This document shows positions 1 through 64,000 of a stretch of 64,000 nucleotides of DNA, piece after piece. Origin of the DNA: Aromatoleum aromaticum EbN1 (GTDB taxonomy: Bacteria; Pseudomonadota; Gammaproteobacteria; Burkholderiales; Rhodocyclaceae); NCBI RefSeq assembly GCF_000025965.1, contig NC_006513.1:124001-188000 (forward strand), read 5' to 3'. The translations under genes were made by a program, and so were the position numbers. Below the pieces are notes generated by a model. The model was not told where the DNA came from. It worked only from the letters and a program-made list of their open reading frames with translations, and searched no databases. Within the stretch, counting starts at the first letter, position 1, and each line of letters begins with the position of its first letter.

Positions 1-60
1 ACTGTGCAGGGCTTGGTACTGTTCCGAACAGTTCGGATTCCTGCACAGTTCGGCACAGTT
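1..60. repeat. nested inverted repeat downstream of the primase gene
   Basis: An 8-base arm at 2-9 (ctgtgcag) is complementary to 41-48 (ctgcacag). Between them lies a 13-base palindrome at 24-36 (ccgaac-a-gttcgg). The core acagttcg recurs at 46-53 and 55-62. The block lies just past the stop codon of the leftward primase-helicase gene, so it could be a protein-binding array or part of a replication or termination region of the island. No U-tract supports a classical terminator. Confidence 0.4.
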
Positions 61-69
61 CGCCGGGCC

Positions 70-751
70 TCATTCCGCCACCTCTGGCGCGACGTTTTCG
101 GCCTCTGGCGTTGCCCCTTCCGGCGGGGTCGGTACGGCGGTTTCCGCATCAGCCGGCACGAGTCGCGCGCCTCCCCGGTAGCTCAGGCGCTTGATGTTCC
201 CTTCGGCCAACAGCTTGCCGGCCTGCTCCTCGAACCATTGGCGCGGCTTCTCGTGGAAGCTCTCGGGCAGCTCGAAGCGGCGGCTGTGCAGGCCGTTGCT
301 GCCTTGGCTCGCGGCGAAGGCTTCCCCGCGCTGCCATGCCTCGCGGATGGCGCGCAACAGGTCGGTGCGCATGGCGTCGGTGTCGCCACCTGACAGGGCG
401 TTGTATGCCTGCGTGCGGTCGGTCAGGATGCCGCGCTCGTTGCGGACGAACACGGAACGGTCGCGCCTTGCATCCCCGTAGGCTTTCGCCACGAGCCCGA
501 AGGCAACGCGGCCTTCCTTGAACTCGCTGCCCAGCACCTCGCACACGTTGCGGCCCCCATCGGCCGGCGGCCACAGCACGTAAGCGGCTCGCGCGCTGCC
601 GGCAATGGCTCCGCTTCCCCGGATGGCTTCCATCGCATCCAGCGCGCTCCTGATTTCCTTCGTGCTGCCCTTGGCGACGTGATGAATCAGCATGACGCAT
701 GCACCGGTCGCGCGGGCCAGTGCGGTTGCCTCGTTCATCAGGGGTTGCGTG
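70..751 (-). pseudogene. primase-helicase, C-terminal part (split by IS21 element)
   Basis: C-terminal part of a RepA-like AAA ATPase whose N-terminal part lies at 3832-5243. It reads from the conserved MNEATALARATGACVMLIHH segment (the LIHH sensor region of RecA/RepA-type helicases) to the stop at 70-72. Joining 3832-5243 to 70-751, which leaves one copy of the 5-base target duplication, gives 2094 bases or 697 codons plus stop with no break in frame. The current open frame upstream of 751 is encoded by the insertion element and is not native. The tail is rich in Pro, Glu and Ala and looks disordered. Confidence 0.85.
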
Positions 752-763
752 GCCTGTGTCACC

Positions 764-931
764 GATCGCCGTAATGGCGCCAAAGCGGGATCGGCGTAAA
801 GGCGCCACGTGGTGATCGGCGTTATGGCGCCAGTGCCGGATCGGCGTAAAGGCGCCAGCCGGTGATCGCCGTATAGGCGCCAGCCGGTGATCGCCGTATA
901 GGCGCCACCGCAAGATCGCCGTAAAGGCGCC
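764..931 (+). repeat. seven 25-bp-spaced terminal repeats of IS21 copy 1
   Basis: The 18-base motif gatcgscgtawaggcgcc, with minor variation, starts at 764, 789, 814, 839, 864, 889 and 914, exactly 25 bases apart. Each copy is followed by 7 variable bases. Two inverted copies are present at the right end (3783-3828). IS21 elements usually carry two or three multiple terminal repeats as transposase binding sites, so seven on one side is a long array. The fixed 25-base phase equals about 2.4 helical turns. Confidence 0.9.
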
Positions 932-1019
932 AGGAGGCGGCGCCGAGAGGAAGAAGTCAGCGTTTCGAACGTCCACCCACCGGGCTTAACCTGCCGAGTT
1001 TTTTCGGCCGGAAGAGTCC

Positions 1020-2561
1020 ATGAGCAAACGGAGGTTCGAGATGTATCAATACCGACAGGTCCTGGTGCGCATGCGCCAGGGAGACGCCGACCGCGACATC
1101 GAGCGCTCGGGGCTGATGGGGCGCAAGAAGCTCTCACGACTACGCAAGACCGCGCAGGATCACGACTGGCTGGCGGCGGAGCGTCCGCTCCCCGAGGACG
1201 CCGAGCTGGCGGCGGTGTTCCAGGAACGGCCGCTACCGGCGAGCTGCGTATCGAGTCTGGTCGATCACCGCGAGCGGATCACCGCATGGGTCGAGGCTGG
1301 CGTTGCCGGCACTGCGATTCATGCCGCATTGGTCAGGAACCACGGTTACGCGGGGAGCTACTCCTCGGTCCGCCGCCTGCTTCAGTCGATCGACGCGAGC
1401 ACGCCGCCGGCCTCGACTTGTCGCCTCGATTTCGAAGCGGGTGAGGCCGGCCAGGTCGATTTCGGCGCCGGCCCGGTGATGACCGACGTGATGACTGGGG
1501 CCAGCTTCAAGACCTGGTTCTTCGTCATGACACTTGCCTGGAGTCGCCACCAGTACGTCGAGTTCGTCCGCGACCAGACGGTCGAGACCTGGCTGGCCTG
1601 CCACCGCAATGCGTTCCAGTGGTTCAACGGCGTCGTCGCCCGGGTCATCATCGACAACCCCAAGTGCGCGATCACCCGCGCCTGCACCCGCGACCCGCAG
1701 GTGCAGCGCGCCTACGCCGAGTGTGCCGAAGGATTCGGTTTCAGGATCTCCCCGTGTCCGCCGGCCGATCCCCGTAAAAAAGGGATCGTCGAGTCGGGAG
1801 TAAAATATGTCAAACGCAACTTTTTGCCGCTGCGCGAGTTCAGGAGCCTCGCCGACGCCAACCGGCAGGTGGCCGACTGGGTCATGGGCGAGGCCGGCAA
1901 CCGCTGCCACGGGACGACGCGCGAGAAGCCGCTGACGCGCTTTGCCTCGGTCGAGAAGGCGCTCCTGCTGCCGCTGCCGACGGTGCCGCCGGTCCTGGCC
2001 ACTTGGGTGAAGGTGACGGTCCATCCCGATACGCACGTCAAATTCGGACTCTGCCTCTACTCGGTGCCGTTCCGCCTCGTCGGGCAGGAACTGTGGCTAC
2101 GGGCGACGCACACCTCGGTACAGGTGTTCCACGAGCACCAGCTCATCGCCAGTCATCCGCGGCTCAAGGATCCGGGGCGCCGCTCGACGGTGCGCGACCA
2201 TCAGCCGCTCGAGGCGCAGGCCTATCAGCTGCGCGATCCGCAGTGGTGCCTCGAGGCCGCGACCCGGATCGGTTCGGCCTGCGCGGCGCTGATCGAGGCG
2301 CTCTTCGCCGACCGCGTCCTCGACAACCTGCGGGCCGCCCAGGGCATCGTCCGCCTGGCCAAGACCTACGGCAGCGCGCGCCTGGAGGCCGCCTGTGTCC
2401 GGGCGCTGTCCTTCGGCAGCCCGCGCTACCGCACGGTCAAGACGATCCTTGCCAAGGGGCTCGACCAACAGGCGGCGCAGAGCTCGTTCGATGCGCTGGC
2501 CGAGACCTATACCCGCGGCGGGCGCTTCTGCCGCGATACCAAATCCCTGCTGACCCACTAA
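1020..2561 (+). CDS. istA: IS21 transposase IstA (copy 1)
   Basis: A 513-residue DDE transposase of IS21. An N-terminal helix-turn-helix (about residues 15-45, MRQGDADRDIERSGLMGR) recognises the terminal repeats. The rve-type catalytic core shows D in QVDFGAG, D in IIDNPKCAI and E in KGIVESGV. The C-terminal half resembles the Mu-transposase C-terminal beta domain. ATG at 1041 has a better ribosome site (cggagg 6 bases upstream) and may be the real start, giving 506 residues. istB follows after 12 bases. The gene appears intact. Confidence 0.93.
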   Translation: MSKRRFEMYQYRQVLVRMRQGDADRDIERSGLMGRKKLSRLRKTAQDHDWLAAERPLPEDAELAAVFQERPLPASCVSSLVDHRERITAWVEAGVAGTAIHAALVRNHGYAGSYSSVRRLLQSIDASTPPASTCRLDFEAGEAGQVDFGAGPVMTDVMTGASFKTWFFVMTLAWSRHQYVEFVRDQTVETWLACHRNAFQWFNGVVARVIIDNPKCAITRACTRDPQVQRAYAECAEGFGFRISPCPPADPRKKGIVESGVKYVKRNFLPLREFRSLADANRQVADWVMGEAGNRCHGTTREKPLTRFASVEKALLLPLPTVPPVLATWVKVTVHPDTHVKFGLCLYSVPFRLVGQELWLRATHTSVQVFHEHQLIASHPRLKDPGRRSTVRDHQPLEAQAYQLRDPQWCLEAATRIGSACAALIEALFADRVLDNLRAAQGIVRLAKTYGSARLEAACVRALSFGSPRYRTVKTILAKGLDQQAAQSSFDALAETYTRGGRFCRDTKSLLTH

Positions 2562-2573
2562 AGGCGCATCATC

Positions 2574-3362
2574 ATGAATCCGATTCCCGAACTCACTGCG
2601 TTCCTCAAGCAACTGCGCCTGTCCGGCATCCTCGATTCGCTCGATCTGCGGAACCGCCAGGCGATCGAGGGCAAACTCGCCTACACCGAATTCCTCTCCA
2701 TCCTGATCGGCGACGAGGTCGCCCGGCGCGACCAGAAGAAGGTGGCGATGCGCCTGCGGCGCGCCAATTTCCGCGGCGAGAAGACGATCGAGGCGTTCGA
2801 CTTCGACCGCCTGCCGAACCTCAATCGCAGCCTGATCCAGGATCTGGCGACCGGCCGCTACCTGAGCGAGAAGGTGGCCATCCTGATCGCCGGCCCGTGC
2901 GGCACGGGCAAGAGCCATCTGGCGCAGGCGCTCGGCCATTGCGCCGTGCGCCAGGGGCATGACGTCGTGTTCACGACGCAGACGCAACTCGTCGGCTCGC
3001 TGCACGCCGCGCGCGCCATCGGCAGCTTCGAGCGGCGCTTCCAGCAATTGGCTCGTGTGCCACTCCTGGTGATCGACGATTTTGGTCTGAAACCCCTTCG
3101 TCCACCGCACGACGAAGATTTCCACGACCTCGTCGCCGAGCGCTACGAGCGCGCATCAACGATCGTGACGAGCAACCTGGACTATGACGAATGGGGCGAT
3201 GCCTTCCCGGCCAACCGCATGCTCGGCGCCGCCACCCTCGATCGGCTGCGGCATGGCGCCTACCGCGTCGTCCTCGACGGTGAGAGCTACCGCGCGCCGA
3301 AGCCATCGCCGGACTCGACCAGGGCGCCCGCGCGCTCGCCGGCGGCGGCCAAGGCGCGCTGA
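2574..3362 (+). CDS. istB: IS21 helper ATPase IstB (copy 1)
   Basis: A 262-residue AAA+ ATPase of the DnaC/IstB family that assists IstA in target capture and transposition. Walker A is GPCGTGKS (about residues 105-112) and Walker B is LLVIDDFG (about 163-170). A polar N-terminal helical region (residues 1-70) precedes the ATPase core. It is co-oriented with istA and apparently translated from the same transcript. The length fits the family and no defect is visible. Confidence 0.93.
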   Translation: MNPIPELTAFLKQLRLSGILDSLDLRNRQAIEGKLAYTEFLSILIGDEVARRDQKKVAMRLRRANFRGEKTIEAFDFDRLPNLNRSLIQDLATGRYLSEKVAILIAGPCGTGKSHLAQALGHCAVRQGHDVVFTTQTQLVGSLHAARAIGSFERRFQQLARVPLLVIDDFGLKPLRPPHDEDFHDLVAERYERASTIVTSNLDYDEWGDAFPANRMLGAATLDRLRHGAYRVVLDGESYRAPKPSPDSTRAPARSPAAAKAR

Positions 3363-3373
3363 GGACGCCAGCC

Positions 3374-3502
3374 GTTTGCAGCGCCGTCCTCGGCGCTGCA
3401 AACCCCTTCAGCGGCGATCCCGCGGCCTCAACCCCCTGGGGCTCCGCCCCACACCCCGCGCTCGCCGCGGGGCAGCCGCCGGGGATGAAAAACATCCCCG
3501 GC
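3374..3502. repeat. hairpin cluster in the 3' non-coding part of IS21 copy 1
   Basis: Three inverted repeats lie between istB and the right end. The first has a 13-bp stem, 374-386 with 391-403 (add 3000 to each), and a 4-base loop. The second has a 7-bp stem (ccccgcg/cgcgggg) near 3454-3472. The third has a 10-bp stem, 3478-3487 with 3493-3502, around an AAAAA loop. None is followed by a run of T, so they are unlikely to be standard intrinsic terminators. They may limit transcription or translation leaving the element. The rest of 3503-3780 has no supported gene. Confidence 0.6.
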
Positions 3503-3831
3503 ACCTCCCCGGAGCATTGGCCACCCTCCACGGCGTCAAGGGGCTTTCGCGGCATAAACGGGCCGATGAAACCGGCCCATTTATTCCACGGTCCCCGTGA
3601 CCCCGTTCCAGGCGAAAAGCCGGCCCCGCATCGTCCCGCTTTCGCCGGCGTCCGCCGGGTCCGTCCGCCCCTTTCTGAGCCTTCCATAACGCATATTTCG
3701 GTCCAATTCGACCCTTGCGCTTATGAGCGTTTTACCCCATCCTCCGCACCGTTCGAAACGCCACTTTCAAACCCCTCCAAGTGGCGCCATTACGCCGATC
3801 ATGCCCGGCGCCTTTATGCCGATCCGTGACA

Positions 3832-5243
3832 GCCTGTGTCGTGTTCGTGTCGCCACTCGTCAGGGCTTGCAGCGTGTCGAGAATCACGAGCCGAACATCC
3901 GGCAGTGCGCGGATTTCGTCGGCAAGCTCGAACCATTCGCGGGTCGCTCGAAACTCCTTCGTCACCGGGTCGGGCTCGATGATGCCGAAGTGCCCCACGT
4001 CCGGCAGAGACAAGACATGCAGCCGGTCGGGCATGTCGTTGCCGCACAGGGCATGCAGGCGGCGGTGAATCTCGGGCTCGTCATCCTCGGCAGAGACATA
4101 CACGGCGCGGCCATGCGCGGCCACGAGTGCGCCGAAGGCTACCGGCGGGCATTCCCCGTCCCGGCGGCCGGCGACCTTCGCGGCCAGCTCAAGCGCGAGG
4201 AACGATTTCCCGACGTTCGGCGGGCTCGCCAGCAGGCAGGCCACGCCAAGCGGGAAAATGCCCGTCACCAGCCAATTGACGGGGGGCGGCTCGCCTTTGA
4301 ACAGGCGCGCGGCGGTGCGCTCGGCCAGCTTGAAGCGGCGCGGCTCCACGGTGTCACGAATCAGCCGGGCTACAGCCTCGCGGCCGGCCTGCTGCGTCAT
4401 GTCGTTGAAGTCGCTTCCCTCGGGACCGTCGAAGCTCGGGAATACCGTAACGGCATTCACCAGCTTGGCGGCCTCAAGGGCTTTAGCGCGGCCGGGGTTG
4501 CCCTCGGTCTTGCGGTCGTCGTCGCCGGCAATCACCAGCTTGGCGCGCGGGAATCGCTCGCGCACGTCGCAGGCCACCGGGCGAAGGTTTCCGGCGGTGA
4601 AGGTCACGCATACCGGCCATCCGGTCGCCTCGCGGAGACTCGCGCCAGTCGCGTAGCCCTCGCACAGCACCAGCGGGCCGGCGTCGGTCGGTTCGCCAAG
4701 CCAGCAGCGGCCGCCGGTCATCTTTCCGCCGGGCATGAACCGCTTTTCCCCGGTCGGGCTCACGCTCTGCACGCTCTGAACATTGCCGTCGTTGTCGAAT
4801 ACCGGAATGACAAGCGAGCCGTTCCGCTCACGGGCGATATGCGGGGCGATTCCCTTTGCAGATAGGTAGGGGTGCCCTTTTGCCTGCTCGGCCGCTTGAA
4901 GCGTTGCAGCGGCCTTGCTGGCGGCCTGTCGATAGCCTTCCTCGCGCTCGGCTTCGGCTTCCTTGCGGATGCGCTCAGCATTGGCGCGGATGCGGGCCAG
5001 TTCGGCGGCATCGGGGGCGGGGCCGTCCTTCTCGCGCTGCCACGTCCAAGCGGTGCCGTCGCGCCAGCTTCCGAATACCGCGCCCTCTGCGTCGGGGAAT
5101 ACGCGCAGCCAGCCGGCGGCATCGTCCTTGCGGCCATTGGTCGGGAATCGGCACAAGCGGCCGGGCTCGGGCTCGCGCTCGGGGAACGGCAGGCCGGCAC
5201 GCTCGAAGGCGTCGGGCAGGGTCGGGGCGAATACCAGATTCAT
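3832..5243 (-). pseudogene. TOPRIM primase / RepA-like helicase, N-terminal part (split by IS21 element)
   Basis: N-terminal 470 residues of a phage- or plasmid-type replication protein. Residues 1-75 form a primase N-terminal region. A TOPRIM domain begins near residue 190 (VLCEGYATGASL), with its acidic DDD cluster near 239 (VIAGDDD). A RepA/RecA-type ATPase follows, with Walker A SPPNVGKS near 340 and Walker B LVILDTLQ near 454. The frame is cut at SGDTNTTQA by the IS21 element and continues at 751-70. The protein would open the origin and prime replication of the island, as P4-alpha-like proteins do. In its present state it is broken between Walker B and the C-terminal sensor. Confidence 0.88.
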
Positions 5244-5252
5244 GCGAGCCCC

Positions 5253-5687
5253 TTACAGCCAGCCGGCCAGCATCGCGCCGCCGACTGCCAGCAACAGCAG
5301 GACGACGGCCAAATCGGGCGAGAGGAAACCGGCGTGCCGGCGGGCCTTCAGTGCGGCGGCGGTTCCGGGGTGCTGCCGGTCGAGCGTGTATTCGGCAATC
5401 GGGCGGGCGCAGCGCGGATGCTTGAAGAGGCGCGAGCGGATGCCCCATCCGTCGTATTCGAGGCTCTGCACGTAGGCGGCCAGTCGCCAGCCGGGGCCGT
5501 AGTCGCACTGGTTCTGCGGTCCTGCAATCAGGGCTTGCAGCGCGGCGGCGGCGCGGGTGCCGTCGGCAGGCCAGCGCGCGGCCGTTACGGGCGGCTCAAT
5601 CTCGGGGAAAAGCGAGGCAGTCGGGTTAAAATGGCGCTTGTCAGGGGCGCTCGGCTTTCCTTCAATGGGGGTCGGGCGCTTTTTCAT
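5253..5687 (-). CDS. hypothetical island protein with C-terminal membrane segment
   Basis: A 144-residue protein of unknown function. The N-terminal 40 residues are basic and Pro-rich. The middle (about 40-110) is a compact region with conserved-looking Trp, Tyr and Cys (GPGWRLAAYVQSLEYDGW). The last 19 residues are one hydrophobic helix (LAVVLLLLAVGGAMLAGWL), suggesting a membrane anchor. The start overlaps the stop of the upstream HTH gene by ATGA, and the primase gene begins 9 bases after its stop, so the three genes form one operon. No family is recognised. Confidence 0.7.
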   Translation of the reverse strand: MKKRPTPIEGKPSAPDKRHFNPTASLFPEIEPPVTAARWPADGTRAAAALQALIAGPQNQCDYGPGWRLAAYVQSLEYDGWGIRSRLFKHPRCARPIAEYTLDRQHPGTAAALKARRHAGFLSPDLAVVLLLLAVGGAMLAGWL

Positions 5688-5881
5688 GCGACCACCTCGC
5701 CAGATGCGAGCGCATCAACCTTCGCTGCATCCCACAGCAGACGCCCTCCCGGAAGCTTGGCGGGGCGAATGCCGTGGAAATGGCCCTTGAGGCACAGTTC
5801 GCGGCGCAGGGTTTGAGGCTGATACCGCACGACGGCGGCGGCCTCGGAAGTCGTATAGCGGCGGGGGGTATTGGTTTCCAT
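5684..5881 (-). CDS. AlpA-like helix-turn-helix protein
   Basis: A 65-residue MerR/AlpA-type winged HTH protein (RRYTTSEAAAVVRYQPQTLRREL, then LPGGRLLWDAAKVDAL), the architecture of small excisionases and activators of P4-like islands. ATG at 5881 is preferred over a GTG nine bases upstream because an aggag site lies 8 bases before it. Its role is probably control of excision or of the downstream primase operon. A cluster of palindromic GCCGGTAA motifs lies directly upstream (5919-6022) and is a plausible operator. Confidence 0.8.
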   Translation of the reverse strand: METNTPRRYTTSEAAAVVRYQPQTLRRELCLKGHFHGIRPAKLPGGRLLWDAAKVDALASGEVVA

Positions 5882-5918
5882 GTGGCTCACTCCTATTCAA
5901 CGAGTGATGCCACTTTGA

Positions 5919-6022
5919 TTACCGGCAACATCCGAAACGCTTACCGCCGGTAGCGAATCCCAGCAGCGGCGCGGGTTTCAGCCACGCCTGCCGGTAAGGT
6001 TACCGGCGATGCGTGCCGGTAA
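5919..6022. repeat. GCCGGTAA palindrome cluster upstream of the HTH gene
   Basis: The octamer ttaccggc or its complement occurs at 5919-5926, 5990-5997, 6000-6007 and 6015-6022. The middle pair forms an 18-base perfect palindrome (gccggtaa-gg-ttaccggc, 5990-6007). A related 11-base palindrome taccg-c-cggta is at 5942-5952. The block fills the gap between two leftward genes of the island. It is a candidate operator for the AlpA-like protein or an iteron-type binding site for the primase. Confidence 0.6.
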
Positions 6023-6023
6023 T

Positions 6024-6803
6024 TCAGAGAAAGCCGCCTTTCTCTTCCCACGCATCCAACCAATCCGGAAACTCATGACGGACAATGGCGGCGGCCGCCC
6101 CTTTTCCGATATGCCCGTTCGACACCATACAAAATGCGAACTGCGCAGGGTTCCACATGGCGGATACACCACGCTTGCCGTTCGATTCCCGCGCGGTCTT
6201 CAGCCACGCCGGGCAGTCCCCGAGATACTCGCTGCTTGCCCACCGTTCAGCATTCACGGACTTGGGCGGGGGGAATGCCTCGCAAATGCGTGCCGTCGTC
6301 GCGTAGTCCTTGGCTTCACGGGTGTCGTTCGCTTCGTGCCTCGGGGTTCCGCTCGGCTCTTGCGCTTGCTCTTGCTCTGGCGCGGGCAGCGCGGGGACGG
6401 TTTCTTTCAGCGTCAGCGGGGCATCGTTGCCCCTTGCATCGTATTCAGTGATTGGGAGCCAGTGCGAAAGGGGATTGCTTGCGCGGACTGGCGGGCAGTT
6501 TGCCCAAGTCAGCAAGTCGGTTGGTAGCAAGCCATTGTCCCCAAATGGGATGATTGAGGCTATTTCCCCGGCTCGCCGTGCTGCGCTGATTCGCTCGCCA
6601 AGCTCGATAGCGGCGGCTTCGTCGTGGGGGAAAAACAGATGCCCTATGTCACGATATCGGAAGGCTAGATTGTCTATGGTTTTGCCGGTTGCTGCCTCGG
6701 CAAGCTTTCCCGCCATTGCTCGCCGTCCGTCAGACGCATGGTGCGGGGCAAGGGTTTTAACGATTGCGTTTAGGGCACTTCGGAAATTGGCGTAATCGGT
6801 CAT
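6024..6803 (-). CDS. hypothetical island protein
   Basis: A 259-residue protein of unknown function. ATG at 6803 is chosen over an upstream in-frame ATG at 6896 because aaggag lies 8 bases before it. The N-terminal 110 residues are mixed helical (ALNAIVKTLAPHHASDGRRAMAGKLAEA). A Pro/Glu/Gln-rich linker (about 140-165) leads to a C-terminal domain ending WLDAWEEKGGFL. It lies between the integrase and the HTH gene, on the same strand as both. The position suggests an accessory replication or regulatory role, but the sequence alone does not show one. Confidence 0.65.
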   Translation of the reverse strand: MTDYANFRSALNAIVKTLAPHHASDGRRAMAGKLAEAATGKTIDNLAFRYRDIGHLFFPHDEAAAIELGERISAARRAGEIASIIPFGDNGLLPTDLLTWANCPPVRASNPLSHWLPITEYDARGNDAPLTLKETVPALPAPEQEQAQEPSGTPRHEANDTREAKDYATTARICEAFPPPKSVNAERWASSEYLGDCPAWLKTARESNGKRGVSAMWNPAQFAFCMVSNGHIGKGAAAAIVRHEFPDWLDAWEEKGGFL

Positions 6804-6903
6804 CGGTCGCGCTCCTTCTGGCACTCCTTCGTTTGGGTGCCGCGCCAGCCGGGTGAAGGTGTCCCGGTTTTCCCTCCGTCGAGGTAGGCGCGGCATTGCT
6901 CAG

Positions 6904-8322
6904 TCAGGCCACCACGCGCAGGCCGGCCTGTTCTTCGGTCGGTTGCTCGATGCCGGCCTGTTCCAGAATCCAGCCCTCAATCTTCGTATGCCATTGGCGC
7001 AACAGGTCGAGCGGCCGGCGGCGGTAATGCTTCTCCGCGATGGCGGATGGCTTGTGCCCCATGATTTGCGCACTGATGCCGGCCGGGCATTCCACCCATT
7101 CCGCCAAGGTGCCGAAAGAGCGGCGCAGGCCGTGCAGAGACAGTGCCGGCAGACCGGCGGCAGTCAGTGCCTTGTTGTGCCCTATGCGCGGCTCCTGAAG
7201 CCTTCCAGACGCGGCCGTGCGGCTGCTGAATACCCACGGCGAAGGCTTCCACTCGGGCGCGTCCTCTGCGTCGCTCTGGCGCAACTTGCGGGGCTTTTTC
7301 GGGGGCGTCTCGTTTCGGGCTTTCAGGTCGCGCAGCAGGGCGGCGACATGGGGCGTAAGCGGAATGGTGCGCTCCCCTTCCACCTTGTCCCGAATCGTGA
7401 GGCTCTTCCACTGGAAGTCGACGTCATCCCATTTGAGGCCGGCCAACTCTTCCCGGCGCGCTCCCGTAATCAACAGGGCTTGAAGGTATGCGCCATGCAC
7501 TGGATTGGACAGCCTGCGGACATGCTCGAACCATAGCGGCAACTGTTCGCGCTGTAGGCAATCGTCCTTGGCGCGGGCCTTGGGCAGCGTGTCGCGGGCC
7601 ATGCGTCGGTTGCAGGCGTCGGCATGAACGATGCCGCGATATTCCGGCCGGTCGGCGCACCACGCGACGAAGGCGCGCAGGGCTCGGTACGTCTGCGCTG
7701 CCTGCGTCGGGGTGCGTTGCGCGAGCGGTTCGAGCCACGCTTTCACCGCGTCGGCGTCGAGGTCGGATAGACGTAGCGCCAGCAGTGAGTGCAGCGGGCC
7801 GGGTTGCGTCGTAGCGGACTCCCCTCGCCTGCGGCCGCGCGTGCGGGGCTCGCCCCCCGCCTTCGCCATGTTCTCGTGATTCAGCATGTGCCGCTCGCCC
7901 CACTTCGGCCGGCGCGCTTCCAGATAGACGGTCCATGCCTCGCCCACGGTCGCCTGCTGCCTTGTCGCCTCTTCGCGCTTCGCCTCTACGACCGCGATGC
8001 GCTCGGCCCTCTCTTGGCGCGGGTCTATGCCTTGGTCAATCAGAGTTTGCAGGCGGCGCGCCTCTTGACGCGCGCTCGGTCGGATAACCTCGCCGGTCGT
8101 CTTATCGCACTCTTCCTCAATACCCCAAGCGCGCACGTCGCCTATCGTGATGCGGATGGTTTGACGATTCAGCTTCGATTCGAAGATGAAAGACTTCGCG
8201 CCAGCCGTTGCGCGCACTGCCAGCCGGGGCGCTTCGGTGTCCCACAGGAAAGACTGTTTCGCGCCAGCGTCGCAGGTATAGCGGCGGATGCGCTCGGGCG
8301 TGAGACGTTCGCGTTTGGGCAT
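6904..8322 (-). CDS. site-specific tyrosine recombinase (island integrase)
   Basis: A 472-residue P4-type integrase. It has an N-terminal arm-binding DUF4102-like region (about 1-90), a SAM-like core-binding domain (about 120-270) and a C-terminal catalytic domain. Active-site residues are visible: Arg in TGARREEL, the HGLRR motif, GH in IMGHK, and the nucleophile Tyr in EKHYRRR. ATG at 8322 starts the MPKRERLTPERIRRY segment and has a ggggag-like site upstream. The longer frame to 8409 adds an atypical leader. The gene ends next to the truncated tRNA-Thr at 8505-8553, so that is very likely its recombination site. Confidence 0.93.
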   Translation of the reverse strand: MPKRERLTPERIRRYTCDAGAKQSFLWDTEAPRLAVRATAGAKSFIFESKLNRQTIRITIGDVRAWGIEEECDKTTGEVIRPSARQEARRLQTLIDQGIDPRQERAERIAVVEAKREEATRQQATVGEAWTVYLEARRPKWGERHMLNHENMAKAGGEPRTRGRRRGESATTQPGPLHSLLALRLSDLDADAVKAWLEPLAQRTPTQAAQTYRALRAFVAWCADRPEYRGIVHADACNRRMARDTLPKARAKDDCLQREQLPLWFEHVRRLSNPVHGAYLQALLITGARREELAGLKWDDVDFQWKSLTIRDKVEGERTIPLTPHVAALLRDLKARNETPPKKPRKLRQSDAEDAPEWKPSPWVFSSRTAASGRLQEPRIGHNKALTAAGLPALSLHGLRRSFGTLAEWVECPAGISAQIMGHKPSAIAEKHYRRRPLDLLRQWHTKIEGWILEQAGIEQPTEEQAGLRVVA

Positions 8323-8504
8323 GTTGTCGGGCTCCCGGCCGGGTCGGTAGGTGGCTACATCGCTTACCGTGTAGCCACGGTGTAGCCAGATTCTACCAAT
8401 ACCGTTCAACGCGCTTCAACATTTATTTTCCGAAATTGCAGCAAAATCAACGGATTTGCGCTTTCCTCTGCATACGCTTCAACGTGGGAAAATGCCGTTT
8501 TTTC

Positions 8505-8553
8505 CCGCCTTGTAAGCGGTAGGTCATCTGTTCGAGTCAGATTGTCGGCACCA
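8505..8553 (+). other. att site: 3' half of a tRNA-Thr(TGT) gene
   Basis: The sequence matches the 3' half of a tRNA: loop cttgtaa with anticodon TGT, 3' anticodon stem gcggt, variable loop aggtc, T arm atctg-ttcgagt-cagat, acceptor strand tgtcggc and discriminator A plus CCA. No D arm or 5' acceptor strand (expected gccgaca) precedes it. It is therefore a fragment, not a functional tRNA. It lies beside the integrase and a terminator, as expected for attR of an element integrated in a tRNA-Thr gene. The complete tRNA should be at the other end of the island, left of this window. Confidence 0.85.
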
Positions 8554-8569
8554 GCAGCATGAAGGCATC

Positions 8570-8602
8570 AGCCCGCCCCATGGTCGGGCTTTTTGCTTTT
8601 TT
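8570..8602 (+). terminator. intrinsic terminator of the former tRNA-Thr gene
   Basis: A GC-rich stem (agcccg with cgggct, 8570-8575 and 8585-8590) is followed by a T-rich run interrupted once (ttttgctttttt). It lies directly after the tRNA-Thr 3' fragment and is most simply its original terminator. Confidence 0.75.
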
Positions 8603-8652
8603 GCGCCGGAAGCCTGAGCACTCTCCGCCGCTTCTTCCCTGCAAGCCACGGT

Positions 8653-9537
8653 TCAGACCGACACCAGCACGTCCCCCTGGGACTCGGCCAGCACGTGCTT
8701 GGTGACGCTCCCGAGCAACAAGTCTTCCAGCACGCTTTCGCCGTGCTTCCCCATCACGATCAGGTCGCAATCCTGCTCCTGCTCCTGCTCGATGATGTTC
8801 CGCGACGCGTCGCCATGGAGGACGATCAGGCGCGTGCGCTCCGGCGGCAACCCCACTTCGTCGCGCAGTTCGCGCAGTTTCCCCAGCGCCTCCTGTCGGG
8901 CGGCGATGCGATAACGGGCAAGCAGCTCGTCTTCGATACCCGCGAATCGCAGCTTGCTCTCGAAAGGCACTTCGAACGCATGCAGCAACACGACGTCCGC
9001 CCCGGGAGCGACGGCTTGTGCATTGCGCAGCGCGCGCAACGAAAACGGCGAAAAGTCGACCGGCACGAGCAGGGTCCGGTAAGGCTCGTGGGGAGGTTGC
9101 TTGGCGACGAGCATCGGCCAGCGCGTCTTGCGCACCATCCGTTCGGCGGTGGAGCCGACTAACAGATGCCGCATAAAACTGCTGCCGCGTGCCCCGAGCA
9201 CGAGGAGATCGGCGGATATCGTGTCGGCGTGGCCGATGATTTCCGCCAGCACCGGACCCGATGCGACCTGGACCCCTGCTGCTATGCCATGCTGCTTCAG
9301 CATATTCGCCGCCAGCTCGCGCATTTCTTCTCGTGCAGCATCGAGCACCCGCTGTCCGGTTTCGGCCGGGACGTCGGCAATGAGGAGGCGGAGCTTTTCC
9401 ACCGCCGTAACATTTGCGACGTGGAACAGGTCAAGGCTCGCGCCCACTTCGCGGGCCACGAGCGCGGCGCGGTCGGCGGCATGACGCGCCGGAGCGGAAA
9501 GATCGGTTGCGACTAGCAGCCGCTTGACGGGATTCAT
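8653..9537 (-). CDS. universal stress protein with two UspA domains
   Basis: A 294-residue tandem UspA protein. Domain 1 covers about residues 1-150 (RLLVATDLSAPA to LVLGARGSSFMRHLLVGSTAERMVR). Domain 2 covers about 155-294 (TLLVPVDFSPFS to LIVMGKHGESVLEDLLLGSVTKHVL). Both carry the G-x2-G-x9-G(S/T) type nucleotide-binding loop. ATG at 9537 is preferred to the longer frame because the fold begins there. It is divergent from the P-type ATPase at 9791 with a short shared intergenic region, which hints at common stress control. Confidence 0.9.
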   Translation of the reverse strand: MNPVKRLLVATDLSAPARHAADRAALVAREVGASLDLFHVANVTAVEKLRLLIADVPAETGQRVLDAAREEMRELAANMLKQHGIAAGVQVASGPVLAEIIGHADTISADLLVLGARGSSFMRHLLVGSTAERMVRKTRWPMLVAKQPPHEPYRTLLVPVDFSPFSLRALRNAQAVAPGADVVLLHAFEVPFESKLRFAGIEDELLARYRIAARQEALGKLRELRDEVGLPPERTRLIVLHGDASRNIIEQEQEQDCDLIVMGKHGESVLEDLLLGSVTKHVLAESQGDVLVSV

Positions 9538-9647
9538 GGCTGCGGCCCTCCATTCGGCAAGAGATGCATTGCAGCGAGCATAACTGCCGTTGCGTTCGAC
9601 ATGACGCAGACCGATCGGTAGAATTTCCCGGCGCTCGCTGCAGTGCG

Positions 9648-9683
9648 TCAACACATGGCTACGATTCAACACATGGCTACGAT
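9648..9683. repeat. 18-bp perfect tandem duplication
   Basis: The 18-base unit starting tcaacacatggctacgat occurs twice head to tail (9648-9665 and 9666-9683). It lies in the intergenic region between the divergent UspA and P-type ATPase genes, about 20 bases before the ribosome site of the small ORF at 9714. It may be a slippage duplication or a doubled regulator site. Confidence 0.85.
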
Positions 9684-9713
9684 ATTACCTTACGCCTGCA
9701 CGAAGGAGTCCCG

Positions 9714-9794
9714 ATGACGCAGATTCGCCCGGAGAACCTGTCAGTGACCGACGTGCGAGACATTCCCGGTCCGCACGCCGCGTCGGTCCGATGA
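9714..9794 (+). CDS. 26-residue leader ORF coupled to the P-type ATPase
   Basis: A short open frame (MTQIRPENLSVTDVRDIPGPH and five more residues) with a good aaggag site 5 bases before its ATG. Its TGA overlaps the ATG of the P-type ATPase gene (ATGA at 9791-9794). No homology is recognised. The ribosome site and stop-start overlap make a translational-coupling leader plausible, because the ATPase ATG has no strong ribosome site of its own. Whether it makes a stable peptide is unknown. Confidence 0.4.
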   Translation: MTQIRPENLSVTDVRDIPGPHAASVR

Positions 9795-12526
9795 ACGCCC
9801 GGTCAACAGCCGGGTCCTTCGAACGCGCGCCTGACCAGTGGCACACGCTCCGCCCGGACGAAATCCGGCATCACCTGCAGACACCTCACGGCGGATTGCC
9901 GGAAGCCGAAGCCCGGCGCCGGCTCGCGCAATACGGACCGAACCGGCTCGCCCCGCCGAAGCGCCGCGGACCGTTGCTGCGTCTGCTGATGCAGTTCCAC
10001 AACATCCTGCTCTACGTGATGATGGGCGCGGCAGCGATCACCGCCGTGCTCGGTCATTGGGTCGATACCGGTGTGCTGCTCGCGGCCGTGGTGATCAACG
10101 CGATCATCGGCTTCATCCAGGAAGGCAAGGCGGAAGCCGCGCTCGACGCCATCCGGGCGATGCTGTCCCCCCATGCCACAGTGGTTCGCGACGGCCACCG
10201 GCGCGAAATCGACGCGGCCGACCTCGTGCCGGGCGACCTCGTGCTGCTCGGTTCCGGCGATCGCGTTCCAGCGGACCTGCGCCTGGTTTCGGTGCATGAG
10301 CTGCGCGTCGAAGAAGCGGCCCTGACCGGCGAATCGCTGCCCGTCGAAAAAGGGACGGAAGCGGTGGCGGCGGATGCGCCGCTCGGCGATCGCTACGGCA
10401 TGGCCTATTCGGGCACGCTGGTCGTCTATGGCCAGGCCAAAGGCATCGTCGTCGGCACGGGCGGGGCGACCGAACTGGGCAAGATCAATGAGTTGCTTAC
10501 CGGCATCCAGGCCCTGAGCACTCCGCTGTTGCGCCAGATCGACCGTTTCGGCCGCTTCCTGGCGATCGCGATTCTCGCCATCGCGGCGGCGACGTTCCTG
10601 CTCGGCACGCTGGGACGCGGCCATTCCCCTTCGGAAATGTTCATGATGGTCGTGGCGCTGGCCGCGTCGGCGATTCCCGAGGGACTGCCGGCGATCATGA
10701 CCGTCACGCTCGCACTCGGAGTGCAGCGCATGGCGCGCCGCAACGCGATCGTCCGACGCCTGCCCGCGGTCGAAACGCTGGGCTCGGTCACGGTAATCTG
10801 CTCGGACAAGACCGGTACCCTGACGCGCAATGAAATGACAGTGCAGCGCGTCGTGTGCGCGGGCCACGTGTTCGACGTCGGGGGCGTCGGTTATGCTCCT
10901 GTGGGCGATTTCAGCGTCGACGGGCACATCATCGACACCGACCGCTATCCGGCGCTGTCATTGGCGATCCGTGCCGCGGTGCTGTGCAACGATGCGCATC
11001 TGCGCGAAGACGACGGCCTGTGGCGGGTCGAAGGGGATCCCACCGAAGGCGCGCTGCTGGTTCTCGGCGACAAGGCCGGCTTCACGCGGAACGTCGCGGA
11101 TTCCGACTGGCCTCGCCGCGACAGCATCCCGTTCGAATCCCAGCACCGCTTCATGGCCACCTACCACCGCGACGCCGACGGCGAGCCGTGGATCTTCGTC
11201 AAGGGAGCACCGGAACGCATCCTCGACATCTGCACCCAGCAATTCGATCACGACGGCGAGCGCCCGCTCGATGCCGATTACTGGCGCCGCATGGCTACCG
11301 ACACCGCCGCCCAGGGGCTGCGCTTGCTCGGCCTCGCGTGCAAGCGCGCCGCTCCCGCGGAAGACCACCTGCGTTTTGCCGACGTGGAGGACGGCTACAC
11401 TCTGCTCGCACTGGTCGGCATCATCGACCCCCCGCGCGAAGAGGCGATCCACGCCGTCGGCGAATGCCACCGCGCCGGCATCCGCGTCAAGATGATCACG
11501 GGCGACCATGCCGAAACCGCCCGCGCGATCGGCGCACAGCTTGCGATCGGCATCGGCAAGCCGGCGGTCACCGGCGCCGAGGTTGCGATCATGGACGACG
11601 CTGCCCTGCGCCGCGTGGCGATGGAGGTGGATGTTTTTGCCCGTGCGAGCCCGGAGCACAAGCTGCGCCTGGTGCAGGCACTGCAGGACGACGGCCAGGT
11701 AGTCGCGATGACGGGCGACGGCGTGAACGACGCTCCGGCGCTCAAGCGCGCCGACGTCGGCGTCGCGATGGGCATGAAGGGCACCGAGGCGGCCAAGGAA
11801 GCGGCTGACGTAGTGCTCACCGACGACAATTTTGCGACGATCGCCGCAGCGGTGCGCGAAGGTCGCGCTGTCTACGACAACCTGAAGAAGTTCATCCTGT
11901 TCATGCTGCCGACCAACGGCGGCGAGGCGCTGGTCGTGATCGCCGCGATCCTGTTCGAGTTGACCCTGCCGCTGACCCCGGCGCAGGTGCTGTGGATAAA
12001 CATGGTCACATCCAGCACGCTGGGTCTTGCGCTGGCTTTCGAACCTCCGGAGCGGAACATCATGGGGCGCATGCCCCGTCCGCCCCGGGAGGCGCTCCTC
12101 TCCGGCTTTTTCATCTGGCGCGTCGTGATGGTCTCGTTCCTGATGATGACCGGCGCACTCGGTCTGTTCCTGTGGGAAATGGAACACGGCACGAGCCTCG
12201 AAACCGCTCGTACGATGGCGGTCAACGCGGTGGTGGTCGCCGAAATGTTCTACCTCGTCAACAGCCGCTACATTTTTGCGCCGGTGACCAATCGGGAAGG
12301 ACTCACCGGCAACCGCTACGTGCTGGCCGCCATCGCCGCGTGCATCCCGCTGCAGCTGGCCTTCACCCACGCTCCGGCGATGCAGGCGATTTTTGGTTCG
12401 GCGGACCTGTCGGTCATCGAATGGCTCAAGGTCGTCGGCGCCGGGCTCCTGGTATTCTGCGTCGCGGAGCTGGAGAAACTGGTGATGCGGCGGGCACGGG
12501 TGGCTGCGGCCGAAGGACCGGCTTGA
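9791..12526 (+). CDS. P-type cation-transporting ATPase (P2-type)
   Basis: A 911-residue inner-membrane pump of the PacL/SERCA-like class. Visible features in order: N-terminal cation ATPase domain (1-75), first membrane pair (about 70-110), A-domain TGES, membrane segment 4 with PEGLP, phosphorylation motif DKTGTLT (Asp near 340), N-domain, hinge TGDGVNDAP, and six C-terminal membrane helices. In the sixth helix the SERCA calcium-site motif is changed to NMVTSSTLGL, lacking the usual Asp, so calcium specificity should not be assumed. Translation may be coupled to the small ORF at 9714. It lies opposite a UspA gene. Confidence 0.93.
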   Translation: MNARSTAGSFERAPDQWHTLRPDEIRHHLQTPHGGLPEAEARRRLAQYGPNRLAPPKRRGPLLRLLMQFHNILLYVMMGAAAITAVLGHWVDTGVLLAAVVINAIIGFIQEGKAEAALDAIRAMLSPHATVVRDGHRREIDAADLVPGDLVLLGSGDRVPADLRLVSVHELRVEEAALTGESLPVEKGTEAVAADAPLGDRYGMAYSGTLVVYGQAKGIVVGTGGATELGKINELLTGIQALSTPLLRQIDRFGRFLAIAILAIAAATFLLGTLGRGHSPSEMFMMVVALAASAIPEGLPAIMTVTLALGVQRMARRNAIVRRLPAVETLGSVTVICSDKTGTLTRNEMTVQRVVCAGHVFDVGGVGYAPVGDFSVDGHIIDTDRYPALSLAIRAAVLCNDAHLREDDGLWRVEGDPTEGALLVLGDKAGFTRNVADSDWPRRDSIPFESQHRFMATYHRDADGEPWIFVKGAPERILDICTQQFDHDGERPLDADYWRRMATDTAAQGLRLLGLACKRAAPAEDHLRFADVEDGYTLLALVGIIDPPREEAIHAVGECHRAGIRVKMITGDHAETARAIGAQLAIGIGKPAVTGAEVAIMDDAALRRVAMEVDVFARASPEHKLRLVQALQDDGQVVAMTGDGVNDAPALKRADVGVAMGMKGTEAAKEAADVVLTDDNFATIAAAVREGRAVYDNLKKFILFMLPTNGGEALVVIAAILFELTLPLTPAQVLWINMVTSSTLGLALAFEPPERNIMGRMPRPPREALLSGFFIWRVVMVSFLMMTGALGLFLWEMEHGTSLETARTMAVNAVVVAEMFYLVNSRYIFAPVTNREGLTGNRYVLAAIAACIPLQLAFTHAPAMQAIFGSADLSVIEWLKVVGAGLLVFCVAELEKLVMRRARVAAAEGPA

Positions 12527-12581
12527 GCGAAGCGGCGGCGGGAACCGCGCTCCCAAGCGCCGCAGGACGTAAAATCGGCCA

Positions 12582-13124
12582 ATGACATCGAATCCAATCA
12601 ATGATCAGGCCGAGGACGACTCGCCGCCTTCCGTGAAGGAAGCGCGGCTGTGGCGGGACGACGGATGGACCGCCCGCGTCATCAAGAACGAAGACGACGA
12701 AGGATGGGCTGTCGAGATGATCATGGACGGCGAACCCGAGCCGGCCTTGGTCGGACCGTGGACGATGGGGCGCGACAAGAAGAACCCGAAGCCGCTCGAC
12801 GTCAACGCGTTTCACACACTCGTCAAGACCGCTTCGGAGGTCCTGCGCCGCCACGAACAGCAACGGCACGCGATGTTCCACAAGAAAGTCACCGTGAACA
12901 CGCCTTCCGGACGGATCAGCGTCACGCTCGACATCGTCCCGGACGAATTCGACCCGCACGCCTTGCTCGCGGCGTTCGATGCCACGGGCGAGGAGTTGGC
13001 TGTGCTGCGCGTGGATGCGGGGTTCAAGCTGACCACGGCCAGCGCGAACGCGTGGCTCGAAACGCTGTTGCCGGATTCAGGCGACCTGACTCCGGATTCC
13101 GTTCACCGCGATAACGGGGATTGA
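12582..13124 (+). CDS. conserved hypothetical protein
   Basis: A 180-residue soluble, acidic protein with no signal peptide or membrane segment. The N-terminal 60 residues are Asp/Glu-rich and contain a WTARVIKNEDDEGWAVEM strand-like segment. The middle (about 65-100) is helical and the C-terminal half has beta-strand character (KVTVNTPSGRISVTLDIVPDEFDP). It follows the P-type ATPase by 55 bases on the same strand. No function is recognised. Confidence 0.75.
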   Translation: MTSNPINDQAEDDSPPSVKEARLWRDDGWTARVIKNEDDEGWAVEMIMDGEPEPALVGPWTMGRDKKNPKPLDVNAFHTLVKTASEVLRRHEQQRHAMFHKKVTVNTPSGRISVTLDIVPDEFDPHALLAAFDATGEELAVLRVDAGFKLTTASANAWLETLLPDSGDLTPDSVHRDNGD

Positions 13125-13215
13125 CACGAAGCGGACACACACTCCCTTGGCACAGCGGCCGCCATCGAAGCGATGGGCGAGTGCGACGTATTTTCGTGGC
13201 GCTCGCCTGACTTCG

Positions 13216-13578
13216 CTACTTAGGTCCCTCGAGCAGCGATTTGAGGTCCGCGAACGGCTGGTGCGTGGCCGGGGATACGCCCTCGCCCCCTCCCGTACGG
13301 CCTGCGGAATCCAGGAGTCGCGAATGCTCGGCTTCGTGGCAATACAAGCAGAGCAGCTCCCAGTTGCTGCCGTCGGGCGGGTTGTGGTCGTGGTTGTGAT
13401 CGCGGTGATGGACGGTGAGCTGGTGCACGTTCTCGTGCGTGAATTCGCGTGCACAGCGGCCGCAGATCCACGGATAGATCTTCAGTGCCCGCTCCCGATA
13501 CCCCTGCTCGCGCTGCTCTCTGGTACGTCGCGCCTCGGCGACGAGCCGGTCGAGCCGCTCGTGATCCGGCTTGCTCAT
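13216..13578 (-). CDS. HNH nuclease, YajD-like
   Basis: A 120-residue HNH endonuclease-fold protein. It has paired zinc cysteines (CGRCAREF and LCLYCHEAEH) around the histidines of QLTVHHRDHNHDHNPPDGSNWELL, matching the YajD/HNH pattern. ATG at 13578 is chosen because gggag lies 7 bases before it; the upstream extension to 13728 has no support. It is a single gene on the minus strand. YajD-type proteins are housekeeping-associated and poorly characterised, so a DNA-repair or restriction role is only possible. Confidence 0.85.
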   Translation of the reverse strand: MSKPDHERLDRLVAEARRTREQREQGYRERALKIYPWICGRCAREFTHENVHQLTVHHRDHNHDHNPPDGSNWELLCLYCHEAEHSRLLDSAGRTGGGEGVSPATHQPFADLKSLLEGPK

Positions 13579-13794
13579 CTCGACTGCTCCCGCGAAATGA
13601 CCATGTTGAGTCATTGTCGCGCGGCAAGCGAGGCGATTCAAATACCCCGGCACGATCGGGGATCGACTTGGCCGAAGCAAGGATGCCCACCCGCCCCGAT
13701 CGGCCTTCGCGCACGATGGCGGCACCATGAACGGCTACGACAACCATGACTGGACACGCCTCGCAACTCGAGGCGGCACTTTGGAGCGAGCAGG

Positions 13795-14691
13795 ATGGAT
13801 ATTGCAGTGATGGGTGCCGGAGCGGTCGGCTGCTACTACGGCGGAATGCTCGCCCGTGCGGGCCACGACGTGGTTCTGATCGGCCGGGTCCCGCATGTCG
13901 AGGCAGTGCAGCGCGACGGACTGTTCCTCGATACGCAGACTTTCCAGGCCCACGTGCCGCTACGGGCGAGCACCGACGCAGGCGCCGTGCAGGGGGCGCA
14001 ACTCGTGCTGTGCTGCGTAAAGTCGACGGATACCATCGATGCAGCGGCGGAAATGGCGCCGCATCTTGCACCGGGTGCGATGCTGCTGAGCCTGCAAAAC
14101 GGCGTCGACAACGCGTCGCGGCTGCAGGCGCTGCTCGGACGCGAGGTAGCCCCCGCAGTCGTCTATGTCGCGACCGAAATGGCCGGGCCGGGCCACGTCA
14201 GACACCATGGACGCGGCGAACTCGTGATCGGCCCGTCGGCCGCGAGCGAGTCGTTGGCGAAGCTGTTCGCCGAGGCCGGCGTGCCGGTGCAGATCTCGGA
14301 CAACGTGATGGGCGCGTTGTGGGCCAAGCTGATCCTCAACTGCGCATACAACGCGCTGTCCGCGATCACGCAACTGCCCTACGGTCGCCTCGTGCGCGGC
14401 GAAGGAGTCGAAGACGTGATGCGCGATATCGTGCGGGAGTGCCTTGCGGTCGCGCAGGCCGAAGGCGTGAAGGTGCCCGGGGATTCATGGGACGCGGTGC
14501 AGCAAATCGCGCGCACGATGCCGACGCAGTTCTCCTCCACCGCGCAGGACCTCGCGCGCGGCAAGCGCAGCGAGATCGAGCATCTCAACGGCTACGTGCT
14601 GCGCAAGGGCGAAGCGTCCGGTATTGCGACGCCGGTCAACCGCGTCCTGCACAGCCTGGTCAAGCTGCTCGAAACGCGGCAGGCCGACTGA
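13795..14691 (+). CDS. panE: 2-dehydropantoate 2-reductase family protein
   Basis: A 298-residue protein with an N-terminal NADP-binding Rossmann fold (MDIAVMGAGAVGCYYGGMLA, GxGxxG) and the C-terminal ApbA/PanE helical domain. Catalytic Lys is in GALWAKLILNCAYN (about residue 180), and the C-terminal KRSEIEHLNGYV segment holds the conserved Glu and Asn. ATG at 13795 has ggag 9 bases upstream. It would reduce ketopantoate to pantoate for coenzyme A synthesis. Paralogs of this family act on other 2-oxoacids, so the exact substrate is inferred. Confidence 0.85.
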   Translation: MDIAVMGAGAVGCYYGGMLARAGHDVVLIGRVPHVEAVQRDGLFLDTQTFQAHVPLRASTDAGAVQGAQLVLCCVKSTDTIDAAAEMAPHLAPGAMLLSLQNGVDNASRLQALLGREVAPAVVYVATEMAGPGHVRHHGRGELVIGPSAASESLAKLFAEAGVPVQISDNVMGALWAKLILNCAYNALSAITQLPYGRLVRGEGVEDVMRDIVRECLAVAQAEGVKVPGDSWDAVQQIARTMPTQFSSTAQDLARGKRSEIEHLNGYVLRKGEASGIATPVNRVLHSLVKLLETRQAD

Positions 14692-14748
14692 AAATCCGGC
14701 AGGCCATCCCGACCTGTACGCGCGGAAAGCCGCTCCGCGCGGCCAGGC

Positions 14749-15531
14749 TTATTCGCCCTTGAGCGAGCGCTGCAGGACTTCGAGCACCGTCCTCAGGTCT
14801 TCGATCGGCACCTGGCCGGGCGCGGACGCCTGCTGGCCGACGGCGAAGCTCACCGACGAGCCGAACACCCAGCCGAACAGGCGGCTCAGCGAGCCATAGG
14901 CGCCCATCGACATGCTGATGACCGGAAGCCGAATCTTCTTCTGCGCTTCCAGGGTCGCCTGCAGCAGCGTCAGCACATCCTCGAGCCCCTGCGGCATCAC
15001 CGCGACCTTGGCGATGTCGGCGCCCGCCTCCTCCATCGCGACGAGCTTCGCGACGATCTCGTCGACGGGCGGTGTCTTCCCGAAGTCGTGGAACGACGCG
15101 ATGAGCTTCGTGTCGGTCTCGCGGGCAAGCGCGACGGCCTGCTCGAAATGCTCCGGCTGGCTGCTCAACTCGTAGTCGAGGAAGTCGACCGCACCCGAAC
15201 GGGCAACGGCCCGGTACATCGACAGCACCTCGTCCTCGGAGAGGCCAATCGGCTCGCCGCCTTCGCGCGTCGAGCGGCGCGTGAAGATGACCGGAATGCC
15301 GGCGGAACTCCTGCGGATCTCCTTCGCGAGCTCGACGACACGTTCGACGTCGGAAATGCCGGAATAGAAGTCCACTCGCCACTCGAGGAGATCGGGCCGC
15401 TTCGCGACGATCACCTCCAGCTCGCGCAGCACCGCTGCTTCGTCCCTGCCGACGAGCGGCGCGCAGATCAACGGCTCCTTGCCGCCGGCGACCAGTTGGC
15501 CTTTCACTTCGAGCGACCGCGTCATTGCCAT
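14749..15531 (-). CDS. aroD: 3-dehydroquinate dehydratase, type I
   Basis: A 260-residue type I dehydroquinase that makes 3-dehydroshikimate in the shikimate pathway through a Schiff base. The catalytic His is in IASFHDF (about residue 144) and the Schiff-base Lys in IAKVAVMPQ (about 170). The EWRVDFY, FTRR and ISMSMG motifs of the family are present. The ribosome site aagga lies 9 bases before ATG. It is convergent with the panE-like gene. Many betaproteobacteria use a type II enzyme, so a type I copy may be catabolic or an additional enzyme. Confidence 0.93.
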   Translation of the reverse strand: MAMTRSLEVKGQLVAGGKEPLICAPLVGRDEAAVLRELEVIVAKRPDLLEWRVDFYSGISDVERVVELAKEIRRSSAGIPVIFTRRSTREGGEPIGLSEDEVLSMYRAVARSGAVDFLDYELSSQPEHFEQAVALARETDTKLIASFHDFGKTPPVDEIVAKLVAMEEAGADIAKVAVMPQGLEDVLTLLQATLEAQKKIRLPVISMSMGAYGSLSRLFGWVFGSSVSFAVGQQASAPGQVPIEDLRTVLEVLQRSLKGE

Positions 15532-15720
15532 GAGGTTGATTCCTTGAAATCTCGAACAGGTCCGGGTTCCGGTACACCGCCGAATCCCTGACGGAGGAAT
15601 GCCGGGATTCCCGAAAACACAGTTCCGGTACTACAAACCCGACCCGCCGACAGCATAGCCTCGCCCGTCCGTTCCTTGTGGCCGGGGCGCAGCCTGTCTC
15701 GGAATTTTCCCCAAAATTCA

Positions 15721-15749
15721 TTGACGGCACCCGTGATATCGACTATAGT
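15721..15749 (+). promoter_or_regulatory. sigma-70 promoter of the tRNA-fMet gene
   Basis: A -35 box ttgacg (15721-15726) and a -10 box tatagt (15744-15749) are separated by an optimal 17 bases. Transcription would begin near 15756, a few bases before the mature tRNA. Confidence 0.85.
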
Positions 15750-15762
15750 TCTGTTTCTCCGA

Positions 15763-15840
<78 letters not shown>

Positions 15841-15893
15841 CGTTATTTGACGTCGCTTCGATTCCCGGGATTGAGGTGACGGCAATGAAGATG

Positions 15894-15920
15894 AACCCGC
15901 CGCGAGGCGGGTTTTTCTTT
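15894..15920 (+). terminator. intrinsic terminator after tRNA-fMet
   Basis: An 8-bp stem (aacccgcc/ggcgggtt, 15894-15901 and 15906-15913) with a gcga tetraloop is followed by tttctttt. It is positioned 55 bases after the tRNA. Confidence 0.9.
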
Positions 15921-17580
15921 TCCGGATGCCCTCTGCACTTGCGGAGGCCTGGCTCCGGACGAACGCCGATGTCCTCCTCGTAGGATGGCCCGCCTATTAG
16001 CGAAGGCCGACGACCGTTGTGAGCCAGGGGACATCAGTTCCCAGTCTTACCGCTAACTCACTCCTGACGCAGCAGGATGTTCTCGTATAACCCCGAGATG
16101 ATTCCGGCCGCAACGTTCGAAGTTACGCCAAAACCTACCCCGGCAGGAAACTGCCGGGGACGTTGATTTCAACGCAGCCCCTCGCATCAACCCGCTGATT
16201 CGCGACATCCAGCACGCCCCGTTCGCGGGCATCGGCAAACGGGAGCCATGTCGACGCAACTTATCCGGATACTGGTCCCGCCGCGTCAACGACGAGCAAC
16301 GCCTCGTTTGCCCGGTGGAGATGCCTACCTTCTCATCGCCGCGGGCGGTACCGCTGATGAACTCTCGCATGGCTGCCGATCAGGCTGCGCGACGAAGGGT
16401 CCGCGGGAACCCGTCCTGGCGAGCCTTGTTGGACGACATCATAATATCCTCGTCGGCCGGATGGGGCGCACCGCCTTATCCCTCCCGAATCGTGAAGGTA
16501 ATCGGCAGATGGTCGCTGAAGCCCTCCACGTCGACACCGCCACCGGCCGACGGACGCGAGAATCGTCGCGGGTGCCCGTTCTTGAGGCGGCTCGAACAGT
16601 TCCGGTTCCTCGTTTCGCTTGCCTGAATTGCGCTGGCAGTTGGGCACGACTAAGCTTTGAAGGAGCGCTTGCCACGGGCTCGCGCGGCATCCGGTCAGCC
16701 CCTGCAACCGGAACGGCCTTCGGGCCTGGGGCCCGGTGTTCCCACACCTCTCGACGCAGACATCGTCTCGGGACTTCTCCTCGGCAGATAGCGCGGCCGG
16801 GATCGCGGCTTGTCTCCACTCGAACGAGCGGTTACGCCGGCGTCCTTCTCACGCCGCCCCGTCATCGATACCTTGCCCTTTGCCTCCTGGACAGTCTGGC
16901 CGGGGGAACTGACTACAGCGCGAGGGACAAGCCCCTTCCGAACGGCGCACCTCGCTCGTGCGTCGCTTCATGCTCCCCGAGTCGCACCGCGCCGACAGGC
17001 AGCCAATCAAGACGGCTGCAAGGCGATCGATCATCCATGAGCGGGCCGGAGCCATTCGCCCCGGCCGCAGCGTTCTCCGGCAACAGAAAACCCCACTGGG
17101 CGCTGCTAGCCGAGATGCCGCGAAGCGCTTGCAGAGGAGGTTGCTCGGGCGTACATTTTGAGCCGTCGCAACGACACTTTGCTCTTTCCATCGGCTCAGG
17201 GCTGCCCCAATCGCCCTGCTGCCCGTCCTTCTCGCAGCCGTCTTGCTTTCGTTGAGTCGCGCACTGCGCCGCTCAACCTCATCGCTCTCGGCACTCGCCA
17301 TTTGTTGCGCGTTGCGAACCGTTGCATCGTCATCGGCTGTTGCTGGGCCGAGTTCGCCGTGAGCAACCCTGAACACGTTGCTCCTCCCGTCGGCGCCTCA
17401 TCGTTTCGACGCATGAATGCGGACCGCTTGCCGCCCGCAGTGTACGTCCTCCTTGCAGTCGGCGCTCTCGGTCGCCCTCGGGCTGCGTCGCGGCTTCGAC
17501 ATTCGGCGCCAAAAGGCCCAAAGGGCCAAGCCAGCAGGTCATCAGCAAACGAGCAGAGAAAGACACGATGGAGAGATGCC
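15921..17580. other. 1.6-kb stretch without an intact gene
   Basis: No frame here has convincing protein-like composition. Long open frames on both strands are low-complexity products of high GC. The stretch holds one gene relic (16476-16595) and a 9-bp hairpin at about 16138-16160 (ccccggcag/ctgccgggg). It looks like a decayed intergenic region between the tRNA-fMet gene and the REC-GGDEF-EAL gene, possibly a former insertion hot spot. Confidence 0.5.
16476..16595 (-). pseudogene. relic of an endonuclease/exonuclease/phosphatase-family protein (C-terminal end)
   Basis: In one minus-strand frame the sequence reads NGHPRRFSRPSAGGG then VDVEGFSDHLPITFTIREG and stop at 16476-16478. The SDHLPI motif holds the catalytic Asp-His pair of the DNase I-like endonuclease/exonuclease/phosphatase fold. 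It is normally found near the C-terminus, preceded by a similar pRRFs...G.GvdveG segment. The frame loses protein-like character upstream of about 16595 and no start follows, so only the last 40 or so codons survive. Confidence 0.65.
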
Positions 17581-19380
17581 ATGCATACGAGAGCCAAGCT
17601 TCCCCGTGAGGACACCAACGATCCGGGCGGCCTGACAGGTGCGCTGCTCGACGGCAACCAGAGTAACGATGCGGATGAACCGAAGGATCTGACGAGTGCG
17701 CACGTGCTCATCGTCCACGACGACCACAGAAAACGCGCAGCGCTGCGCGATGCCCTGGAACTGAACGGCTTTGTCGTCGACGAGGCCGACAGCGGTCCAT
17801 CGGTGATCGGGCGCATCGCGCGCATACGCCCCCACCTCCTGCTACTCGACGCGGTGCCCCCCTGCATCGACGGCTTCACTACCTGCAGGCGGCTCAGGGA
17901 ACTGCCGCAGTGCGGGGAACTGCCGGTAATCATGATTACGTCACTCGACGACCGGCAGATCGAGCGCGCCTTCGCCGTTGGTGCGAGCGACTACGTCATT
18001 GAACCCCTGCACCCCCACGTCGTCGTGCATCGTGTGCGCCGCACCCTCGAAACGAGCCGCGCCGAGCGCCATGTCCGCCACCTCGCCTGCACCGATACGC
18101 TCACCGGTCTGCCGAACCGGACCCGCTTCGAAACGATGTTGCAGGCCCGGCTCGCACCCACCCGGAACCCTTTACCGGCGCTTGCAGTGCTGTTGCTCGA
18201 ACTCGACCGCTTCAAGTTTGTCAACGACACCCTCGGTCACGAACTGGGCGACCGCTTGCTGCGAGCAGCCAGTCGTCGACTCGTGCGTGCGGTCGGTACC
18301 GGCGCCTGCGTCGCGCGCCTCGGCGGCGACAAGTTTGCCGTCATGCTCCAAAATGTCTCCGCTCCCACCGTCGCATCGGTCGCTCGAACGATCACGACCG
18401 AGCTCGCAAAGCCCTATGTGCTCGACGGCCACGAGATCTTCGTCAGGGCCAGCATCGGAATCGCTGTCCATCCAAGCGACGGCGAGGACGCCGGCGCCCT
18501 GCTCCGCCATGCGGAGGCCGCAATGTACCGCGCGAAGCGCTCAAGCCAGCGACGCGCGTTCTATGAAGCTGCAATGGAGGGGAGCGCCCGCGCGCACCTG
18601 CGGCTCGAAAGCGATCTGCACCACGCCCTCGAGCACAGCGAGCTCGTGCTCCATTACCAGCCCGAGATGGAGGCGGCGTCTGGCCGCATGGTCGCGGTCG
18701 AGGCGCTGGTGCGCTGGCAGCACCCGTCGCACGGCCTGATCGGCCCGGACACGTTCATCCCGCTCGCCGAGGAAGTTGGTCTCATCGGGCCGATCGGCGC
18801 GTGGGTACTCGACAGCGCGTGCGCACAGCTGAAGGCGTGGCGCGACGCCGGCCACTCTTTGCGGGTCGCCGTCAATTTTTCCGCTGACCAGTTGCAGGAT
18901 AGGGACATCACCGACAGGGTCGCCGCCGCGCTCGAGCGCTTCGGCCTGCAGGCCGACGACCTCGTCGTCGAGATCACCGAAAGCGTGTGGCTGGATCCTG
19001 AAAGCGCTGCGATCGACAATCTGCACCATCTCAAGCGCCTGGGTGTTCGCCTCGCGATCGACGACTTCGGCACCGGCTACGCTTCGCTCAGCTACCTGAA
19101 GCACCTGCCCGTCGACATCCTCAAGATCGACCGCAGCTTCGTCACCGACCTCGCCGAAGTCGGTGTGGACGCCGCGATCGTTCGCGGGATCGTCTCGCTC
19201 GCGCACAAACTGGATCTCGAAGTCATCGTCGAAGGCGTCGAGACGCAGACGCAGTGCGCGCTCGTGCGTGATATGGGCTGCGACGTCGTGCAGGGTTACC
19301 TGCTCGGCAGAACCTTGTCTCCGACAGCGTTTTCGGATGCGTATTTCAGCGAAGCGTCATGCGAAGGATCGACTACCTGA
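17581..19380 (+). CDS. REC-GGDEF-EAL protein, probable c-di-GMP phosphodiesterase
   Basis: A 599-residue soluble protein with three domains. The receiver (about 40-160) has VLIVHDD and the phosphoacceptor Asp in LLLLDAVPP, but the usual Lys of the KP motif is replaced (VIEPLHP). The GGDEF domain (about 175-330) has GGDKF instead of GGDEF, so cyclase activity is unlikely. The EAL domain (about 345-590) keeps EALVRW, NFSADQLQ, IDDFGTGYASL, KIDRSFV and EGVET, expected for active c-di-GMP hydrolysis. ATG at 17581 has ggaga upstream; the longer frame to 17158 is not protein-like. It appears monocistronic. Confidence 0.92.
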   Translation: MHTRAKLPREDTNDPGGLTGALLDGNQSNDADEPKDLTSAHVLIVHDDHRKRAALRDALELNGFVVDEADSGPSVIGRIARIRPHLLLLDAVPPCIDGFTTCRRLRELPQCGELPVIMITSLDDRQIERAFAVGASDYVIEPLHPHVVVHRVRRTLETSRAERHVRHLACTDTLTGLPNRTRFETMLQARLAPTRNPLPALAVLLLELDRFKFVNDTLGHELGDRLLRAASRRLVRAVGTGACVARLGGDKFAVMLQNVSAPTVASVARTITTELAKPYVLDGHEIFVRASIGIAVHPSDGEDAGALLRHAEAAMYRAKRSSQRRAFYEAAMEGSARAHLRLESDLHHALEHSELVLHYQPEMEAASGRMVAVEALVRWQHPSHGLIGPDTFIPLAEEVGLIGPIGAWVLDSACAQLKAWRDAGHSLRVAVNFSADQLQDRDITDRVAAALERFGLQADDLVVEITESVWLDPESAAIDNLHHLKRLGVRLAIDDFGTGYASLSYLKHLPVDILKIDRSFVTDLAEVGVDAAIVRGIVSLAHKLDLEVIVEGVETQTQCALVRDMGCDVVQGYLLGRTLSPTAFSDAYFSEASCEGSTT

Positions 19381-19652
19381 CGGCGACAGCCACCACACCA
19401 ATCGGGCAAGACGGATCTACATAAGACCGAACTGCGGGAGATTGCCTTGCTCTTGCTCAGAACATCGGCAGTATGGGCGCTACTGACGTTCATCTCACAG
19501 AACGCAGCGACGAGCCGATGATCTCACCAAGCCGGGAGCACTCTATCGAAACCGATTCGAAATCAGCCGCCGACCTCGGCCCGCATCCCGCTGGCGGTGG
19601 TGCCCCGAACAACCGCTGACAGCACGGTATGTGTCATGCGGGATCGCAGCGA
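19381..19652. other. intergenic stretch, no feature seen
   Basis: Between the EAL protein stop and the left end of the IS630-type element. No conserved frame, RNA or strong hairpin is visible. Confidence 0.5.
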
Positions 19653-19712
19653 TTAAAGCGGTTTTGCTTTGCGTAGAAGGAACCAAAGTGCTGCCGGCGT
19701 GGTCGTCTGGCC

Positions 19713-20099
19713 ATGGCACCTTACTCAGTTGATTTGCGCCAGAAAGTGGTCGATGCATACGAGCGCGGGGTGGGTTCACAGCGCCAAGTAGCCGAGCTTT
19801 TTGGCGTCAGTATCTCGTTTGTCGAGAAGCTTTTCATGCGGCTGCGAAGCACCGGCACCGTGGCGCCAAAGCCGCACGCTGGCGGAAAGCGATCGCGTCT
19901 GGATGAAGTCGCGCGCCAGCGCCTGGCGCAGTGGCTGCACGCGCAGCCCGATCTGACGCTGGACGAGTTGGCGCAGCGCCTGAAGAGCGAATTGGACATT
20001 CATATCGGTTTGCCCCGACTGTGTCGGGTGCTCAAGCAGATGCAACTGTCGCGAAAAAAAAGACGCTCCATGCGACGGAACGTGACGCCGACTCGGTAA
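19713..20099 (+). CDS. IS630 transposase, ORF A (HTH part)
   Basis: A 128-residue N-terminal part of the transposase. Helix-turn-helix segments [19 protein letters not shown] and [14 protein letters not shown] bind the element ends. Frame A runs through eight A residues at 20054-20061 and stops at 20097-20099. A -1 slip on the A8 run joins it to ORF B and gives a 316-residue transposase, the usual expression mode in this family. Confidence 0.88.
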
Positions 20100-20662
20100 T
20101 TGAAGCGCGCGCGGCCTACCGGGAGGAAATGGCCCAACATCCGCCGTCACGATTGCGCTTCATCGATGAGTCGGGCGTGAACATTGCGATGACTCGTCAT
20201 TACGGTCGTGCCCTGCGGGGAGAGCGGGTGCCCGATGCGGTGCCGAAGAACCACGGTCGCAATGTCACCCTGCTTGGCGCTGTGTCCTGTCGAGGCATCG
20301 ACGCTGTCATGACTGTTGAGGGCCCGACCGACGCTGCAGTGTTTCGAGCTTATGTCGATCAAGTGCTGGTACCGGCACTCGCGCCCGGTGATATTGTCGT
20401 CATGGACAACCTGAGCGCTCACAAGGTCAAAGGCATTCGCGAAACGATCGAGGGCGCCCAGGCCGACCTGCTTTATCTGCCGCCCTATTCCCCGGATTGG
20501 TCCCCCATCGAACCGTGCTGGTCGAAACTCAAGACTGCCTTGCGGGCCGCCAAGGCGCGGACGCGCGAAGCCCTGGATGAGGCCCTCAAACGGGTTCTCG
20601 ACACGGTGAGCGCCGCCGATGCCCGCGGCTGGTTCGCACACTGCGGCTATGCCTTACAGTGA
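19931..20662 (+). CDS. IS630 transposase, ORF B (DDE part)
   Basis: Catalytic part, normally made by -1 frameshift from ORF A at 20054-20061, so the codons before that point are probably not translated in this frame. DDE residues are visible: D in FIDESGVN, D in [10 protein letters not shown] and E in [16 protein letters not shown]. The domain is complete and ends in [10 protein letters not shown]. Confidence 0.88.
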
Positions 20663-20678
20663 TCGGCATCCGCTTTAA

Positions 20679-21067
20679 CACCCGCTTGTCCTCGACATTC
20701 CCTTCGTTTGAGAGAACGTGGGCGACCGCCACGGGATGATTGCTGTACGGGGACATCGCGGCATCCTTTGGCGCTGTTCCGATGCTTGACTGACGCGAAT
20801 GCTATGGCCTGTATGAACCGGGTCACGCGCTTTGACCCTGTATGCCTTTAGACTCGACGGGCGAGTCGCCCCGCGTCAATCCGTTAAAGTGGACCGCATT
20901 CGCCCCGCATGCTCACTCAAGCTGCCTGCTTCAAGACATCCGCGTATCCCACACCCTTGACTTGCTCCCGATTACCGGCAAAGATTCTATAGGTAAAGTT
21001 TCTTTTCCCTTCCATTCGTGCTGGCTGTCACGGTTGTTCCGCACACCTCTGTAGGTCGGCTTGCTAA
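20679..21067. promoter_or_regulatory. upstream region of the defence operon
   Basis: A gap of 389 bases with no gene. It should contain the operon promoter. The best candidate is ttgact (20957-20962) with a weak aaagat -10 at 17-base spacing (20980-20985), or tatagg at 20988-20993 used with ttgctc. A small inverted repeat gactcg/cgagtc lies near 20850. A binding site for the WYL regulator is expected here by analogy with BrxR/CapW-type autoregulators, but no long palindrome is evident. Confidence 0.3.
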
Positions 21068-21940
21068 ATGGGCAAGAGCATCAACCGTTATGCGATCGAA
21101 GGCCGACTCAGCTTCATTGAGTTCCGGCTTTATTGGGAAGGGCACGTCAATCGCTCGGACATCGTTGAAAAGTTCGATGTGTCGGTCGTTCAGGCATCGA
21201 ACGATTTGAACCGATACCTCGAGCTGGCCCCAGGCAACATGGCATATGACGGCTCGGGTCGCACTTACCGCCCGACGCAAAGCTTTATCCCGATCTACTT
21301 TAAGCCGGATGGCGCGCGGTACCTCGCCCAGATCCGTTCCGTTGGCGAAGGCATCACGCAGACCGACGACACCTTTCTCGGCTGGATGCCCGACATCGCC
21401 CTGGCCGTCGCCCCTGCACGCAGCATAGAGCCCGATCGATTACGAACTATTGTCGGCCTCTTACAGCAATGTCAATCGGCGGAGATCCTCTACCAGTCAC
21501 TCTCCCGCCCCGAACCAATGTGGCGCCGCTTTGCGCCGCATTCGTTGGCATGGGATGGCTTTCGCTGGCATGTCCGCGGGTTCTGCTTCATCGACGGTGT
21601 GTTCAAAGACTTCGTCATTGCGCGGGTTCTCGACATTCGAAACCATCTGCCGGTCGATGACCAACCCGCGCTCGCCTCCGCCGACGCCGACTGGCAGCAA
21701 TTATTCTCACTAAAAATTGCGCCTCACCCAGGCCTTACCGCCGCACAGCGCAAAGGTATCGAGCTCGACTACGGCATGGTCAACGGCGTGGCCGAACTGC
21801 GCACTCGCAAGGCCCTGCTCTACTACACGCTCAAACGTCTTGGGCTCGATACCAACGCCAGTGCCCGCTCGCCTGCCGACCAGCAAATCGTGCTGGCTGA
21901 GCCCCCTGCGCCGCTTACCGCCACGCTCAATCAGGAATAG
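21068..21940 (+). CDS. WYL-domain transcriptional regulator
   Basis: A 290-residue regulator with the wHTH-WYL-WCX layout of BrxR/CapW-like proteins that precede phage-defence operons. The N-terminal winged helix (about 8-65) has RLSFIEFRLYWEGHVNRSDIVEKFDVSVVQASNDL. The WYL domain (about 125-200) includes ILYQSLS, RRFAPHSLAWDGFRWHVRGFC and DFVIARV. The C-terminal WCX-like part covers about 205-290. It is first in the operon and helicase A starts 8 bases after its stop. Its likely job is to repress the operon until a signal binds the WYL domain. Confidence 0.9.
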   Translation: MGKSINRYAIEGRLSFIEFRLYWEGHVNRSDIVEKFDVSVVQASNDLNRYLELAPGNMAYDGSGRTYRPTQSFIPIYFKPDGARYLAQIRSVGEGITQTDDTFLGWMPDIALAVAPARSIEPDRLRTIVGLLQQCQSAEILYQSLSRPEPMWRRFAPHSLAWDGFRWHVRGFCFIDGVFKDFVIARVLDIRNHLPVDDQPALASADADWQQLFSLKIAPHPGLTAAQRKGIELDYGMVNGVAELRTRKALLYYTLKRLGLDTNASARSPADQQIVLAEPPAPLTATLNQE

Positions 21941-21948
21941 AACCAAGA

Positions 21949-24891
21949 ATGCTGCCCTACGCCCCCGGTGCCCGCGTCGTCATCCGCGATGAAGAATGGC
22001 TGGTCCGTCGTGTCGACCCCTCAAGTGATGGTGGCCATCTACTCAACTGTGACGGCGTCTCCGAACTCGTACGCGGCCGCTCTGCCCTGTTCCTCACTGC
22101 ACTCGAAGATGACATCAAGGTACTCGACCCGGCCCGGACCGAACTCGTCGCCGACACCAGCTCGCATTTCAACAGCACCTTTCTCTACCTTGAAGCGCAA
22201 CTGCGCCGCAGTACGCCCAACGACGACAAGATCCACCTCGGTCACCGCGCCGTAATGAATCTGGTGCCCTACCAGCTCGACCCAGCTTTGCAGGCGCTCA
22301 AACAACCGCGCCAGCGCATCCTGATCGCCGATGCGGTGGGACTGGGCAAAACGCTCGAAGCCGGTATTCTCACCACCGAGCTGATCCAGCGTGGACGCGG
22401 CGACCGCATCCTTGTCGTCACGCTAAAGAGCATGCTCACCCAGTTTCAGAAGGAGTTCTGGAGCCGCTTCTCGATCCCGCTTGTGCGGCTCGACTCGGTC
22501 GGTCTGCAACGGGTACGCAACACCATTCCAAGCAACCACAACCCCTTCAACTATTACGACCGCAGCATCATCTCCATCGATACCCTCAAGGGCAATCTCG
22601 AGTACCGGAACTACCTCGAGAACGCCTGGTGGGACATCATCATCATCGACGAATGCCACAACGTCGCCGCCCGCGCGTCGGAAGACGGCATGTCGCGCCG
22701 CGCCCGTCTTGCCCGCATGCTCGCAGGACGTTCGGACACCATGATCCTGCTCTCGGCCACGCCGCACGACGGCTCTGCGCGCAGCTTCGCCTCGCTGATG
22801 AGCCTGCTCGACCCGACCGCGATCTCCGACCCCGACGACTACACCCCGGAAGATTTTCGCAACAAGGGGCTGGTGATGCGCCGCTTCAAGAAGGACATCC
22901 GCGACCAAGTCAGCGCCGATTTCCAGGACCGCGTCACTGTGCGCCTGCAGCAGGACGCCAGCCAAGACGAAGAGTTTGCCTATATGGCACTGCTCGCGAT
23001 TCCCTTTACCCAACGCGGACAAGCCAAAGCCGGCCGGCAGCAAGAACTGCAACGCGTGGGCATGCAAAAAGCGATCTTCTCCAGCCCCGCCGCGGCCCTT
23101 GACTCGACTCTGCGCCGCATCGAGCTGCTAAAAAACAAGGACAACATCACTGGCGACGAGGAAGTCGAGGTCGCTGCCCTGCAAGACTTCGCCAACGCAC
23201 TGCGCCGCATTGACGCCGCAAGCTTCAGCAAATTTCAGCGCCTCGTGCGCCATCTCAACAGTGCAGACTTCGCCTGGCAGCCAAGCGCCCCCAACGATCG
23301 TCTGGTGATTTTCTCCGAGCGCATCGAAACCCTGTGCTGGCTCGCCGAGCACCTTCCGACTGCCACCAAGCTCAAACCGAACCAGATCGAGATCCTCCAC
23401 GGTGGCATGACTGACACCGAGCAGCAAAGCATCGTCGAGCGCTTTGGCCGCAAGGAGGACCCGATCCGGCTGCTGCTGTGCTCGGACGTCGCCTCCGAAG
23501 GTCTGAACCTGCATTACTTCTGCCACCGCCTGGTGCACTTCGACCTGCCCTGGTCGCTGATGGTCTTTCAGCAGCGCAACGGCCGGGTGGACCGCTACGG
23601 TCAGACCCACCAGCCGCAAATCATCTATTTGTTTACCGAAACGCGCATCCAGCGGGTGAAGGGCGACTTGCGCATCCTCGAGATCCTGCAAGAGAAAGAC
23701 GAACAGGCCAACCGCAACCTCGGCGACCCCGCATCCTTTCTTCATATCTACGACCCTGAGAAGGAAGCCGAAAAGGTCGCGGAAATAATGGCCGAAGGCA
23801 CCACGCCCGAAGTGTTCGAAGCGACGCTCGATGCCGAACAACCCACCACCAGCGAGGACGAAGGCGACTGGCTGCTCGACCTCTTCGCCAACCCCGAAGG
23901 GCCTGATTCCGTCGTCGCAGCACCCGAACCCAGCACCGCTCACATCCGCGCCGGCCTCACGCTGTTCGGTACAGATGCCAAGGGCACCAGCAAGCCCCCG
24001 CTCAGCAGCGACTACCTGTTCGCCAAAACCGCGCTGCATCAGCTTTCGCAGCCCACGCCGCTCGCGCAATTCAGCACCGATGACACCGGTCAGACCGTCA
24101 CCCTCACCGCCCCGCTCGATCTGCAGGAACGGCTTCGCCTTACGCTCCCCACCGAGGTGCGCGACGCGAACCACCGCTACACCCTGTGTGCCCACACGGC
24201 TCGCATGGCGCAAGCCATCGAAGAAGCCCGCCAGGCAAACGCCGAGGAAGAAAGCTGGCCCGCCCTGCACTACCTGTGGCCACAACACCCGATCATGGAC
24301 TGGCTTGCCGACCGCGTGCTCACCGCCTTCGGCCGTCATTGCGCCCCGGTCATCCAGTGCCCGCAACTCGCCGACGGCGAGCACGCTTTTATCCTGATGG
24401 GCCTCATTCCAAACCGTAAAGGCCAGCCCCTGCTGGTGGAATGGCAGGTCGCCATCGGGCATGCAGGTAACGCAGGCGGCTGGACCTTGCAGCCCTTCCC
24501 CGACTTTGTCGCCCGCTCCGCCCTCAAGGCCGGCACCCTGCCTAATCGGGGCCAAAGCATCGAAACCACACCGCTGCAAGCTGTCTTACCTGGCGCGGTC
24601 GACACGATGAAGCGGCATCTGATCACCCAGCAGAAGAGCTTCTCCGCCGACATGCAGCAACGCCTCGCCGGCACCCTCGCCGACCTCGAACGACTGCAAG
24701 GACGGCAATTCGAGCAGCTCGAATTGCGCCTCGCCGCCAACCAACAGGCCGAGCAGTTCAAGAAATCACGCCGCGAACAGCGTACCCAGCAAATCCGCAA
24801 GGTGTTCGACGAATACCGCCAGTGGGTGGAAGACACGATGACCACCGAGCCGCAGCCCTTTATCCAGGTGCTGGCCGCCGTCACCCGTTGA
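21949..24891 (+). CDS. RapA/SNF2-type helicase A (DISARM/BREX-like)
   Basis: A 980-residue SF2 helicase, intact. The N-terminal beta domain (about 1-70, GARVVIRDEEWLVRRVDPSSDGG) resembles RapA N-terminal modules. The first RecA lobe has Walker A ADAVGLGKTLEAG (about 125-137) and DECHN as motif II (about 233). The second lobe has CSDVASEGLNL and the motif VI region QRNGRVDRYGQ (about 545). The last 100 residues are coiled coil-prone (ADLERLQGRQFEQLELRLA). It is followed after 58 bases by the methyltransferase gene, an arrangement seen for the helicase and methylase of class 1 DISARM and some BREX types. It probably translocates on double-stranded DNA with the methylase. Confidence 0.9.
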   Translation: MLPYAPGARVVIRDEEWLVRRVDPSSDGGHLLNCDGVSELVRGRSALFLTALEDDIKVLDPARTELVADTSSHFNSTFLYLEAQLRRSTPNDDKIHLGHRAVMNLVPYQLDPALQALKQPRQRILIADAVGLGKTLEAGILTTELIQRGRGDRILVVTLKSMLTQFQKEFWSRFSIPLVRLDSVGLQRVRNTIPSNHNPFNYYDRSIISIDTLKGNLEYRNYLENAWWDIIIIDECHNVAARASEDGMSRRARLARMLAGRSDTMILLSATPHDGSARSFASLMSLLDPTAISDPDDYTPEDFRNKGLVMRRFKKDIRDQVSADFQDRVTVRLQQDASQDEEFAYMALLAIPFTQRGQAKAGRQQELQRVGMQKAIFSSPAAALDSTLRRIELLKNKDNITGDEEVEVAALQDFANALRRIDAASFSKFQRLVRHLNSADFAWQPSAPNDRLVIFSERIETLCWLAEHLPTATKLKPNQIEILHGGMTDTEQQSIVERFGRKEDPIRLLLCSDVASEGLNLHYFCHRLVHFDLPWSLMVFQQRNGRVDRYGQTHQPQIIYLFTETRIQRVKGDLRILEILQEKDEQANRNLGDPASFLHIYDPEKEAEKVAEIMAEGTTPEVFEATLDAEQPTTSEDEGDWLLDLFANPEGPDSVVAAPEPSTAHIRAGLTLFGTDAKGTSKPPLSSDYLFAKTALHQLSQPTPLAQFSTDDTGQTVTLTAPLDLQERLRLTLPTEVRDANHRYTLCAHTARMAQAIEEARQANAEEESWPALHYLWPQHPIMDWLADRVLTAFGRHCAPVIQCPQLADGEHAFILMGLIPNRKGQPLLVEWQVAIGHAGNAGGWTLQPFPDFVARSALKAGTLPNRGQSIETTPLQAVLPGAVDTMKRHLITQQKSFSADMQQRLAGTLADLERLQGRQFEQLELRLAANQQAEQFKKSRREQRTQQIRKVFDEYRQWVEDTMTTEPQPFIQVLAAVTR

Positions 24892-24949
24892 GCCACGTCA
24901 GTCCGCCGATCCGCTGCACGCGCCACAGAACTGAAGCAGGAGCCTCACC

Positions 24950-27900
24950 ATGCCCGTCGCCGAAGCCGTACAAAGCTTTGCCGGTATCGCCAACGAAAAC
25001 GAATTCTACGGCCACCACTATCTGGCCGAAGTGTTCAAGGGCGACATCCGCGCCCTGATCGAGACCTGGCAGGCGGCCGAAGACGCTGCCGAAGAGAAGT
25101 CTGCCGACTCCCGCGCCCCGCACAGGCGGCTTGGCGGTCTGGGTAGCAAGTGGTTCGCCGCACTCGCCGGCCATCAACGCCTGCGCGACGATGCCGAGCG
25201 CCTCAAGGCTCACGCCCAGCTCCACGCCCCGCTGTTCGAGGCCCTCGGCTACACGCTCAAGGCACAGACGCTTGAGCTGCAAGCGGGCATGCCGATTCCG
25301 GTGTGGGCCAGTTATGGTGAGGCCCACAAGGCACCCCAGCTCGTCATCGTCCCCGCCTACCAGCCCGGTCGCGAGGACGACGACCCGCTCGAGCACGCCC
25401 TGTCCTCCGCCCACTACACTGCCAACCACGATGTTGCCGAAGTGCCGAAGTCGCTCAAGGGCCTGACCTGGCTCGAGATCGTGTCCGAGGCGCTGCTCGG
25501 CACCGACGCCCCGCCGCGCTACGTCATCCTGATTGGCTACAAGGAATGGCTGCTGCTCGACCGCTACAAGTGGCCCAACAACCGCCTGCTGCGTTTCGAC
25601 TGGAGCGAGATCCTCGACCGGAAGGACAACCTCACCCTGCAGGCCACCGCCGCCCTGCTCCACCGCGACAGCCTCGCCCCACAGACCGGCGCAAGCCTAC
25701 TCGACGGCCTCGACGAAAACGCTCACAAGCATGCCTACGGCGTTTCCGAGGATCTCAAGTACGCGCTGCGCGAAGCCATTGAACTGCTCGGCAACGAGGC
25801 CGTGCGGCAACTGCGCCAGAAGGCGCAGGACGCAAAACAGGGTTTCTATTCCGGCAAGGATGCAGTCGACGCCGGCGAGCTCAGTCTCGAAGCCTTGCGC
25901 ATGGTCTACCGCCTGCTCTTCATGTTCTACATCGAAGCGCGCCCCGAGCTCGGCTACGTGCCCATTCAGAAGAGCGAGATTTACGCCAAGGGCTACAGCC
26001 TCGAATCCCTGCGCGACCTCGAACTCACCGCCCTTAACACCCCCGCCGCGCGCGACGGCCGCTACTTCGACGCCACCCTGCGCCGCCTGTTCAGCCTCAT
26101 CGCCCAGGGTTGCGGCATCACCAGCCAACCTCACCTCATCGCCGGCAGCGTCAAAGAAGCCTTTGCGCTGGCCCCGCTCGACAGCAAGCTCTTCGACCCC
26201 GACGCCACCCCGCTGCTCAACCAGGTGGTGTTCCCCAACCATGTGTGGCAACGAGTCATTCGCCTGATGTCGCTCTCGGGCGGCAAGGGCAAAAAGAAGG
26301 GCCGCGTCAGCTACCAGCTGCTGTCCATCAACCAGTTGGGTGCGGTGTACGAAGCGCTCTTGTCCTACCGCGGCTTTTTCGCCCAAGAAGACTTATACGA
26401 AGTGCAGCCGAAGCCAAAGAAAGCGGCGAGCAGCACAAGCGAAGACGAAGATGACGACGACGGCAGCGACGGCGACGAGCCCGCCGCTGGCACCGGCGGT
26501 GGCAGCACCGACATGCTCGATTCCGCCTGGTTCGTACCCGCCAGCCGCATCCATGAATACGAACCCGCAGAACGGGTGCACGACGTGGACGAGCACGGCC
26601 ACAAGGTGCTGCGCAAATATCCGCGCGACACCTTCATCTACCGCCTTGCTGGCCGCGACCGCCAGAAGAGCGCCAGCTACTACACCCCGCAGGTACTCAC
26701 CCGTTGCCTGGTCAAGTACGCGCTCAAGGAACTGCTCGCCGACAAGACCGCCGACGACATCCTCAAGCTCAAAGTGGTCGAGCCCGCGATGGGCAGCGCG
26801 GCGTTCCTGAACGAGGCCGTCAGCCAGCTCGCCGAAGCCTACCTGGAACGCAAACAGCTCGAACTCGGCCGCCGCATCCCGCACGACACTTATGCCACCG
26901 AACTGCAAAAGGTGCGCATGTACCTGGCCGACCGCAACGTGTTCGGCGTCGACTTGAACCCGGTCGCCACCGAGCTCGCCGAAGTCAGCCTGTGGCTCAA
27001 CGCCATTTATGGCGAAGAAGGCAGCGACGGCCAGCCGCCGCGTGCCGCGCGTGTACCGTGGTTCGGCTACCAGCTTTTCTGCGGCAACAGCCTCATCGGC
27101 GCCCGCCGCGAGGTTTATCGCGCAACCAGCTTGCGCCCCCGTGCCAAGCCCGCCTGGTTTGACGAGCCCCCCCGTCGCCTCGACCCACAAAGCCTCGCCT
27201 CGCGGCCAGCTTCCGCTGGCGACGCTGCCAGCCCGGATGCGCTGCGACTAGCTAAAGCCTCCCCTGCCGATGCGGTACTCGCCGCAGAACCTGGCCACCG
27301 AGCGCCAGACGAGATCTACCACTTCCTGTTGCCTGATCCGAGCATGGCCGACTATGGCGACAAGGTGGCCAAGGCACTCTACCCGGAAGATTTCGCACGC
27401 CTCAAGGACTGGCGCAAGGCGTTCTGCAAGCCGCTGGAAGACCACGAACTGTGCCGCCTGCAGCAGTTGTCGGCAGCCATCGACCGCCTGTGGGGCGAGC
27501 ACACCCGGCAATTGGCGGAAGACCGCGCCCGCACCGAGGACCCACTGCCGGTATGGCCGGCCAGCGTCGAAGCGGGTGAAAGCCCCCCCTCGTGCAGCTC
27601 CCGCGCGCACAAGGAAGCCATCCGCAAACAGGGCCTGCTCAACGAAGACGGCCAGCTCGCCACCCCTTACCGGCGCCTCAAGCTGGTCATGGATTACTGG
27701 TGCGCATTGTGGTTCTGGCCTATCACCCAGTCCGCCACCCTGCCTAGCCGTGAGCAATGGTGGATGGAAGTCGGTGCCATTCTTGAAGGCAACATCATCG
27801 ACTTGACGCCGCAGGGCGGGCTGGATTTCTCGGCCCCGGCCGAGCCGCAGGTCCTGCTGCCGGAAGTGGCGCCAGACCTGTTCGGCGCGGTGCAGCCGGA

Positions 27901-29417
27901 ACTGTCCGTTCCGGCCCAAGGCCCCAACCTGCACGACAAGTACGGCCAATTACGCATCAGCAAGTTGCGCGAACACTTCCCACGCATCCGCCACGTGGAA
28001 GCCATCGTCAGGGAGCGCCGCTTCATGCATTGGGAACTGGCCTTTGCCGACGTCTTTGCCCGGCAAGGGGGTTTCGATTTGGTGCTGGGTAACCCACCCT
28101 GGCTGAAGGTGGAATGGCAGGAAGCCGGCGTGCTGGGCGAGGCCAACCCGATGTTTGCGATTCGCAAGCTGTCGGCCAGCGAATTGGCCAAATTGCGCGC
28201 GGAAGCCTTCGATGCGCTACCCGGCCTGCAGGCGGCATGGACCACCGAGTTGGAAGAGGCCGAGGCAACGCAGGCTTTCCTGAATGCGGTGCAGAACTAT
28301 CCGCTACTCAAGGGCGTACAAACCAACCTGTACAAGTGCTTTCTGCCGGTGGGCTGGAAACTTGCGGGCGAACGCGGCGTTTCGGCCTACTTGCATCCCG
28401 AAGGAACTTACGACGATCCAAAAGGCGGTGGGCTGCGGGAGGCTGTTTACACACGACTGCGCGAGCATTTTCAGTTTTCAAATGAGGCTCACCTCTTTGC
28501 AGAAGTACACAATCGCACTCGATTTGGCATAAATATATATGGAGCAACTACTCATTCGCCGAGATTTGATCACATCGCAAATTTGTTCATTCCGACGACT
28601 GTCGATGCAATCTATGCACACGACGGCTCAGGAACAATTGGCGGATTTAAGAACGAGAAGGATGAATGGAATGTTTCTGGTCATAAGGACCGTGTCGTCA
28701 CCGTCGACAACGAAGCGCTGAAAGTATTTGCAGACTTATACGACGAACCCGGCACACCCTCATTCCGCGCTCGGCTTCCGGCACTTCACGCTCGGCAGTT
28801 CGAAAGTGTTCTAGCTAAGATTGCCTCTTACCCCCGTCGTTTGATCGATCTAGGAGCGGAATGCACTTCGACTGAAATGTGGCACGAAACCATGCAGCAA
28901 AAGGATGGCACCATCGTCCGTCGCCCACCTGACTCTGATGGCTTCGCGTCCACTCCATCCGATTGGATAGTATCCGGGCCACATTTTTATCTAGCAAATC
29001 CGATCAACAAGACCCCACGTAAAATTTGCACAGCGAACAAACATTACGACATCATCGATCTCGAAAAAATACCAGACGACTATCTGCCTCGGACAAACTA
29101 CGTTCCCATGGCCAACCGTGATGAGTATCTGCGCCGAACACCTCCGATTATCAGTTTATCGTCTGATGGCTCGGCACCGCGGCCGATTACCGATTTCTTC
29201 CGCCTGACGTTTCGAAACATGTTTCAGCCTAGCAATGAACGGGCGTTACTTTGTGCGATAACACCAACAGGACACGCGCATGTTCACTCGGTAATATCTT
29301 CCGCATTTCTTGATCACGGAGCGCTTGCTGCCGCTGCAGTTGTCTGCCAGTCGATTATCGGGGACTTCTTCATCAAGACGTCTGGCCGTACTGGACTATA
29401 TTCCACCTGGCTCAAGC
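24950..29417 (+). pseudogene. N6-adenine DNA methyltransferase, N-terminal part (split by IS4-type element)
   Basis: First 1489 codons of a 1713-residue Eco57I/PglX/DrmMI-like DNA methyltransferase. The SAM site is VVEPAMGSAAFLNEA near residue 612, followed by FGVDLNPVATELAEVSLWL near 665. The catalytic motif is LVLGNPPWLKV near 1046. Residues 1-600 form a long helical region with an acidic low-complexity tract (EDEDDDDGSDGDEP, about 500). The target-recognition part (28440-29417) is distinctly AT-richer than the rest. ATG has caggag 7 bases upstream. The IS at 29418 cuts after TGLYSTWLK; the present frame adds about 22 IS-encoded residues and stops at 29485. It has the expected architecture of the self-marking enzyme of a defence system. 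Confidence 0.92.
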
Positions 29418-30895
29418 CATGTCGTTATACACAACTCAGGCCGCCTCATCGCGTAGCGCCTGTATGGTGGCGGCGGCATCCATGACGCGCTGCAAGCCCA
29501 GCCAGATGGTCTTCACACCCGGCTCGCCGTCGCCCTTGCGCGCCAGGAAGCCGCCGAGGGTGGCGATCAGGCGCAGCACTTCGTTGATGGTGGGCGGGGT
29601 GGCGGGCGGTTTCTTCTTCGTGAGCAGATACGCGCCGCGGATCTCGTCGGGGTCGAAGAAGAGCGTGGCATCCAGCTCGGGGCAGGTTCGGCCGGTGCGC
29701 ATCAGATGCGCGATGCGCCAGGCGACGACCATGAACAACGCCAGCGCGCGCTCCAGGCGCTCGATGGCGGACAGTTGCAGCGCTTCGATCCGACAGCCGT
29801 TCTTGAGCACGTGAAAGAAAGTCTCGATCTCCCAGCGCGCCCGATACCAGTCGATCAGCTCGACCACGTCGGCAGCCGTCGCAGCTTCCCGGTTGGTGAG
29901 CAGGCGCCACTCCACGGGCTTGGTGCCGGCCGGCGCGCCGATCTCGCGCGCCACGATGCAGGTGGCCGATACCGTGCCCGCCTTGCCCGCAGGCAGGCTG
30001 ACCCGTCGGGCCCACAGTTGCTGGCGCACCTCGCGCGCCTTCTGGCCGTGGCGCGAGCCCATCGTGAACACGATCTCGCCCAGCGGCTCGCCTGCGCAGG
30101 TGTGCGACCACAGCTTCGCGCCCTCTGGCAAGCAACGGTTGTGCTTGGCCCGCACCAGCCAGTCGGCCGGCGTGCCCAGCGTCTGGGCGCGCAGCATCAT
30201 TTCCATCAGATCCGCTTCGCGGTCGGCTACATACACCAGGCGGGTGGTCGCCATCCCCGTGGCCAACTCCGCGACCCGCTCGTAGCCTTCGGGCCAGCGC
30301 GCGCTCTCCTTGATGCTGGTGCGCTCGCCTGGTTCATCGACATCCTCGCGCGCCCACATCCACGCATCGAGCACGCCCAGCGGTTCGCGCTCGGGCGTCA
30401 CCGCATAGGTCGGGTGCAGGTACATGCCGCGGCGCGCCTCGTAGTTCAGCCGCCCCAGACCCGCGATGCCCTGCCCGTTGAAGTCCAGCTCGGTCGTGTC
30501 CTGCAGGCACAACACCACCGGATGGGCACGCATGCGGCTGCGGGTGCGCTCCCAATGCGGCGCCAGGATCGCCTGCCAGTCGACCTCGTCGTTGCCCAGG
30601 AAGCGGTACGCGCCAACCGTCTCGCCCCAGCCCCGGCACGCCATCGGAATGCCCGCCGTCGGCTTCGCCGACAACCGCTCCATCAGCACCTTCGCCCGCT
30701 TGTTCAGTCTCTCGTCGCCCAGCGCCATCCCCGCAAACTCCTCCACCACCCAGCTCTTCGTCGCCAACAGGTCACCCAAATTGCAAAAGTAGACGCGTTT
30801 TTATATGGGTTTACAAGCACTTCGTGTAAGTCATTGAAGGTCAACGATTATTCAGATCGGCGTGCCGGCGGTGCGGAGTTGTGTATAACGAGATG
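29418..30895 (-). mobile_element. IS4-family (IS50/Tn5-like) insertion sequence
   Basis: A 1478-base element with 20-base inverted ends differing at one position (catgtcgttatacacaactc and catctcgttatacacaactc). The ttatacaca core is shared with Tn5/IS50 ends. It is flanked by a 9-base direct repeat ggctcaagc (29409-29417 and 30896-30904), the duplication length of this family. It carries one transposase gene on the minus strand and interrupts the operon methyltransferase. Confidence 0.96.
29436..30779 (-). CDS. Tn5-like transposase (IS4 family)
   Basis: A 447-residue transposase. The N-terminal Tn5-type DNA-binding domain (WVVEEFAGMALGDERLNKRAKVL) is followed by the RNase H-like DDE core: D in QDTTELDFNGQ, D in VADREADLMEM, and E in the YREK-like signature WYRARWEIETFFHVLKNG. 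A C-terminal dimerisation region follows. It is full length without frameshifts, so the element may be active. Confidence 0.95.
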   Translation of the reverse strand: MGDLLATKSWVVEEFAGMALGDERLNKRAKVLMERLSAKPTAGIPMACRGWGETVGAYRFLGNDEVDWQAILAPHWERTRSRMRAHPVVLCLQDTTELDFNGQGIAGLGRLNYEARRGMYLHPTYAVTPEREPLGVLDAWMWAREDVDEPGERTSIKESARWPEGYERVAELATGMATTRLVYVADREADLMEMMLRAQTLGTPADWLVRAKHNRCLPEGAKLWSHTCAGEPLGEIVFTMGSRHGQKAREVRQQLWARRVSLPAGKAGTVSATCIVAREIGAPAGTKPVEWRLLTNREAATAADVVELIDWYRARWEIETFFHVLKNGCRIEALQLSAIERLERALALFMVVAWRIAHLMRTGRTCPELDATLFFDPDEIRGAYLLTKKKPPATPPTINEVLRLIATLGGFLARKGDGEPGVKTIWLGLQRVMDAAATIQALRDEAA

Positions 30896-30904
30896 GGCTC
30901 AAGC

Positions 30905-31578
30905 TACCATGGCTTAACTGTACGCCGGACTTCATCTCCCGATGTCTCGCCCTTAACTGCCTGACCATACACTACGCCCCTTTCTGGTCGGAAGTCTTCG
31001 ACTCCACCTTCAGGCTCCAGCGCTGGAGCCAGGCCGATAACCCACGTCTATCGCGAGACTTCTTCGCCCGCCTTACCCTCGACTGGCAGCGCCACTGCGC
31101 GCTGCGCACCGACTACGCCCGCCGCATGGCGCTGGTGGAAATCGACGTGCTCGTCGCCCAGGCGCTCGGCCTGACCTTAGACGAACTGTTACTGATCTAC
31201 CGTGTGCAATTCCCAGTGATGCAGCAGTACGAGCGCGACACCTGGTACGACATCCACGGTCGCATCGTGTTTACCAACAGTAAGGGGCTCCCCGGTGTCG
31301 GGCTCCCCCGCAAAGCCGCCCGCAGAGACCCCAATTGCCGTATCACCACCCCCGACGGCATCGCGCGCGAAGGCCAGTTTGGCTGGGAAGATCTCTACAA
31401 GAACGGCGAACCCCAGGTCCCCGACGGCACCCTCGTCCAGCAATGGGTAGAAGACGACACCCTGCCCTCCGGCAAGTACATCAAGGAACGGCGCTGGACG
31501 GCACCGTTTTCGCGGGCGAACCGGGAGGAGGATTACCGGATCGCGTGGGCGTTTTTTGAGCAGGAACAAACCGCATGA
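30905..31578 (+). pseudogene. N6-adenine DNA methyltransferase, C-terminal part
   Basis: Continues the reading frame of 24950-29417 exactly once the IS and one 9-base repeat are removed: TGLYSTWLK-LPWLNCTPDF. The sum 4468 + 674 = 5142 bases gives 1713 codons plus stop. The segment carries RLTLDWQRHCALRTDYARRMALVEIDVLVAQALGL, typical of C-terminal tails of these methylases. An internal ATG at 31126 could express only a 150-residue fragment. Its stop overlaps the next start by ATGA. Confidence 0.9.
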
Positions 31579-32930
31579 CAAACGCCGCCTCCACTTTCAC
31601 GGTTGTCAATGACGAAGTGCTTTGCAGTGCGATTGCTGGAACGAGCAGCACGCTCGTCTATGTGGCGCCCGGCATCACCAAGCCGGTGGTCGAGGCTTTA
31701 GCCGCCAGCCTGGATTCCCAGCCGAATCTGGTCGCAACCGTGATCGTCGATCTCGACCCCGAGGTATACCGCCTGGGTTACGGCACAGAGGAAGGATTAC
31801 GCGCGCTTCAGGCGCTTGTCTCACGGCAGCATCTGGAGCTGCGCCAGCAGGAAGGTCTTCGTATCGGCTTGCTGATTACTGATGGTCAGACGATGCTGTA
31901 CTCGCCGACACCGCTTCTGATCGAAGCGGGCTCGACATCATCGAATAAACCAAACGCGGTCGTAATCCGTGCCGGGAGCGACTCTACCGCAGCCTTGATG
32001 CAAGCCTGCGCAGTGCCTGGTCACGAAAACGAAGCAACACCGAATCTCGCCGAGGTCGGGCGGACAGCCGCCACGCCTGTTGCTGTGGACGCGTCCCTAA
32101 AGGCGCTCAAGGAAATCCCACCAAAGAGGTTTGACGTTGCACGAATCGAGCGGGTTTTCGAGTCGAAGATCCAGTTTGTAGAACTCGAGCTGACCGGCTA
32201 CCGACTTTCAACAAAGAAGGTGACCATCCCGAACGACCTCCTTGTGGGCGAAGACGCGGCACTCAAGGAAAGGCTGAAGAACAGCTTCACCCTGCTCCAG
32301 GGCGAGCAAATGCTGAAGATTGAGATCCCGGACTTCGACGCCAACCTCGAGCAGGTCACGGGCGAAGATGGAAAACCGAAGACAGTTACCTGGTCTGAAG
32401 CGGAACTCGAAAAACAGCGCAAAGCACTCTATGACGACTTTCTGATCAACGTGCCGCGCTTCGGCCAAGTGATCATGCGCAATCGTCGACCCGATTTCGA
32501 CGCCAGGCTGATGCGGCTGCGGAAACAGATCGAAGCGTTCAAGTCTGCGGTCGAACAGACCATTGGCGAATCCATATCCAATGCGATTGCGGACCTCGCC
32601 AAGACGCTAAGCCCCCGAGTAAAGGAAAAGCTGCCGGCGCGATACGCCAAGTTTCTGACTACGAACGATCCTACCGATGAAGACCTGCTGTGCTTGATCA
32701 CCAACGACCTTGATCGCACGTTCGGAGGTATCAAGGGGCTGTTCAACCCGGAGCTTCGTTGTGTCTTCAAGGATGTGACCTATGAGTCGATCCAGGACAA
32801 GAACTTCAGGAATCAGCTGAGTGAGGCGATGCGCAAGGAGGGGGGCGAGCACCTTGCCCGGCAGTTATTCTCGGAGCATGACGCCGCACCGGAAGCTTGC
32901 GAATCGCAGAAAGAATTGTTTCCGGGCTGA
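31575..32930 (+). CDS. PLD-like protein without HKD motif
   Basis: A 451-residue protein, translationally coupled to the methyltransferase by an ATGA overlap. The N-terminal 130 residues resemble a phospholipase D-type alpha/beta domain (LVYVAPGITKPVVEALAASL, ATVIVDLDPEVYRLGYGTEEGL, LRIGLLITDGQTMLYSPTPLLIEAG), but no HxKxxxxD motif is present. Nuclease activity is therefore unlikely. The rest (about 170-430) is helical and charged. By position it could stand where DrmC, a PLD protein, stands in DISARM. The assignment is tentative. Confidence 0.6.
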   Translation: MTNAASTFTVVNDEVLCSAIAGTSSTLVYVAPGITKPVVEALAASLDSQPNLVATVIVDLDPEVYRLGYGTEEGLRALQALVSRQHLELRQQEGLRIGLLITDGQTMLYSPTPLLIEAGSTSSNKPNAVVIRAGSDSTAALMQACAVPGHENEATPNLAEVGRTAATPVAVDASLKALKEIPPKRFDVARIERVFESKIQFVELELTGYRLSTKKVTIPNDLLVGEDAALKERLKNSFTLLQGEQMLKIEIPDFDANLEQVTGEDGKPKTVTWSEAELEKQRKALYDDFLINVPRFGQVIMRNRRPDFDARLMRLRKQIEAFKSAVEQTIGESISNAIADLAKTLSPRVKEKLPARYAKFLTTNDPTDEDLLCLITNDLDRTFGGIKGLFNPELRCVFKDVTYESIQDKNFRNQLSEAMRKEGGEHLARQLFSEHDAAPEACESQKELFPG

Positions 32931-33034
32931 ATCGGCGGGCTCACCTGATGAGCCACGCCCCTGAGTATCCTCGGATACGGGGTCTGTCCAAACAACAAGA
33001 AATCGTTCCTTGATACGAACGCGGGGGTCCAAGA

Positions 33035-34185
33035 ATGCCAGGCTTCAGATCAGATCACATCAACCTGATTGCTACAAATCTTCGCGATCGCTACAAGACG
33101 GGCTTCCCGATCCTGAAGGAGCTGATTCAGAACGCCGACGATGCAAAAGCCCGCAGTCTTGCCTTTGGCTATCACTCTGGCTTTGGCGCGCAGTCGCAAC
33201 ACCCCCTGTTGCAGGGCCCCGCACTGTGGGTGCTGAACGACGGCGAGTTTAGCGAGACCGACAAGAGGGCCATTCAGTCCTTCGGTCTGAACAATAAGGC
33301 CGGGGAATCGGGCTCCATCGGCAAATTTGGTCTGGGCATGAAGAGCGTCTTTCATCTTTGCGAGGCGTTCTTCTATGTGGCCTTTGACGGCCACGCCAAG
33401 CACGGCATGCTGCTTAACCCCTGGTTCGACCCGCAGGAAGAAGACCTCTTCCAGAATCGGTGGGAGCAAGTCGCTGCCGAGGATTTCGATCGTTTGCACA
33501 CCATCGTAGGTGAGCAGCATCAGGGCCAACCGGCTAACAGCTACTTGATGTTGTGGATTCCACTCCGAATGCGGCAACACGTGCCGCCGAGAAATGGAAA
33601 TTCCTACGGTGCGATCATCGAAAAATTTCCGGGCGATGATGCCTCTCAGGAACTCTCTTTTCTGCACGAACCTTCGCTGCCCGGAAGGATTGCGTCGATC
33701 TTGCCCCTGCTGAAATCCTTGGAGTCCGTCGAGTTTGCGGGCAACCAGAACGCAGATGGGTTCAAACTGAAGCTGGCACTGGATGCCGATTCCCGACGCG
33801 TTGATCACAAATCGCGCGCGATGAAGGCAACCGGCATTGTTCAAGAAACGCGTTCTCGCGGGGAGCAGCTCAGGTTCTATGTCAGACAGGTCGCGCAGCC
33901 AGCCAGCGCCCCCTTCCAGCAATTGCAGCGGCTGGACACCTGGCCGAAAACTATGCGCCAGAATGCCAGCGGTGCGCGTGAGCAGGTGTCGGATACGTCG
34001 GAGGCAGAAGGCGCGGTGATGATTGCGCATGCCGATGGTGATGTTGCGCACTTGCAGCTGCGCTGGGCCGTCTTCTTACCGACTGAGGAAGGCACTCAAA
34101 CGTATGAAGCGAGCTTCGGCTCAGGCAAACGCCGCTATCAAATCGTGCTTCATGGACAGTTTTTTGTGGATGCGGGCCGACGTGG
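33035..34185 (+). pseudogene. giant dual-GHKL (sacsin-like) ATPase, N-terminal part (split by IS21 element)
   Basis: First 383 codons of a 2534-residue protein. It is an HSP90-like GHKL ATPase module of the sacsin N-terminal type: N-box LKELIQNADDAKA (about residues 28-40), LWVLNDGEF (about 69), and the glycine lid SGSIGKFGLGMKSVFHL (about 92-108). ATG follows a ggggg site. The frame is cut by the IS at 34186 within VDAGRRG; the present frame ends at 34192. The protein would couple ATP-driven conformational change to recognition or scaffolding inside the defence complex. Similar ATPases occur in several defence loci, but none of this double form is known to me. Confidence 0.9.
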
Positions 34186-34306
34186 TCGGTGACAATTAGC
34201 CTGGCCGGTCGACGACAACTATCTTGGCCGGTTGGATCTGTAGCCGGGAAGGTCCGGAAGCGAGGGATAGAGTGCTCTTCTGACGAGAGACGTTGGGAGA
34301 CGCTCA

Positions 34307-35803
34307 GTGCCCGGCAGGAAGATCACGGACGAACAAGTGCGCAAATACAAGGAAGCAAGAAGGCAGGCGACGCAGCAGATCGCCGCGGCCCGGATGGGCA
34401 TCAGCGTACGCTCGGCACGGCGCATCGAGCAGGCCGACGGACTGCCGTCGCAAGAAGGAGCGAGGACATGGCGAACGCGTGCCGACCCGCTGGCGGGGGT
34501 GTGGGAGGAAGAGCTGGTACCGCTGCTCGAGCGCGAGCCGGGGCTGCAGGGCCGTACGCTGCTCGAGGAGTTGCAGCGCCGGCACGGTGAGGTGTTCGGC
34601 GATGGCGTGCTACGCACGCTGCAGCGGCGGATTCGCCTGTGGCGGGCCGAGCATGGTCAGGAGAAGGAGGTCTTCTTCGCCCAGTCCAACCCGCCCGGGC
34701 GGCTGGCACTGTCCGACTTCACCGTGTGCAACGAACTGAATGTCTCGATCGCCGGCGAGCACTTCGAGCATCGCCTGTACCAGTTCGCGCTCGCCTACTC
34801 AGGCTGGCGCCATGCCGAGCTCGTGTGCGGCGGCGAGAGCTTCGCCGCGCTGGCGCAGGGGCTGCAGAATGCCTTGTGGGCCCTGAGCGGCGTGCCCGAA
34901 GAGCACCGCACCGACAGCCTGTCGGCCGCCTTCAACAACCTGGCCGAAGCGGAAACGCTCACGCGCCGCTATGCAGACCTGTGCCGGCACTATGGCATGC
35001 GTCCGACGCGGAACAATCTTGGGCAGTCGCACGAGAACGGCGCGATCGAATCGCGCCAGGGCAGTCTCAAGGGCGCGCTCGATCAGGCATTGCTGCTGCG
35101 CGGGCATCGCGACTTTGCCACGGTCGCCGACTACCAACGCGTCGTCGCCGATGTCGTTGCACGGCTGAACCGACGCATCCAGACGCAGCTGACCGAGGAG
35201 CGCAGCCAACTCAAGGCGCTGCCGATTCGCCGCACCAGCGAGTACGAGGAGATCGAGGCACGCGTGACCAAGTTCGGTACGGTCAGCATCCGGCGCGTGC
35301 TCTACAGCGTGCCCTCGCGCCTGATCGGCCACCGGCTCCAGTTCCGTCTCTACCCGGAGCGCCTGGAAGGCTGGCTCGGCGGAGTGTCCGTGTTCGAGAG
35401 CGTGCGTGGGACGGTGCCGGCGGGAAAACCACGCGGCAAGCAGATCGACTACCGCCACCTGTTGCCCGCGCTCAAGCGCAAGCCCGGCGCCTTCGCCCGC
35501 TGGGCGCTGCGCGACGAGATGTTCCCCCGCACAGAGTACCGGCAGACCTGGGAGCGGCTCGTCGAGAAACTACCCGAGCGCCAGGCGTGCAAGCTCATGG
35601 TCGGCCTGCTCGATCTGGCCGCACGCGGTGCCTGTGAAGCGCAACTGGCACAGGTGCTCGGCGAGGTGCTGCAGGCGGACGCCGTGCCCGATCTGGACAC
35701 GCTGGCGGAGCGCTTCGCACCGCGCGAGACACCGATGCCGGTGGTCACCGTGTCGTTGCCGACGCTGTCGGCCTACGACGACTTGTTCGCGGTGGCGGCA
35801 TGA
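34307..35803 (+). CDS. istA: IS21 transposase IstA (copy 2)
   Basis: A 498-residue IstA starting at GTG with gggag 7 bases upstream. The N-terminal HTH is KEARRQATQQIAAARMGISVRSARRIEQADG. The catalytic core has D in LALSDFTVCNEL, D in RTDSLSAAFNN and E in ENGAIESRQGSLK. The C-terminal beta region includes RVLYSVPSRLIGHRLQFRLYP. The stop overlaps the istB start (ATGA). Confidence 0.93.
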   Translation: MPGRKITDEQVRKYKEARRQATQQIAAARMGISVRSARRIEQADGLPSQEGARTWRTRADPLAGVWEEELVPLLEREPGLQGRTLLEELQRRHGEVFGDGVLRTLQRRIRLWRAEHGQEKEVFFAQSNPPGRLALSDFTVCNELNVSIAGEHFEHRLYQFALAYSGWRHAELVCGGESFAALAQGLQNALWALSGVPEEHRTDSLSAAFNNLAEAETLTRRYADLCRHYGMRPTRNNLGQSHENGAIESRQGSLKGALDQALLLRGHRDFATVADYQRVVADVVARLNRRIQTQLTEERSQLKALPIRRTSEYEEIEARVTKFGTVSIRRVLYSVPSRLIGHRLQFRLYPERLEGWLGGVSVFESVRGTVPAGKPRGKQIDYRHLLPALKRKPGAFARWALRDEMFPRTEYRQTWERLVEKLPERQACKLMVGLLDLAARGACEAQLAQVLGEVLQADAVPDLDTLAERFAPRETPMPVVTVSLPTLSAYDDLFAVAA

Positions 35804-36597
35804 GCGCGCTCGAGGCCGCCACGCTGCCGATGATGCTCACCGAACTGCGCTTGCCCACCATCAAGCGTCTGTGGCCGGCCCTGGCCGAGCAGTCCAACCG
35901 CGAGGGTTGGCCTGCCGAGCGGTTTCTGGCGGCACTGTGCGAGCACGAAATGAATGAGCGCGAGCGGCGCCGTATCGATCGCCATCGGGCCGAGTCGGCC
36001 TTGCCGCCCGACAAGCGGCTGTCGGCGTTCGACTTCGCTGCCGTGCCGACGGTCTCCAAGGCTCACGTCACTGCGCTCGCCGAGGGCGACAGCTGGCTCG
36101 AGCAAGGCGCCAACATCCTGCTGTTCGGTCCGCCAGGTGTCGGCAAGACACACTTGATCGCCGGCCTGGGCCACGCGCTCGTCGAACGCGGATACCGCGT
36201 GCTCTTCACCCGCACGAGCGATCTGGTGCAGCGGTTGCAGGCGGCTCGGCGCGATCTGCGGCTGCCGGCCGAACTGGCCAGGCTCGACCGCTTCGATCTG
36301 CTGATCTGTGACGACTTCAGCTATGTCCGCCGCGACCAGGGCGAGACCTCGGTGCTGTTCGAACTCATCGCCGAACGCTACGAGCGAAAGAGTTTGGCCA
36401 TCACGGCCAACCAGCCATTCTCCGGCTGGGACCACGTCTTTGCCGAACCGGCCATGACGCTGGCCGCAGTCGATCGTCTTGTACATCACGCCACGATCTT
36501 CGAGATGAACGTCGAGAGCTTCCGCCGCCGCGTTGCTCAGAAGGGGCTCGCCCCTTCTGAGCAACGCAAACCCACAACCTCGAAACCGAAAGGCTGA
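35800..36597 (+). CDS. istB: IS21 helper ATPase IstB (copy 2)
   Basis: A 265-residue AAA+ ATPase with Walker A FGPPGVGKTHL (about residues 108-118) and Walker B LLICDDFSYV (about 166). It is coupled to istA by an ATGA overlap. The last 25 codons contain a long perfect inverted repeat (36530-36567) that encodes AQKGLAPSEQ, so the extreme C-terminus is dictated by a DNA or RNA hairpin. Confidence 0.93.
   Translation: MSALEAATLPMMLTELRLPTIKRLWPALAEQSNREGWPAERFLAALCEHEMNERERRRIDRHRAESALPPDKRLSAFDFAAVPTVSKAHVTALAEGDSWLEQGANILLFGPPGVGKTHLIAGLGHALVERGYRVLFTRTSDLVQRLQAARRDLRLPAELARLDRFDLLICDDFSYVRRDQGETSVLFELIAERYERKSLAITANQPFSGWDHVFAEPAMTLAAVDRLVHHATIFEMNVESFRRRVAQKGLAPSEQRKPTTSKPKG
36530..36567. 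repeat. 18-bp perfect hairpin inside the end of istB
   Basis: Bases 36530-36547 are exactly complementary to 36550-36567 with a two-base centre (tc). The core is ctcagaaggggc/gccccttctgag. No T-run follows directly. Its position at the 3' end of istB suggests an RNA structure that blocks translation or transcription, or a small palindromic insertion accepted in frame. Confidence 0.9.
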
Positions 36598-36676
36598 ACC
36601 CCTCATGCCTCGCTTCCACCGGCCAGGATAATTGACGTCGACAGGCCACGGTAATTGACGCCGGGCACCGACGTGG

Positions 36677-39600
36677 CATCGGCGGTGTGCGCCACCTCGC
36701 AGCCCCCCAGATTGAGCCCAGACCCGACCTTGACGATTCCGATTTGCACGTAGCCTGGAATCAGGCCATCGCACAGCGTGTGGTGCTACCGGAGGTTCTC
36801 CCTGCCCTTGCCGAATACGTGGCAAAGCACGGCTTGTCTGATGCCGAGATCGAAGAAGTCACTGGACTGATCGCAAATGCTGCGTCCACTGAGGTCGGGG
36901 GAGCACGTACCGTGTTCTGCTCCATCTTCCGTGACTTCATATTTAGCCGTCACGCATGGGTGTGCGAACTGCTTCCGACTGGTCGGCATTGGAGACTATT
37001 GAACCTGGAGCATCACCGCACCCTGCTGCGTCTGCCACACTCCAAGGACTTGGCGAAACCTTGGACTGTCATGCCCGCGCTGACTCAGATTCCCGATGCG
37101 ATCTACTGTGATGCTCTAGCCAGCGCCCTTGTGCCTCGCTTCGATGAATGGGACGAAGCACGGCTGCTGACAGCACTACAGGTGAATATCGACGCGGCCT
37201 TGTGCGACCAATCCGGAGTCGAATATCTCACGGAGTTCTTGCGAACATCCGGCCGGATTTTCCTGAACACGCAGCGAGTTCAGGAGGCGCTCGTACAACT
37301 CATTCAACTTGGCCTGCGTACCAGGAAAATTGAAGGTTTCCGAGCAGTAAGGTCGAGCTTCAGGGAGTTGGTCGCGCTCGTTAAACCAGAGAATCGAGTT
37401 TCTGTCGGTCATGCAAACCCTTCAGCCGTAGGCGCGCTATCTCCCAGCACCTTGGCTTTACTGTTTCGCTGCAAGACCAAAACGCTGCTTATTCCTGCCG
37501 ATCTCGATGCGAACGTTGAACGCGCAACCGGGAAGCCGACTGACGAAGATTTTTCGGCGTGGCTGCTCGCGATAGATCGGGAAATCTCCGATCAGTTGGC
37601 GGCCGAAGATGCTGACAATCAAGAGTTCGCAGCAAGGATCGTTGCGCTTCTCAAGGCAGCGACTGTAGTTCTCGAGTTGTGTGGGCAGAAAGGCGATGCG
37701 AAGTCCCGGATTGTTCGCCAGCACCGAAATGCCCGGATTCTCGGTGCACTCGACGTCCGCGATGGTCGGGAGCTCGCTGAAAGTCTCGAATCACTTGAGG
37801 CTAGTCAAGCCAACCGACGACTCTTCACGCAAACAACGTTCAAGCAGACGGCAGACGTACGAGACAAATTCGGACATACGAAAAAGCTTGCCAGTGCTCT
37901 GAATGATGAGCGCGTTCTGATCATATCTTCCGAAACGGCAGGCTTTATCCAGTTGGATGGGTGCCCCGAAGTGCCGTCTGCTGCGGATGCAAAAGCAATC
38001 CTCGAAGCCTTGGGAAAACCGGGCCAGCCTGTCGCTCTTTCAGGAGTTGAAGCTCGTAGATCTCTTTTGAAGTCAGTCCATAAGGACCCGGTCACGGGAG
38101 ATGCGCGCCGTGGCTTGCGATATCTCTTGCACGGTTCCCCAAACGGCTTCATGGCCGACGAGACCACTCTATGGGTCGATCCGGGCAAAGGCGATTCGCC
38201 CTGGATCAAGCTTTGGCGGGAGATCGAACCTGGCTCCTGGTTTGTGTTGCCCGAAAGCCTCGCCAGTGATGTGCCCCCCAACGATTGGGAGATGCTGGGT
38301 ATCAGCCAGGTCCAGGAAACCGAAGTCGTGCGTAGATTACAGCGCAACGTCGACCTATCGATAATCAACGGACACGGTTTTTCCGATGCCGAACGCGAAA
38401 CGATTCTTGCAGCGGTGAACGATGTCGCGCTTTGGCGCCTGCTCCCTCTGCACATCGACACCAAAGGCCATATCGCTGGCGTCGATGCTGACACATTTCT
38501 CGACAATGCAGCCAACGTACCTGCCTCCCTGGCCGAGGGGTGTCGCTTTGTGCGGCAAGCACGAAATCAAGACCACGCCCAGAAACAGCGTCAGTGGCTA
38601 CCGCATTGGAGCAGCGAGACCACGATTCTCCGCGCGCTAGCGAGCAAGGAACCTCATCGACACTGGGAATTGATCCTCAGCGCTGTTACTCAAGTCACGA
38701 CGTCGAGCGAGTCGAGCACGCTCAAACAACTCCGCGCAATCCCTTGGCTACCACTCGCTACGGGAGGCATGATCAGCCCTGACGATGTGATCAACATTGA
38801 AGAGCTGACCGACGAGATCGACTACCTGTCGTCGCAGTGCGGATATCCCTTTGCTGGGGTCTCCGGCTTGCATCAAGATGTACGGAGACATCCGGCCTTT
38901 GCAAGCCTCCGCCGGCTTTTCTCTGTACACGCGGAGGCCCTTTCACGTCTCGGCCAATTGATGGCTGAGGTTCCCGGCCACGATATTGGGCCTATTGGCA
39001 TACTTGACCGCAGCCAGCTGGAGGATGTCGCCCAAGTTCTCTCGGGCATCACGACCCTACCCGCTTGGACCATCATCGCCAAGGCAATATCCGTTTTTGA
39101 CAGCGATTCGGTAGTCAGTCATCTGCTCACCGAAATTTCCAGACCGCTGCCTCTTGACCTTATTTCGTCGGCATTGACCTCCATAGCGGACTCCGGGGGC
39201 GACCCGCGCCACAAGCTGGCCTTTGATCTTTATCTCCGGCAACTTGCCCAAGCGGGGTCGGCGGGGAAAAACACTCTTCGGACACTACGCCTGCGATCAC
39301 AGGCTGGAACCTGGGAGGGTGCAAGCTCGCTGTGCGTCGGGGCTGCGGGGGTGGTGGGCCGCTGCCTGCTCGACACGGCTCAGGCAAGAATCCTTGGCGG
39401 GCTGATCGTAGACAATTCTGGGCCGGCATCGGCAGAGTCGACACAGGAAGCGGTTGCCGCTAGTGAGGGTTTTCTGCACGCAGATGCGCTTGGTGGGGCA
39501 CTAACGGAGTATTTCCGCCCATGGGGTGAGCTCATGCCATCGCCACCCATCGGCGCGTTCCTCTGCCTGCTAGGTTTGACGGTACGGAGTCTTGGGGAAA

Positions 39601-42600
39601 AGTATCTCCAGCCTCACAGCCTGACATGGCTCACCGAACGCCTTGACTGGCAGGATCCCGGCCAAACAACGGACGGGACGTGGCAGTGGATGAGTCGCAT
39701 GACCGCACTCGAAGCGCTCGATAAGCTCGACCCACGCATTCGGGTGTCAGCGGACACCCGTGTGGACGTTGTTGGCATTACAGGTGATGCGATGTCTGTC
39801 GAACTGGAGAGTTCGATGGAAACCATATTTGCCGGTGCATTCAGCTGGCAAGGGGGCTTCGCGCTAAATATTCAGCTACGGCACATTCCGCACGTGGCCG
39901 ATATGTCCGCCGAAACACTCTCACATCTCCTAAAGCGCAGCGCCTTGCACTTGCTCCACAATGCATACAACCAGCGGAATTCCAGCATCACCCCGCTTTG
40001 GGATGAGCTTGAAAAAAGCGACCAGTTGTCTCTGGACATCGCCCGTGACCTGATCCTTGAAAACCTGCCCTTCTACCTTCAGCAACTCAAGGTCGCGAAG
40101 CAGAACGAGAAACTGGCGGACGCCCTTTCTGACCACAAGCGACTCCAAGGCGAAAAGTCTGAAGCTGCGAACAGCAACCAGACCGGAGTTTCGTCACTCG
40201 AGCGCCGAGTATCGGAGGCAAAGAGGAACATTGCTCGCCTGATGGTGGAACATCCGGATGTGCAGCAAGCCGTTCTGGCGGGCGTTCGAGATCGAGTTCA
40301 GCAAAGCCAGTATGAATTGTCGAGCATTGCCTTTGAGCTCTTTCAAAACGCCGACGATGCGGTTGCGGAAATGCAGGCGCTGCATCTGAATGCGGGGCTA
40401 AATCCCCTCCCGCCAAAAGCGGTAGGTCGATTCGTGCTCGACGCCGATGGCGCCATCTTGCGCTTCATACACTGGGGGCGCCCGATCAACTACACCGGTC
40501 AGGGCAGCACGGCCAAGGTGGCGTATCGCGATGACCTGGAGAACATGCTGATTCTGTCCGCATCGGACAAAGACGCTGGTCAGCACGTTACGGGCAAGTT
40601 CGGTCTCGGCTTCAAGAGCGTATTACTCGCTACTGACAGCCCGCGGATTCTGAGTGCGGATCTCCGGGTCAAAGTGGTTGGCGGCTGCCTTCCAGAGCGC
40701 TGGACCGGACCTGAGGTCGATCGTGCACTGGATGCCATCGAGAGGCATCGGTCGACTGAAGGTCCGCGCCTTCGTGCGACCTTGATCGAATTGCATGTCG
40801 GTACATCCGCGCAGCAAGCGCAAGTGCTTGAGCGGTTCGAGGCGCTGGCTGGTATTCAAGCGGTTTTCAGCAACGAGATTCGCCGCATTGCCGTGAAGGG
40901 TCAGGAGATCGAATGGAGTCCAGTGGCTCTGACCGATGATTGCCCCAGGGTTGGAATCGGCACCATTCGAGTGCCGACAAAGAGCGGATTTGCGCAGACC
41001 CGTCTAATGGTCTGGCGCGGGCATAAGGGCGCAGTCGCGCTGCGTCTGGACTCCCGCGGCGCGACCCTCTTCGAAAGCACGGCGATCCGTGCGATACCTT
41101 CGATATGGGTAACGGCTCCCACTCGTGAATCGCCAGCAGACGGTCTCATTCTGAATGCACGTTTCGAACTCGATGCAGGCCGCGGAGCGCTCGCACATGG
41201 CGAGGGAGCACAGAGAAACCAAGCCCTTGCCCTTGAGATTGCACAAGAATTCGCCCGCGACTTAAAGCTCGTAGTCCAAGCCTCACGAGCTGACTGGGTG
41301 GCCTGTCGAGAGAAACTGATGCTAGCTCAGGACGTTTCTGCGGCTGCGTTCTGGGGGAGTTTCTGGAAACATGCATGCTACGCAAGCGCCAGCGCTGATG
41401 CATCTCAGTCTGCTCAACTGCTACATCGATTCCAGGGCTGTTTACTTGAACGATTTGTCAGCCTGGCGAGCGAGGTCCCCAACGGGATGCCCGATGACCT
41501 GGCAAGTTTTGTGGCTGTCGACAAGATAAGCCTTGCCGTGAGCGAGCGATGGCTTCCCGCTCTGGCTGCTTTACGCAAATGTTCAGTCCTGACCGATCAC
41601 TACCCTGTCACGGGCTGGATACACAAGGACGTCGCGAACGCACTTGAGGCGGCCAAGGATGAGGCCGAGGGCAGCGTCTACCCCCGGCTAAGTGCGGAAC
41701 TGCTGACAAGTTGCGTCCCGGCGCAGCAGTGCTCCCCCGAGACTGCTACCGCCTTGTCGCTGGTCTTGACATGTATCCATCCGCTTGATGCCTGGCAGAT
41801 CAACACCAGCTTCAATGAACTCACGTTCATGGCAGCGGACCGATCATGGCAGCTCGGCGCAGAACTGCTGAAAGACTTGAATGCCCCTGAAGAAAAGCTG
41901 TGTATCGCGTTCGCACCAGACAAGTATGTCCTTCACGGTAACTACGGGAGCATGGCGCGACAATTCGCTGTGGATCACAGTCCAGTGTGGAGCGGCGCGG
42001 AAGCTCTGATCGCAAGCTGGATCCTCGGCGCCCCAGACCCTGCCAAGAAGAATGCCGCTTTGCGTTACCTCTTGGAGGGCAGACTGAATTTTTCCGTTCG
42101 GCTTCACTTGCGTGCGCACATTATCGGAACCTGGCTTGAATCGCTCCAGATGGATTCTAATGTGTTGTCGTCATTTTCGGAGGATGACAGGAAACAGCTT
42201 ATTGCCATGTTGAACCCGGCAGTCATTGACTTTGCGATGCCTTCTACCGAACCCGATGTTTCAATGCTGGTGCGCGAAGCCGCATTGGAACGGATTTACG
42301 AGTGGTGGCTCGACGAAGGAAGCGCGCACCTTGCGCACTACGACAAGAACTTGTGGCCGGCCTCTGTTCCGAAAAGGTTCGCGGATACCGAGAACAATCG
42401 GACCTCATGGATGACCCTGTTTGCACTTGGATTGATGCAGCGTTTGGGACGAACACGGGACTTCCAGCACCGTGGTTTCATCGACTTCACCGACTCAAAG
42501 GGCTGGTGGCAGGTCTTCTGCGAAGTACGACCTCAGGATGATCCTGAAGCATGGATCAACATTCTGAGGGAGTACGCTGAGCAGCCCGTTGCCGATGAAA

Positions 42601-43130
42601 AGTACATCCGCTGGATGGACTGCTTTCCAAGCTTGTATCGAATCGCTCGCTGGATGGATGTTTATGCGCACGTTTTCATCAGCCTTGATCAGCGAACGAT
42701 TACGGAGGTGAGCTCGTATCTCACGCCAAACCAGGACCCGGTTCTGGACGGATCGGACATCGTCGCGCCTTCGTTACGCAACAGCTTGCGCAAAGGACAG
42801 CATCTCATCGTTCGCGAACTACTCCGGGCGGGTGAGTTGAAGTCGGACACGGCAAAACGTCTGGCGTATATGGCAAGTTACGGGGTAAAGAACCTCCTCA
42901 CGCGGATTGGGTATCCGATCCCCAGTAACGGTATTGATCTCTCGCGACTCATCATCGATGGGCTTGGCGACCGTGCAGACTTTGGCGGCGACTACGACAT
43001 CCCGCTCATCGTGCTTGCCGGCGACAGCGCCCTGTTATGGAAGGTGCTCGACATCCCGAGCGCAGACGAGGATTGGCAAAGCGGGGGCACCCTTTTCGGC
43101 ATGGAGTTTGATGATGAACCGTTTGCATGA
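36677..43130 (+). pseudogene. giant dual-GHKL (sacsin-like) ATPase, main part
   Basis: Continues the frame of 33035-34185 after removal of the IS: 1151 + 6454 = 7605 bases, 2534 residues. The join reads VDAGRRG-IGGVRHLAAPQ. The residues up to about 1590 are a long, mostly helical region without recognised domains. A second GHKL ATPase begins near residue 1590: N-box IAFELFQNADDAVAEM (about 1600), and lid DAGQHVTGKFGLGFKSV (about 1685). The remaining 800 residues again lack a known domain. A GTG at 36687 could start a 2147-residue product that keeps the second ATPase. Base composition is lower in GC than the flanking chromosome. The stop overlaps the start of helicase B. Confidence 0.9.
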
Positions 43131-45765
43131 AGGCGCTCGCATCACACATCCCCGTCATGGGCAAGGCGAGGTAGTTTTCGGTCGCGGAGAAACTGCTGTC
43201 GCCCGGTTTTCGCATGGTCTTGAGGAAGTTCGAACAAGCGAACTTGTTCTCGTGGTGGACTTGGCTTCCGCCATCAGCAAAGGCGATGTCTCACCTGTCG
43301 AACTAACTCGTTTGCGAGCACAGGCTGCCGCGATACGCTCGGTCAACGACGCGTGGGGGGTGTTCTCTCGCTCAAGGATTTCGTTGCTGCCGCACCAGCT
43401 GTGGGTATGCCACAAGGCGCTCCGACAATGGCCAGTCAGGCTCCTGATCGCCGACGACGTGGGCATGGGGAAAACCGTTGAGGCGGGTCTGATACTCTGG
43501 CCTTTGCTTGCAAAGGGAGCCATCAAGCGCCTACTTGTCCTGACCCCAGCGAAACTCGTTGAACAATGGCAACTCCGCCTCCGGCAAATGTTCGACATTC
43601 GCCTTGCGATCTACACTGCGGACGCAGACACACCTCGAACAGACTTCTGGAACACTCAGGATCGGGTGGTCGCGTCTCTCCCGACGCTCAAAGCCGACAA
43701 CAACGGGCGCCATGACCGGCTGCTCTCCGCTCCCGAATGGGACATGGTTATCGTGGACGAAGCACACCACCTAAACGCCGACGAGAACGGCGCCAAGACG
43801 CTGGGGCTTCAACTCCTCGAAAGCATGCAGGAGCTCGGAAAGATCACATCCTGCATTCTCTTCACCGGCACCCCGCATCGAGGGAAGGACTATGGTTTCT
43901 GGTCGCTCATGAGCCTGCTCGACCGTAACCTCTTCAGCCCCAAGAAATCCAATAGCACCATGCTGACAGAGCTGCCTCGTTTTCTCATCCGAAATGCGAA
44001 GCAAAAGGCGACCGACATGAGCGGGAAACGTCTTTTCCAGCCGGTGAAGCAGTATCCCGAAACGTTTGAATACACCCCAGAGGAAACGGCGTTCTACAGC
44101 TTGATGAGCAGCTTCGTTCTAGCCGGAAAAGCCTACGCGTCCAGCCTGAGCAAGACTCAACGAGGTCAGGTCATTCTGGTGTTGATTGCGCTACAAAAGC
44201 TTGCGTCTAGCTCAGTTGCTGCGGTGCGGTCCGCGTTGGAAACGCGTCAGGCACGCCTGATCGGCACTGCTAACCAGTACCGCAATGAACTCGCGCACGA
44301 AACGGATGACCCTTCGTCCGACGAGTTGGAACATGCACTGTGGGAATGGTCGCGCAGTGACCGTCAGGGGAAGATCCTGTTGATGGAGAACGAAGCCGAA
44401 CATCTAAGCGACCTCATCGCTGCAGCACATGCAGTGAAAGTCGAGACCCGCATTCAACGTGTCATCGAAATCATAGAGACCCGCTTCCCTGGACGCTCTG
44501 TTCTGCTATTCACCGAGTACAAGCGCACTCAGGCACTCTTGATGTCGGCACTGATCGCGCATTTTGGCGATGACTGCGTCGGCTTCATCAATGGCGATAA
44601 CAGACTGGACGGGGTTGTGTTTGCGGATGGTCGAACCCTAAGTAAGTCGGCACTACGGGAAGATGTGTGTGACGCCTTTAATGCAGGAGAGATACGTTTT
44701 CTTATCTCTACGGAGGCCGGTGGCGAGGGCATTGACTTGCAGGAGCATTGCAGTGCATTGATCCACGTCGATCTACCCTGGAACCCGATGCGGCTTCATC
44801 AGCGGGTTGGGCGTCTCAATCGCTACGGCCAGACGCAGTCGGTGGAGGTCGTGTCCCTGCGTAATCCGCATACCGTGGAATCGATGATCTGGGAGAAGCT
44901 GGAGGAGAAGCTTGGCAACATCATGCTGGCACTTGGGTCCGCAATGGATGAACCTGAAGACCTTCTGCAATTGGTGCTAGGCATGGCCACCCCGGGCTTC
45001 TTCAACGAACTGTTTGCGGGTGCAGCTGAGGTCCCGACGGAACGGTTGGCGGAATGGTTTGATGAACACACGCATACCTTTGGCGGCGTATCAGCGATAG
45101 ACACGGTCAAGAGCCTTGTCGGCCACGCTCAAAGTTTCGATCTGTCCGGACTAAAGGACGTTCCGCCACTGGATCTACCTGACCTCCTGCCCTTCTTCCA
45201 AAGTATGTTGGAGCACAACGCCAGGCGTCCAAAGCTTGAAGGCGGTTTGCTGTCCTTCAAAACGCCGGATAAGTGGATCAATCATCCTGCGATCAAACGC
45301 GAATACAAGAACATGAGCTTTGATCGGAAATCCGACTCCGGTGGAGAAGGTGGCTTACTTGGGGTAGGTCACCCATTGGTGACACGAGCACTGGAACAGG
45401 CCGACCAACTGGAATCGGTGCTCTCATACGTCAACGGCCTGGAGACACCACTTCTTCTTCTTCTGGCCTCCGATCGTGTGACGGATGGTGGCGCGCACGT
45501 CCGAATTTCTGCCATTGGCGTGGTGCAGGACGATGGCGGCCACAAGGTTTTGCGGGACTGGGAAGTGTTGCAGCTGTTGAATCAACTCGACGGTTCACGT
45601 AGCAATCCTGACACGGGGGGCGCTGAAGCTACAGAGATGAAGCGGTGGGTCGACGAAGCGAAGCATGTTGCGGAAAGCCACTTGGCAACTTTTGACCTCC
45701 CGTTTTCCGTACCGATGCTCAGGGAGCTTTTGCTGATCTGGCCTTTAAAGTCCCCGAGTAGCTGA
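43114..45765 (+). CDS. SNF2-type helicase B (DrmD-like)
   Basis: An 883-residue SF2/SNF2 helicase, intact. An N-terminal Tudor/CarD-like beta module (about 1-45, ARITHPRHGQGEVVFGRGETAVARF) is followed by the ATPase: Walker A IADDVGMGKTVEAG (about 113-126), motif II VDEAHH (about 213), second lobe LLFTEYKRTQALL, STEAGGEGIDLQ (about 530) and RVGRLNRYGQ. ATG at 43111 or 43114 lies inside the end of the giant ATPase gene, with ggag just upstream, so the two are coupled. It resembles the SNF2-like helicase DrmD of class 1 DISARM more than helicase A does. Two SNF2-type motors in one operon is unusual. Confidence 0.9.
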   Translation: MNRLHEGARITHPRHGQGEVVFGRGETAVARFSHGLEEVRTSELVLVVDLASAISKGDVSPVELTRLRAQAAAIRSVNDAWGVFSRSRISLLPHQLWVCHKALRQWPVRLLIADDVGMGKTVEAGLILWPLLAKGAIKRLLVLTPAKLVEQWQLRLRQMFDIRLAIYTADADTPRTDFWNTQDRVVASLPTLKADNNGRHDRLLSAPEWDMVIVDEAHHLNADENGAKTLGLQLLESMQELGKITSCILFTGTPHRGKDYGFWSLMSLLDRNLFSPKKSNSTMLTELPRFLIRNAKQKATDMSGKRLFQPVKQYPETFEYTPEETAFYSLMSSFVLAGKAYASSLSKTQRGQVILVLIALQKLASSSVAAVRSALETRQARLIGTANQYRNELAHETDDPSSDELEHALWEWSRSDRQGKILLMENEAEHLSDLIAAAHAVKVETRIQRVIEIIETRFPGRSVLLFTEYKRTQALLMSALIAHFGDDCVGFINGDNRLDGVVFADGRTLSKSALREDVCDAFNAGEIRFLISTEAGGEGIDLQEHCSALIHVDLPWNPMRLHQRVGRLNRYGQTQSVEVVSLRNPHTVESMIWEKLEEKLGNIMLALGSAMDEPEDLLQLVLGMATPGFFNELFAGAAEVPTERLAEWFDEHTHTFGGVSAIDTVKSLVGHAQSFDLSGLKDVPPLDLPDLLPFFQSMLEHNARRPKLEGGLLSFKTPDKWINHPAIKREYKNMSFDRKSDSGGEGGLLGVGHPLVTRALEQADQLESVLSYVNGLETPLLLLLASDRVTDGGAHVRISAIGVVQDDGGHKVLRDWEVLQLLNQLDGSRSNPDTGGAEATEMKRWVDEAKHVAESHLATFDLPFSVPMLRELLLIWPLKSPSS

Positions 45766-45882
45766 ACGACTGTTTTCAGGTCTCCGGATTTAGCGAGCGG
45801 TGACGCTACCCGTATTGGTTAAGCTTATGATCGCCCTCGACGATCGAGCACGCGCATACAAGAACAACAGGATAGAGACCTA

Positions 45883-48800
45883 ATGCTGCCTTCCCTCCTC
45901 GCCCGCGACATCCAGAACGGGTTGAAGCAGTTTCTGATTACTGGTTTCGAGCCGTCCGATCCGCTTTTCTCCGGGGTGATGAAGCGTTTTGCAAACGATG
46001 AGGCTCGCTGGCTGAAGGGACCCTACTTGCAGATCGGCCTACCCTTTCGGGCCGGCAGCGCAGGGAGGCATTTCTTTGGTGGCTTTGAGCTCGAATACCC
46101 GGGTTACTCGCATCAAGAGGCCGCTTGGCAGCGTCTATCAACAACGCGAGGGGCGGCGAGCACGCTGGTGGCTACTGGCACGGGCAGCGGCAAGACGGAG
46201 TGCTTTCTCTACCCTGTGCTCGACCACTGCGCGCGCGCACTACTCGACGCACAGGCGGGCATCAAGGCGCTGATCATCTACCCGATGAACGCCCTGGCCA
46301 CCGACCAGGCAAGGCGCTTTGCCGAGGTCATCGCCCAGACATCCCGGTTCAGGGACATTCGCGTGGGCCTGTTCGTGGGCGGGCGCTCGGGCAAGGACGG
46401 CCGTGGCCAGATGGCGATGACTGCGAATGGGGTGATCACTGACCGCGAAACCTTGCGCCGCGACCCGCCTGACATCCTGCTGACCAACTACAAGATGCTG
46501 GACTACCTGCTGATCCGCCCCAAGGACCGGCAGTTGTGGGACAAGAACGCGCCCGACACACTGCGCTATGTGGTGGTCGATGAACTGCATACGTTCGACG
46601 GTGCGCAGGGCACGGATCTCGCACTGCTGCTGCGCCGACTGCGCGCACGCCTTCGCTCGCCCGAGGAACATCTGATTTGTGCCGGCACCTCGGCAACGCT
46701 GGGGGGGAACGCGGATTCAGCGCCGCTGCGCGAATACGCACGGCAGGTTTTTGGCGTGGACTTCCCGCCGGCATCGGTAGTGACCGAGGATCGAAAGTCC
46801 GAGTCCGAATTTCTGGACGACGTTGCGATTGAACATGTTCTTTATCCGCGCGACGATTTCGCCGCGGTCCTCGATGCTTCACCCTACTCAACGCCGGAAG
46901 CTGCGGTTTCCGCCTGGTTCGAGCTGTTCTTTCCGGGTCACAAGGCACCACCGGATGTGGCGAACGCGGCCTGGCGCGGCGCACTGGGCAACATGCTTAA
47001 GAAGCATGTGCTGTTCGTGAATCTGCTCAAGCTGTTGCGTGGGCGCATTGTCGATTTTGCCGAGCTGCAGGCACAGATGATCGGTCCCTTGCCAGAGGCT
47101 GCCCGGCCGCACATCGCCCGCGTGCTCGACGCCTTGCTGGTGCTGGTGGCGTGGTCGCGTGATCCGGCGGCTCCGGGCCGGCCATTGGTTACGCTCCGCG
47201 TTCAGCTGTGGATGCGCGAGCTGCGCCGGATGGTGACTCAGGTGCTGTCGGATCCGAAACGCATCGAGTTGGTGCCCGACAGCAGCGTAAAGCGACAAGC
47301 GGGAAAGCTCTACTTGCCGCTGGTGCAGTGCGCAGACTGCCACACTACCGGTTGGTTGGGCCGTAAGCCCAACGGGCAGACAGTCATCAGCACGGACCTG
47401 GACGAGATCTACAACACCTGGTTCTCTGGCCAGCAGGAAGCGCTGCGGCTGTATGCGACAGAGGGCTTGAGCCGGCCACTTTGCGACGGCATCTCTCAGC
47501 ACCTGTGCACCAGCTGCGCTCACCTGCAGAGCGCCGGCCACTGCACTGCCTGCGGGCATGAGGATCTGGTGGCGGTTTTCCGCGTTACCGCAACCCGCAA
47601 CAGCACGAACAAGGACGGGCTTGCTTTCGCGTGGCACGACCCAACCTGCCCGGCCTGCGGCAGTCGGCATCGCCAGATTCTGCTCGGTGCCCGCAACGCC
47701 ACGCTGGGTGCAGTCGCCATCGAGCAGAGTTGGGCGAGCCCGTTCAATGATGACAAAAAACTGATCGCGTTTTCGGATTCGGTGCAGGATGCCGCGCACC
47801 GTGCGGGTTTCTTCACCGCGCGCACCTATCTGAATACCGTGCGTACGGGTCTGGCGAAAGTCATCGACCAGATGGCCGCCCAGGGCGATGAACCACTGCG
47901 GTGGAGCTCCTTCCTGGAACGGGCGGCGACGACTTGGCGCACAGGTGGTAGTACGCTGGAGATGCCGAGGGAAACCTTCGTCGCTGAGTTCATCGGCCCG
48001 AACATGACTTGGCAGCGCGACTGGGCCGAATCACTGCAGTTGCACGACCGACTGCCGGGCGATAGCAAGTTGCCCGAACGCGTCAGGAAGCGGCTGGGAT
48101 GGCAAGCGTTTGCCGAATTTACTTATCTGAGCCGTCGCGGGCGCAACCTCGACACCATCGGAAAGGCCACCCTTGCGCCAAAGGCAGACGAGCTCAGGGG
48201 GGCGGTTACGAGCTTGTTGCCACGCCTGCATGAGACGTTTGGCATTCGTCATGCCAACGCCGACACGGTGTTTCAGTGGGTGTGGGGTTTGTTGTGCCAT
48301 TTGCGTCAGCGCGGCGCGGTGGCGCACCCTGAACTGGGCACCTACACTCGTGATGGCAACATTTTTGCGTTCACTCATACCCAAGGGCGCGCCGAATGGT
48401 TGCCCGGCTTGGGGGAAAAGACACCCCATCCGGTGTTTCTTACGCTGGGGCAACACCGGGGATTTGATCGAGTCGTCGGGTCGGCCGGAGCAAGTTTTTA
48501 CCAGACCTGGTTTAAGGCCTGCTTTGCCAGCGGACTTCTGCCAGAAAAGGCCGATCTCGAGATTTATACAGCAGCCATCGAGGTGCTCGTAGAGCACGGA
48601 TTGCTGCTGCGCCTCGATTCCACACAGGGCGATGTGATCGCGGCCAACCCCGATGCCCTTTTCCTGCATACGCGAGTGGCACGCATTGGCTCGGCGCAGG
48701 GCAAGCGCCATTTGAGCGTGCCGGCAGACGTTGCGTCTGCTCTTCTCGGCATGCCTTGTCTCGACGCTCCCCAAGAGCGCTACGCCGAAATTGACACAGC

Positions 48801-49571
48801 AGATGGTTGGCTTGCAGACCGCTTCAGTCGCGGCGACCTGCGACGTGTGTATTCCGCTGAGCATACCGGCCTGCTGCAACGCGACCAGCGCGAGGCGCTC
48901 GAAGCGCGTTTCAAGGCCAAGGATCCCGCGCCTTGGTACGAGAACCTGCTGTCAGCCACCCCGACGCTGGAGATGGGGGTGGATATCGGTGACCTGTCGT
49001 CCGTGATGCTGTGTTCGGTGCCGCCCAACCAGGCCAGCTACCTGCAGCGCATTGGCCGTGCTGGCCGGCACGATGGTAACGCCCTGGCAACCACGCTGGC
49101 AGACGGCGCCAGTCCGCACGATTTGTACTTTTTTGAAGACACAGCAGAGATGCTTGCCGGTGAAGTCATGCCGCCCGGCATCTTCCTGAAGGCGGCAGAG
49201 GTGTTGCGCCGGCAACTGTTCGCGTTTTGCCTGGACGACTGGGTGGGGTCCGGTGTGCCAGAGACCGCCCTGCCCGACAAGACATCAGCTGCGCTTGATG
49301 CGCGCGACAGCGTGGACACCACACGCTTCCCCGCGACCTTTCTGGATTATCTGCACCTTCACGAGGATCGCTTGCTTGCCGGCTTTATGGCCTTGCTGGG
49401 CAGTGATCTCGACGACCGGGTCGCTGCCCGCCTTCAGGGCTTTATGCAGGGCACCGAGCACGAAGACGCCTTGCGACTGCGGCTGAACAAGTTTCTGGAG
49501 GAACTGGCAAAGGAGCGTCAGTCCCACAGTCAGCGCGCAAAACAGATCAAGAAGCAGATCGACATTCTGAA
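45883..49571 (+). pseudogene. DEAD-type helicase with DUF1998, N-terminal part (split by IS5 element)
   Basis: First 1229 codons of a 2131-residue helicase of the DruE / fused DrmA-DrmB type. Walker A is VATGTGSGKTECF (about residues 97-109), motif II VVDELHTFDG (about 230), motif III AGTSATLG, and second-lobe motifs SATPTLEMGVDIGDLS (about 1023) and QRIGRAGRHDGNA. Between the lobes lie zinc-type cysteine pairs (CADC, CTSC, CTAC, CPAC; about 485-610). The 117-base gap before it has only a weak ribosome site. The frame is cut at KKQIDILK by the IS at 49572; the present frame adds 17 residues. Confidence 0.92.
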
Positions 49572-50851
49572 GGGCACCTCGAATAACCCGAGGTCTTCAA
49601 TGAATCCTGCCGCGCATCTATGACCGCGAGCGAATCCGGTCCAATTTCTCTGATGAATCACCGCTTTTTCCCGGCGGTGTCGCCCCGTTTTCGCTTCGAA
49701 TCGCCTGAGGCAGCGGCGATTCGACCCATTTCGGGCGTCAGAAGGCCTCGATTCCGGCCTTCCTGAAATAGACCAGCCGCTTCAAGTTGTAGCAGGCCGC
49801 CATCATCGTCATCGCAAAGTTCGCCCGCTCCTGACCGATGGTACGCAGCAGCTTGCCACCCATCTGCTCGATGGCCCCGAATACGTGCTCGACCCGCGCG
49901 CGCGTCTTGGCGATGCGTTTGTTGCGCCGTTGCTGGCACTCGGACAGCGGCTTGTTGCGCTTGCCCTTGCGCTGGATCCGATTCCGAAACCCGTTCTCCT
50001 TCAGCCAGGCTTCACGCTGCTCGGACGGGTAGCCCCGGTCGGCATAAACATCGCGGCTCGTGTTGCGCGTGTCGAAGACGTTGTCGAAGTGCTGGCTGTC
50101 GTGCGTGCTGGCCGTGTCGGTCTCGAGTCTGCGGATGATCTTGTATTTCTTGTCTGCGTTGATCGAGAGCTTGTAGCCGAAGTGGCTCTTGCCGTGCTTC
50201 TTCGTCCAGGTCGCATCGAGATCCTTCTGGCGCCGCTTCGCCGGGCGCCACGAGGCGGGCATTGCGCCTTGCTCGATCAGTTCCTTCTCGCCGCGCCTGT
50301 TGTGCTGCTTGGGCGCCGGCACCAAGGTGGCGTCGATGATCTGACCGCCGCGCGCGATGAAGCCCTTCTGGAGCAGCTGCGCCGAGACCCCGTCGAACAA
50401 GGCCTTCGCCCCCGCCTCACCGATCCGGTTCTCGAAGGTCCACACCGTGGTGCGGTCCGGGACGTTCGTCGCGTTCGCCAGGCCGCAGAAGCGCTTGTAG
50501 CTCATGCGGTCGAGCAACTGGTATTCCATCTGCTCGTCCGAGAGGTTGTACAGGCGCTTCACCACCAGGATGCGCACCATCGTCTCGGTCGGGTACGGCG
50601 GGCGCCCGCCTTGCGCACTCACCGGACGGGGCGCCACCCGATCAACCTCGGCCGCCAACGCCGCAAAGTCGATGTGCGACTCGATCTCGGCCAGCGGGTC
50701 GCCCAGCGCGTCGATCTTCTGTCGGTGGGCATCAAAGGCAAACAGGTCGGTCTTGATGGCGCTGCGCGGTTTCATCGATGTCGGCTGTGGCGAGATTCAG
50801 GAGGATGTAATTTTACCAAGAGCGGGAGAGGCGAGGTTTTTCGAGGCGCCC
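49572..50851 (-). mobile_element. IS5-family insertion sequence
   Basis: A 1280-base element with inverted ends gggcacctcgaataacc and gggcgcctcgaaaaacc (right end read on the other strand), flanked by the 4-base repeat tgaa (49568-49571 and 50852-50855). One transposase gene lies on the minus strand. Removal restores the helicase frame (QIDIL-KKRPQDEA). Confidence 0.94.
49738..50775 (-). CDS. IS5-family transposase
   Basis: A 345-residue DDE transposase with an N-terminal DUF772-type domain (GRPPYPTETMVRILVVKRLYNLSDEQMEYQLLDR) and core residues D in GGQIIDATLVPAP, D in RDVYADRGYPS and E in RARVEHVFGAIEQMGGK with the Y(2)R(3)E(6)R-like signature region. It is complete and possibly active. The opposite-strand open frame in this stretch is an artefact of GC content. 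Confidence 0.94.
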   Translation of the reverse strand: MKPRSAIKTDLFAFDAHRQKIDALGDPLAEIESHIDFAALAAEVDRVAPRPVSAQGGRPPYPTETMVRILVVKRLYNLSDEQMEYQLLDRMSYKRFCGLANATNVPDRTTVWTFENRIGEAGAKALFDGVSAQLLQKGFIARGGQIIDATLVPAPKQHNRRGEKELIEQGAMPASWRPAKRRQKDLDATWTKKHGKSHFGYKLSINADKKYKIIRRLETDTASTHDSQHFDNVFDTRNTSRDVYADRGYPSEQREAWLKENGFRNRIQRKGKRNKPLSECQQRRNKRIAKTRARVEHVFGAIEQMGGKLLRTIGQERANFAMTMMAACYNLKRLVYFRKAGIEAF

Positions 50852-50855
50852 TGAA

Positions 50856-53562
50856 GAAACGGCCTCAGGACGAAGCCACCGGAGCCGAGATCGACCAACT
50901 CGACCGCGAGCGGCAGAAGGCCCTGGAACTGGTGAAAGAGATCAATCAGCGCGAGCTGCTCAATACCCTGACCGATGCGGGTTTGATCCCGAACTACGCT
51001 TTTCCTGAAGCCGGTGTGGAGCTCAAATCCCTGCTTTGGCGCAAGCGCGGTAGCGACGACCCTGACACCGCGGCGTATATTTCGCTGCCCGCAGAGCGCT
51101 ATGAGCGTCCAGCCCAGTCGGCACTGTCTGAGTTCGCACCCGAGAACGTATTCTATGCTAACCAGCGGCGGGTAGAGATCGACCAGATCAACATGACTTT
51201 GTCGTCGCTCGAGTCGTGGCGTCTGTGCCCCACCTGCCAGCACATGGAGAACCTCGAGATTCAAGCGGACAGCCGTGCCGCCTGCCCGCGCTGCGGGGAT
51301 CCGATGTGGGCGAATATTGCGCAGAAGCGTTCGCTATTGCGATTTCGCCAGGCTATCGCAAACAGCAATGACACCGAGGTTCGCATCGACGATAGCGCCG
51401 AGGACCGCGAACCCAAGTTTTACGTACGGCAGCTACTCGCGGACTTCGAACCCGAGAAGGTTGTGGAAGCCTGGCGCCTGAAGGCTCGAGACCTTCCATT
51501 CGGCTTTGAATTCATCGAACAGGTCCAGTTTCGCGACATCAACTTCGGCGAGCCGACCAAACCCGGTGAAGCCTATAACGTGGCGGGTCAGCAAAGATCC
51601 CGCCCGGGCTTCAAGCTCTGCCGGCACTGCGGTCAGATTCAGCGGGCGCCACGCAATGCCCGCGAGCGCGATGCTGGTCAGTTGCATGCCTTCGACTGCG
51701 AGAAGCGCGGCACGAACGACGTCGAGAACCTGATCGACTGTCTGTATTTGTACCGTGAGTTTTCATCCGAGGCATTGCGCATCCTGGTGCCGTACACCCG
51801 CTCAGGCGTGGATGAAGAGGCGGTTCAGTCCTTCATGGCGGCGGTTCAACTTGGCTTGAAAAAACGCTTCGGCGGCAAGGTGGACCACCTGCGCATGCTG
51901 ACGCAGCAAGAAGCCGGCAAGGACGGCGCGCCAGGTAGGCAGTATGTGCTGTTGTACGACTCGGTACCCGGTGGCACCGGCTATCTGCACCAGTTGTTGG
52001 CCAACGAGGCCCAAACCCTGGTGGACGTCCTGCGCCTTGCCCTGTCGCATCTGAGCGCATGCGCCTGCAATGCAGATCCGGAGAAGGATGGCTGCTACCG
52101 CTGTGTGTATCAGTATCGGCTTGGTCGTGCCATGGCCAGCGTCTCGCGCGATCGGGCACGTTCGATTCTTGAGCATTTGGTGGCCGGCCTCGACCATCTC
52201 GAAAAGGTGCCCACGGTCGCAGAGATCTACATCAATCCGAACTTCGATTCCGAGCTCGAGGCGCGATTTATCGAAGCCTTGCGCCGGCTTGGCGGCGAGG
52301 CCGGACTGCCGTTCGTAAAGCTGGTGCAAGACATTGTCCACGGTAAATCCGGTTATCTGCTGCAGGTAGGCGAGCAGCAGTACTGGGTTGAGCCGCAGGT
52401 GGACCTCGGGCCCACTGACGGCGTGATCGTGCCATGCCGCCCCGATTTCATGCTCTGGCCGGTACAAAGTCGCTCCAAGCGGCGACCGATTGCAGTGTTC
52501 TGTGACGGCTGGGCCTATCACCACGATACGGCTCGCGTCGATGCGAAAAAACGAAACGCGCTGGTGATGAGCGGCAAATACTGGGTGTGGTCGGCAACCT
52601 GGGAAGATGTGAAAACTGCGCTGGACGGTTCGGTTGAAACCGCGCTTGCGGGCATGCTCGAGCCAATGTATTACGGTGGCCAAGAGACTCTTTCACCGCC
52701 ACTGAGGGCGATGATTGACGAGCGCTTCGTGTCGCGCAATGCCGTGGCCGTGCTGATCGACTGGCTCGGCAAACCAGTTGGCGAAGCGCTTGACGAACAC
52801 AGTTTGCGCATGGCGCGCTCCGCCGGGGCGACCGCCTTTCGCATGGTGCCGAATCCAAGGGTGCCGGAACTCGCCGATGCTCGAGATGAACTGGCCAAGT
52901 TCTGGCTGAACGTGGGCGCCCTGCCCTGCGACCGACCAGAAAAGTACGTCCCCTGCGGCAACATCACGCAACCCGAGGTACGCCTGCGCTATCTATGGCC
53001 GGCCCTGCTGGCCGGCGGCTCTGCCAACGGTATGCCAGAGAAAAGCCCGGGCTTCGTGATACTTGATGACGCTTTCGCTCACGACGAGCCTGCGCGCCAT
53101 CTCGCCTGGCGCCGCTGGCTGGCGCTCTTTAACCACTTCCAGCTTCTGCCAGGCATCATGCTCGCCACGCAGGACGGTCTGGAAGCGGCAGATCACGCCT
53201 CGTTGTCGATGCCAGCTTCGAGCAACCCGGCAAGCTCGTCCCAGGGGGCGGCGCTGGCAGCGGCCTGGGAGCAAGTGCTCGATCAAGCGATGTCCGAACT
53301 CACACCGAGCCTGATGGACGTGGTCGGTGCGGGGGTTCCTCCACCCGACGAAGTGGGATTCGAGTACGCTGACCCGAAAAATGCCGACACCATCATCGCA
53401 GAAGCCGAATTGGCTTGGTGCGCCAAGAAGCTCGTATTGCTGTTGCCTGCTCACACGAACTATCAGGCTGTGTGGAAAGCACACGGCTGGACCAGCGTCG
53501 TTGCCGAAGGTGAATGGACGCAGCGGTTGATAAGCGAAATCAAAGAAGGAACAACGGCATGA
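50856..53562 (+). pseudogene. DEAD-type helicase with DUF1998, C-terminal part
   Basis: Continues 45883-49571: 3689 + 2707 = 6396 bases, 2131 residues plus stop. It begins KKRPQDEATGAEIDQLDRER, a helical linker. A zinc pair CPTC...CPRC (about residue 1357) precedes DUF1998, which shows ILVPYTRSGVDEEAV, the hallmark DSVPGGTGY (about 1600) and the CxC-x7-CYRCVYQY zinc site. After it, about residues 1720-1830 read like a PD-(D/E)XK/DUF559-type fold: PDFML, then PIAVFCDGWAYHHD and DAKKRNALVMSGKYWVW. The C-terminal 300 residues are unassigned. The stop overlaps the next gene by ATGA. Confidence 0.9.
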
Positions 53563-55634
53563 GCCTGAAACCCAAGGTCGCACTCTCGCAAGACTTTCTG
53601 GCGCGGTTGGCAAAAATTCCGGGATCAGTGCAGGGAAAGATCCTGAAATGGGCGCTGAAGTTTCAGAATGACCCGACCTCGTCCGGCATCAACTATGAGT
53701 CGATCAATGGCGCACGAGACCCGAACCTGAAGTCGGTCAGGGTCGATCAGGACTGGCGTGGCATCGTATTCAAACCGCCGGCGGGTGACGTCTACGTCCT
53801 GCTCTATGTCGATCATCATGACGACGCTTACCGTTGGGCGGAAGGGAAGAAGCTTGCGGTTAACCCGGTCACCGGTGCCCTGCAGGTGTTCGCAGTCGAG
53901 AGTGTCATGGAACCGGTACTGGCCCAAGCACGTTCGGAGGCTGCGACGCATAGGGAGATTGAAACGGAAGCACCTTCAGCCTCGTTGTTCGGCGAACAAT
54001 CGGACCATGAACTGCTCAGCCTTGGCGCCCCGGCGGAACTGCTTGGGCAGCTAAGGTCGATCGCAACAGATGTCGAACTCGACGCCCTGCAATCCCTGCT
54101 GCCGGTAGAGGCTTACGAGGGCCTGTTCCTTGTCGCTGCAGGCGATACCGTTGCGCAGGTGCTGGGCGCCCGCGAAACCCGAGTCGATCAGAAGGTAAAT
54201 ACCGACGACTTTGCCGGAGCCATCGAAACACCTGAGTCTCAAGCTCGCTTCATAGTCGTCGCTGACGAAGAAACGATGACCGCGATCCTGAACGCACCCC
54301 TTGCGCAGTGGCGCGTGTTTCTTCACCCGACGCAGCGCAAGCTTTCTATCGGCGATCGCAGTGGTTCGATGCGGGTACTGGGCGGAGCAGGAACCGGCAA
54401 GACGGTCCTAGCGATGCATCGCGCGAAATGGCTCGCCGAAAACCGGGCGAGCAGCGACAGCAAAGTGTTCTTTACCACCTTTACCCGAAATCTTGCTGCA
54501 GACATTGAGGACAACCTCAAGACGCTGTGTCCGCCCGCCACGATGCAGAAGATCGAGGTAAAGAACCTGGACGCTTGGGTCCATGGTTTCCTGCGTCGGC
54601 ACAAGTACGAACATGCAATCATCTACAACCGCAACGCGGGAGAAGCGGCCGAAGCGTGGCAGCGCGCACTGGCATTACAAGACACCAGCATGGGCCTGCC
54701 CTCAACGTTCTACGAGGAAGAACTGGAGCGAGTGGTACTGGCGCAGGGCGTAACCACTCGCGACGAATACCGCATGGCGAAGCGGGCTGGCCGTGGAACG
54801 ATTCTGAGTCGCAGCAAGCGCGACGCAATCTGGCCTGTGTTCGAGGAGTACCGTGCACAACTGGCAAGCCGCAAGCTTAAGGAAGTCGATGACGCCTATC
54901 GCGATGCAGTCAGTCTGCTCAGGAACGCTCCAGTGACTTACTGTGCGGCCGTGATCGACGAGACGCAGGATTTCGGCCCCCAGGCACTTAAGCTGTTGCG
55001 CGCAATGCTACCCACGGGGGAGAACGATCTCTTCTTCGTTGGCGACGGACACCAGCGCATCTACAGCCGCAATCGTGCTGCCATGAGCGCATGCGGCATC
55101 AACATCCGCGGGCGCTCACGGAAACTGTATCTGAACTATCGCACAACCGAGGAGATCCGCCTGCAGGCCGTGGCGGTCCTGGAAGGCTGCGAGGTGGACG
55201 ACCTTGACGATGGCTCGGACGAGGTCAAACGATACAAGTCAATCTCGCACGGCCCAGCCCCTGAGCATCTGCAATTTCAGCATCTGGACGAAGCCCTCAG
55301 GGCGATTGACGTCATTGCCGCCGCAAGCCGCGATGGGGGCGAGTCGCTGTGTGTGATTGCGCCGACCCAAGCAATGACGGAAGCAGTAGCGCGACATTTG
55401 AAGGAATGCGACATCTCTACAAAATTGTTGGGACCTGAAGAGCGCGACCAGCCCGACTCGACTACTGTGCGCATTGCGACCATGCACCGGGCGAAGGGTC
55501 TGGAGTTCGATGAAGTTGCCCTGCTTATTCCCGAAGCGTGGGGCAAAAGTGGCGATCGTGCACAGGATCAACGTCGCCTTCAGTACGTTGCAATGACGCG
55601 GGCAAAGCGCAAAGTCACGGTCATCCGTTACTGA
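53559..55634 (+). CDS. RelE/ParE-like domain fused to UvrD-type helicase
   Basis: A 691-residue protein, coupled by ATGA to the DUF1998 helicase with aagga upstream. Residues 1-105 have RelE/ParE toxin-fold character (FLARLAKIPGSVQGKILKWALKF, NLKSVRVDQDWRGIVF, VYVLLYVDHHDDAYRWA). The SF1 helicase follows: Walker A GGAGTGKTVLAMHRAKWLA (about 275-293), motif II VIDETQDFG (about 465), motif V TMHRAKGLEFDEVALLIP (about 640) and YVAMTRAKRK. It is the last operon gene and intact. The toxin-like part may be an RNA-binding module rather than an RNase; no antitoxin gene follows. Confidence 0.9.
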   Translation: MSLKPKVALSQDFLARLAKIPGSVQGKILKWALKFQNDPTSSGINYESINGARDPNLKSVRVDQDWRGIVFKPPAGDVYVLLYVDHHDDAYRWAEGKKLAVNPVTGALQVFAVESVMEPVLAQARSEAATHREIETEAPSASLFGEQSDHELLSLGAPAELLGQLRSIATDVELDALQSLLPVEAYEGLFLVAAGDTVAQVLGARETRVDQKVNTDDFAGAIETPESQARFIVVADEETMTAILNAPLAQWRVFLHPTQRKLSIGDRSGSMRVLGGAGTGKTVLAMHRAKWLAENRASSDSKVFFTTFTRNLAADIEDNLKTLCPPATMQKIEVKNLDAWVHGFLRRHKYEHAIIYNRNAGEAAEAWQRALALQDTSMGLPSTFYEEELERVVLAQGVTTRDEYRMAKRAGRGTILSRSKRDAIWPVFEEYRAQLASRKLKEVDDAYRDAVSLLRNAPVTYCAAVIDETQDFGPQALKLLRAMLPTGENDLFFVGDGHQRIYSRNRAAMSACGINIRGRSRKLYLNYRTTEEIRLQAVAVLEGCEVDDLDDGSDEVKRYKSISHGPAPEHLQFQHLDEALRAIDVIAAASRDGGESLCVIAPTQAMTEAVARHLKECDISTKLLGPEERDQPDSTTVRIATMHRAKGLEFDEVALLIPEAWGKSGDRAQDQRRLQYVAMTRAKRKVTVIRY

Positions 55635-55700
55635 CCCAGCCGCGACGAGCGGCCCGCGCGCAATCTACACCAGCGCTGTTCCCGCGACGAAAATCGCTCG

Positions 55701-55934
55701 ATGACACCAGAACAATTCGAAGCACTTGCCAAGCTCATCCGCGCGCGAGAGGGGCCTGCCCGATCCGCGGCGCGGCTCGTGCTCATAGAAGGCAAGCGGG
55801 TGAAGGCCGCCGCCGAAGCCTGCGCGTTGACGAGCCAGTCCGTCAGCAAGACAGTGCGACGCTTCCGGGAGGCGCACGCCCTACTCTGCGCGGCTTACCC
55901 ACCACAAGCAGAGAAATCCGAACGTGAAGCGTGA
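55701..55934 (+). CDS. KorA/TrfB-like small HTH protein
   Basis: A 77-residue helical protein resembling KorA/TrfB regulators of IncP plasmids: EQFEALAKLIRAREGPARSAARLVLIEGKRVKAAAEACALTSQSVSKTVRRF, with the HTH at about 35-55. No strong ribosome site is seen. It lies between the defence operon and the IS66 element and may have come with plasmid-derived DNA. The similarity is by pattern only. Confidence 0.5.
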   Translation: MTPEQFEALAKLIRAREGPARSAARLVLIEGKRVKAAAEACALTSQSVSKTVRRFREAHALLCAAYPPQAEKSEREA

Positions 55935-56038
55935 ATACCTGCGGGGGCAGCGTGGTATCCGTCCGGAAACCCCCGTTCTTCCGTTCCTGCCCGCGTTGTT
56001 GGATCGTTGTCGCTCCTTGAATAGCGGAGCAGGTGACG

Positions 56039-56461
56039 ATGGAAGGACAGTTGGGTTCGGATGGCGACAGCGGTATGGGTGCGGCGGGCGGTCGGATCGA
56101 CTGGCGCACGGGCAAGCCGATGGTGGCCCGCGACGACAGGTTCTGGCAGCAGCATGAAGCGCTGCGTCGCGAGCAGGGCCTGAGCATCCCGCAGTACTGC
56201 GAGGCGAACGGGTTGGCGCTGTCGACGTTTCGGCATCGGGTCGGGCGTCTGGTGCGCGCCGAGACCGACGTCGAGCCCGCGTCGCGGGCAAAGTCGAAGT
56301 CGGCCGATGCGCGGGGCCAGTTCATCGCACTCCCTCATGGTGCGGATGCGTCCTCCCGCAGCGCGGAAATCGAAGTGCGCCTGCCCGGCACGATGACGCT
56401 GCGTCTGCAAGGGACGGCCGCGCAGCAGGTGCTCGATCGCATCCTGGCGCAGTTGCCGTGA
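56039..56461 (+). CDS. tnpA: IS66 accessory protein TnpA
   Basis: A 140-residue IS66 Orf1-type protein (ATG at 56039 with ggag nine bases upstream; GTG at 56033 is an alternative). It contains the HTH-like FWQQHEALRREQGLSIPQYCEANGLALSTFRHRVGRL segment and a C-terminal beta part (EVRLPGTMTLRLQGTAAQQVLDRILAQL). It overlaps tnpB by four bases (GTGA). Confidence 0.88.
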   Translation: MEGQLGSDGDSGMGAAGGRIDWRTGKPMVARDDRFWQQHEALRREQGLSIPQYCEANGLALSTFRHRVGRLVRAETDVEPASRAKSKSADARGQFIALPHGADASSRSAEIEVRLPGTMTLRLQGTAAQQVLDRILAQLP

Positions 56462-56805
56462 TCCTGTCCTCGGCGGTCAGGGCCTATGTGTATAGCGAGG
56501 CGGTCGACATGAGGAAATCGATCGACGCGCTGGCGCAGCTGGTCGCCTCCTGCATGGGCATGGATCCGCTGTCGGGGCAGGTGTTCGTGTTCATCGGCCG
56601 GCGCCGCGACAAGGTGAAGCTCCTGGTGTGGGACCGCCACGGCTTCTGGGTGCTGTACAAGCGCCTGGAACGGGGCCGCTTCGCCGATCCGGCACGCCTT
56701 GCGGCCGGCGCTCTGGCGATGAGCGAACTGGTGGCGTGGCTCGAGGGTATCGATCTGGCCCGCGTGCGGCGCCTCCCGGCGGTGGCCGCGTCCCGCGTGA
56801 GCTGA
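56458..56805 (+). CDS. tnpB: IS66 accessory protein TnpB
   Basis: A 115-residue IS66 Orf2 protein with the family signature VDMRKSIDALAQLV, GQVFVFIGRRRDKVKLLVWDRHGFWVLYKRLERGRF. It starts at GTG overlapping the tnpA stop. Intact. Confidence 0.93.
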   Translation: MILSSAVRAYVYSEAVDMRKSIDALAQLVASCMGMDPLSGQVFVFIGRRRDKVKLLVWDRHGFWVLYKRLERGRFADPARLAAGALAMSELVAWLEGIDLARVRRLPAVAASRVS

Positions 56806-56883
56806 GTGCGAGGCCGCGCTCTGCCATGCAATTGGGGTTTGACCGACTGCCCCGAGGCGGCGCCCGCTGGCAAGATGGGCGCC

Positions 56884-58137
56884 ATGAATCGCCCTGCCGT
56901 CATCGATCGCGCGACCCTGCCCACCGCCGTGGAGCCGCTCCAGGATATGGTGCTGGAGATGGCCGCGCAGCTCGACGGGTTGCGGACGCAGTTCGACGCA
57001 CAGATGGAGAGCCTGCGCCACCAACTGGCCGAACTGCGCCGGCGGCTGTTCGGTCCGCGCAGCGAAGCGATCCACGCGGGGCAAGGCGAATTGTGGAGCG
57101 AGACGGTCGAAGTACCGGTGCCGCCGGAAGCGTTTCGCGAGGTCGAGGCGCACCGCCGGCGCCAACCGGGGCGTGCCGCGATCGGTGAACACTTGCCGCG
57201 GCGACGCGTCGAGCACGATCTGTCCGCGGATGAGAAGGCCAGCTTCGCCGCGGTCGAGCGCATCGGCGAGGAAGTCTCCGAGATGCTCGAGTACCTCCCG
57301 GCGCGCCTCGAAGTCATCCAGAACGTGCGCCTCAAATACCGCTGCGAGCGCGCCGACGGCAGCAGCACGATCCGCACCGCCACCGCCCAGGGTTCGCCGA
57401 TCGCCAAGAGCAACGCCGGGCCGGGGCTGCTCGCGCACGTGATGGTGTCGAAATACCTCGATCATTGCCCGCTCGCCCGTCAGCAGCGCATCCTCGCCCG
57501 CGACGGCGTCGTGATCGCGCGCCAGACGCTGTGCGACCGCGTGCTCGACGGGGCCGAGCTCTTGAGCGTGCTGATGCCGGTGCTGCATCGCCACGTGCTC
57601 GCGAGCCCGGTGATCTTCACCGACGACACGACGCTCGCGCTGCAGGCACCGGGCAAGACCGTCACGGCGCGGATGTGGGCATATATCTGGCCGGCGGCCA
57701 TCGCAAGGATGAGCACGGGCGTTGGCAGGCGGTGGCGCCGGCGGCACTGTACGACTTCACGCTCGATCGCAGCGGCGCGCACCCGCATCCTCGGGGACTG
57801 GCGTGGCTATCTGCAAGCCGACGACTACAGTGGCTATCACGCGAGTTTCCGCGAAGGGGTGACTCACGTCGCCTGTTGGGCTCACGCGAGGAGGAAATAC
57901 TTCGACGTGGTCAAGGCGATGCCCAAGGGGGCCCGGCCGGGACTTGCGCATCATGCGCTGCGCTTCATCGGGTTGATCTACCGCATCGAAGGGCAGATCG
58001 CGGAGGCCGATCCCGACGTCCGACGCCAGCTCCGACAACAGCGCACGAAACGCGTGCTCGCCTGGTTTCATCGCTGGCTCACCGCGCACGCCCCGACCCT
58101 GCTGCCGAAGTCGCCGCTGGCGAAAGCCTTCGCCTAT
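56884..58137 (+). pseudogene. tnpC: IS66 transposase TnpC, frameshifted and truncated
   Basis: IS66 DDE transposase with the N-terminal coiled coil (MVLEMAAQLDGLRTQFDAQMESLRHQLAELRRRLFGPRSE), a TnpC zinc/IS66 domain, and D in VIFTDDTTLALQAPG. Between about 57686 and 57790 the family sequence (GGHRKDEHGRWQAVAPAALYDFTLDRSGAHPHP) is in another frame. The frame then returns for LGDWRGYLQADDYSGYH, so two compensating indels garble about 35 residues in the core. The 3' end is lost at KAFAYC, before the catalytic Glu region. Not functional. Confidence 0.88.
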
Positions 58138-58371
58138 TGCGGATTCCGACCCAACGTGACCGCTGACTCCGAAATAGTGTGACCGGTGAATCCGCGGTCG
58201 TGACCGCGGATTCCGATTTGATCGTGACCGATTTCGGCGAGTTGTCGGAATGGGCGGTCACGATGTCGGAATCAATGGTCACGATCAAATCGGAACGGGT
58301 TTGTGAGGCCAAGCGTGGCAACGTCGTTTGTCAGGCCGGCTACCCTCGCGCGCTTTGCGCGGAGACCGAGG

Positions 58372-59931
58372 ATGCCGGCGGAGCGGATTGCCATGCACAA
58401 GATCAGGGAGCTGTTACGGCTCAAATACGACTGCGCGCTGTCGCATGAGCGCATTGCCCGCGCGCTGTCGATTTCCAAAGGCGTGGTCGCCAAGTATGTG
58501 AAGGCGGCCGAGGAGTGCGGCCGGCCGTGGGCCGAGTTGTCGGCGGCCGACGAGGCCGAGTTGCGCCGGGTGCTGGGGGTCGCCCGGCGTGGACGTGGCG
58601 CGAGCGTCGCGAATGTGCCGCCGGATCTGGCGGCGGTGCATCAGGGGCTCAAGCGAAAGAACGTCACGCTGGCGCTGCTGTGGGAAGAGTACGTGCAGAC
58701 GGCCGACGGGCCGAGCTATCAGTACTCGCGCTTTTGCGACCTGTACCGCGCGTTCGCCCGCACGCTCAAGCGCTCGATGCGCCAGGTGCACCGCGCCGGC
58801 GAGAAACTCTTCATCGATTACGCGGGCGACACGGTGCCGATCGTCGACGCCGACACGGGCGAGATTTCGCGCGCGCAGATCTTCGTCGCGGTGCTCGGCG
58901 CCTCGAGCTATACGTTCGCCTGCGCCACGGCGACGCAGTCGCAGGCCGACTGGCTGGGCTCGCTCGCCCGGGCGCTGGCCTTCATCGGCGGCGTGCCCGA
59001 GCTCGTGGTGCCCGACAATACGCGCTCGCTCGTCGGGCAGGCCGACCGCTACGAGCCGCAACTGCAGCGCACCACCGCCGAGTTCGCCGCGCACTACGGC
59101 GTGGCGATCCTGCCCGCGCGCCCCTACAAGCCGCAGGACAAGGCCAAGGTCGAAGTCGGCGTACAGATCGTGCAGCGCTGGATTCTGGCGCGGCTGCGGC
59201 ATCGACGTTTCTTCTCGCTGGGAGAGTTGAACGAGGCGATCGCCGCGTTACTCGAGCCGCTGAACACGCGTGCCTTCCGGCGCCTGCCAGGCTCGCGCCA
59301 CGAAGCGTTCGAGACGCTCGATCGGCCGGCGCTGCGCCCGTTGCCCGCCACCGCGTTCCAGTTCGCCCAATGGAAACGGGCCAAGCCCAACATCGACTAC
59401 CACGTCGAGTTCGACGGGCATTACTACAGCGTGCCGTATGCGCTCGCCGGCCAACCGGTGGAGTTACGCATCACCGCGAGCAGCATCGAATGCTTTGCCG
59501 CAGGCCGTCGCGTTGCGGTGCATGCGAGAAGCCACCGGCACGGGGCTTTCACCACGCTCACCGAGCACATGCCCGCATCGCATCAGGCGCACCGTCAGTG
59601 GTCCCCGGGCAAACTCATCGCCTGGGGCGCCACGGTCGGGCCTCACACCGAGCAGGTGGTCAGCCACCAACTCGAACGCATGCCGCACCCCGAGCAGGGC
59701 TACCGGGCGTGCCTCGGGCTGATGCGCCTCGGTCGTCAATACGGCAACGAACGCCTCGAAGCCGCGGCGACCCGCGCCGTCACCCTCGGGGCGATGCGTT
59801 ACCGCAACGTCGCCTCGATCCTCAAGAGCGGGCTCGACCGCGCGCCGCTCCCCGCATCCACTGCGCAGCAAAGCGAGCTCGCGCTACCGGCCGCTCACGA
59901 GAACCTGCGCGGTGCGCGCTACTACCACTGA
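58372..59931 (+). CDS. istA: IS21 transposase IstA (copy 3)
   Basis: A 519-residue IstA. ATG at 58372 is chosen (ggaga upstream) over a GTG at 58303. The N-terminal [39 protein letters not shown] is followed by the DDE core with D in [15 protein letters not shown] in [12 protein letters not shown] and E in [11 protein letters not shown]. The C-terminal part includes [19 protein letters not shown]. It matches the longer IstA subgroup and is unlike copies 1 and 2. Intact. Confidence 0.93.
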
Positions 59932-59953
59932 TTCCACCCACCGGAGAACATCG

Positions 59954-60688
59954 ATGCTGATGCAACACAGCCTGCAACAACTGCGCACCCTGCGCCTGGA
60001 AGGCATGGCCCGCGCCTTCGAGGAGCAGCTCACCCAGCCCGCCATCACCGCGCTCAGCTTCGAGGAGCGTTTCGCCCAGCTCATCGATCGCGAGATCCTG
60101 CTGCGCGACGGCAAACGCATCGATCGGCTGCTCAAGGCCGCCCGCATCAAAGCCGCTGCCGCCTGCCTGGAGGACGTCGACTACCGCGCCGGGCGCGGCC
60201 TCGAGCGCAGCCAGATCGCCGCGCTCGGCACCGGGCAATGGATCCGCCATCACCAGAACTGCCTCATCACCGGGCCCACCGGCAGCGGCAAGACCTGGCT
60301 CGCCTGCGCGCTCGCCAATGCCGCGTGCCGGCAGGGCCTCGCGGCCTATTACGTGCGTCTGCCGCGGCTCTTCGAAGAGCTGCGCATCGCGCATGCCGAC
60401 GGCAGCTTCAGCCGACGCCTGATGCAGCTCGCGCGCATGGATCTCATCGTCATCGACGATTGGGGCCTGGCCGCGCCGTCGGCGCAGGAGCGAAGCGACC
60501 TGCTGGAGCTGCTCGACGACCGCGTCGGCACGCGTTCGACCGTGATCACCAGCCAGCTGCCGATCGAGCACTGGCACACCTACCTGGGCGACCCGACCTT
60601 CGCCGATGCGATCCTCGATCGCGTCGTGCACGCCGCGCACAAGCTCGCCCTCAAGGGCGAGTCGATGAGAAGAAAGGAAAAGGCATGA
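59954..60688 (+). CDS. istB: IS21 helper ATPase IstB (copy 3)
   Basis: A 244-residue AAA+ ATPase. ATG at 59954 has ccggag 7 bases upstream. Walker A is [15 protein letters not shown] (about residues 105-119) and Walker B is [10 protein letters not shown] (about 165). Complete and in the usual order after istA. Confidence 0.93.
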
Positions 60689-60707
60689 GGCCGTGCGCGC
60701 GAGACGC

Positions 60708-60768
60708 CTTACCCACAGGCGCCCGCCCGCCAGCGTATGAGGCGCGCTGGCGGCCGCCTGTGGATAAG
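60708..60768. repeat. nested hairpin near the right end of IS21 copy 3
   Basis: Outer arms 60708-60721 and 60755-60768 pair over 14 positions with one mismatch. Inner arms 60727-60735 and 60745-60753 pair perfectly over 9. The outer right arm contains tgtggataa, the complement of the DnaA-box consensus ttatccaca. It lies downstream of istB and is most likely a structural stop for transcription or translation of the element. The remaining 60769-60894 holds the right terminal repeats. Confidence 0.7.
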
Positions 60769-60954
60769 CCTGCGCCGTGCCCCGAATTGACCGTGATCGT
60801 GACCGACACGGTTAGAATCTGAACACCACGCTTCGCGCGCAGACCCCCCGGTCACGTTCGTCGGTGCAGGCGGTCACGTTCGTCGGAATGCGCAGCATGG
60901 AGGCCCGGCAACCTGATTCTTGCCGAATTTTGCCAAGCCACTTAGGCTGAAGCC

Positions 60955-61206
60955 ATGAGCACGATGAACATTTCCTTGCCCGACAGTCTGAAGGCCTTCG
61001 TGGATTCCCAGGTCAGCGAGCGTGGCTACGGCACCAGCAGCGAGTACGTGCGCGAATTGATCCGCAAGGATCAGGACCGCCAGCGGTTACGTGGCTTGCT
61101 CCTGGCGGGCGCCGCCTCTGCACCGGCATCGCCAGCCGATGCCGCTTACTTCGAAAAGCTACGTGACCGGGTACGCAAGGCTGCCAAGCCTGTTTCTCGC
61201 GGGTGA
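60955..61206 (+). CDS. parD: ParD-like antitoxin
   Basis: An 83-residue ribbon-helix-helix antitoxin (MSTMNISLPDSLKAFVDSQVSERGYGTSSEYVRELIRKD), followed by a C-terminal toxin-wrapping tail. It is typical of type II parDE modules. Its TGA overlaps the GTG start of the toxin gene (GTGA). The partner is frameshifted, so this is probably an orphan antitoxin at present. Confidence 0.9.
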   Translation: MSTMNISLPDSLKAFVDSQVSERGYGTSSEYVRELIRKDQDRQRLRGLLLAGAASAPASPADAAYFEKLRDRVRKAAKPVSRG

Positions 61207-61509
61207 AGATCAAACCGGTAGTTCCCGCGCGAGCAGGCCAACGAGGAGGTTGACGGCGCGGTCGCCTACTACCTGGAAGAGGGCGCCGCGTCGGTCGCAC
61301 TCGATTTCATCGACGCATTGGAACAGGCCTACACCCACATCGGTCGCCATCCCAGCACGGGTTCGCCTCGCTATGCGCATGAATTGCACCTTCCTGGTCT
61401 GCGCGCTTGGGCGCTGTCTCCCTACCCCTACCTCGTCTTCTATGTCGAACGGCCAGATCACATCGGTGTCTGGCGTGTGCTGCATGGCCAGCGCGACATT
61501 TCCGTATGA
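61203..61509 (+). pseudogene. parE: ParE-like toxin, frameshifted
   Basis: A RelE/ParE-family toxin gene. It begins GTG AAG ATC (VKIKPVV), then one extra C in ccc at 61224-61226 shifts the frame; the original frame stops at 61251-61253. The +1 frame continues PREQANEEVDGAVAYYLEEG, with FIDALEQAYTHIGRHPSTGSPRYAHELHLPGL and YLVFYVERPDHIGVWRVLHGQRDI, a full-length ParE. Either a natural knockout or a sequencing error. Confidence 0.85.
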
Positions 61510-61846
61510 ATGCAAGACCCGGAGGCCTTCGCCTGACGCCCCCGCCCGGCGTTCCAGGAGCCAGTAATGCACACCGAGGCGGTCGAACGCGACGACGCGC
61601 CATCGACGACCCTCTACGACTGATACCGCTGTTCGTCGTTCGGGCTTCGGTTCGTCAGCTTCCAACGGTTGAGCCGCCATTCGGAAGTGCCAGGTGACCG
61701 GCAAGTGATCGACCGCGGACTAAACCGCTCGCGCGGTAGGGCGTGCTGAACCGCTTCGAACAGTCAGGACGTCGCGGGTGCGCATCGGCAGTGCTCTGCC
61801 ATGTTGGAAATGAGGCGATCCGCCTCGTTTTCGACAGGAGCACATC
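61510..61846. other. non-coding stretch between parE and the IS91 relic
   Basis: No supported gene is seen. It probably contains the left end of the IS91-type relic, with a caggag ribosome site at 61836-61841 in front of its first ATG. Confidence 0.4.
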
Positions 61847-62464
61847 ATGGAAACGACTGTCCGCCCCATCAGCCCACTGCGCCAACGCATGATTGAGGAC
61901 ATGCGGATGCGCAAGCTGGGCGACAGAACCCAGGAAGGGTACGTGCGCGCCGTGCGCAACTTCGCGAAGTATCTTGGGCGCGCTCCGGACTGGTGCCGCT
62001 GCGCAGGTGCGAGTGGGTGGTGTATGCCAAGCGTCCGTTCGCCGGTCCCGAGGCCGTATTGGCCTACCTCTCCCGCTACACCCACCGGGTGGCCATCTCC
62101 AACCGCCGATTGGTGGCGATGGATGAGAATGACGTGTCCTTCCGCTGGAAGGATTACCGGGCCAAGGGGCGTACCCGCCACAAGACGATGACGCTCGCCG
62201 CCGACGAGTTCATGCGGCCGCTTCCTGTTGCATGTGTTGCCAAGGGGTTTCCACCGCATCCGTCACTACGGACTGCTGGCCAATGCCGGGCGACAGCAGA
62301 GTCTCGCCACGGCGCGTGCCTTGCTCGATGTGCATCGACCCGAACCGGTCGACAACGAAAGCGCCGTAACGCCACCGCCGACCTTCGTCTGTCGCTGCTG
62401 CGGCAGCGCCATGCTTGTCGTCGAGATCATGATGCGTCGACAGCCGATTCGCGCACCGCCATGA
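61847..62464 (+). pseudogene. IS91-type relic: integrase head fused to transposase tail
   Basis: The first 48 codons match the N-terminal SAM-like domain of the tyrosine integrase that precedes IS91-family transposases (PLRQRMIEDMRMRKLGDRTQ, then EGYVRAVRNFAKYLGRAPD). At about 61990 the sequence changes, in a different frame, to the C-terminal part of the IS91 Y2 transposase (CEWVVYAKRPFAGPEAVLAYLSRYTHRVAISNRRLV). A further +1 shift near 62217 is needed to continue FLLHVLPRGFHRIRHYGLLAN and the tail with paired cysteines (CRCC). An internal deletion joining two adjacent genes explains it. Confidence 0.85.
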
Positions 62465-62762
62465 TGCACAGCTTGCCGCTCTTTCGTCGCACGACAGCAC
62501 CGGCGCCCCAGTTCCCGGCGCCGGGAGCGGCCGGCTGTTGCTCGATGCCGTATCGCCCGCATTCGCCGCTTCTGGCACGCGCGATCGTGGCGCCAATGAC
62601 CGCCGTCGGTGCCGATCTGTGCCTTGCCGACGCTTCAATGCATCAATCATCGGTCATCTTTGGAACACCGGCTGGCCTCAAATCCCCATAGCGGCAGAGT
62701 GCGCCCGCTGCGATTGAGCCGCTCCGCGACGAGGATGTTTACAACATTTATTTGGTGAAATG
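62465..62762. other. non-coding stretch
   Basis: Between the IS91 relic and the stop of the cytochrome gene. No gene, tRNA or convincing terminator is seen. An IS91-type right end may lie here but was not resolved. Confidence 0.4.
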
Positions 62763-63113
62763 CTATCGTGGGTTATTGCGCGACAGGTAGGCTCCCAGCG
62801 TATCGAGCTCAGCGTCACTGATCTCGGTCTTGCGGAAAAACGGCATGACCGAGATCCCGTTCCGGACGAATGACTTGACGATCTCGGGCGACAGATCGGT
62901 GCGCTGCTCCAGTGCGCCCGGAAGGACGCCCTGATAGCGATGATCGAGTGCCTGGGTTCCCGGATGGCCCGGACCGATTCCGTGACACGAGACACACCAT
63001 TCCTGGAATACGGCCAAACCGCGCTCGGCCTCCGTCTGCCCGCTGGCCTCTATAGGGCCGGATGTCACTGCCATTGCGATGGCAGTGCATGCACCAAGCA
63101 GTTTTTTCATCAT
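62763..63113 (-). CDS. pchC: p-cresol methylhydroxylase-like cytochrome c subunit
   Basis: A 116-residue small c-type cytochrome. The signal peptide MMKKLLGACTAIAMAVTSGPIEASG directs it to the periplasm. The haem site is CVSCH (about residue 41) and an axial Met is available in GISVMPFF. Its ATG overlaps the TGA of the upstream flavoprotein gene (ATGA), with gggag 5 bases before it. In p-cresol methylhydroxylase this subunit takes electrons from the FAD of PchF. The gene pair supports growth on p-cresol or p-alkylphenols; the exact substrate is not determined. Confidence 0.88.
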   Translation of the reverse strand: MMKKLLGACTAIAMAVTSGPIEASGQTEAERGLAVFQEWCVSCHGIGPGHPGTQALDHRYQGVLPGALEQRTDLSPEIVKSFVRNGISVMPFFRKTEISDAELDTLGAYLSRNNPR

Positions 63114-64000
63114 GAATTCTCCCGGTATCGCTTGGGCCAGATGCCTCCGCGTCCTGGCGCCAAGATTCCGTGGGGATCGATGGCATCCTTGAGCCGCTCC
63201 TGGAATCTGAGCAGGATGTTGTTGTTGAAGGAGTAGGTCGCTGCCACCGCATCTTGGAATATGGGGGGCGTGCGATATTCGGACCACCCATTTTCGGCGG
63301 CCAGTGTGATGAGCTTGTTGAAGTCGTCAACGGACTTCCTGTTGCGCTCCTTGTCAGAACGGGAAACGAAAACAGGGAACAAGTAAAGGTAGGTACGGTA
63401 CTGCCATGACATGGGCACGTTGGTAACGCTGATGGGGGCGGAGGTGATGTTCATTTCGCGCGCGGCCTTAGTGAATACCTTGTGCGCGTGGATGAATTCC
63501 TCACCGTTGCGGGGGACGATCGGTGAGAACCACGCATGGCCGTCCCCGGGTTGCGGCATGGCCGCAGAGCGGGCCCCGATCGAGAAGATCGACATGTTCG
63601 GAATGCCCAGCGCAACCTTATGGCGGACTTTCTTGATCGCTTCCGCATTTTCGAGCGGGAACGCATAGTTCTCGATTTCCTCGAACCGGACGCCGGGAAT
63701 GGCGGCAAAGACTGTCTTTTTCGCATATTCCCAGTTGGCGTAGACAGTTTCCTTCGGACCGTAAAAGTTCAGTGTCACATTCCAGAATTCGTGGCCCTGT
63801 TTCTCGGCATAGGCTTGATATTCCTCAACTGAGGAACCGCCTGGGCGGCTATTGAGGGCCATCAGTTCGGGAGTTGGCTTGTATATCTCCGGCTCGATCT
63901 GCATGCAAAGGGGATCCATCGGGCAGCTGTAGCGCGGGTGGCCGATCAGCCCCTGGTCTTCCATCCGGTTGACGCCGTTTATCAGCGGGATCAGGTCGTG
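63110..64000 (-). CDS. pchF: p-cresol methylhydroxylase-like flavoprotein subunit (5' end outside window)
   Basis: C-terminal ~296 residues of a vanillyl-alcohol-oxidase/PCMH-family FAD enzyme; the frame is open through 64000, so the start lies beyond the window. Typical segments are HPRYSCPMDPLCMQIEPEIYKPTPELMALN, HEFWNVTLNFYGPKETVYANWEYAKK, GARSAAMPQPGDGHAWFSPIVPRNGEEF and the C-terminal DPHGILAPGRGGIWPKRYREN, which matches the FAD-linked oxidase C-terminal domain. It oxidises the alkyl side chain of p-alkylphenols in the periplasm and passes electrons to the cytochrome encoded next to it. Confidence 0.9.
   Translation of the reverse strand, partial: HDLIPLINGVNRMEDQGLIGHPRYSCPMDPLCMQIEPEIYKPTPELMALNSRPGGSSVEEYQAYAEKQGHEFWNVTLNFYGPKETVYANWEYAKKTVFAAIPGVRFEEIENYAFPLENAEAIKKVRHKVALGIPNMSIFSIGARSAAMPQPGDGHAWFSPIVPRNGEEFIHAHKVFTKAAREMNITSAPISVTNVPMSWQYRTYLYLFPVFVSRSDKERNRKSVDDFNKLITLAAENGWSEYRTPPIFQDAVAATYSFNNNILLRFQERLKDAIDPHGILAPGRGGIWPKRYRENS

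Follow-up and report, generated by a model that had tools for sequence, protein, structure and literature searches.

A probable ARMADA type II locus of Aromatoleum aromaticum EbN1 with a candidate ATPase-helicase system between ArmB and ArmC

A 64,000-nucleotide stretch of Aromatoleum aromaticum EbN1 DNA (NC_006513.1, positions 124,001 to 188,000; hereafter the window) contains a series of genes that resemble parts of several anti-phage systems at once. The original prediction described eight genes with DISARM-like, Druantia-like, and dual-GHKL parts and proposed either a distinct system or an unrecognized DISARM-Druantia hybrid. Here, we asked whether these genes belong to a known system and what the genes outside such a system are doing among them.

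Architecture of the locus

Using open reading frames, Pfam, and PADLOC, we found eight co-directional + strand genes at 21068–55634, in the order and with the identities predicted. The series runs from a WYL regulator through SNF2 helicase A, an N6-adenine methyltransferase, a 451-residue protein (p451), a sacsin-type GHKL protein (the giant), SNF2 helicase B (helB), and a DEAD/MZB (DUF1998) helicase to a UvrD helicase. The predicted overlaps are all present in the sequence, with ATGA junctions at 31575 (ArmB/p451) and 53559 (ArmC/ArmD) and a 20-nt overlap of the giant and helB at 43111–43130. See Table 1 for all coordinates. The WYL protein is 53% identical to that encoded just upstream of an ARMADA type II locus in Haematobacter and 30–31% identical to the upstream WYL proteins of two further ARMADA type II loci.

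Three of the eight genes are interrupted by insertion sequences. A Tn5/IS4-type element with 21-nt terminal inverted repeats (29417–29437 and 30876–30896) cuts ArmB near its 3′ end, and an IS21-type element splits the giant gene after about residue 385, the N-terminal ORF extending a few codons into the element. A search of the IS5-type element in ArmC for inverted repeats of at least 14 nt found none. Because insertions interrupt both genes, the predicted lengths of 2534 residues for the giant and 2131 for the DUF1998 helicase are reconstructions; the sizes themselves match those of relatives (28 of 33 related giants are single ORFs of 2399–2598 residues, and ArmC of locus G851, described below, has 2133). 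ArmC is essential in E. coli, and both ArmC and the giant are disrupted here; therefore, the window copy is probably inactive. Further transposase genes flank the operon on both sides.

Table 1. Features of the locus in window coordinates
Feature	Position	Strand	Basis or remark
WYL-domain regulator, first operon gene	21068..21940	+	PF13280, 1.4e-5
ArmA, SNF2/RapA-type (BrxHII-like) helicase, 980 aa	21949..24891	+	Homology to E. coli plasmid ArmA
ArmB catalytic part, PglX-like N6-adenine methyltransferase	24950..29416	+	Eco57I/N6_Mtase Pfam, homology
Tn5/IS4-type element in ArmB	29417..30896	-	Tnp Tn5 dimerisation domain
ArmB C-terminal piece, 226 codons	30898..31578	+	Frame shared with ORF 31126-31578
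p451, degenerate PLD-like accessory protein	31575..32930	+	Model, Foldseek, homologues
Giant, N-terminal piece, first sacsin-type ATPase domain	33035..34192	+	SACS 2.8e-23
IS21-type istAB element in giant	34185..36671 (right end approximate, ~36.67 kb)	+	istA 34307-35803, istB 35800-36597
Giant, remaining piece, second GHKL domain and helical C-terminus	36687..43130	+	SACS 5.3e-9; start from ORF caller
helB, DrmD-like SNF2 helicase, giant's partner	43111..45765	+	PADLOC DrmD PDLC02634
ArmC helicase part, YprA/DruE-like DEAD helicase	45883..49600 (end approximate)	+	Homology
IS5-type (DUF772/DDE_Tnp_1) element in ArmC	49600..50830 (approximate, ~49.6-50.8 kb)	-	Domain matches
ArmC DUF1998/MZB and C-terminal part	50830..53562 (start approximate)	+	MZB 3.2e-13
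ArmD, RelE-like domain (by homology) fused to GajB/UvrD-like helicase	53559..55634	+	UvrD Pfam, homology

The core genes correspond by sequence to ARMADA type II

ARMADA type II was described by Bell et al. in a September 2025 preprint (PMC12458937) as a “missing link” between DISARM and Druantia. According to the accessible text of that work, four genes suffice in E. coli, where anti-phage activity was tested, in the order ArmA (BrxHII/RapA-like), ArmB (PglX-like), ArmC (YprA-like), and ArmD (RelE-GajB). By sequence comparison, helicase A, the methyltransferase, the DUF1998 helicase, and the predicted RelE/UvrD fusion are ArmA, ArmB, ArmC, and ArmD of this system. The reference E. coli plasmid operon consists of the same four genes and adjoins zorA2 as well as a gene pair that we take for Druantia III; the window Arm proteins are 36–51% identical to its products. 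The published mutated residue numbers land on the expected motifs in the E. coli plasmid proteins, and eight of eight are conserved in the window.

ArmA aligns at 49.5% identity over 937 residues, with K136/D236 corresponding to K134/D234 of the window protein and the Walker motifs intact. ArmB is 51% identical over 1364 residues, and G605/N971 fall on G615/N1048 in the SAM and NPPW motifs; its C-terminal piece is 40–63% identical to the ArmB C-termini of those ARMADA II loci that reach that far (61% in G851). The helicase part of ArmC aligns at 42% over 1196 residues (K110/D234 to K104/D233), and its DUF1998/C-terminal part at 36% over 853 residues. ArmD, which directly follows ArmC, is 46.5% identical over 665 residues (K266/D454 to K296/D482, numbered from 53514). 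The homology to E. coli ArmD, a RelE-GajB protein in the accessible text of PMC12458937, suggests a RelE-like N-terminus. Relation to ArmC/DruE and the C-terminal homology to E. coli ArmC make the tail of ArmC a predicted nuclease, which would be of the Vsr type expected for ARMADA II. The strict A-B-C-D order holds in the window, where three additional genes separate B from C, and the same core order was seen in further genomes besides the E. coli plasmid. Among the ArmC plasmid matches, six of the 30 listed were opened.

ArmD-like proteins at 32–37% identity were also considered as ARMADA members. For the 15 of 17 that were fetched (G114 and G242 were left out), no ARMADA neighbor was seen in the 5–20 kb read, and they were therefore excluded from the ARMADA counts. 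One genome with an ArmD at 42–44% identity showed no ArmA, ArmB, or ArmC within the 35 kb read.

Since the core is already covered by ARMADA type II, an unrecognized DISARM-Druantia hybrid is ruled out; what stands of that proposal is a composite with extras. The existing model covers ArmA to ArmD, four of the eight genes, but not p451, the giant, or helB. Components, order, and the eight published mutated residues are shared, while the window differs in its upstream WYL gene, the three genes between ArmB and ArmC, and its three insertion-broken genes.

The ArmB-ArmC junction is a variable slot in the loci measured

We measured the intergenic gaps of ARMADA II loci, four of which (Cylindrospermopsis, with order C-D-A-B, and G729, G593, and G500) were not usable at all junctions. 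The A-B gap is -4 to 32 bp in 13 of 13 loci and the C-D gap -14 to 35 bp in 17 of 17. The B-C gap of 16 other loci ranges from -1 to 12,748 bp, being at most 206 bp in four and 0.6–12.7 kb in 12. Pfam matches of 13 slot proteins from elsewhere include MoxR-like, M78-like, kinase, Schlafen, HNH, dynamin-like, MotA and OmpA (Zorya-like), YjcZ, patatin, and NOV_C; the M78-like protein is 62.8% identical between two genera. The slot of one locus (G542) holds lipoprotein-like ORFs that, judged by eye, are not defense genes. In the window, p451, the dual-GHKL giant, and helB are the three genes in this gap. The accessible text of PMC12458937 does not mention the slot (no sacsin, GHKL, Hsp90, accessory, or additional genes).

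The description of p451 as a degenerate PLD-like protein agrees with its model and motifs. An AF2 model of modest confidence (pLDDT 67) has a PLD-type fold, with the PLD-family nuclease Nuc (1byr) as best Foldseek match (E 8.7e-4) and FAM83 (4urj) also matched. The catalytic HxK(x4)D motif is missing from all six aligned sequences, and p451 was therefore rejected as an active PLD nuclease. Homologues occur in the ARMADA locus of G851, in a BREX-1 locus between pglX and pglZ, and in an HMA-like operon, and p451 relatives adjoin other adenine methyltransferases.

The neighborhood is conserved beyond the window. G851, of the same family and another genus, keeps ArmA-ArmB-p451-giant-helB-ArmC-ArmD in window order at 61–78% identity, with one added gene and with the giant and helB each in two reading frames. 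The 11.7 kb upstream of the G851 locus contains no WYL gene.

The giant and helB form a portable module

Both predicted GHKL sites of the giant retain intact N-box and glycine motifs (ELIQNADDA and GKFGLGMKS in site 1; ELFQNADDA, HWGRPIN, and TGKFGLGFKS in site 2). The second N-box and G-box are present in 33 of 33 giants, and among the 28 full-size ones the first G-box is present in all and the first N-box in 26. The C-terminal 685 residues are modeled as nearly all-helical (pLDDT 84) and gave no match in a PDB search (best E 0.94), so a nuclease there was rejected; none was found elsewhere in the giant or helB. PADLOC TmtA models, which we take to represent Tiamat, match at most ~126 residues of the giant out of 1302–1782 model positions, confined to the GHKL segment; without a full-length match, the giant was not assigned to Tiamat. 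helB scores 892 bits over 876 residues against DrmD model PDLC02634. It was not assigned to DISARM despite this score, as a Trichormus DISARM cluster near the module has a separate annotated drmD.

We examined 48 helB loci, comprising 45 relatives at ≥40% identity (from the best 80 of 544) and three plasmids (three of the 25 listed plasmid matches were opened). All 37 loci that offer ≥7.5 kb of sequence upstream of helB carry the giant there, on the helB strand, and in nine of them it is split into several ORFs; among 11 shorter loci, giant sequence is present in eight and was not seen in three. At L033, L035, and L072, only 0.6–0.9 kb stands before helB. Thus, the giant and helB are a portable two-gene module.

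The module is enclosed on either side by genes of a single system (strict nesting) in ARMADA (window, G851, and L070) and in BREX (L050, order PglX-giant-helB-PglZ). It adjoins BREX genes at five other loci and also occurs beside DISARM genes, as in Trichormus; other neighbors include pAgo, restriction enzymes, SoFic, and PDC-S68. L070, with order ArmA-module-ArmB, is an exception to the slot position and lies outside the helB clade of the window. In Azoarcus sp. Aa7, a close relative of the window pair stands free as WYL-giant-helB, and that genome has no ArmC match at E ≤ 1e-20. Among 19 neighbor proteins of the 48 loci, PADLOC matched 15, and as these were picked by hand no frequency is to be read from the fraction.

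In a helB tree (n = 52), rows labeled BREX need six context changes, at least three forced by well-supported branches, and rows labeled ARMADA need three, at least two so forced; these counts rest on 14 labeled rows, with a long branch for L050 and an L205 row that is 46% filled. Only 20 reference proteins were used to find labels, and 38 of the 52 rows carry no ARMADA, BREX, or DISARM label, 18 of these from loci shorter than 17 kb. Two labels come from genes several kilobases away (L063, L038) and two from a single gene (L051, L043), and four loci with partial matches nearby were left unlabeled (L040, L042, L052, L073). In 500 label shuffles, change counts as low were reached in 159 for ARMADA and in all 500 for BREX and for DISARM, so the labels are not clustered. 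Such a pattern is compatible with a mobile module, yet it does not speak for a function inside ARMADA. The helB genes of the window and G851 group in a single clade together with the Azoarcus gene from the free-standing module, and the seven-gene composite therefore counts as one inherited arrangement.

The pair has no name in the mainly open-access literature searched. The accessible text of PMC12839542 does not mention HSP90, GHKL, sacsin, or ARMADA, and neither pair nor slot is named in the accessible texts of PMC13192584, PMC3710099, PMC2292703, and PMC12137116. WonAB and VcSduA of V. cholerae, in the accessible text of the last, differ in make-up and were set aside.

Interpretation of the composite

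Probably, this is an ARMADA type II system regulated by the WYL protein, and its ArmB-ArmC slot took up p451 and the portable giant-helB module. Azoarcus Aa7 has a close relative of the pair on its own, which makes it more plausible that the three extra genes were acquired as accessories in a variable slot than that all eight genes form one obligate machine.

It is rather unlikely that the window is a decaying defense island in which two unrelated, uncoupled systems came together by chance at a site prone to insertions. Three insertion sequences in the operon, more transposase genes on both flanks, and the many different defense-type genes that the module adjoins would all agree with such a history. 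However, the insertion point recurs directly behind PglX-family methyltransferase genes, on the same strand and in the same operon (ArmB plus p451 in the window and G851, pglX in L050; L070 excepted), and the A-B and C-D junctions stay closed in the loci measured.

The original prediction of a distinct eight-gene machine, in which the giant, helB, and p451 are integral and needed by the ARMADA-like enzymes here, seems to us quite improbable. The tight packing at 31575 and 43111–43130, the seven-gene order in G851, and the separate ArmA-module-ArmB arrangement of L070 argue for it. Against this, four genes suffice for ARMADA II in E. coli (accessible text of PMC12458937), the slot of other ARMADA II loci is empty or filled with other genes, Azoarcus Aa7 has the module without ARMADA, and the WYL gene is missing from the 11.7 kb upstream of the G851 locus.

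A variant of DISARM class 1 or of Druantia is hardly credible. PADLOC DrmD, DrmMI, and DruE models do match several genes, but separate drmA and drmB and a catalytic drmC are lacking, DruH and DruABCD have no match in the ten window ORFs (PADLOC, among the matches listed), ArmD is present, and the start of ArmC aligns better with E. coli ArmC (43%, 337 bits) than with the DruE-like protein encoded on that plasmid (36%, 100 bits).

For an ARMADA II system with a recruited module, ArmA and ArmB might survey DNA, with adenine methylation separating self from foreign, and ArmC, a helicase with a predicted nuclease tail, might process foreign DNA together with ArmD. helB could travel along DNA as the sensor of the module. 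The giant may act as a large nucleotide-gated clamp or chaperone-like scaffold, opened and closed by ATP at its two GHKL sites, that holds DNA or helB in an active state; when embedded, it could pass targets to the nuclease of the host system.

The ARMADA II core is already known, and what is new is an unnamed candidate system, the giant and helB, carried in the slot. We find the arguments evenly balanced for a broader proposal, that the giant and its DrmD-like helicase are a widespread, unnamed, self-sufficient defense system that has also been recruited several times as a plug-in into ARMADA and BREX, preferably behind a PglX-family methyltransferase gene. If so, methylation-based defense systems would share one accessory socket for exchangeable sensor or effector modules. 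The puzzle of a hybrid becomes a testable pattern in the loci measured, in which the A-B and C-D junctions are closed and a single slot, behind the methyltransferase gene, is open. Its fillers vary by bacterium, one being a large conserved ATPase-helicase pair also found alone and in BREX. As an independent defense system, the pair would be an unnamed family with ATPase domains resembling those of sacsin, a protein linked to neurodegeneration; dependence on its hosts would offer a way to ask how methylation-based systems gain extra sensors or effectors.

Comparison with other defense systems

The locus shares with DISARM class 1 an SNF2 helicase, an adenine methyltransferase, a DUF1998 helicase, a PLD-fold protein, and the DrmD score of helB. 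However, DISARM class 1 has separate DrmA and DrmB, whereas the window has a single YprA/ArmC gene with DEAD and MZB in the same frame and a degenerate PLD protein; ArmD, the GHKL giant, and the second SNF2 helicase are extras. Druantia shares the DruE/YprA relationship of ArmC, and the window differs in having a methyltransferase, ArmA, and ArmD. BREX type 1 and HMA or BREX-related systems share a PglX-family or other adenine methyltransferase and, in the accessible text of PMC12839542, embedded accessory genes; the interval from pglX to pglZ harbors a p451 homologue in one genome and the GHKL-helB pair in another. BrxC, PglZ, BrxL, and HmaC gave no match in the ten window ORFs (PADLOC, among the matches listed).

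Tiamat (TmtA) and MORC/paraMORC also have a GHKL ATPase domain in a defense protein. Some MORC operons pair the GHKL ATPase with an SNF2 helicase, according to the accessible text of PMC2292703. In contrast, the window giant is of the sacsin type, spans ~2,500 residues with two GHKL sites, and has a DrmD-like helicase as its dedicated partner.

ARMADA type II core of the operon

The original prediction of eight + strand genes in a set order was borne out in the window (see table), and three of the eight are interrupted by insertion elements. The window locus is rich in insertions, and this copy of the operon is probably non-functional. An IS630-type transposase gene (19713-20099) and an EAL-GGDEF response regulator gene (17158-19380) lie upstream of the operon, and IS66 and IS21-type transposase genes (56806-59931) lie downstream.

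Judged by sequence, the core of the operon is ARMADA type II. Bell et al. (PMC12458937) present ARMADA as the missing link between DISARM and Druantia, and give type II a strict order: a BrxHII-like helicase (ArmA), a PglX-like methyltransferase (ArmB), a YprA-like protein (ArmC), and a GajB-like protein with a RelE-like N-terminus (ArmD). E. coli plasmid NZ_CP026578.2 carries exactly this set, adjoining zorA2, and a gene pair near it was taken for Druantia III. Positions mutated in the published work map to the expected motifs in the NZ_CP026578.2 proteins, and the window keeps all eight residues (K134, D234; G615, N1048; K104, D233; K296, D482). Identity between window and plasmid is 49.5% for ArmA, 51% for ArmB, 46.5% for ArmD, and 42% and 36% for two parts of ArmC. 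The WYL gene immediately upstream of ARMADA II in Haematobacter is 53% identical to that of the window.

Several other loci were noted. A Cylindrospermopsis plasmid (L115) has the order C-D-A-B, not A-B-C-D. ArmD-like UvrD proteins at L178-L192 (32-37% identity) form a separate group, and the stretches read at these loci show no ARMADA neighbours. G516 (L174:8393-10474) encodes an ArmD homologue of 42-44% identity, and the 35 kb read there contains none of ArmA, ArmB, and ArmC. On a Microvirga plasmid, a gene for a DUF3883-domain protein of 1584 residues (L113:18336-23090) lies near the ARMADA II operon, in the opposite orientation.

A variable slot between ArmB and ArmC

Junction gaps in other ARMADA II loci are approximate, as gene starts were picked by rule, and Cylindrospermopsis was left out of the counts. 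The ArmA-ArmB junction was closed in 13 of 13 loci measured (-4 to 32 bp), as was ArmC-ArmD in 17 of 17 (-14 to 35 bp); the window gaps are 58 bp and, by longest ORF, -49 bp. The ArmB-ArmC junction is a variable slot, ranging from -1 to 12,748 bp in 16 loci. Four had at most 206 bp (E. coli, Pseudanabaena, Microvirga, and G458) and 12 had at least 0.6 kb; the G729 gap is ~5.6 kb by tblastn.

Thirteen slot proteins had Pfam matches: MoxR-like, M78-like, MotA and OmpA (Zorya-like), weak HNH_3, dynamin-like (two), YjcZ, patatin, Schlafen AlbA_2, protein kinase, HNH, and NOV_C. Haematobacter and Rhodoblastus share the M78-like protein (62.8% identity), and the G542 slot holds lipoprotein-like ORFs, by eye. 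The 9.2 kb slot of Amphritea G767 (L176:520-9765) contains MotA and OmpA (Zorya-like), weakly HNH-like, dynamin-like, YjcZ, and patatin genes, and this single ARMADA operon may have several systems nested in it. Rakesh and Krishnan (PMC12839542) describe comparable embedded effectors for BREX, and no comparable report for ARMADA was found in the literature searched.

A portable giant-helB module

In the window the slot holds p451, a 451-aa pseudo-PLD protein, and a module of two genes: a sacsin-type dual-GHKL ATPase (the giant) and a DrmD-like SNF2 helicase (helB). A helB search over 84,980 genomes gave 45 relatives of at least 40% identity among the best 80 matches listed, the nearest named one there being from Azoarcus sp. 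Aa7 (76%). We examined these 45 plus three plasmid loci. In all 37 loci with at least 7.5 kb of sequence ahead of helB, giant sequence precedes it in the same orientation. Among the 33 giants read as ORFs of at least 1800 aa, 28 were 2399-2598 aa long and 30 ended within 50 bp of, or overlapped, the aligned helB start (the other three, 0.6-0.9 kb). The second GHKL N-box and G-box were found in 33/33; the first G-box was found in 28/28 full-size giants and the first N-box in 26/28. Both GHKL sites are intact in the window's giant pieces. The pair is a portable module, found in several contexts (see table).

Operon features in the window and contexts of the giant-helB module
Feature	Source	Position or arrangement	Strand
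Operon: WYL regulator, SNF2 helicase A, adenine methyltransferase, p451, sacsin-type GHKL protein, SNF2 helicase B, DEAD/DUF1998 helicase, UvrD helicase	Window	21068-55634	+
Tn5/IS4-type element in methyltransferase gene	Window	inverted repeats 29417-29437 and 30876-30896	
IS21-type istAB element in GHKL gene	Window	~34185-36671	
IS5-type element in DUF1998 helicase gene	Window	transposase 49738-50775	
Module nested in ARMADA	Window, G851	between ArmB and ArmC	
Module nested in ARMADA	L070 (Candidatus Tharpella)	between ArmA- and ArmB-like genes	
Module ahead of ArmA- and ArmB-like genes	L074 (Rhodoblastus)		
Module nested in BREX	L050	PglX-giant-helB-PglZ-BrxL	
Module beside BREX genes	L065, L043, L051; family members G920, G928		
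Module near DISARM-type genes	L016, L044, L038, L063		
Module free-standing with own WYL gene	L030 (Azoarcus Aa7)		

At E<=1e-20, an ArmC match was absent from the Azoarcus Aa7 genome and present in 7 of 17 module genomes searched, strongly in three (G765, G767, G780). On the helB tree, 38 of 52 rows had no ARMADA, BREX, or DISARM label, 18 of them from loci shorter than 17 kb. ARMADA-labelled rows required 3 changes, BREX-labelled rows 6, and DISARM-labelled rows 4, of which 2, 3, and 2 were forced by well-supported branches. Label shuffles gave no clustering of contexts on the tree; therefore, module context changes freely, which is the pattern expected of a mobile module and no proof of function.

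In Rhodoferax G765, an ArmC start (L175, 68% to the window) and a 65% helB module (L031) share a genome but lie on different contigs, not side by side as assembled. In Amphritea atlantica (L036:13514-15858), a conjugative element may carry the module, since TraF and TraH genes adjoin it. Two ThiF/E1-like genes are convergent with the Azoarcus Aa7 module (L030:12937-14957).

The composite in a second genus

G851, from another genus of the family, keeps the window order ArmA-ArmB-p451-giant-helB-ArmC-ArmD, at identities of 76%, 68/61%, 75%, 76/62%, 78%, 73/68%, and 72%, respectively. Its ORF spacing is too tight for any insertion sequence, and the 11.7 kb upstream showed no WYL gene. This composite may itself be damaged or misassembled, as giant and helB each span two reading frames. 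In G851, p451 and the giant are separated by an additional gene (L205:9086-10042), whose product has a NOV_C/DUF3883 domain (PF13020) and shows weak similarity to the C-terminal end of a TmtA model. Plant NO VEIN also combines a sacsin-like ATPase with a NOV_C/DUF3883 domain. Close helB relatives are sparse: 4 of 199 genomes of the family at E<=1e-120, the window's own counted, and at E 1e-150 only the window's own genome among 398 sampled from the phylum.

Proposed mechanism

ARMADA II in E. coli requires all four genes and acts directly and non-abortively (PMC12458937), and DruE, related to ArmC, is a DNA-cleaving protein that loads on 3' single-stranded DNA (PMC13192584). ArmA/ArmB would survey and mark DNA, which ArmC/ArmD would process. 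Within the module, helB is likely the DNA-tracking motor and the giant would be a nucleotide-gated clamp or scaffold, because its C-terminal 685 residues give an almost entirely helical array when modelled (pLDDT 84), with no PDB match, and no nuclease was found in the pair. The position of the module behind methyltransferase genes suggests that it would extend the sensing or effector reach of host systems, but its free-standing occurrences speak for an ability to act without a host system. We give an even chance to the view that giant and helB are a defence system in their own right that also serves as a plug-in.

A probable pseudo-PLD partner

The AlphaFold 2 model of p451, built from four sequences, is modest in quality (pLDDT 67). 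Foldseek matches part of it to PLD-family nucleases (1byr, E 8.7e-4, TM 0.58 by target length) and to FAM83 entry 4urj. The HxK(x4)D motif is absent from all six p451 sequences aligned. Homologues lie between pglX and pglZ in a BREX-1 operon of Acinetobacter, after HmaB- and HmaC-like genes in G100, and 3' of ArmB in G851; we infer a recurrent pseudo-PLD partner of adenine-methyltransferase systems. Two contexts count against a strict link: in Caballeronia no adenine methyltransferase is among the annotated genes adjoining, and in G139 a WYL gene is the sole recognised neighbour. Among 300 genomes of the order, p451 was found in six, the window's own included.
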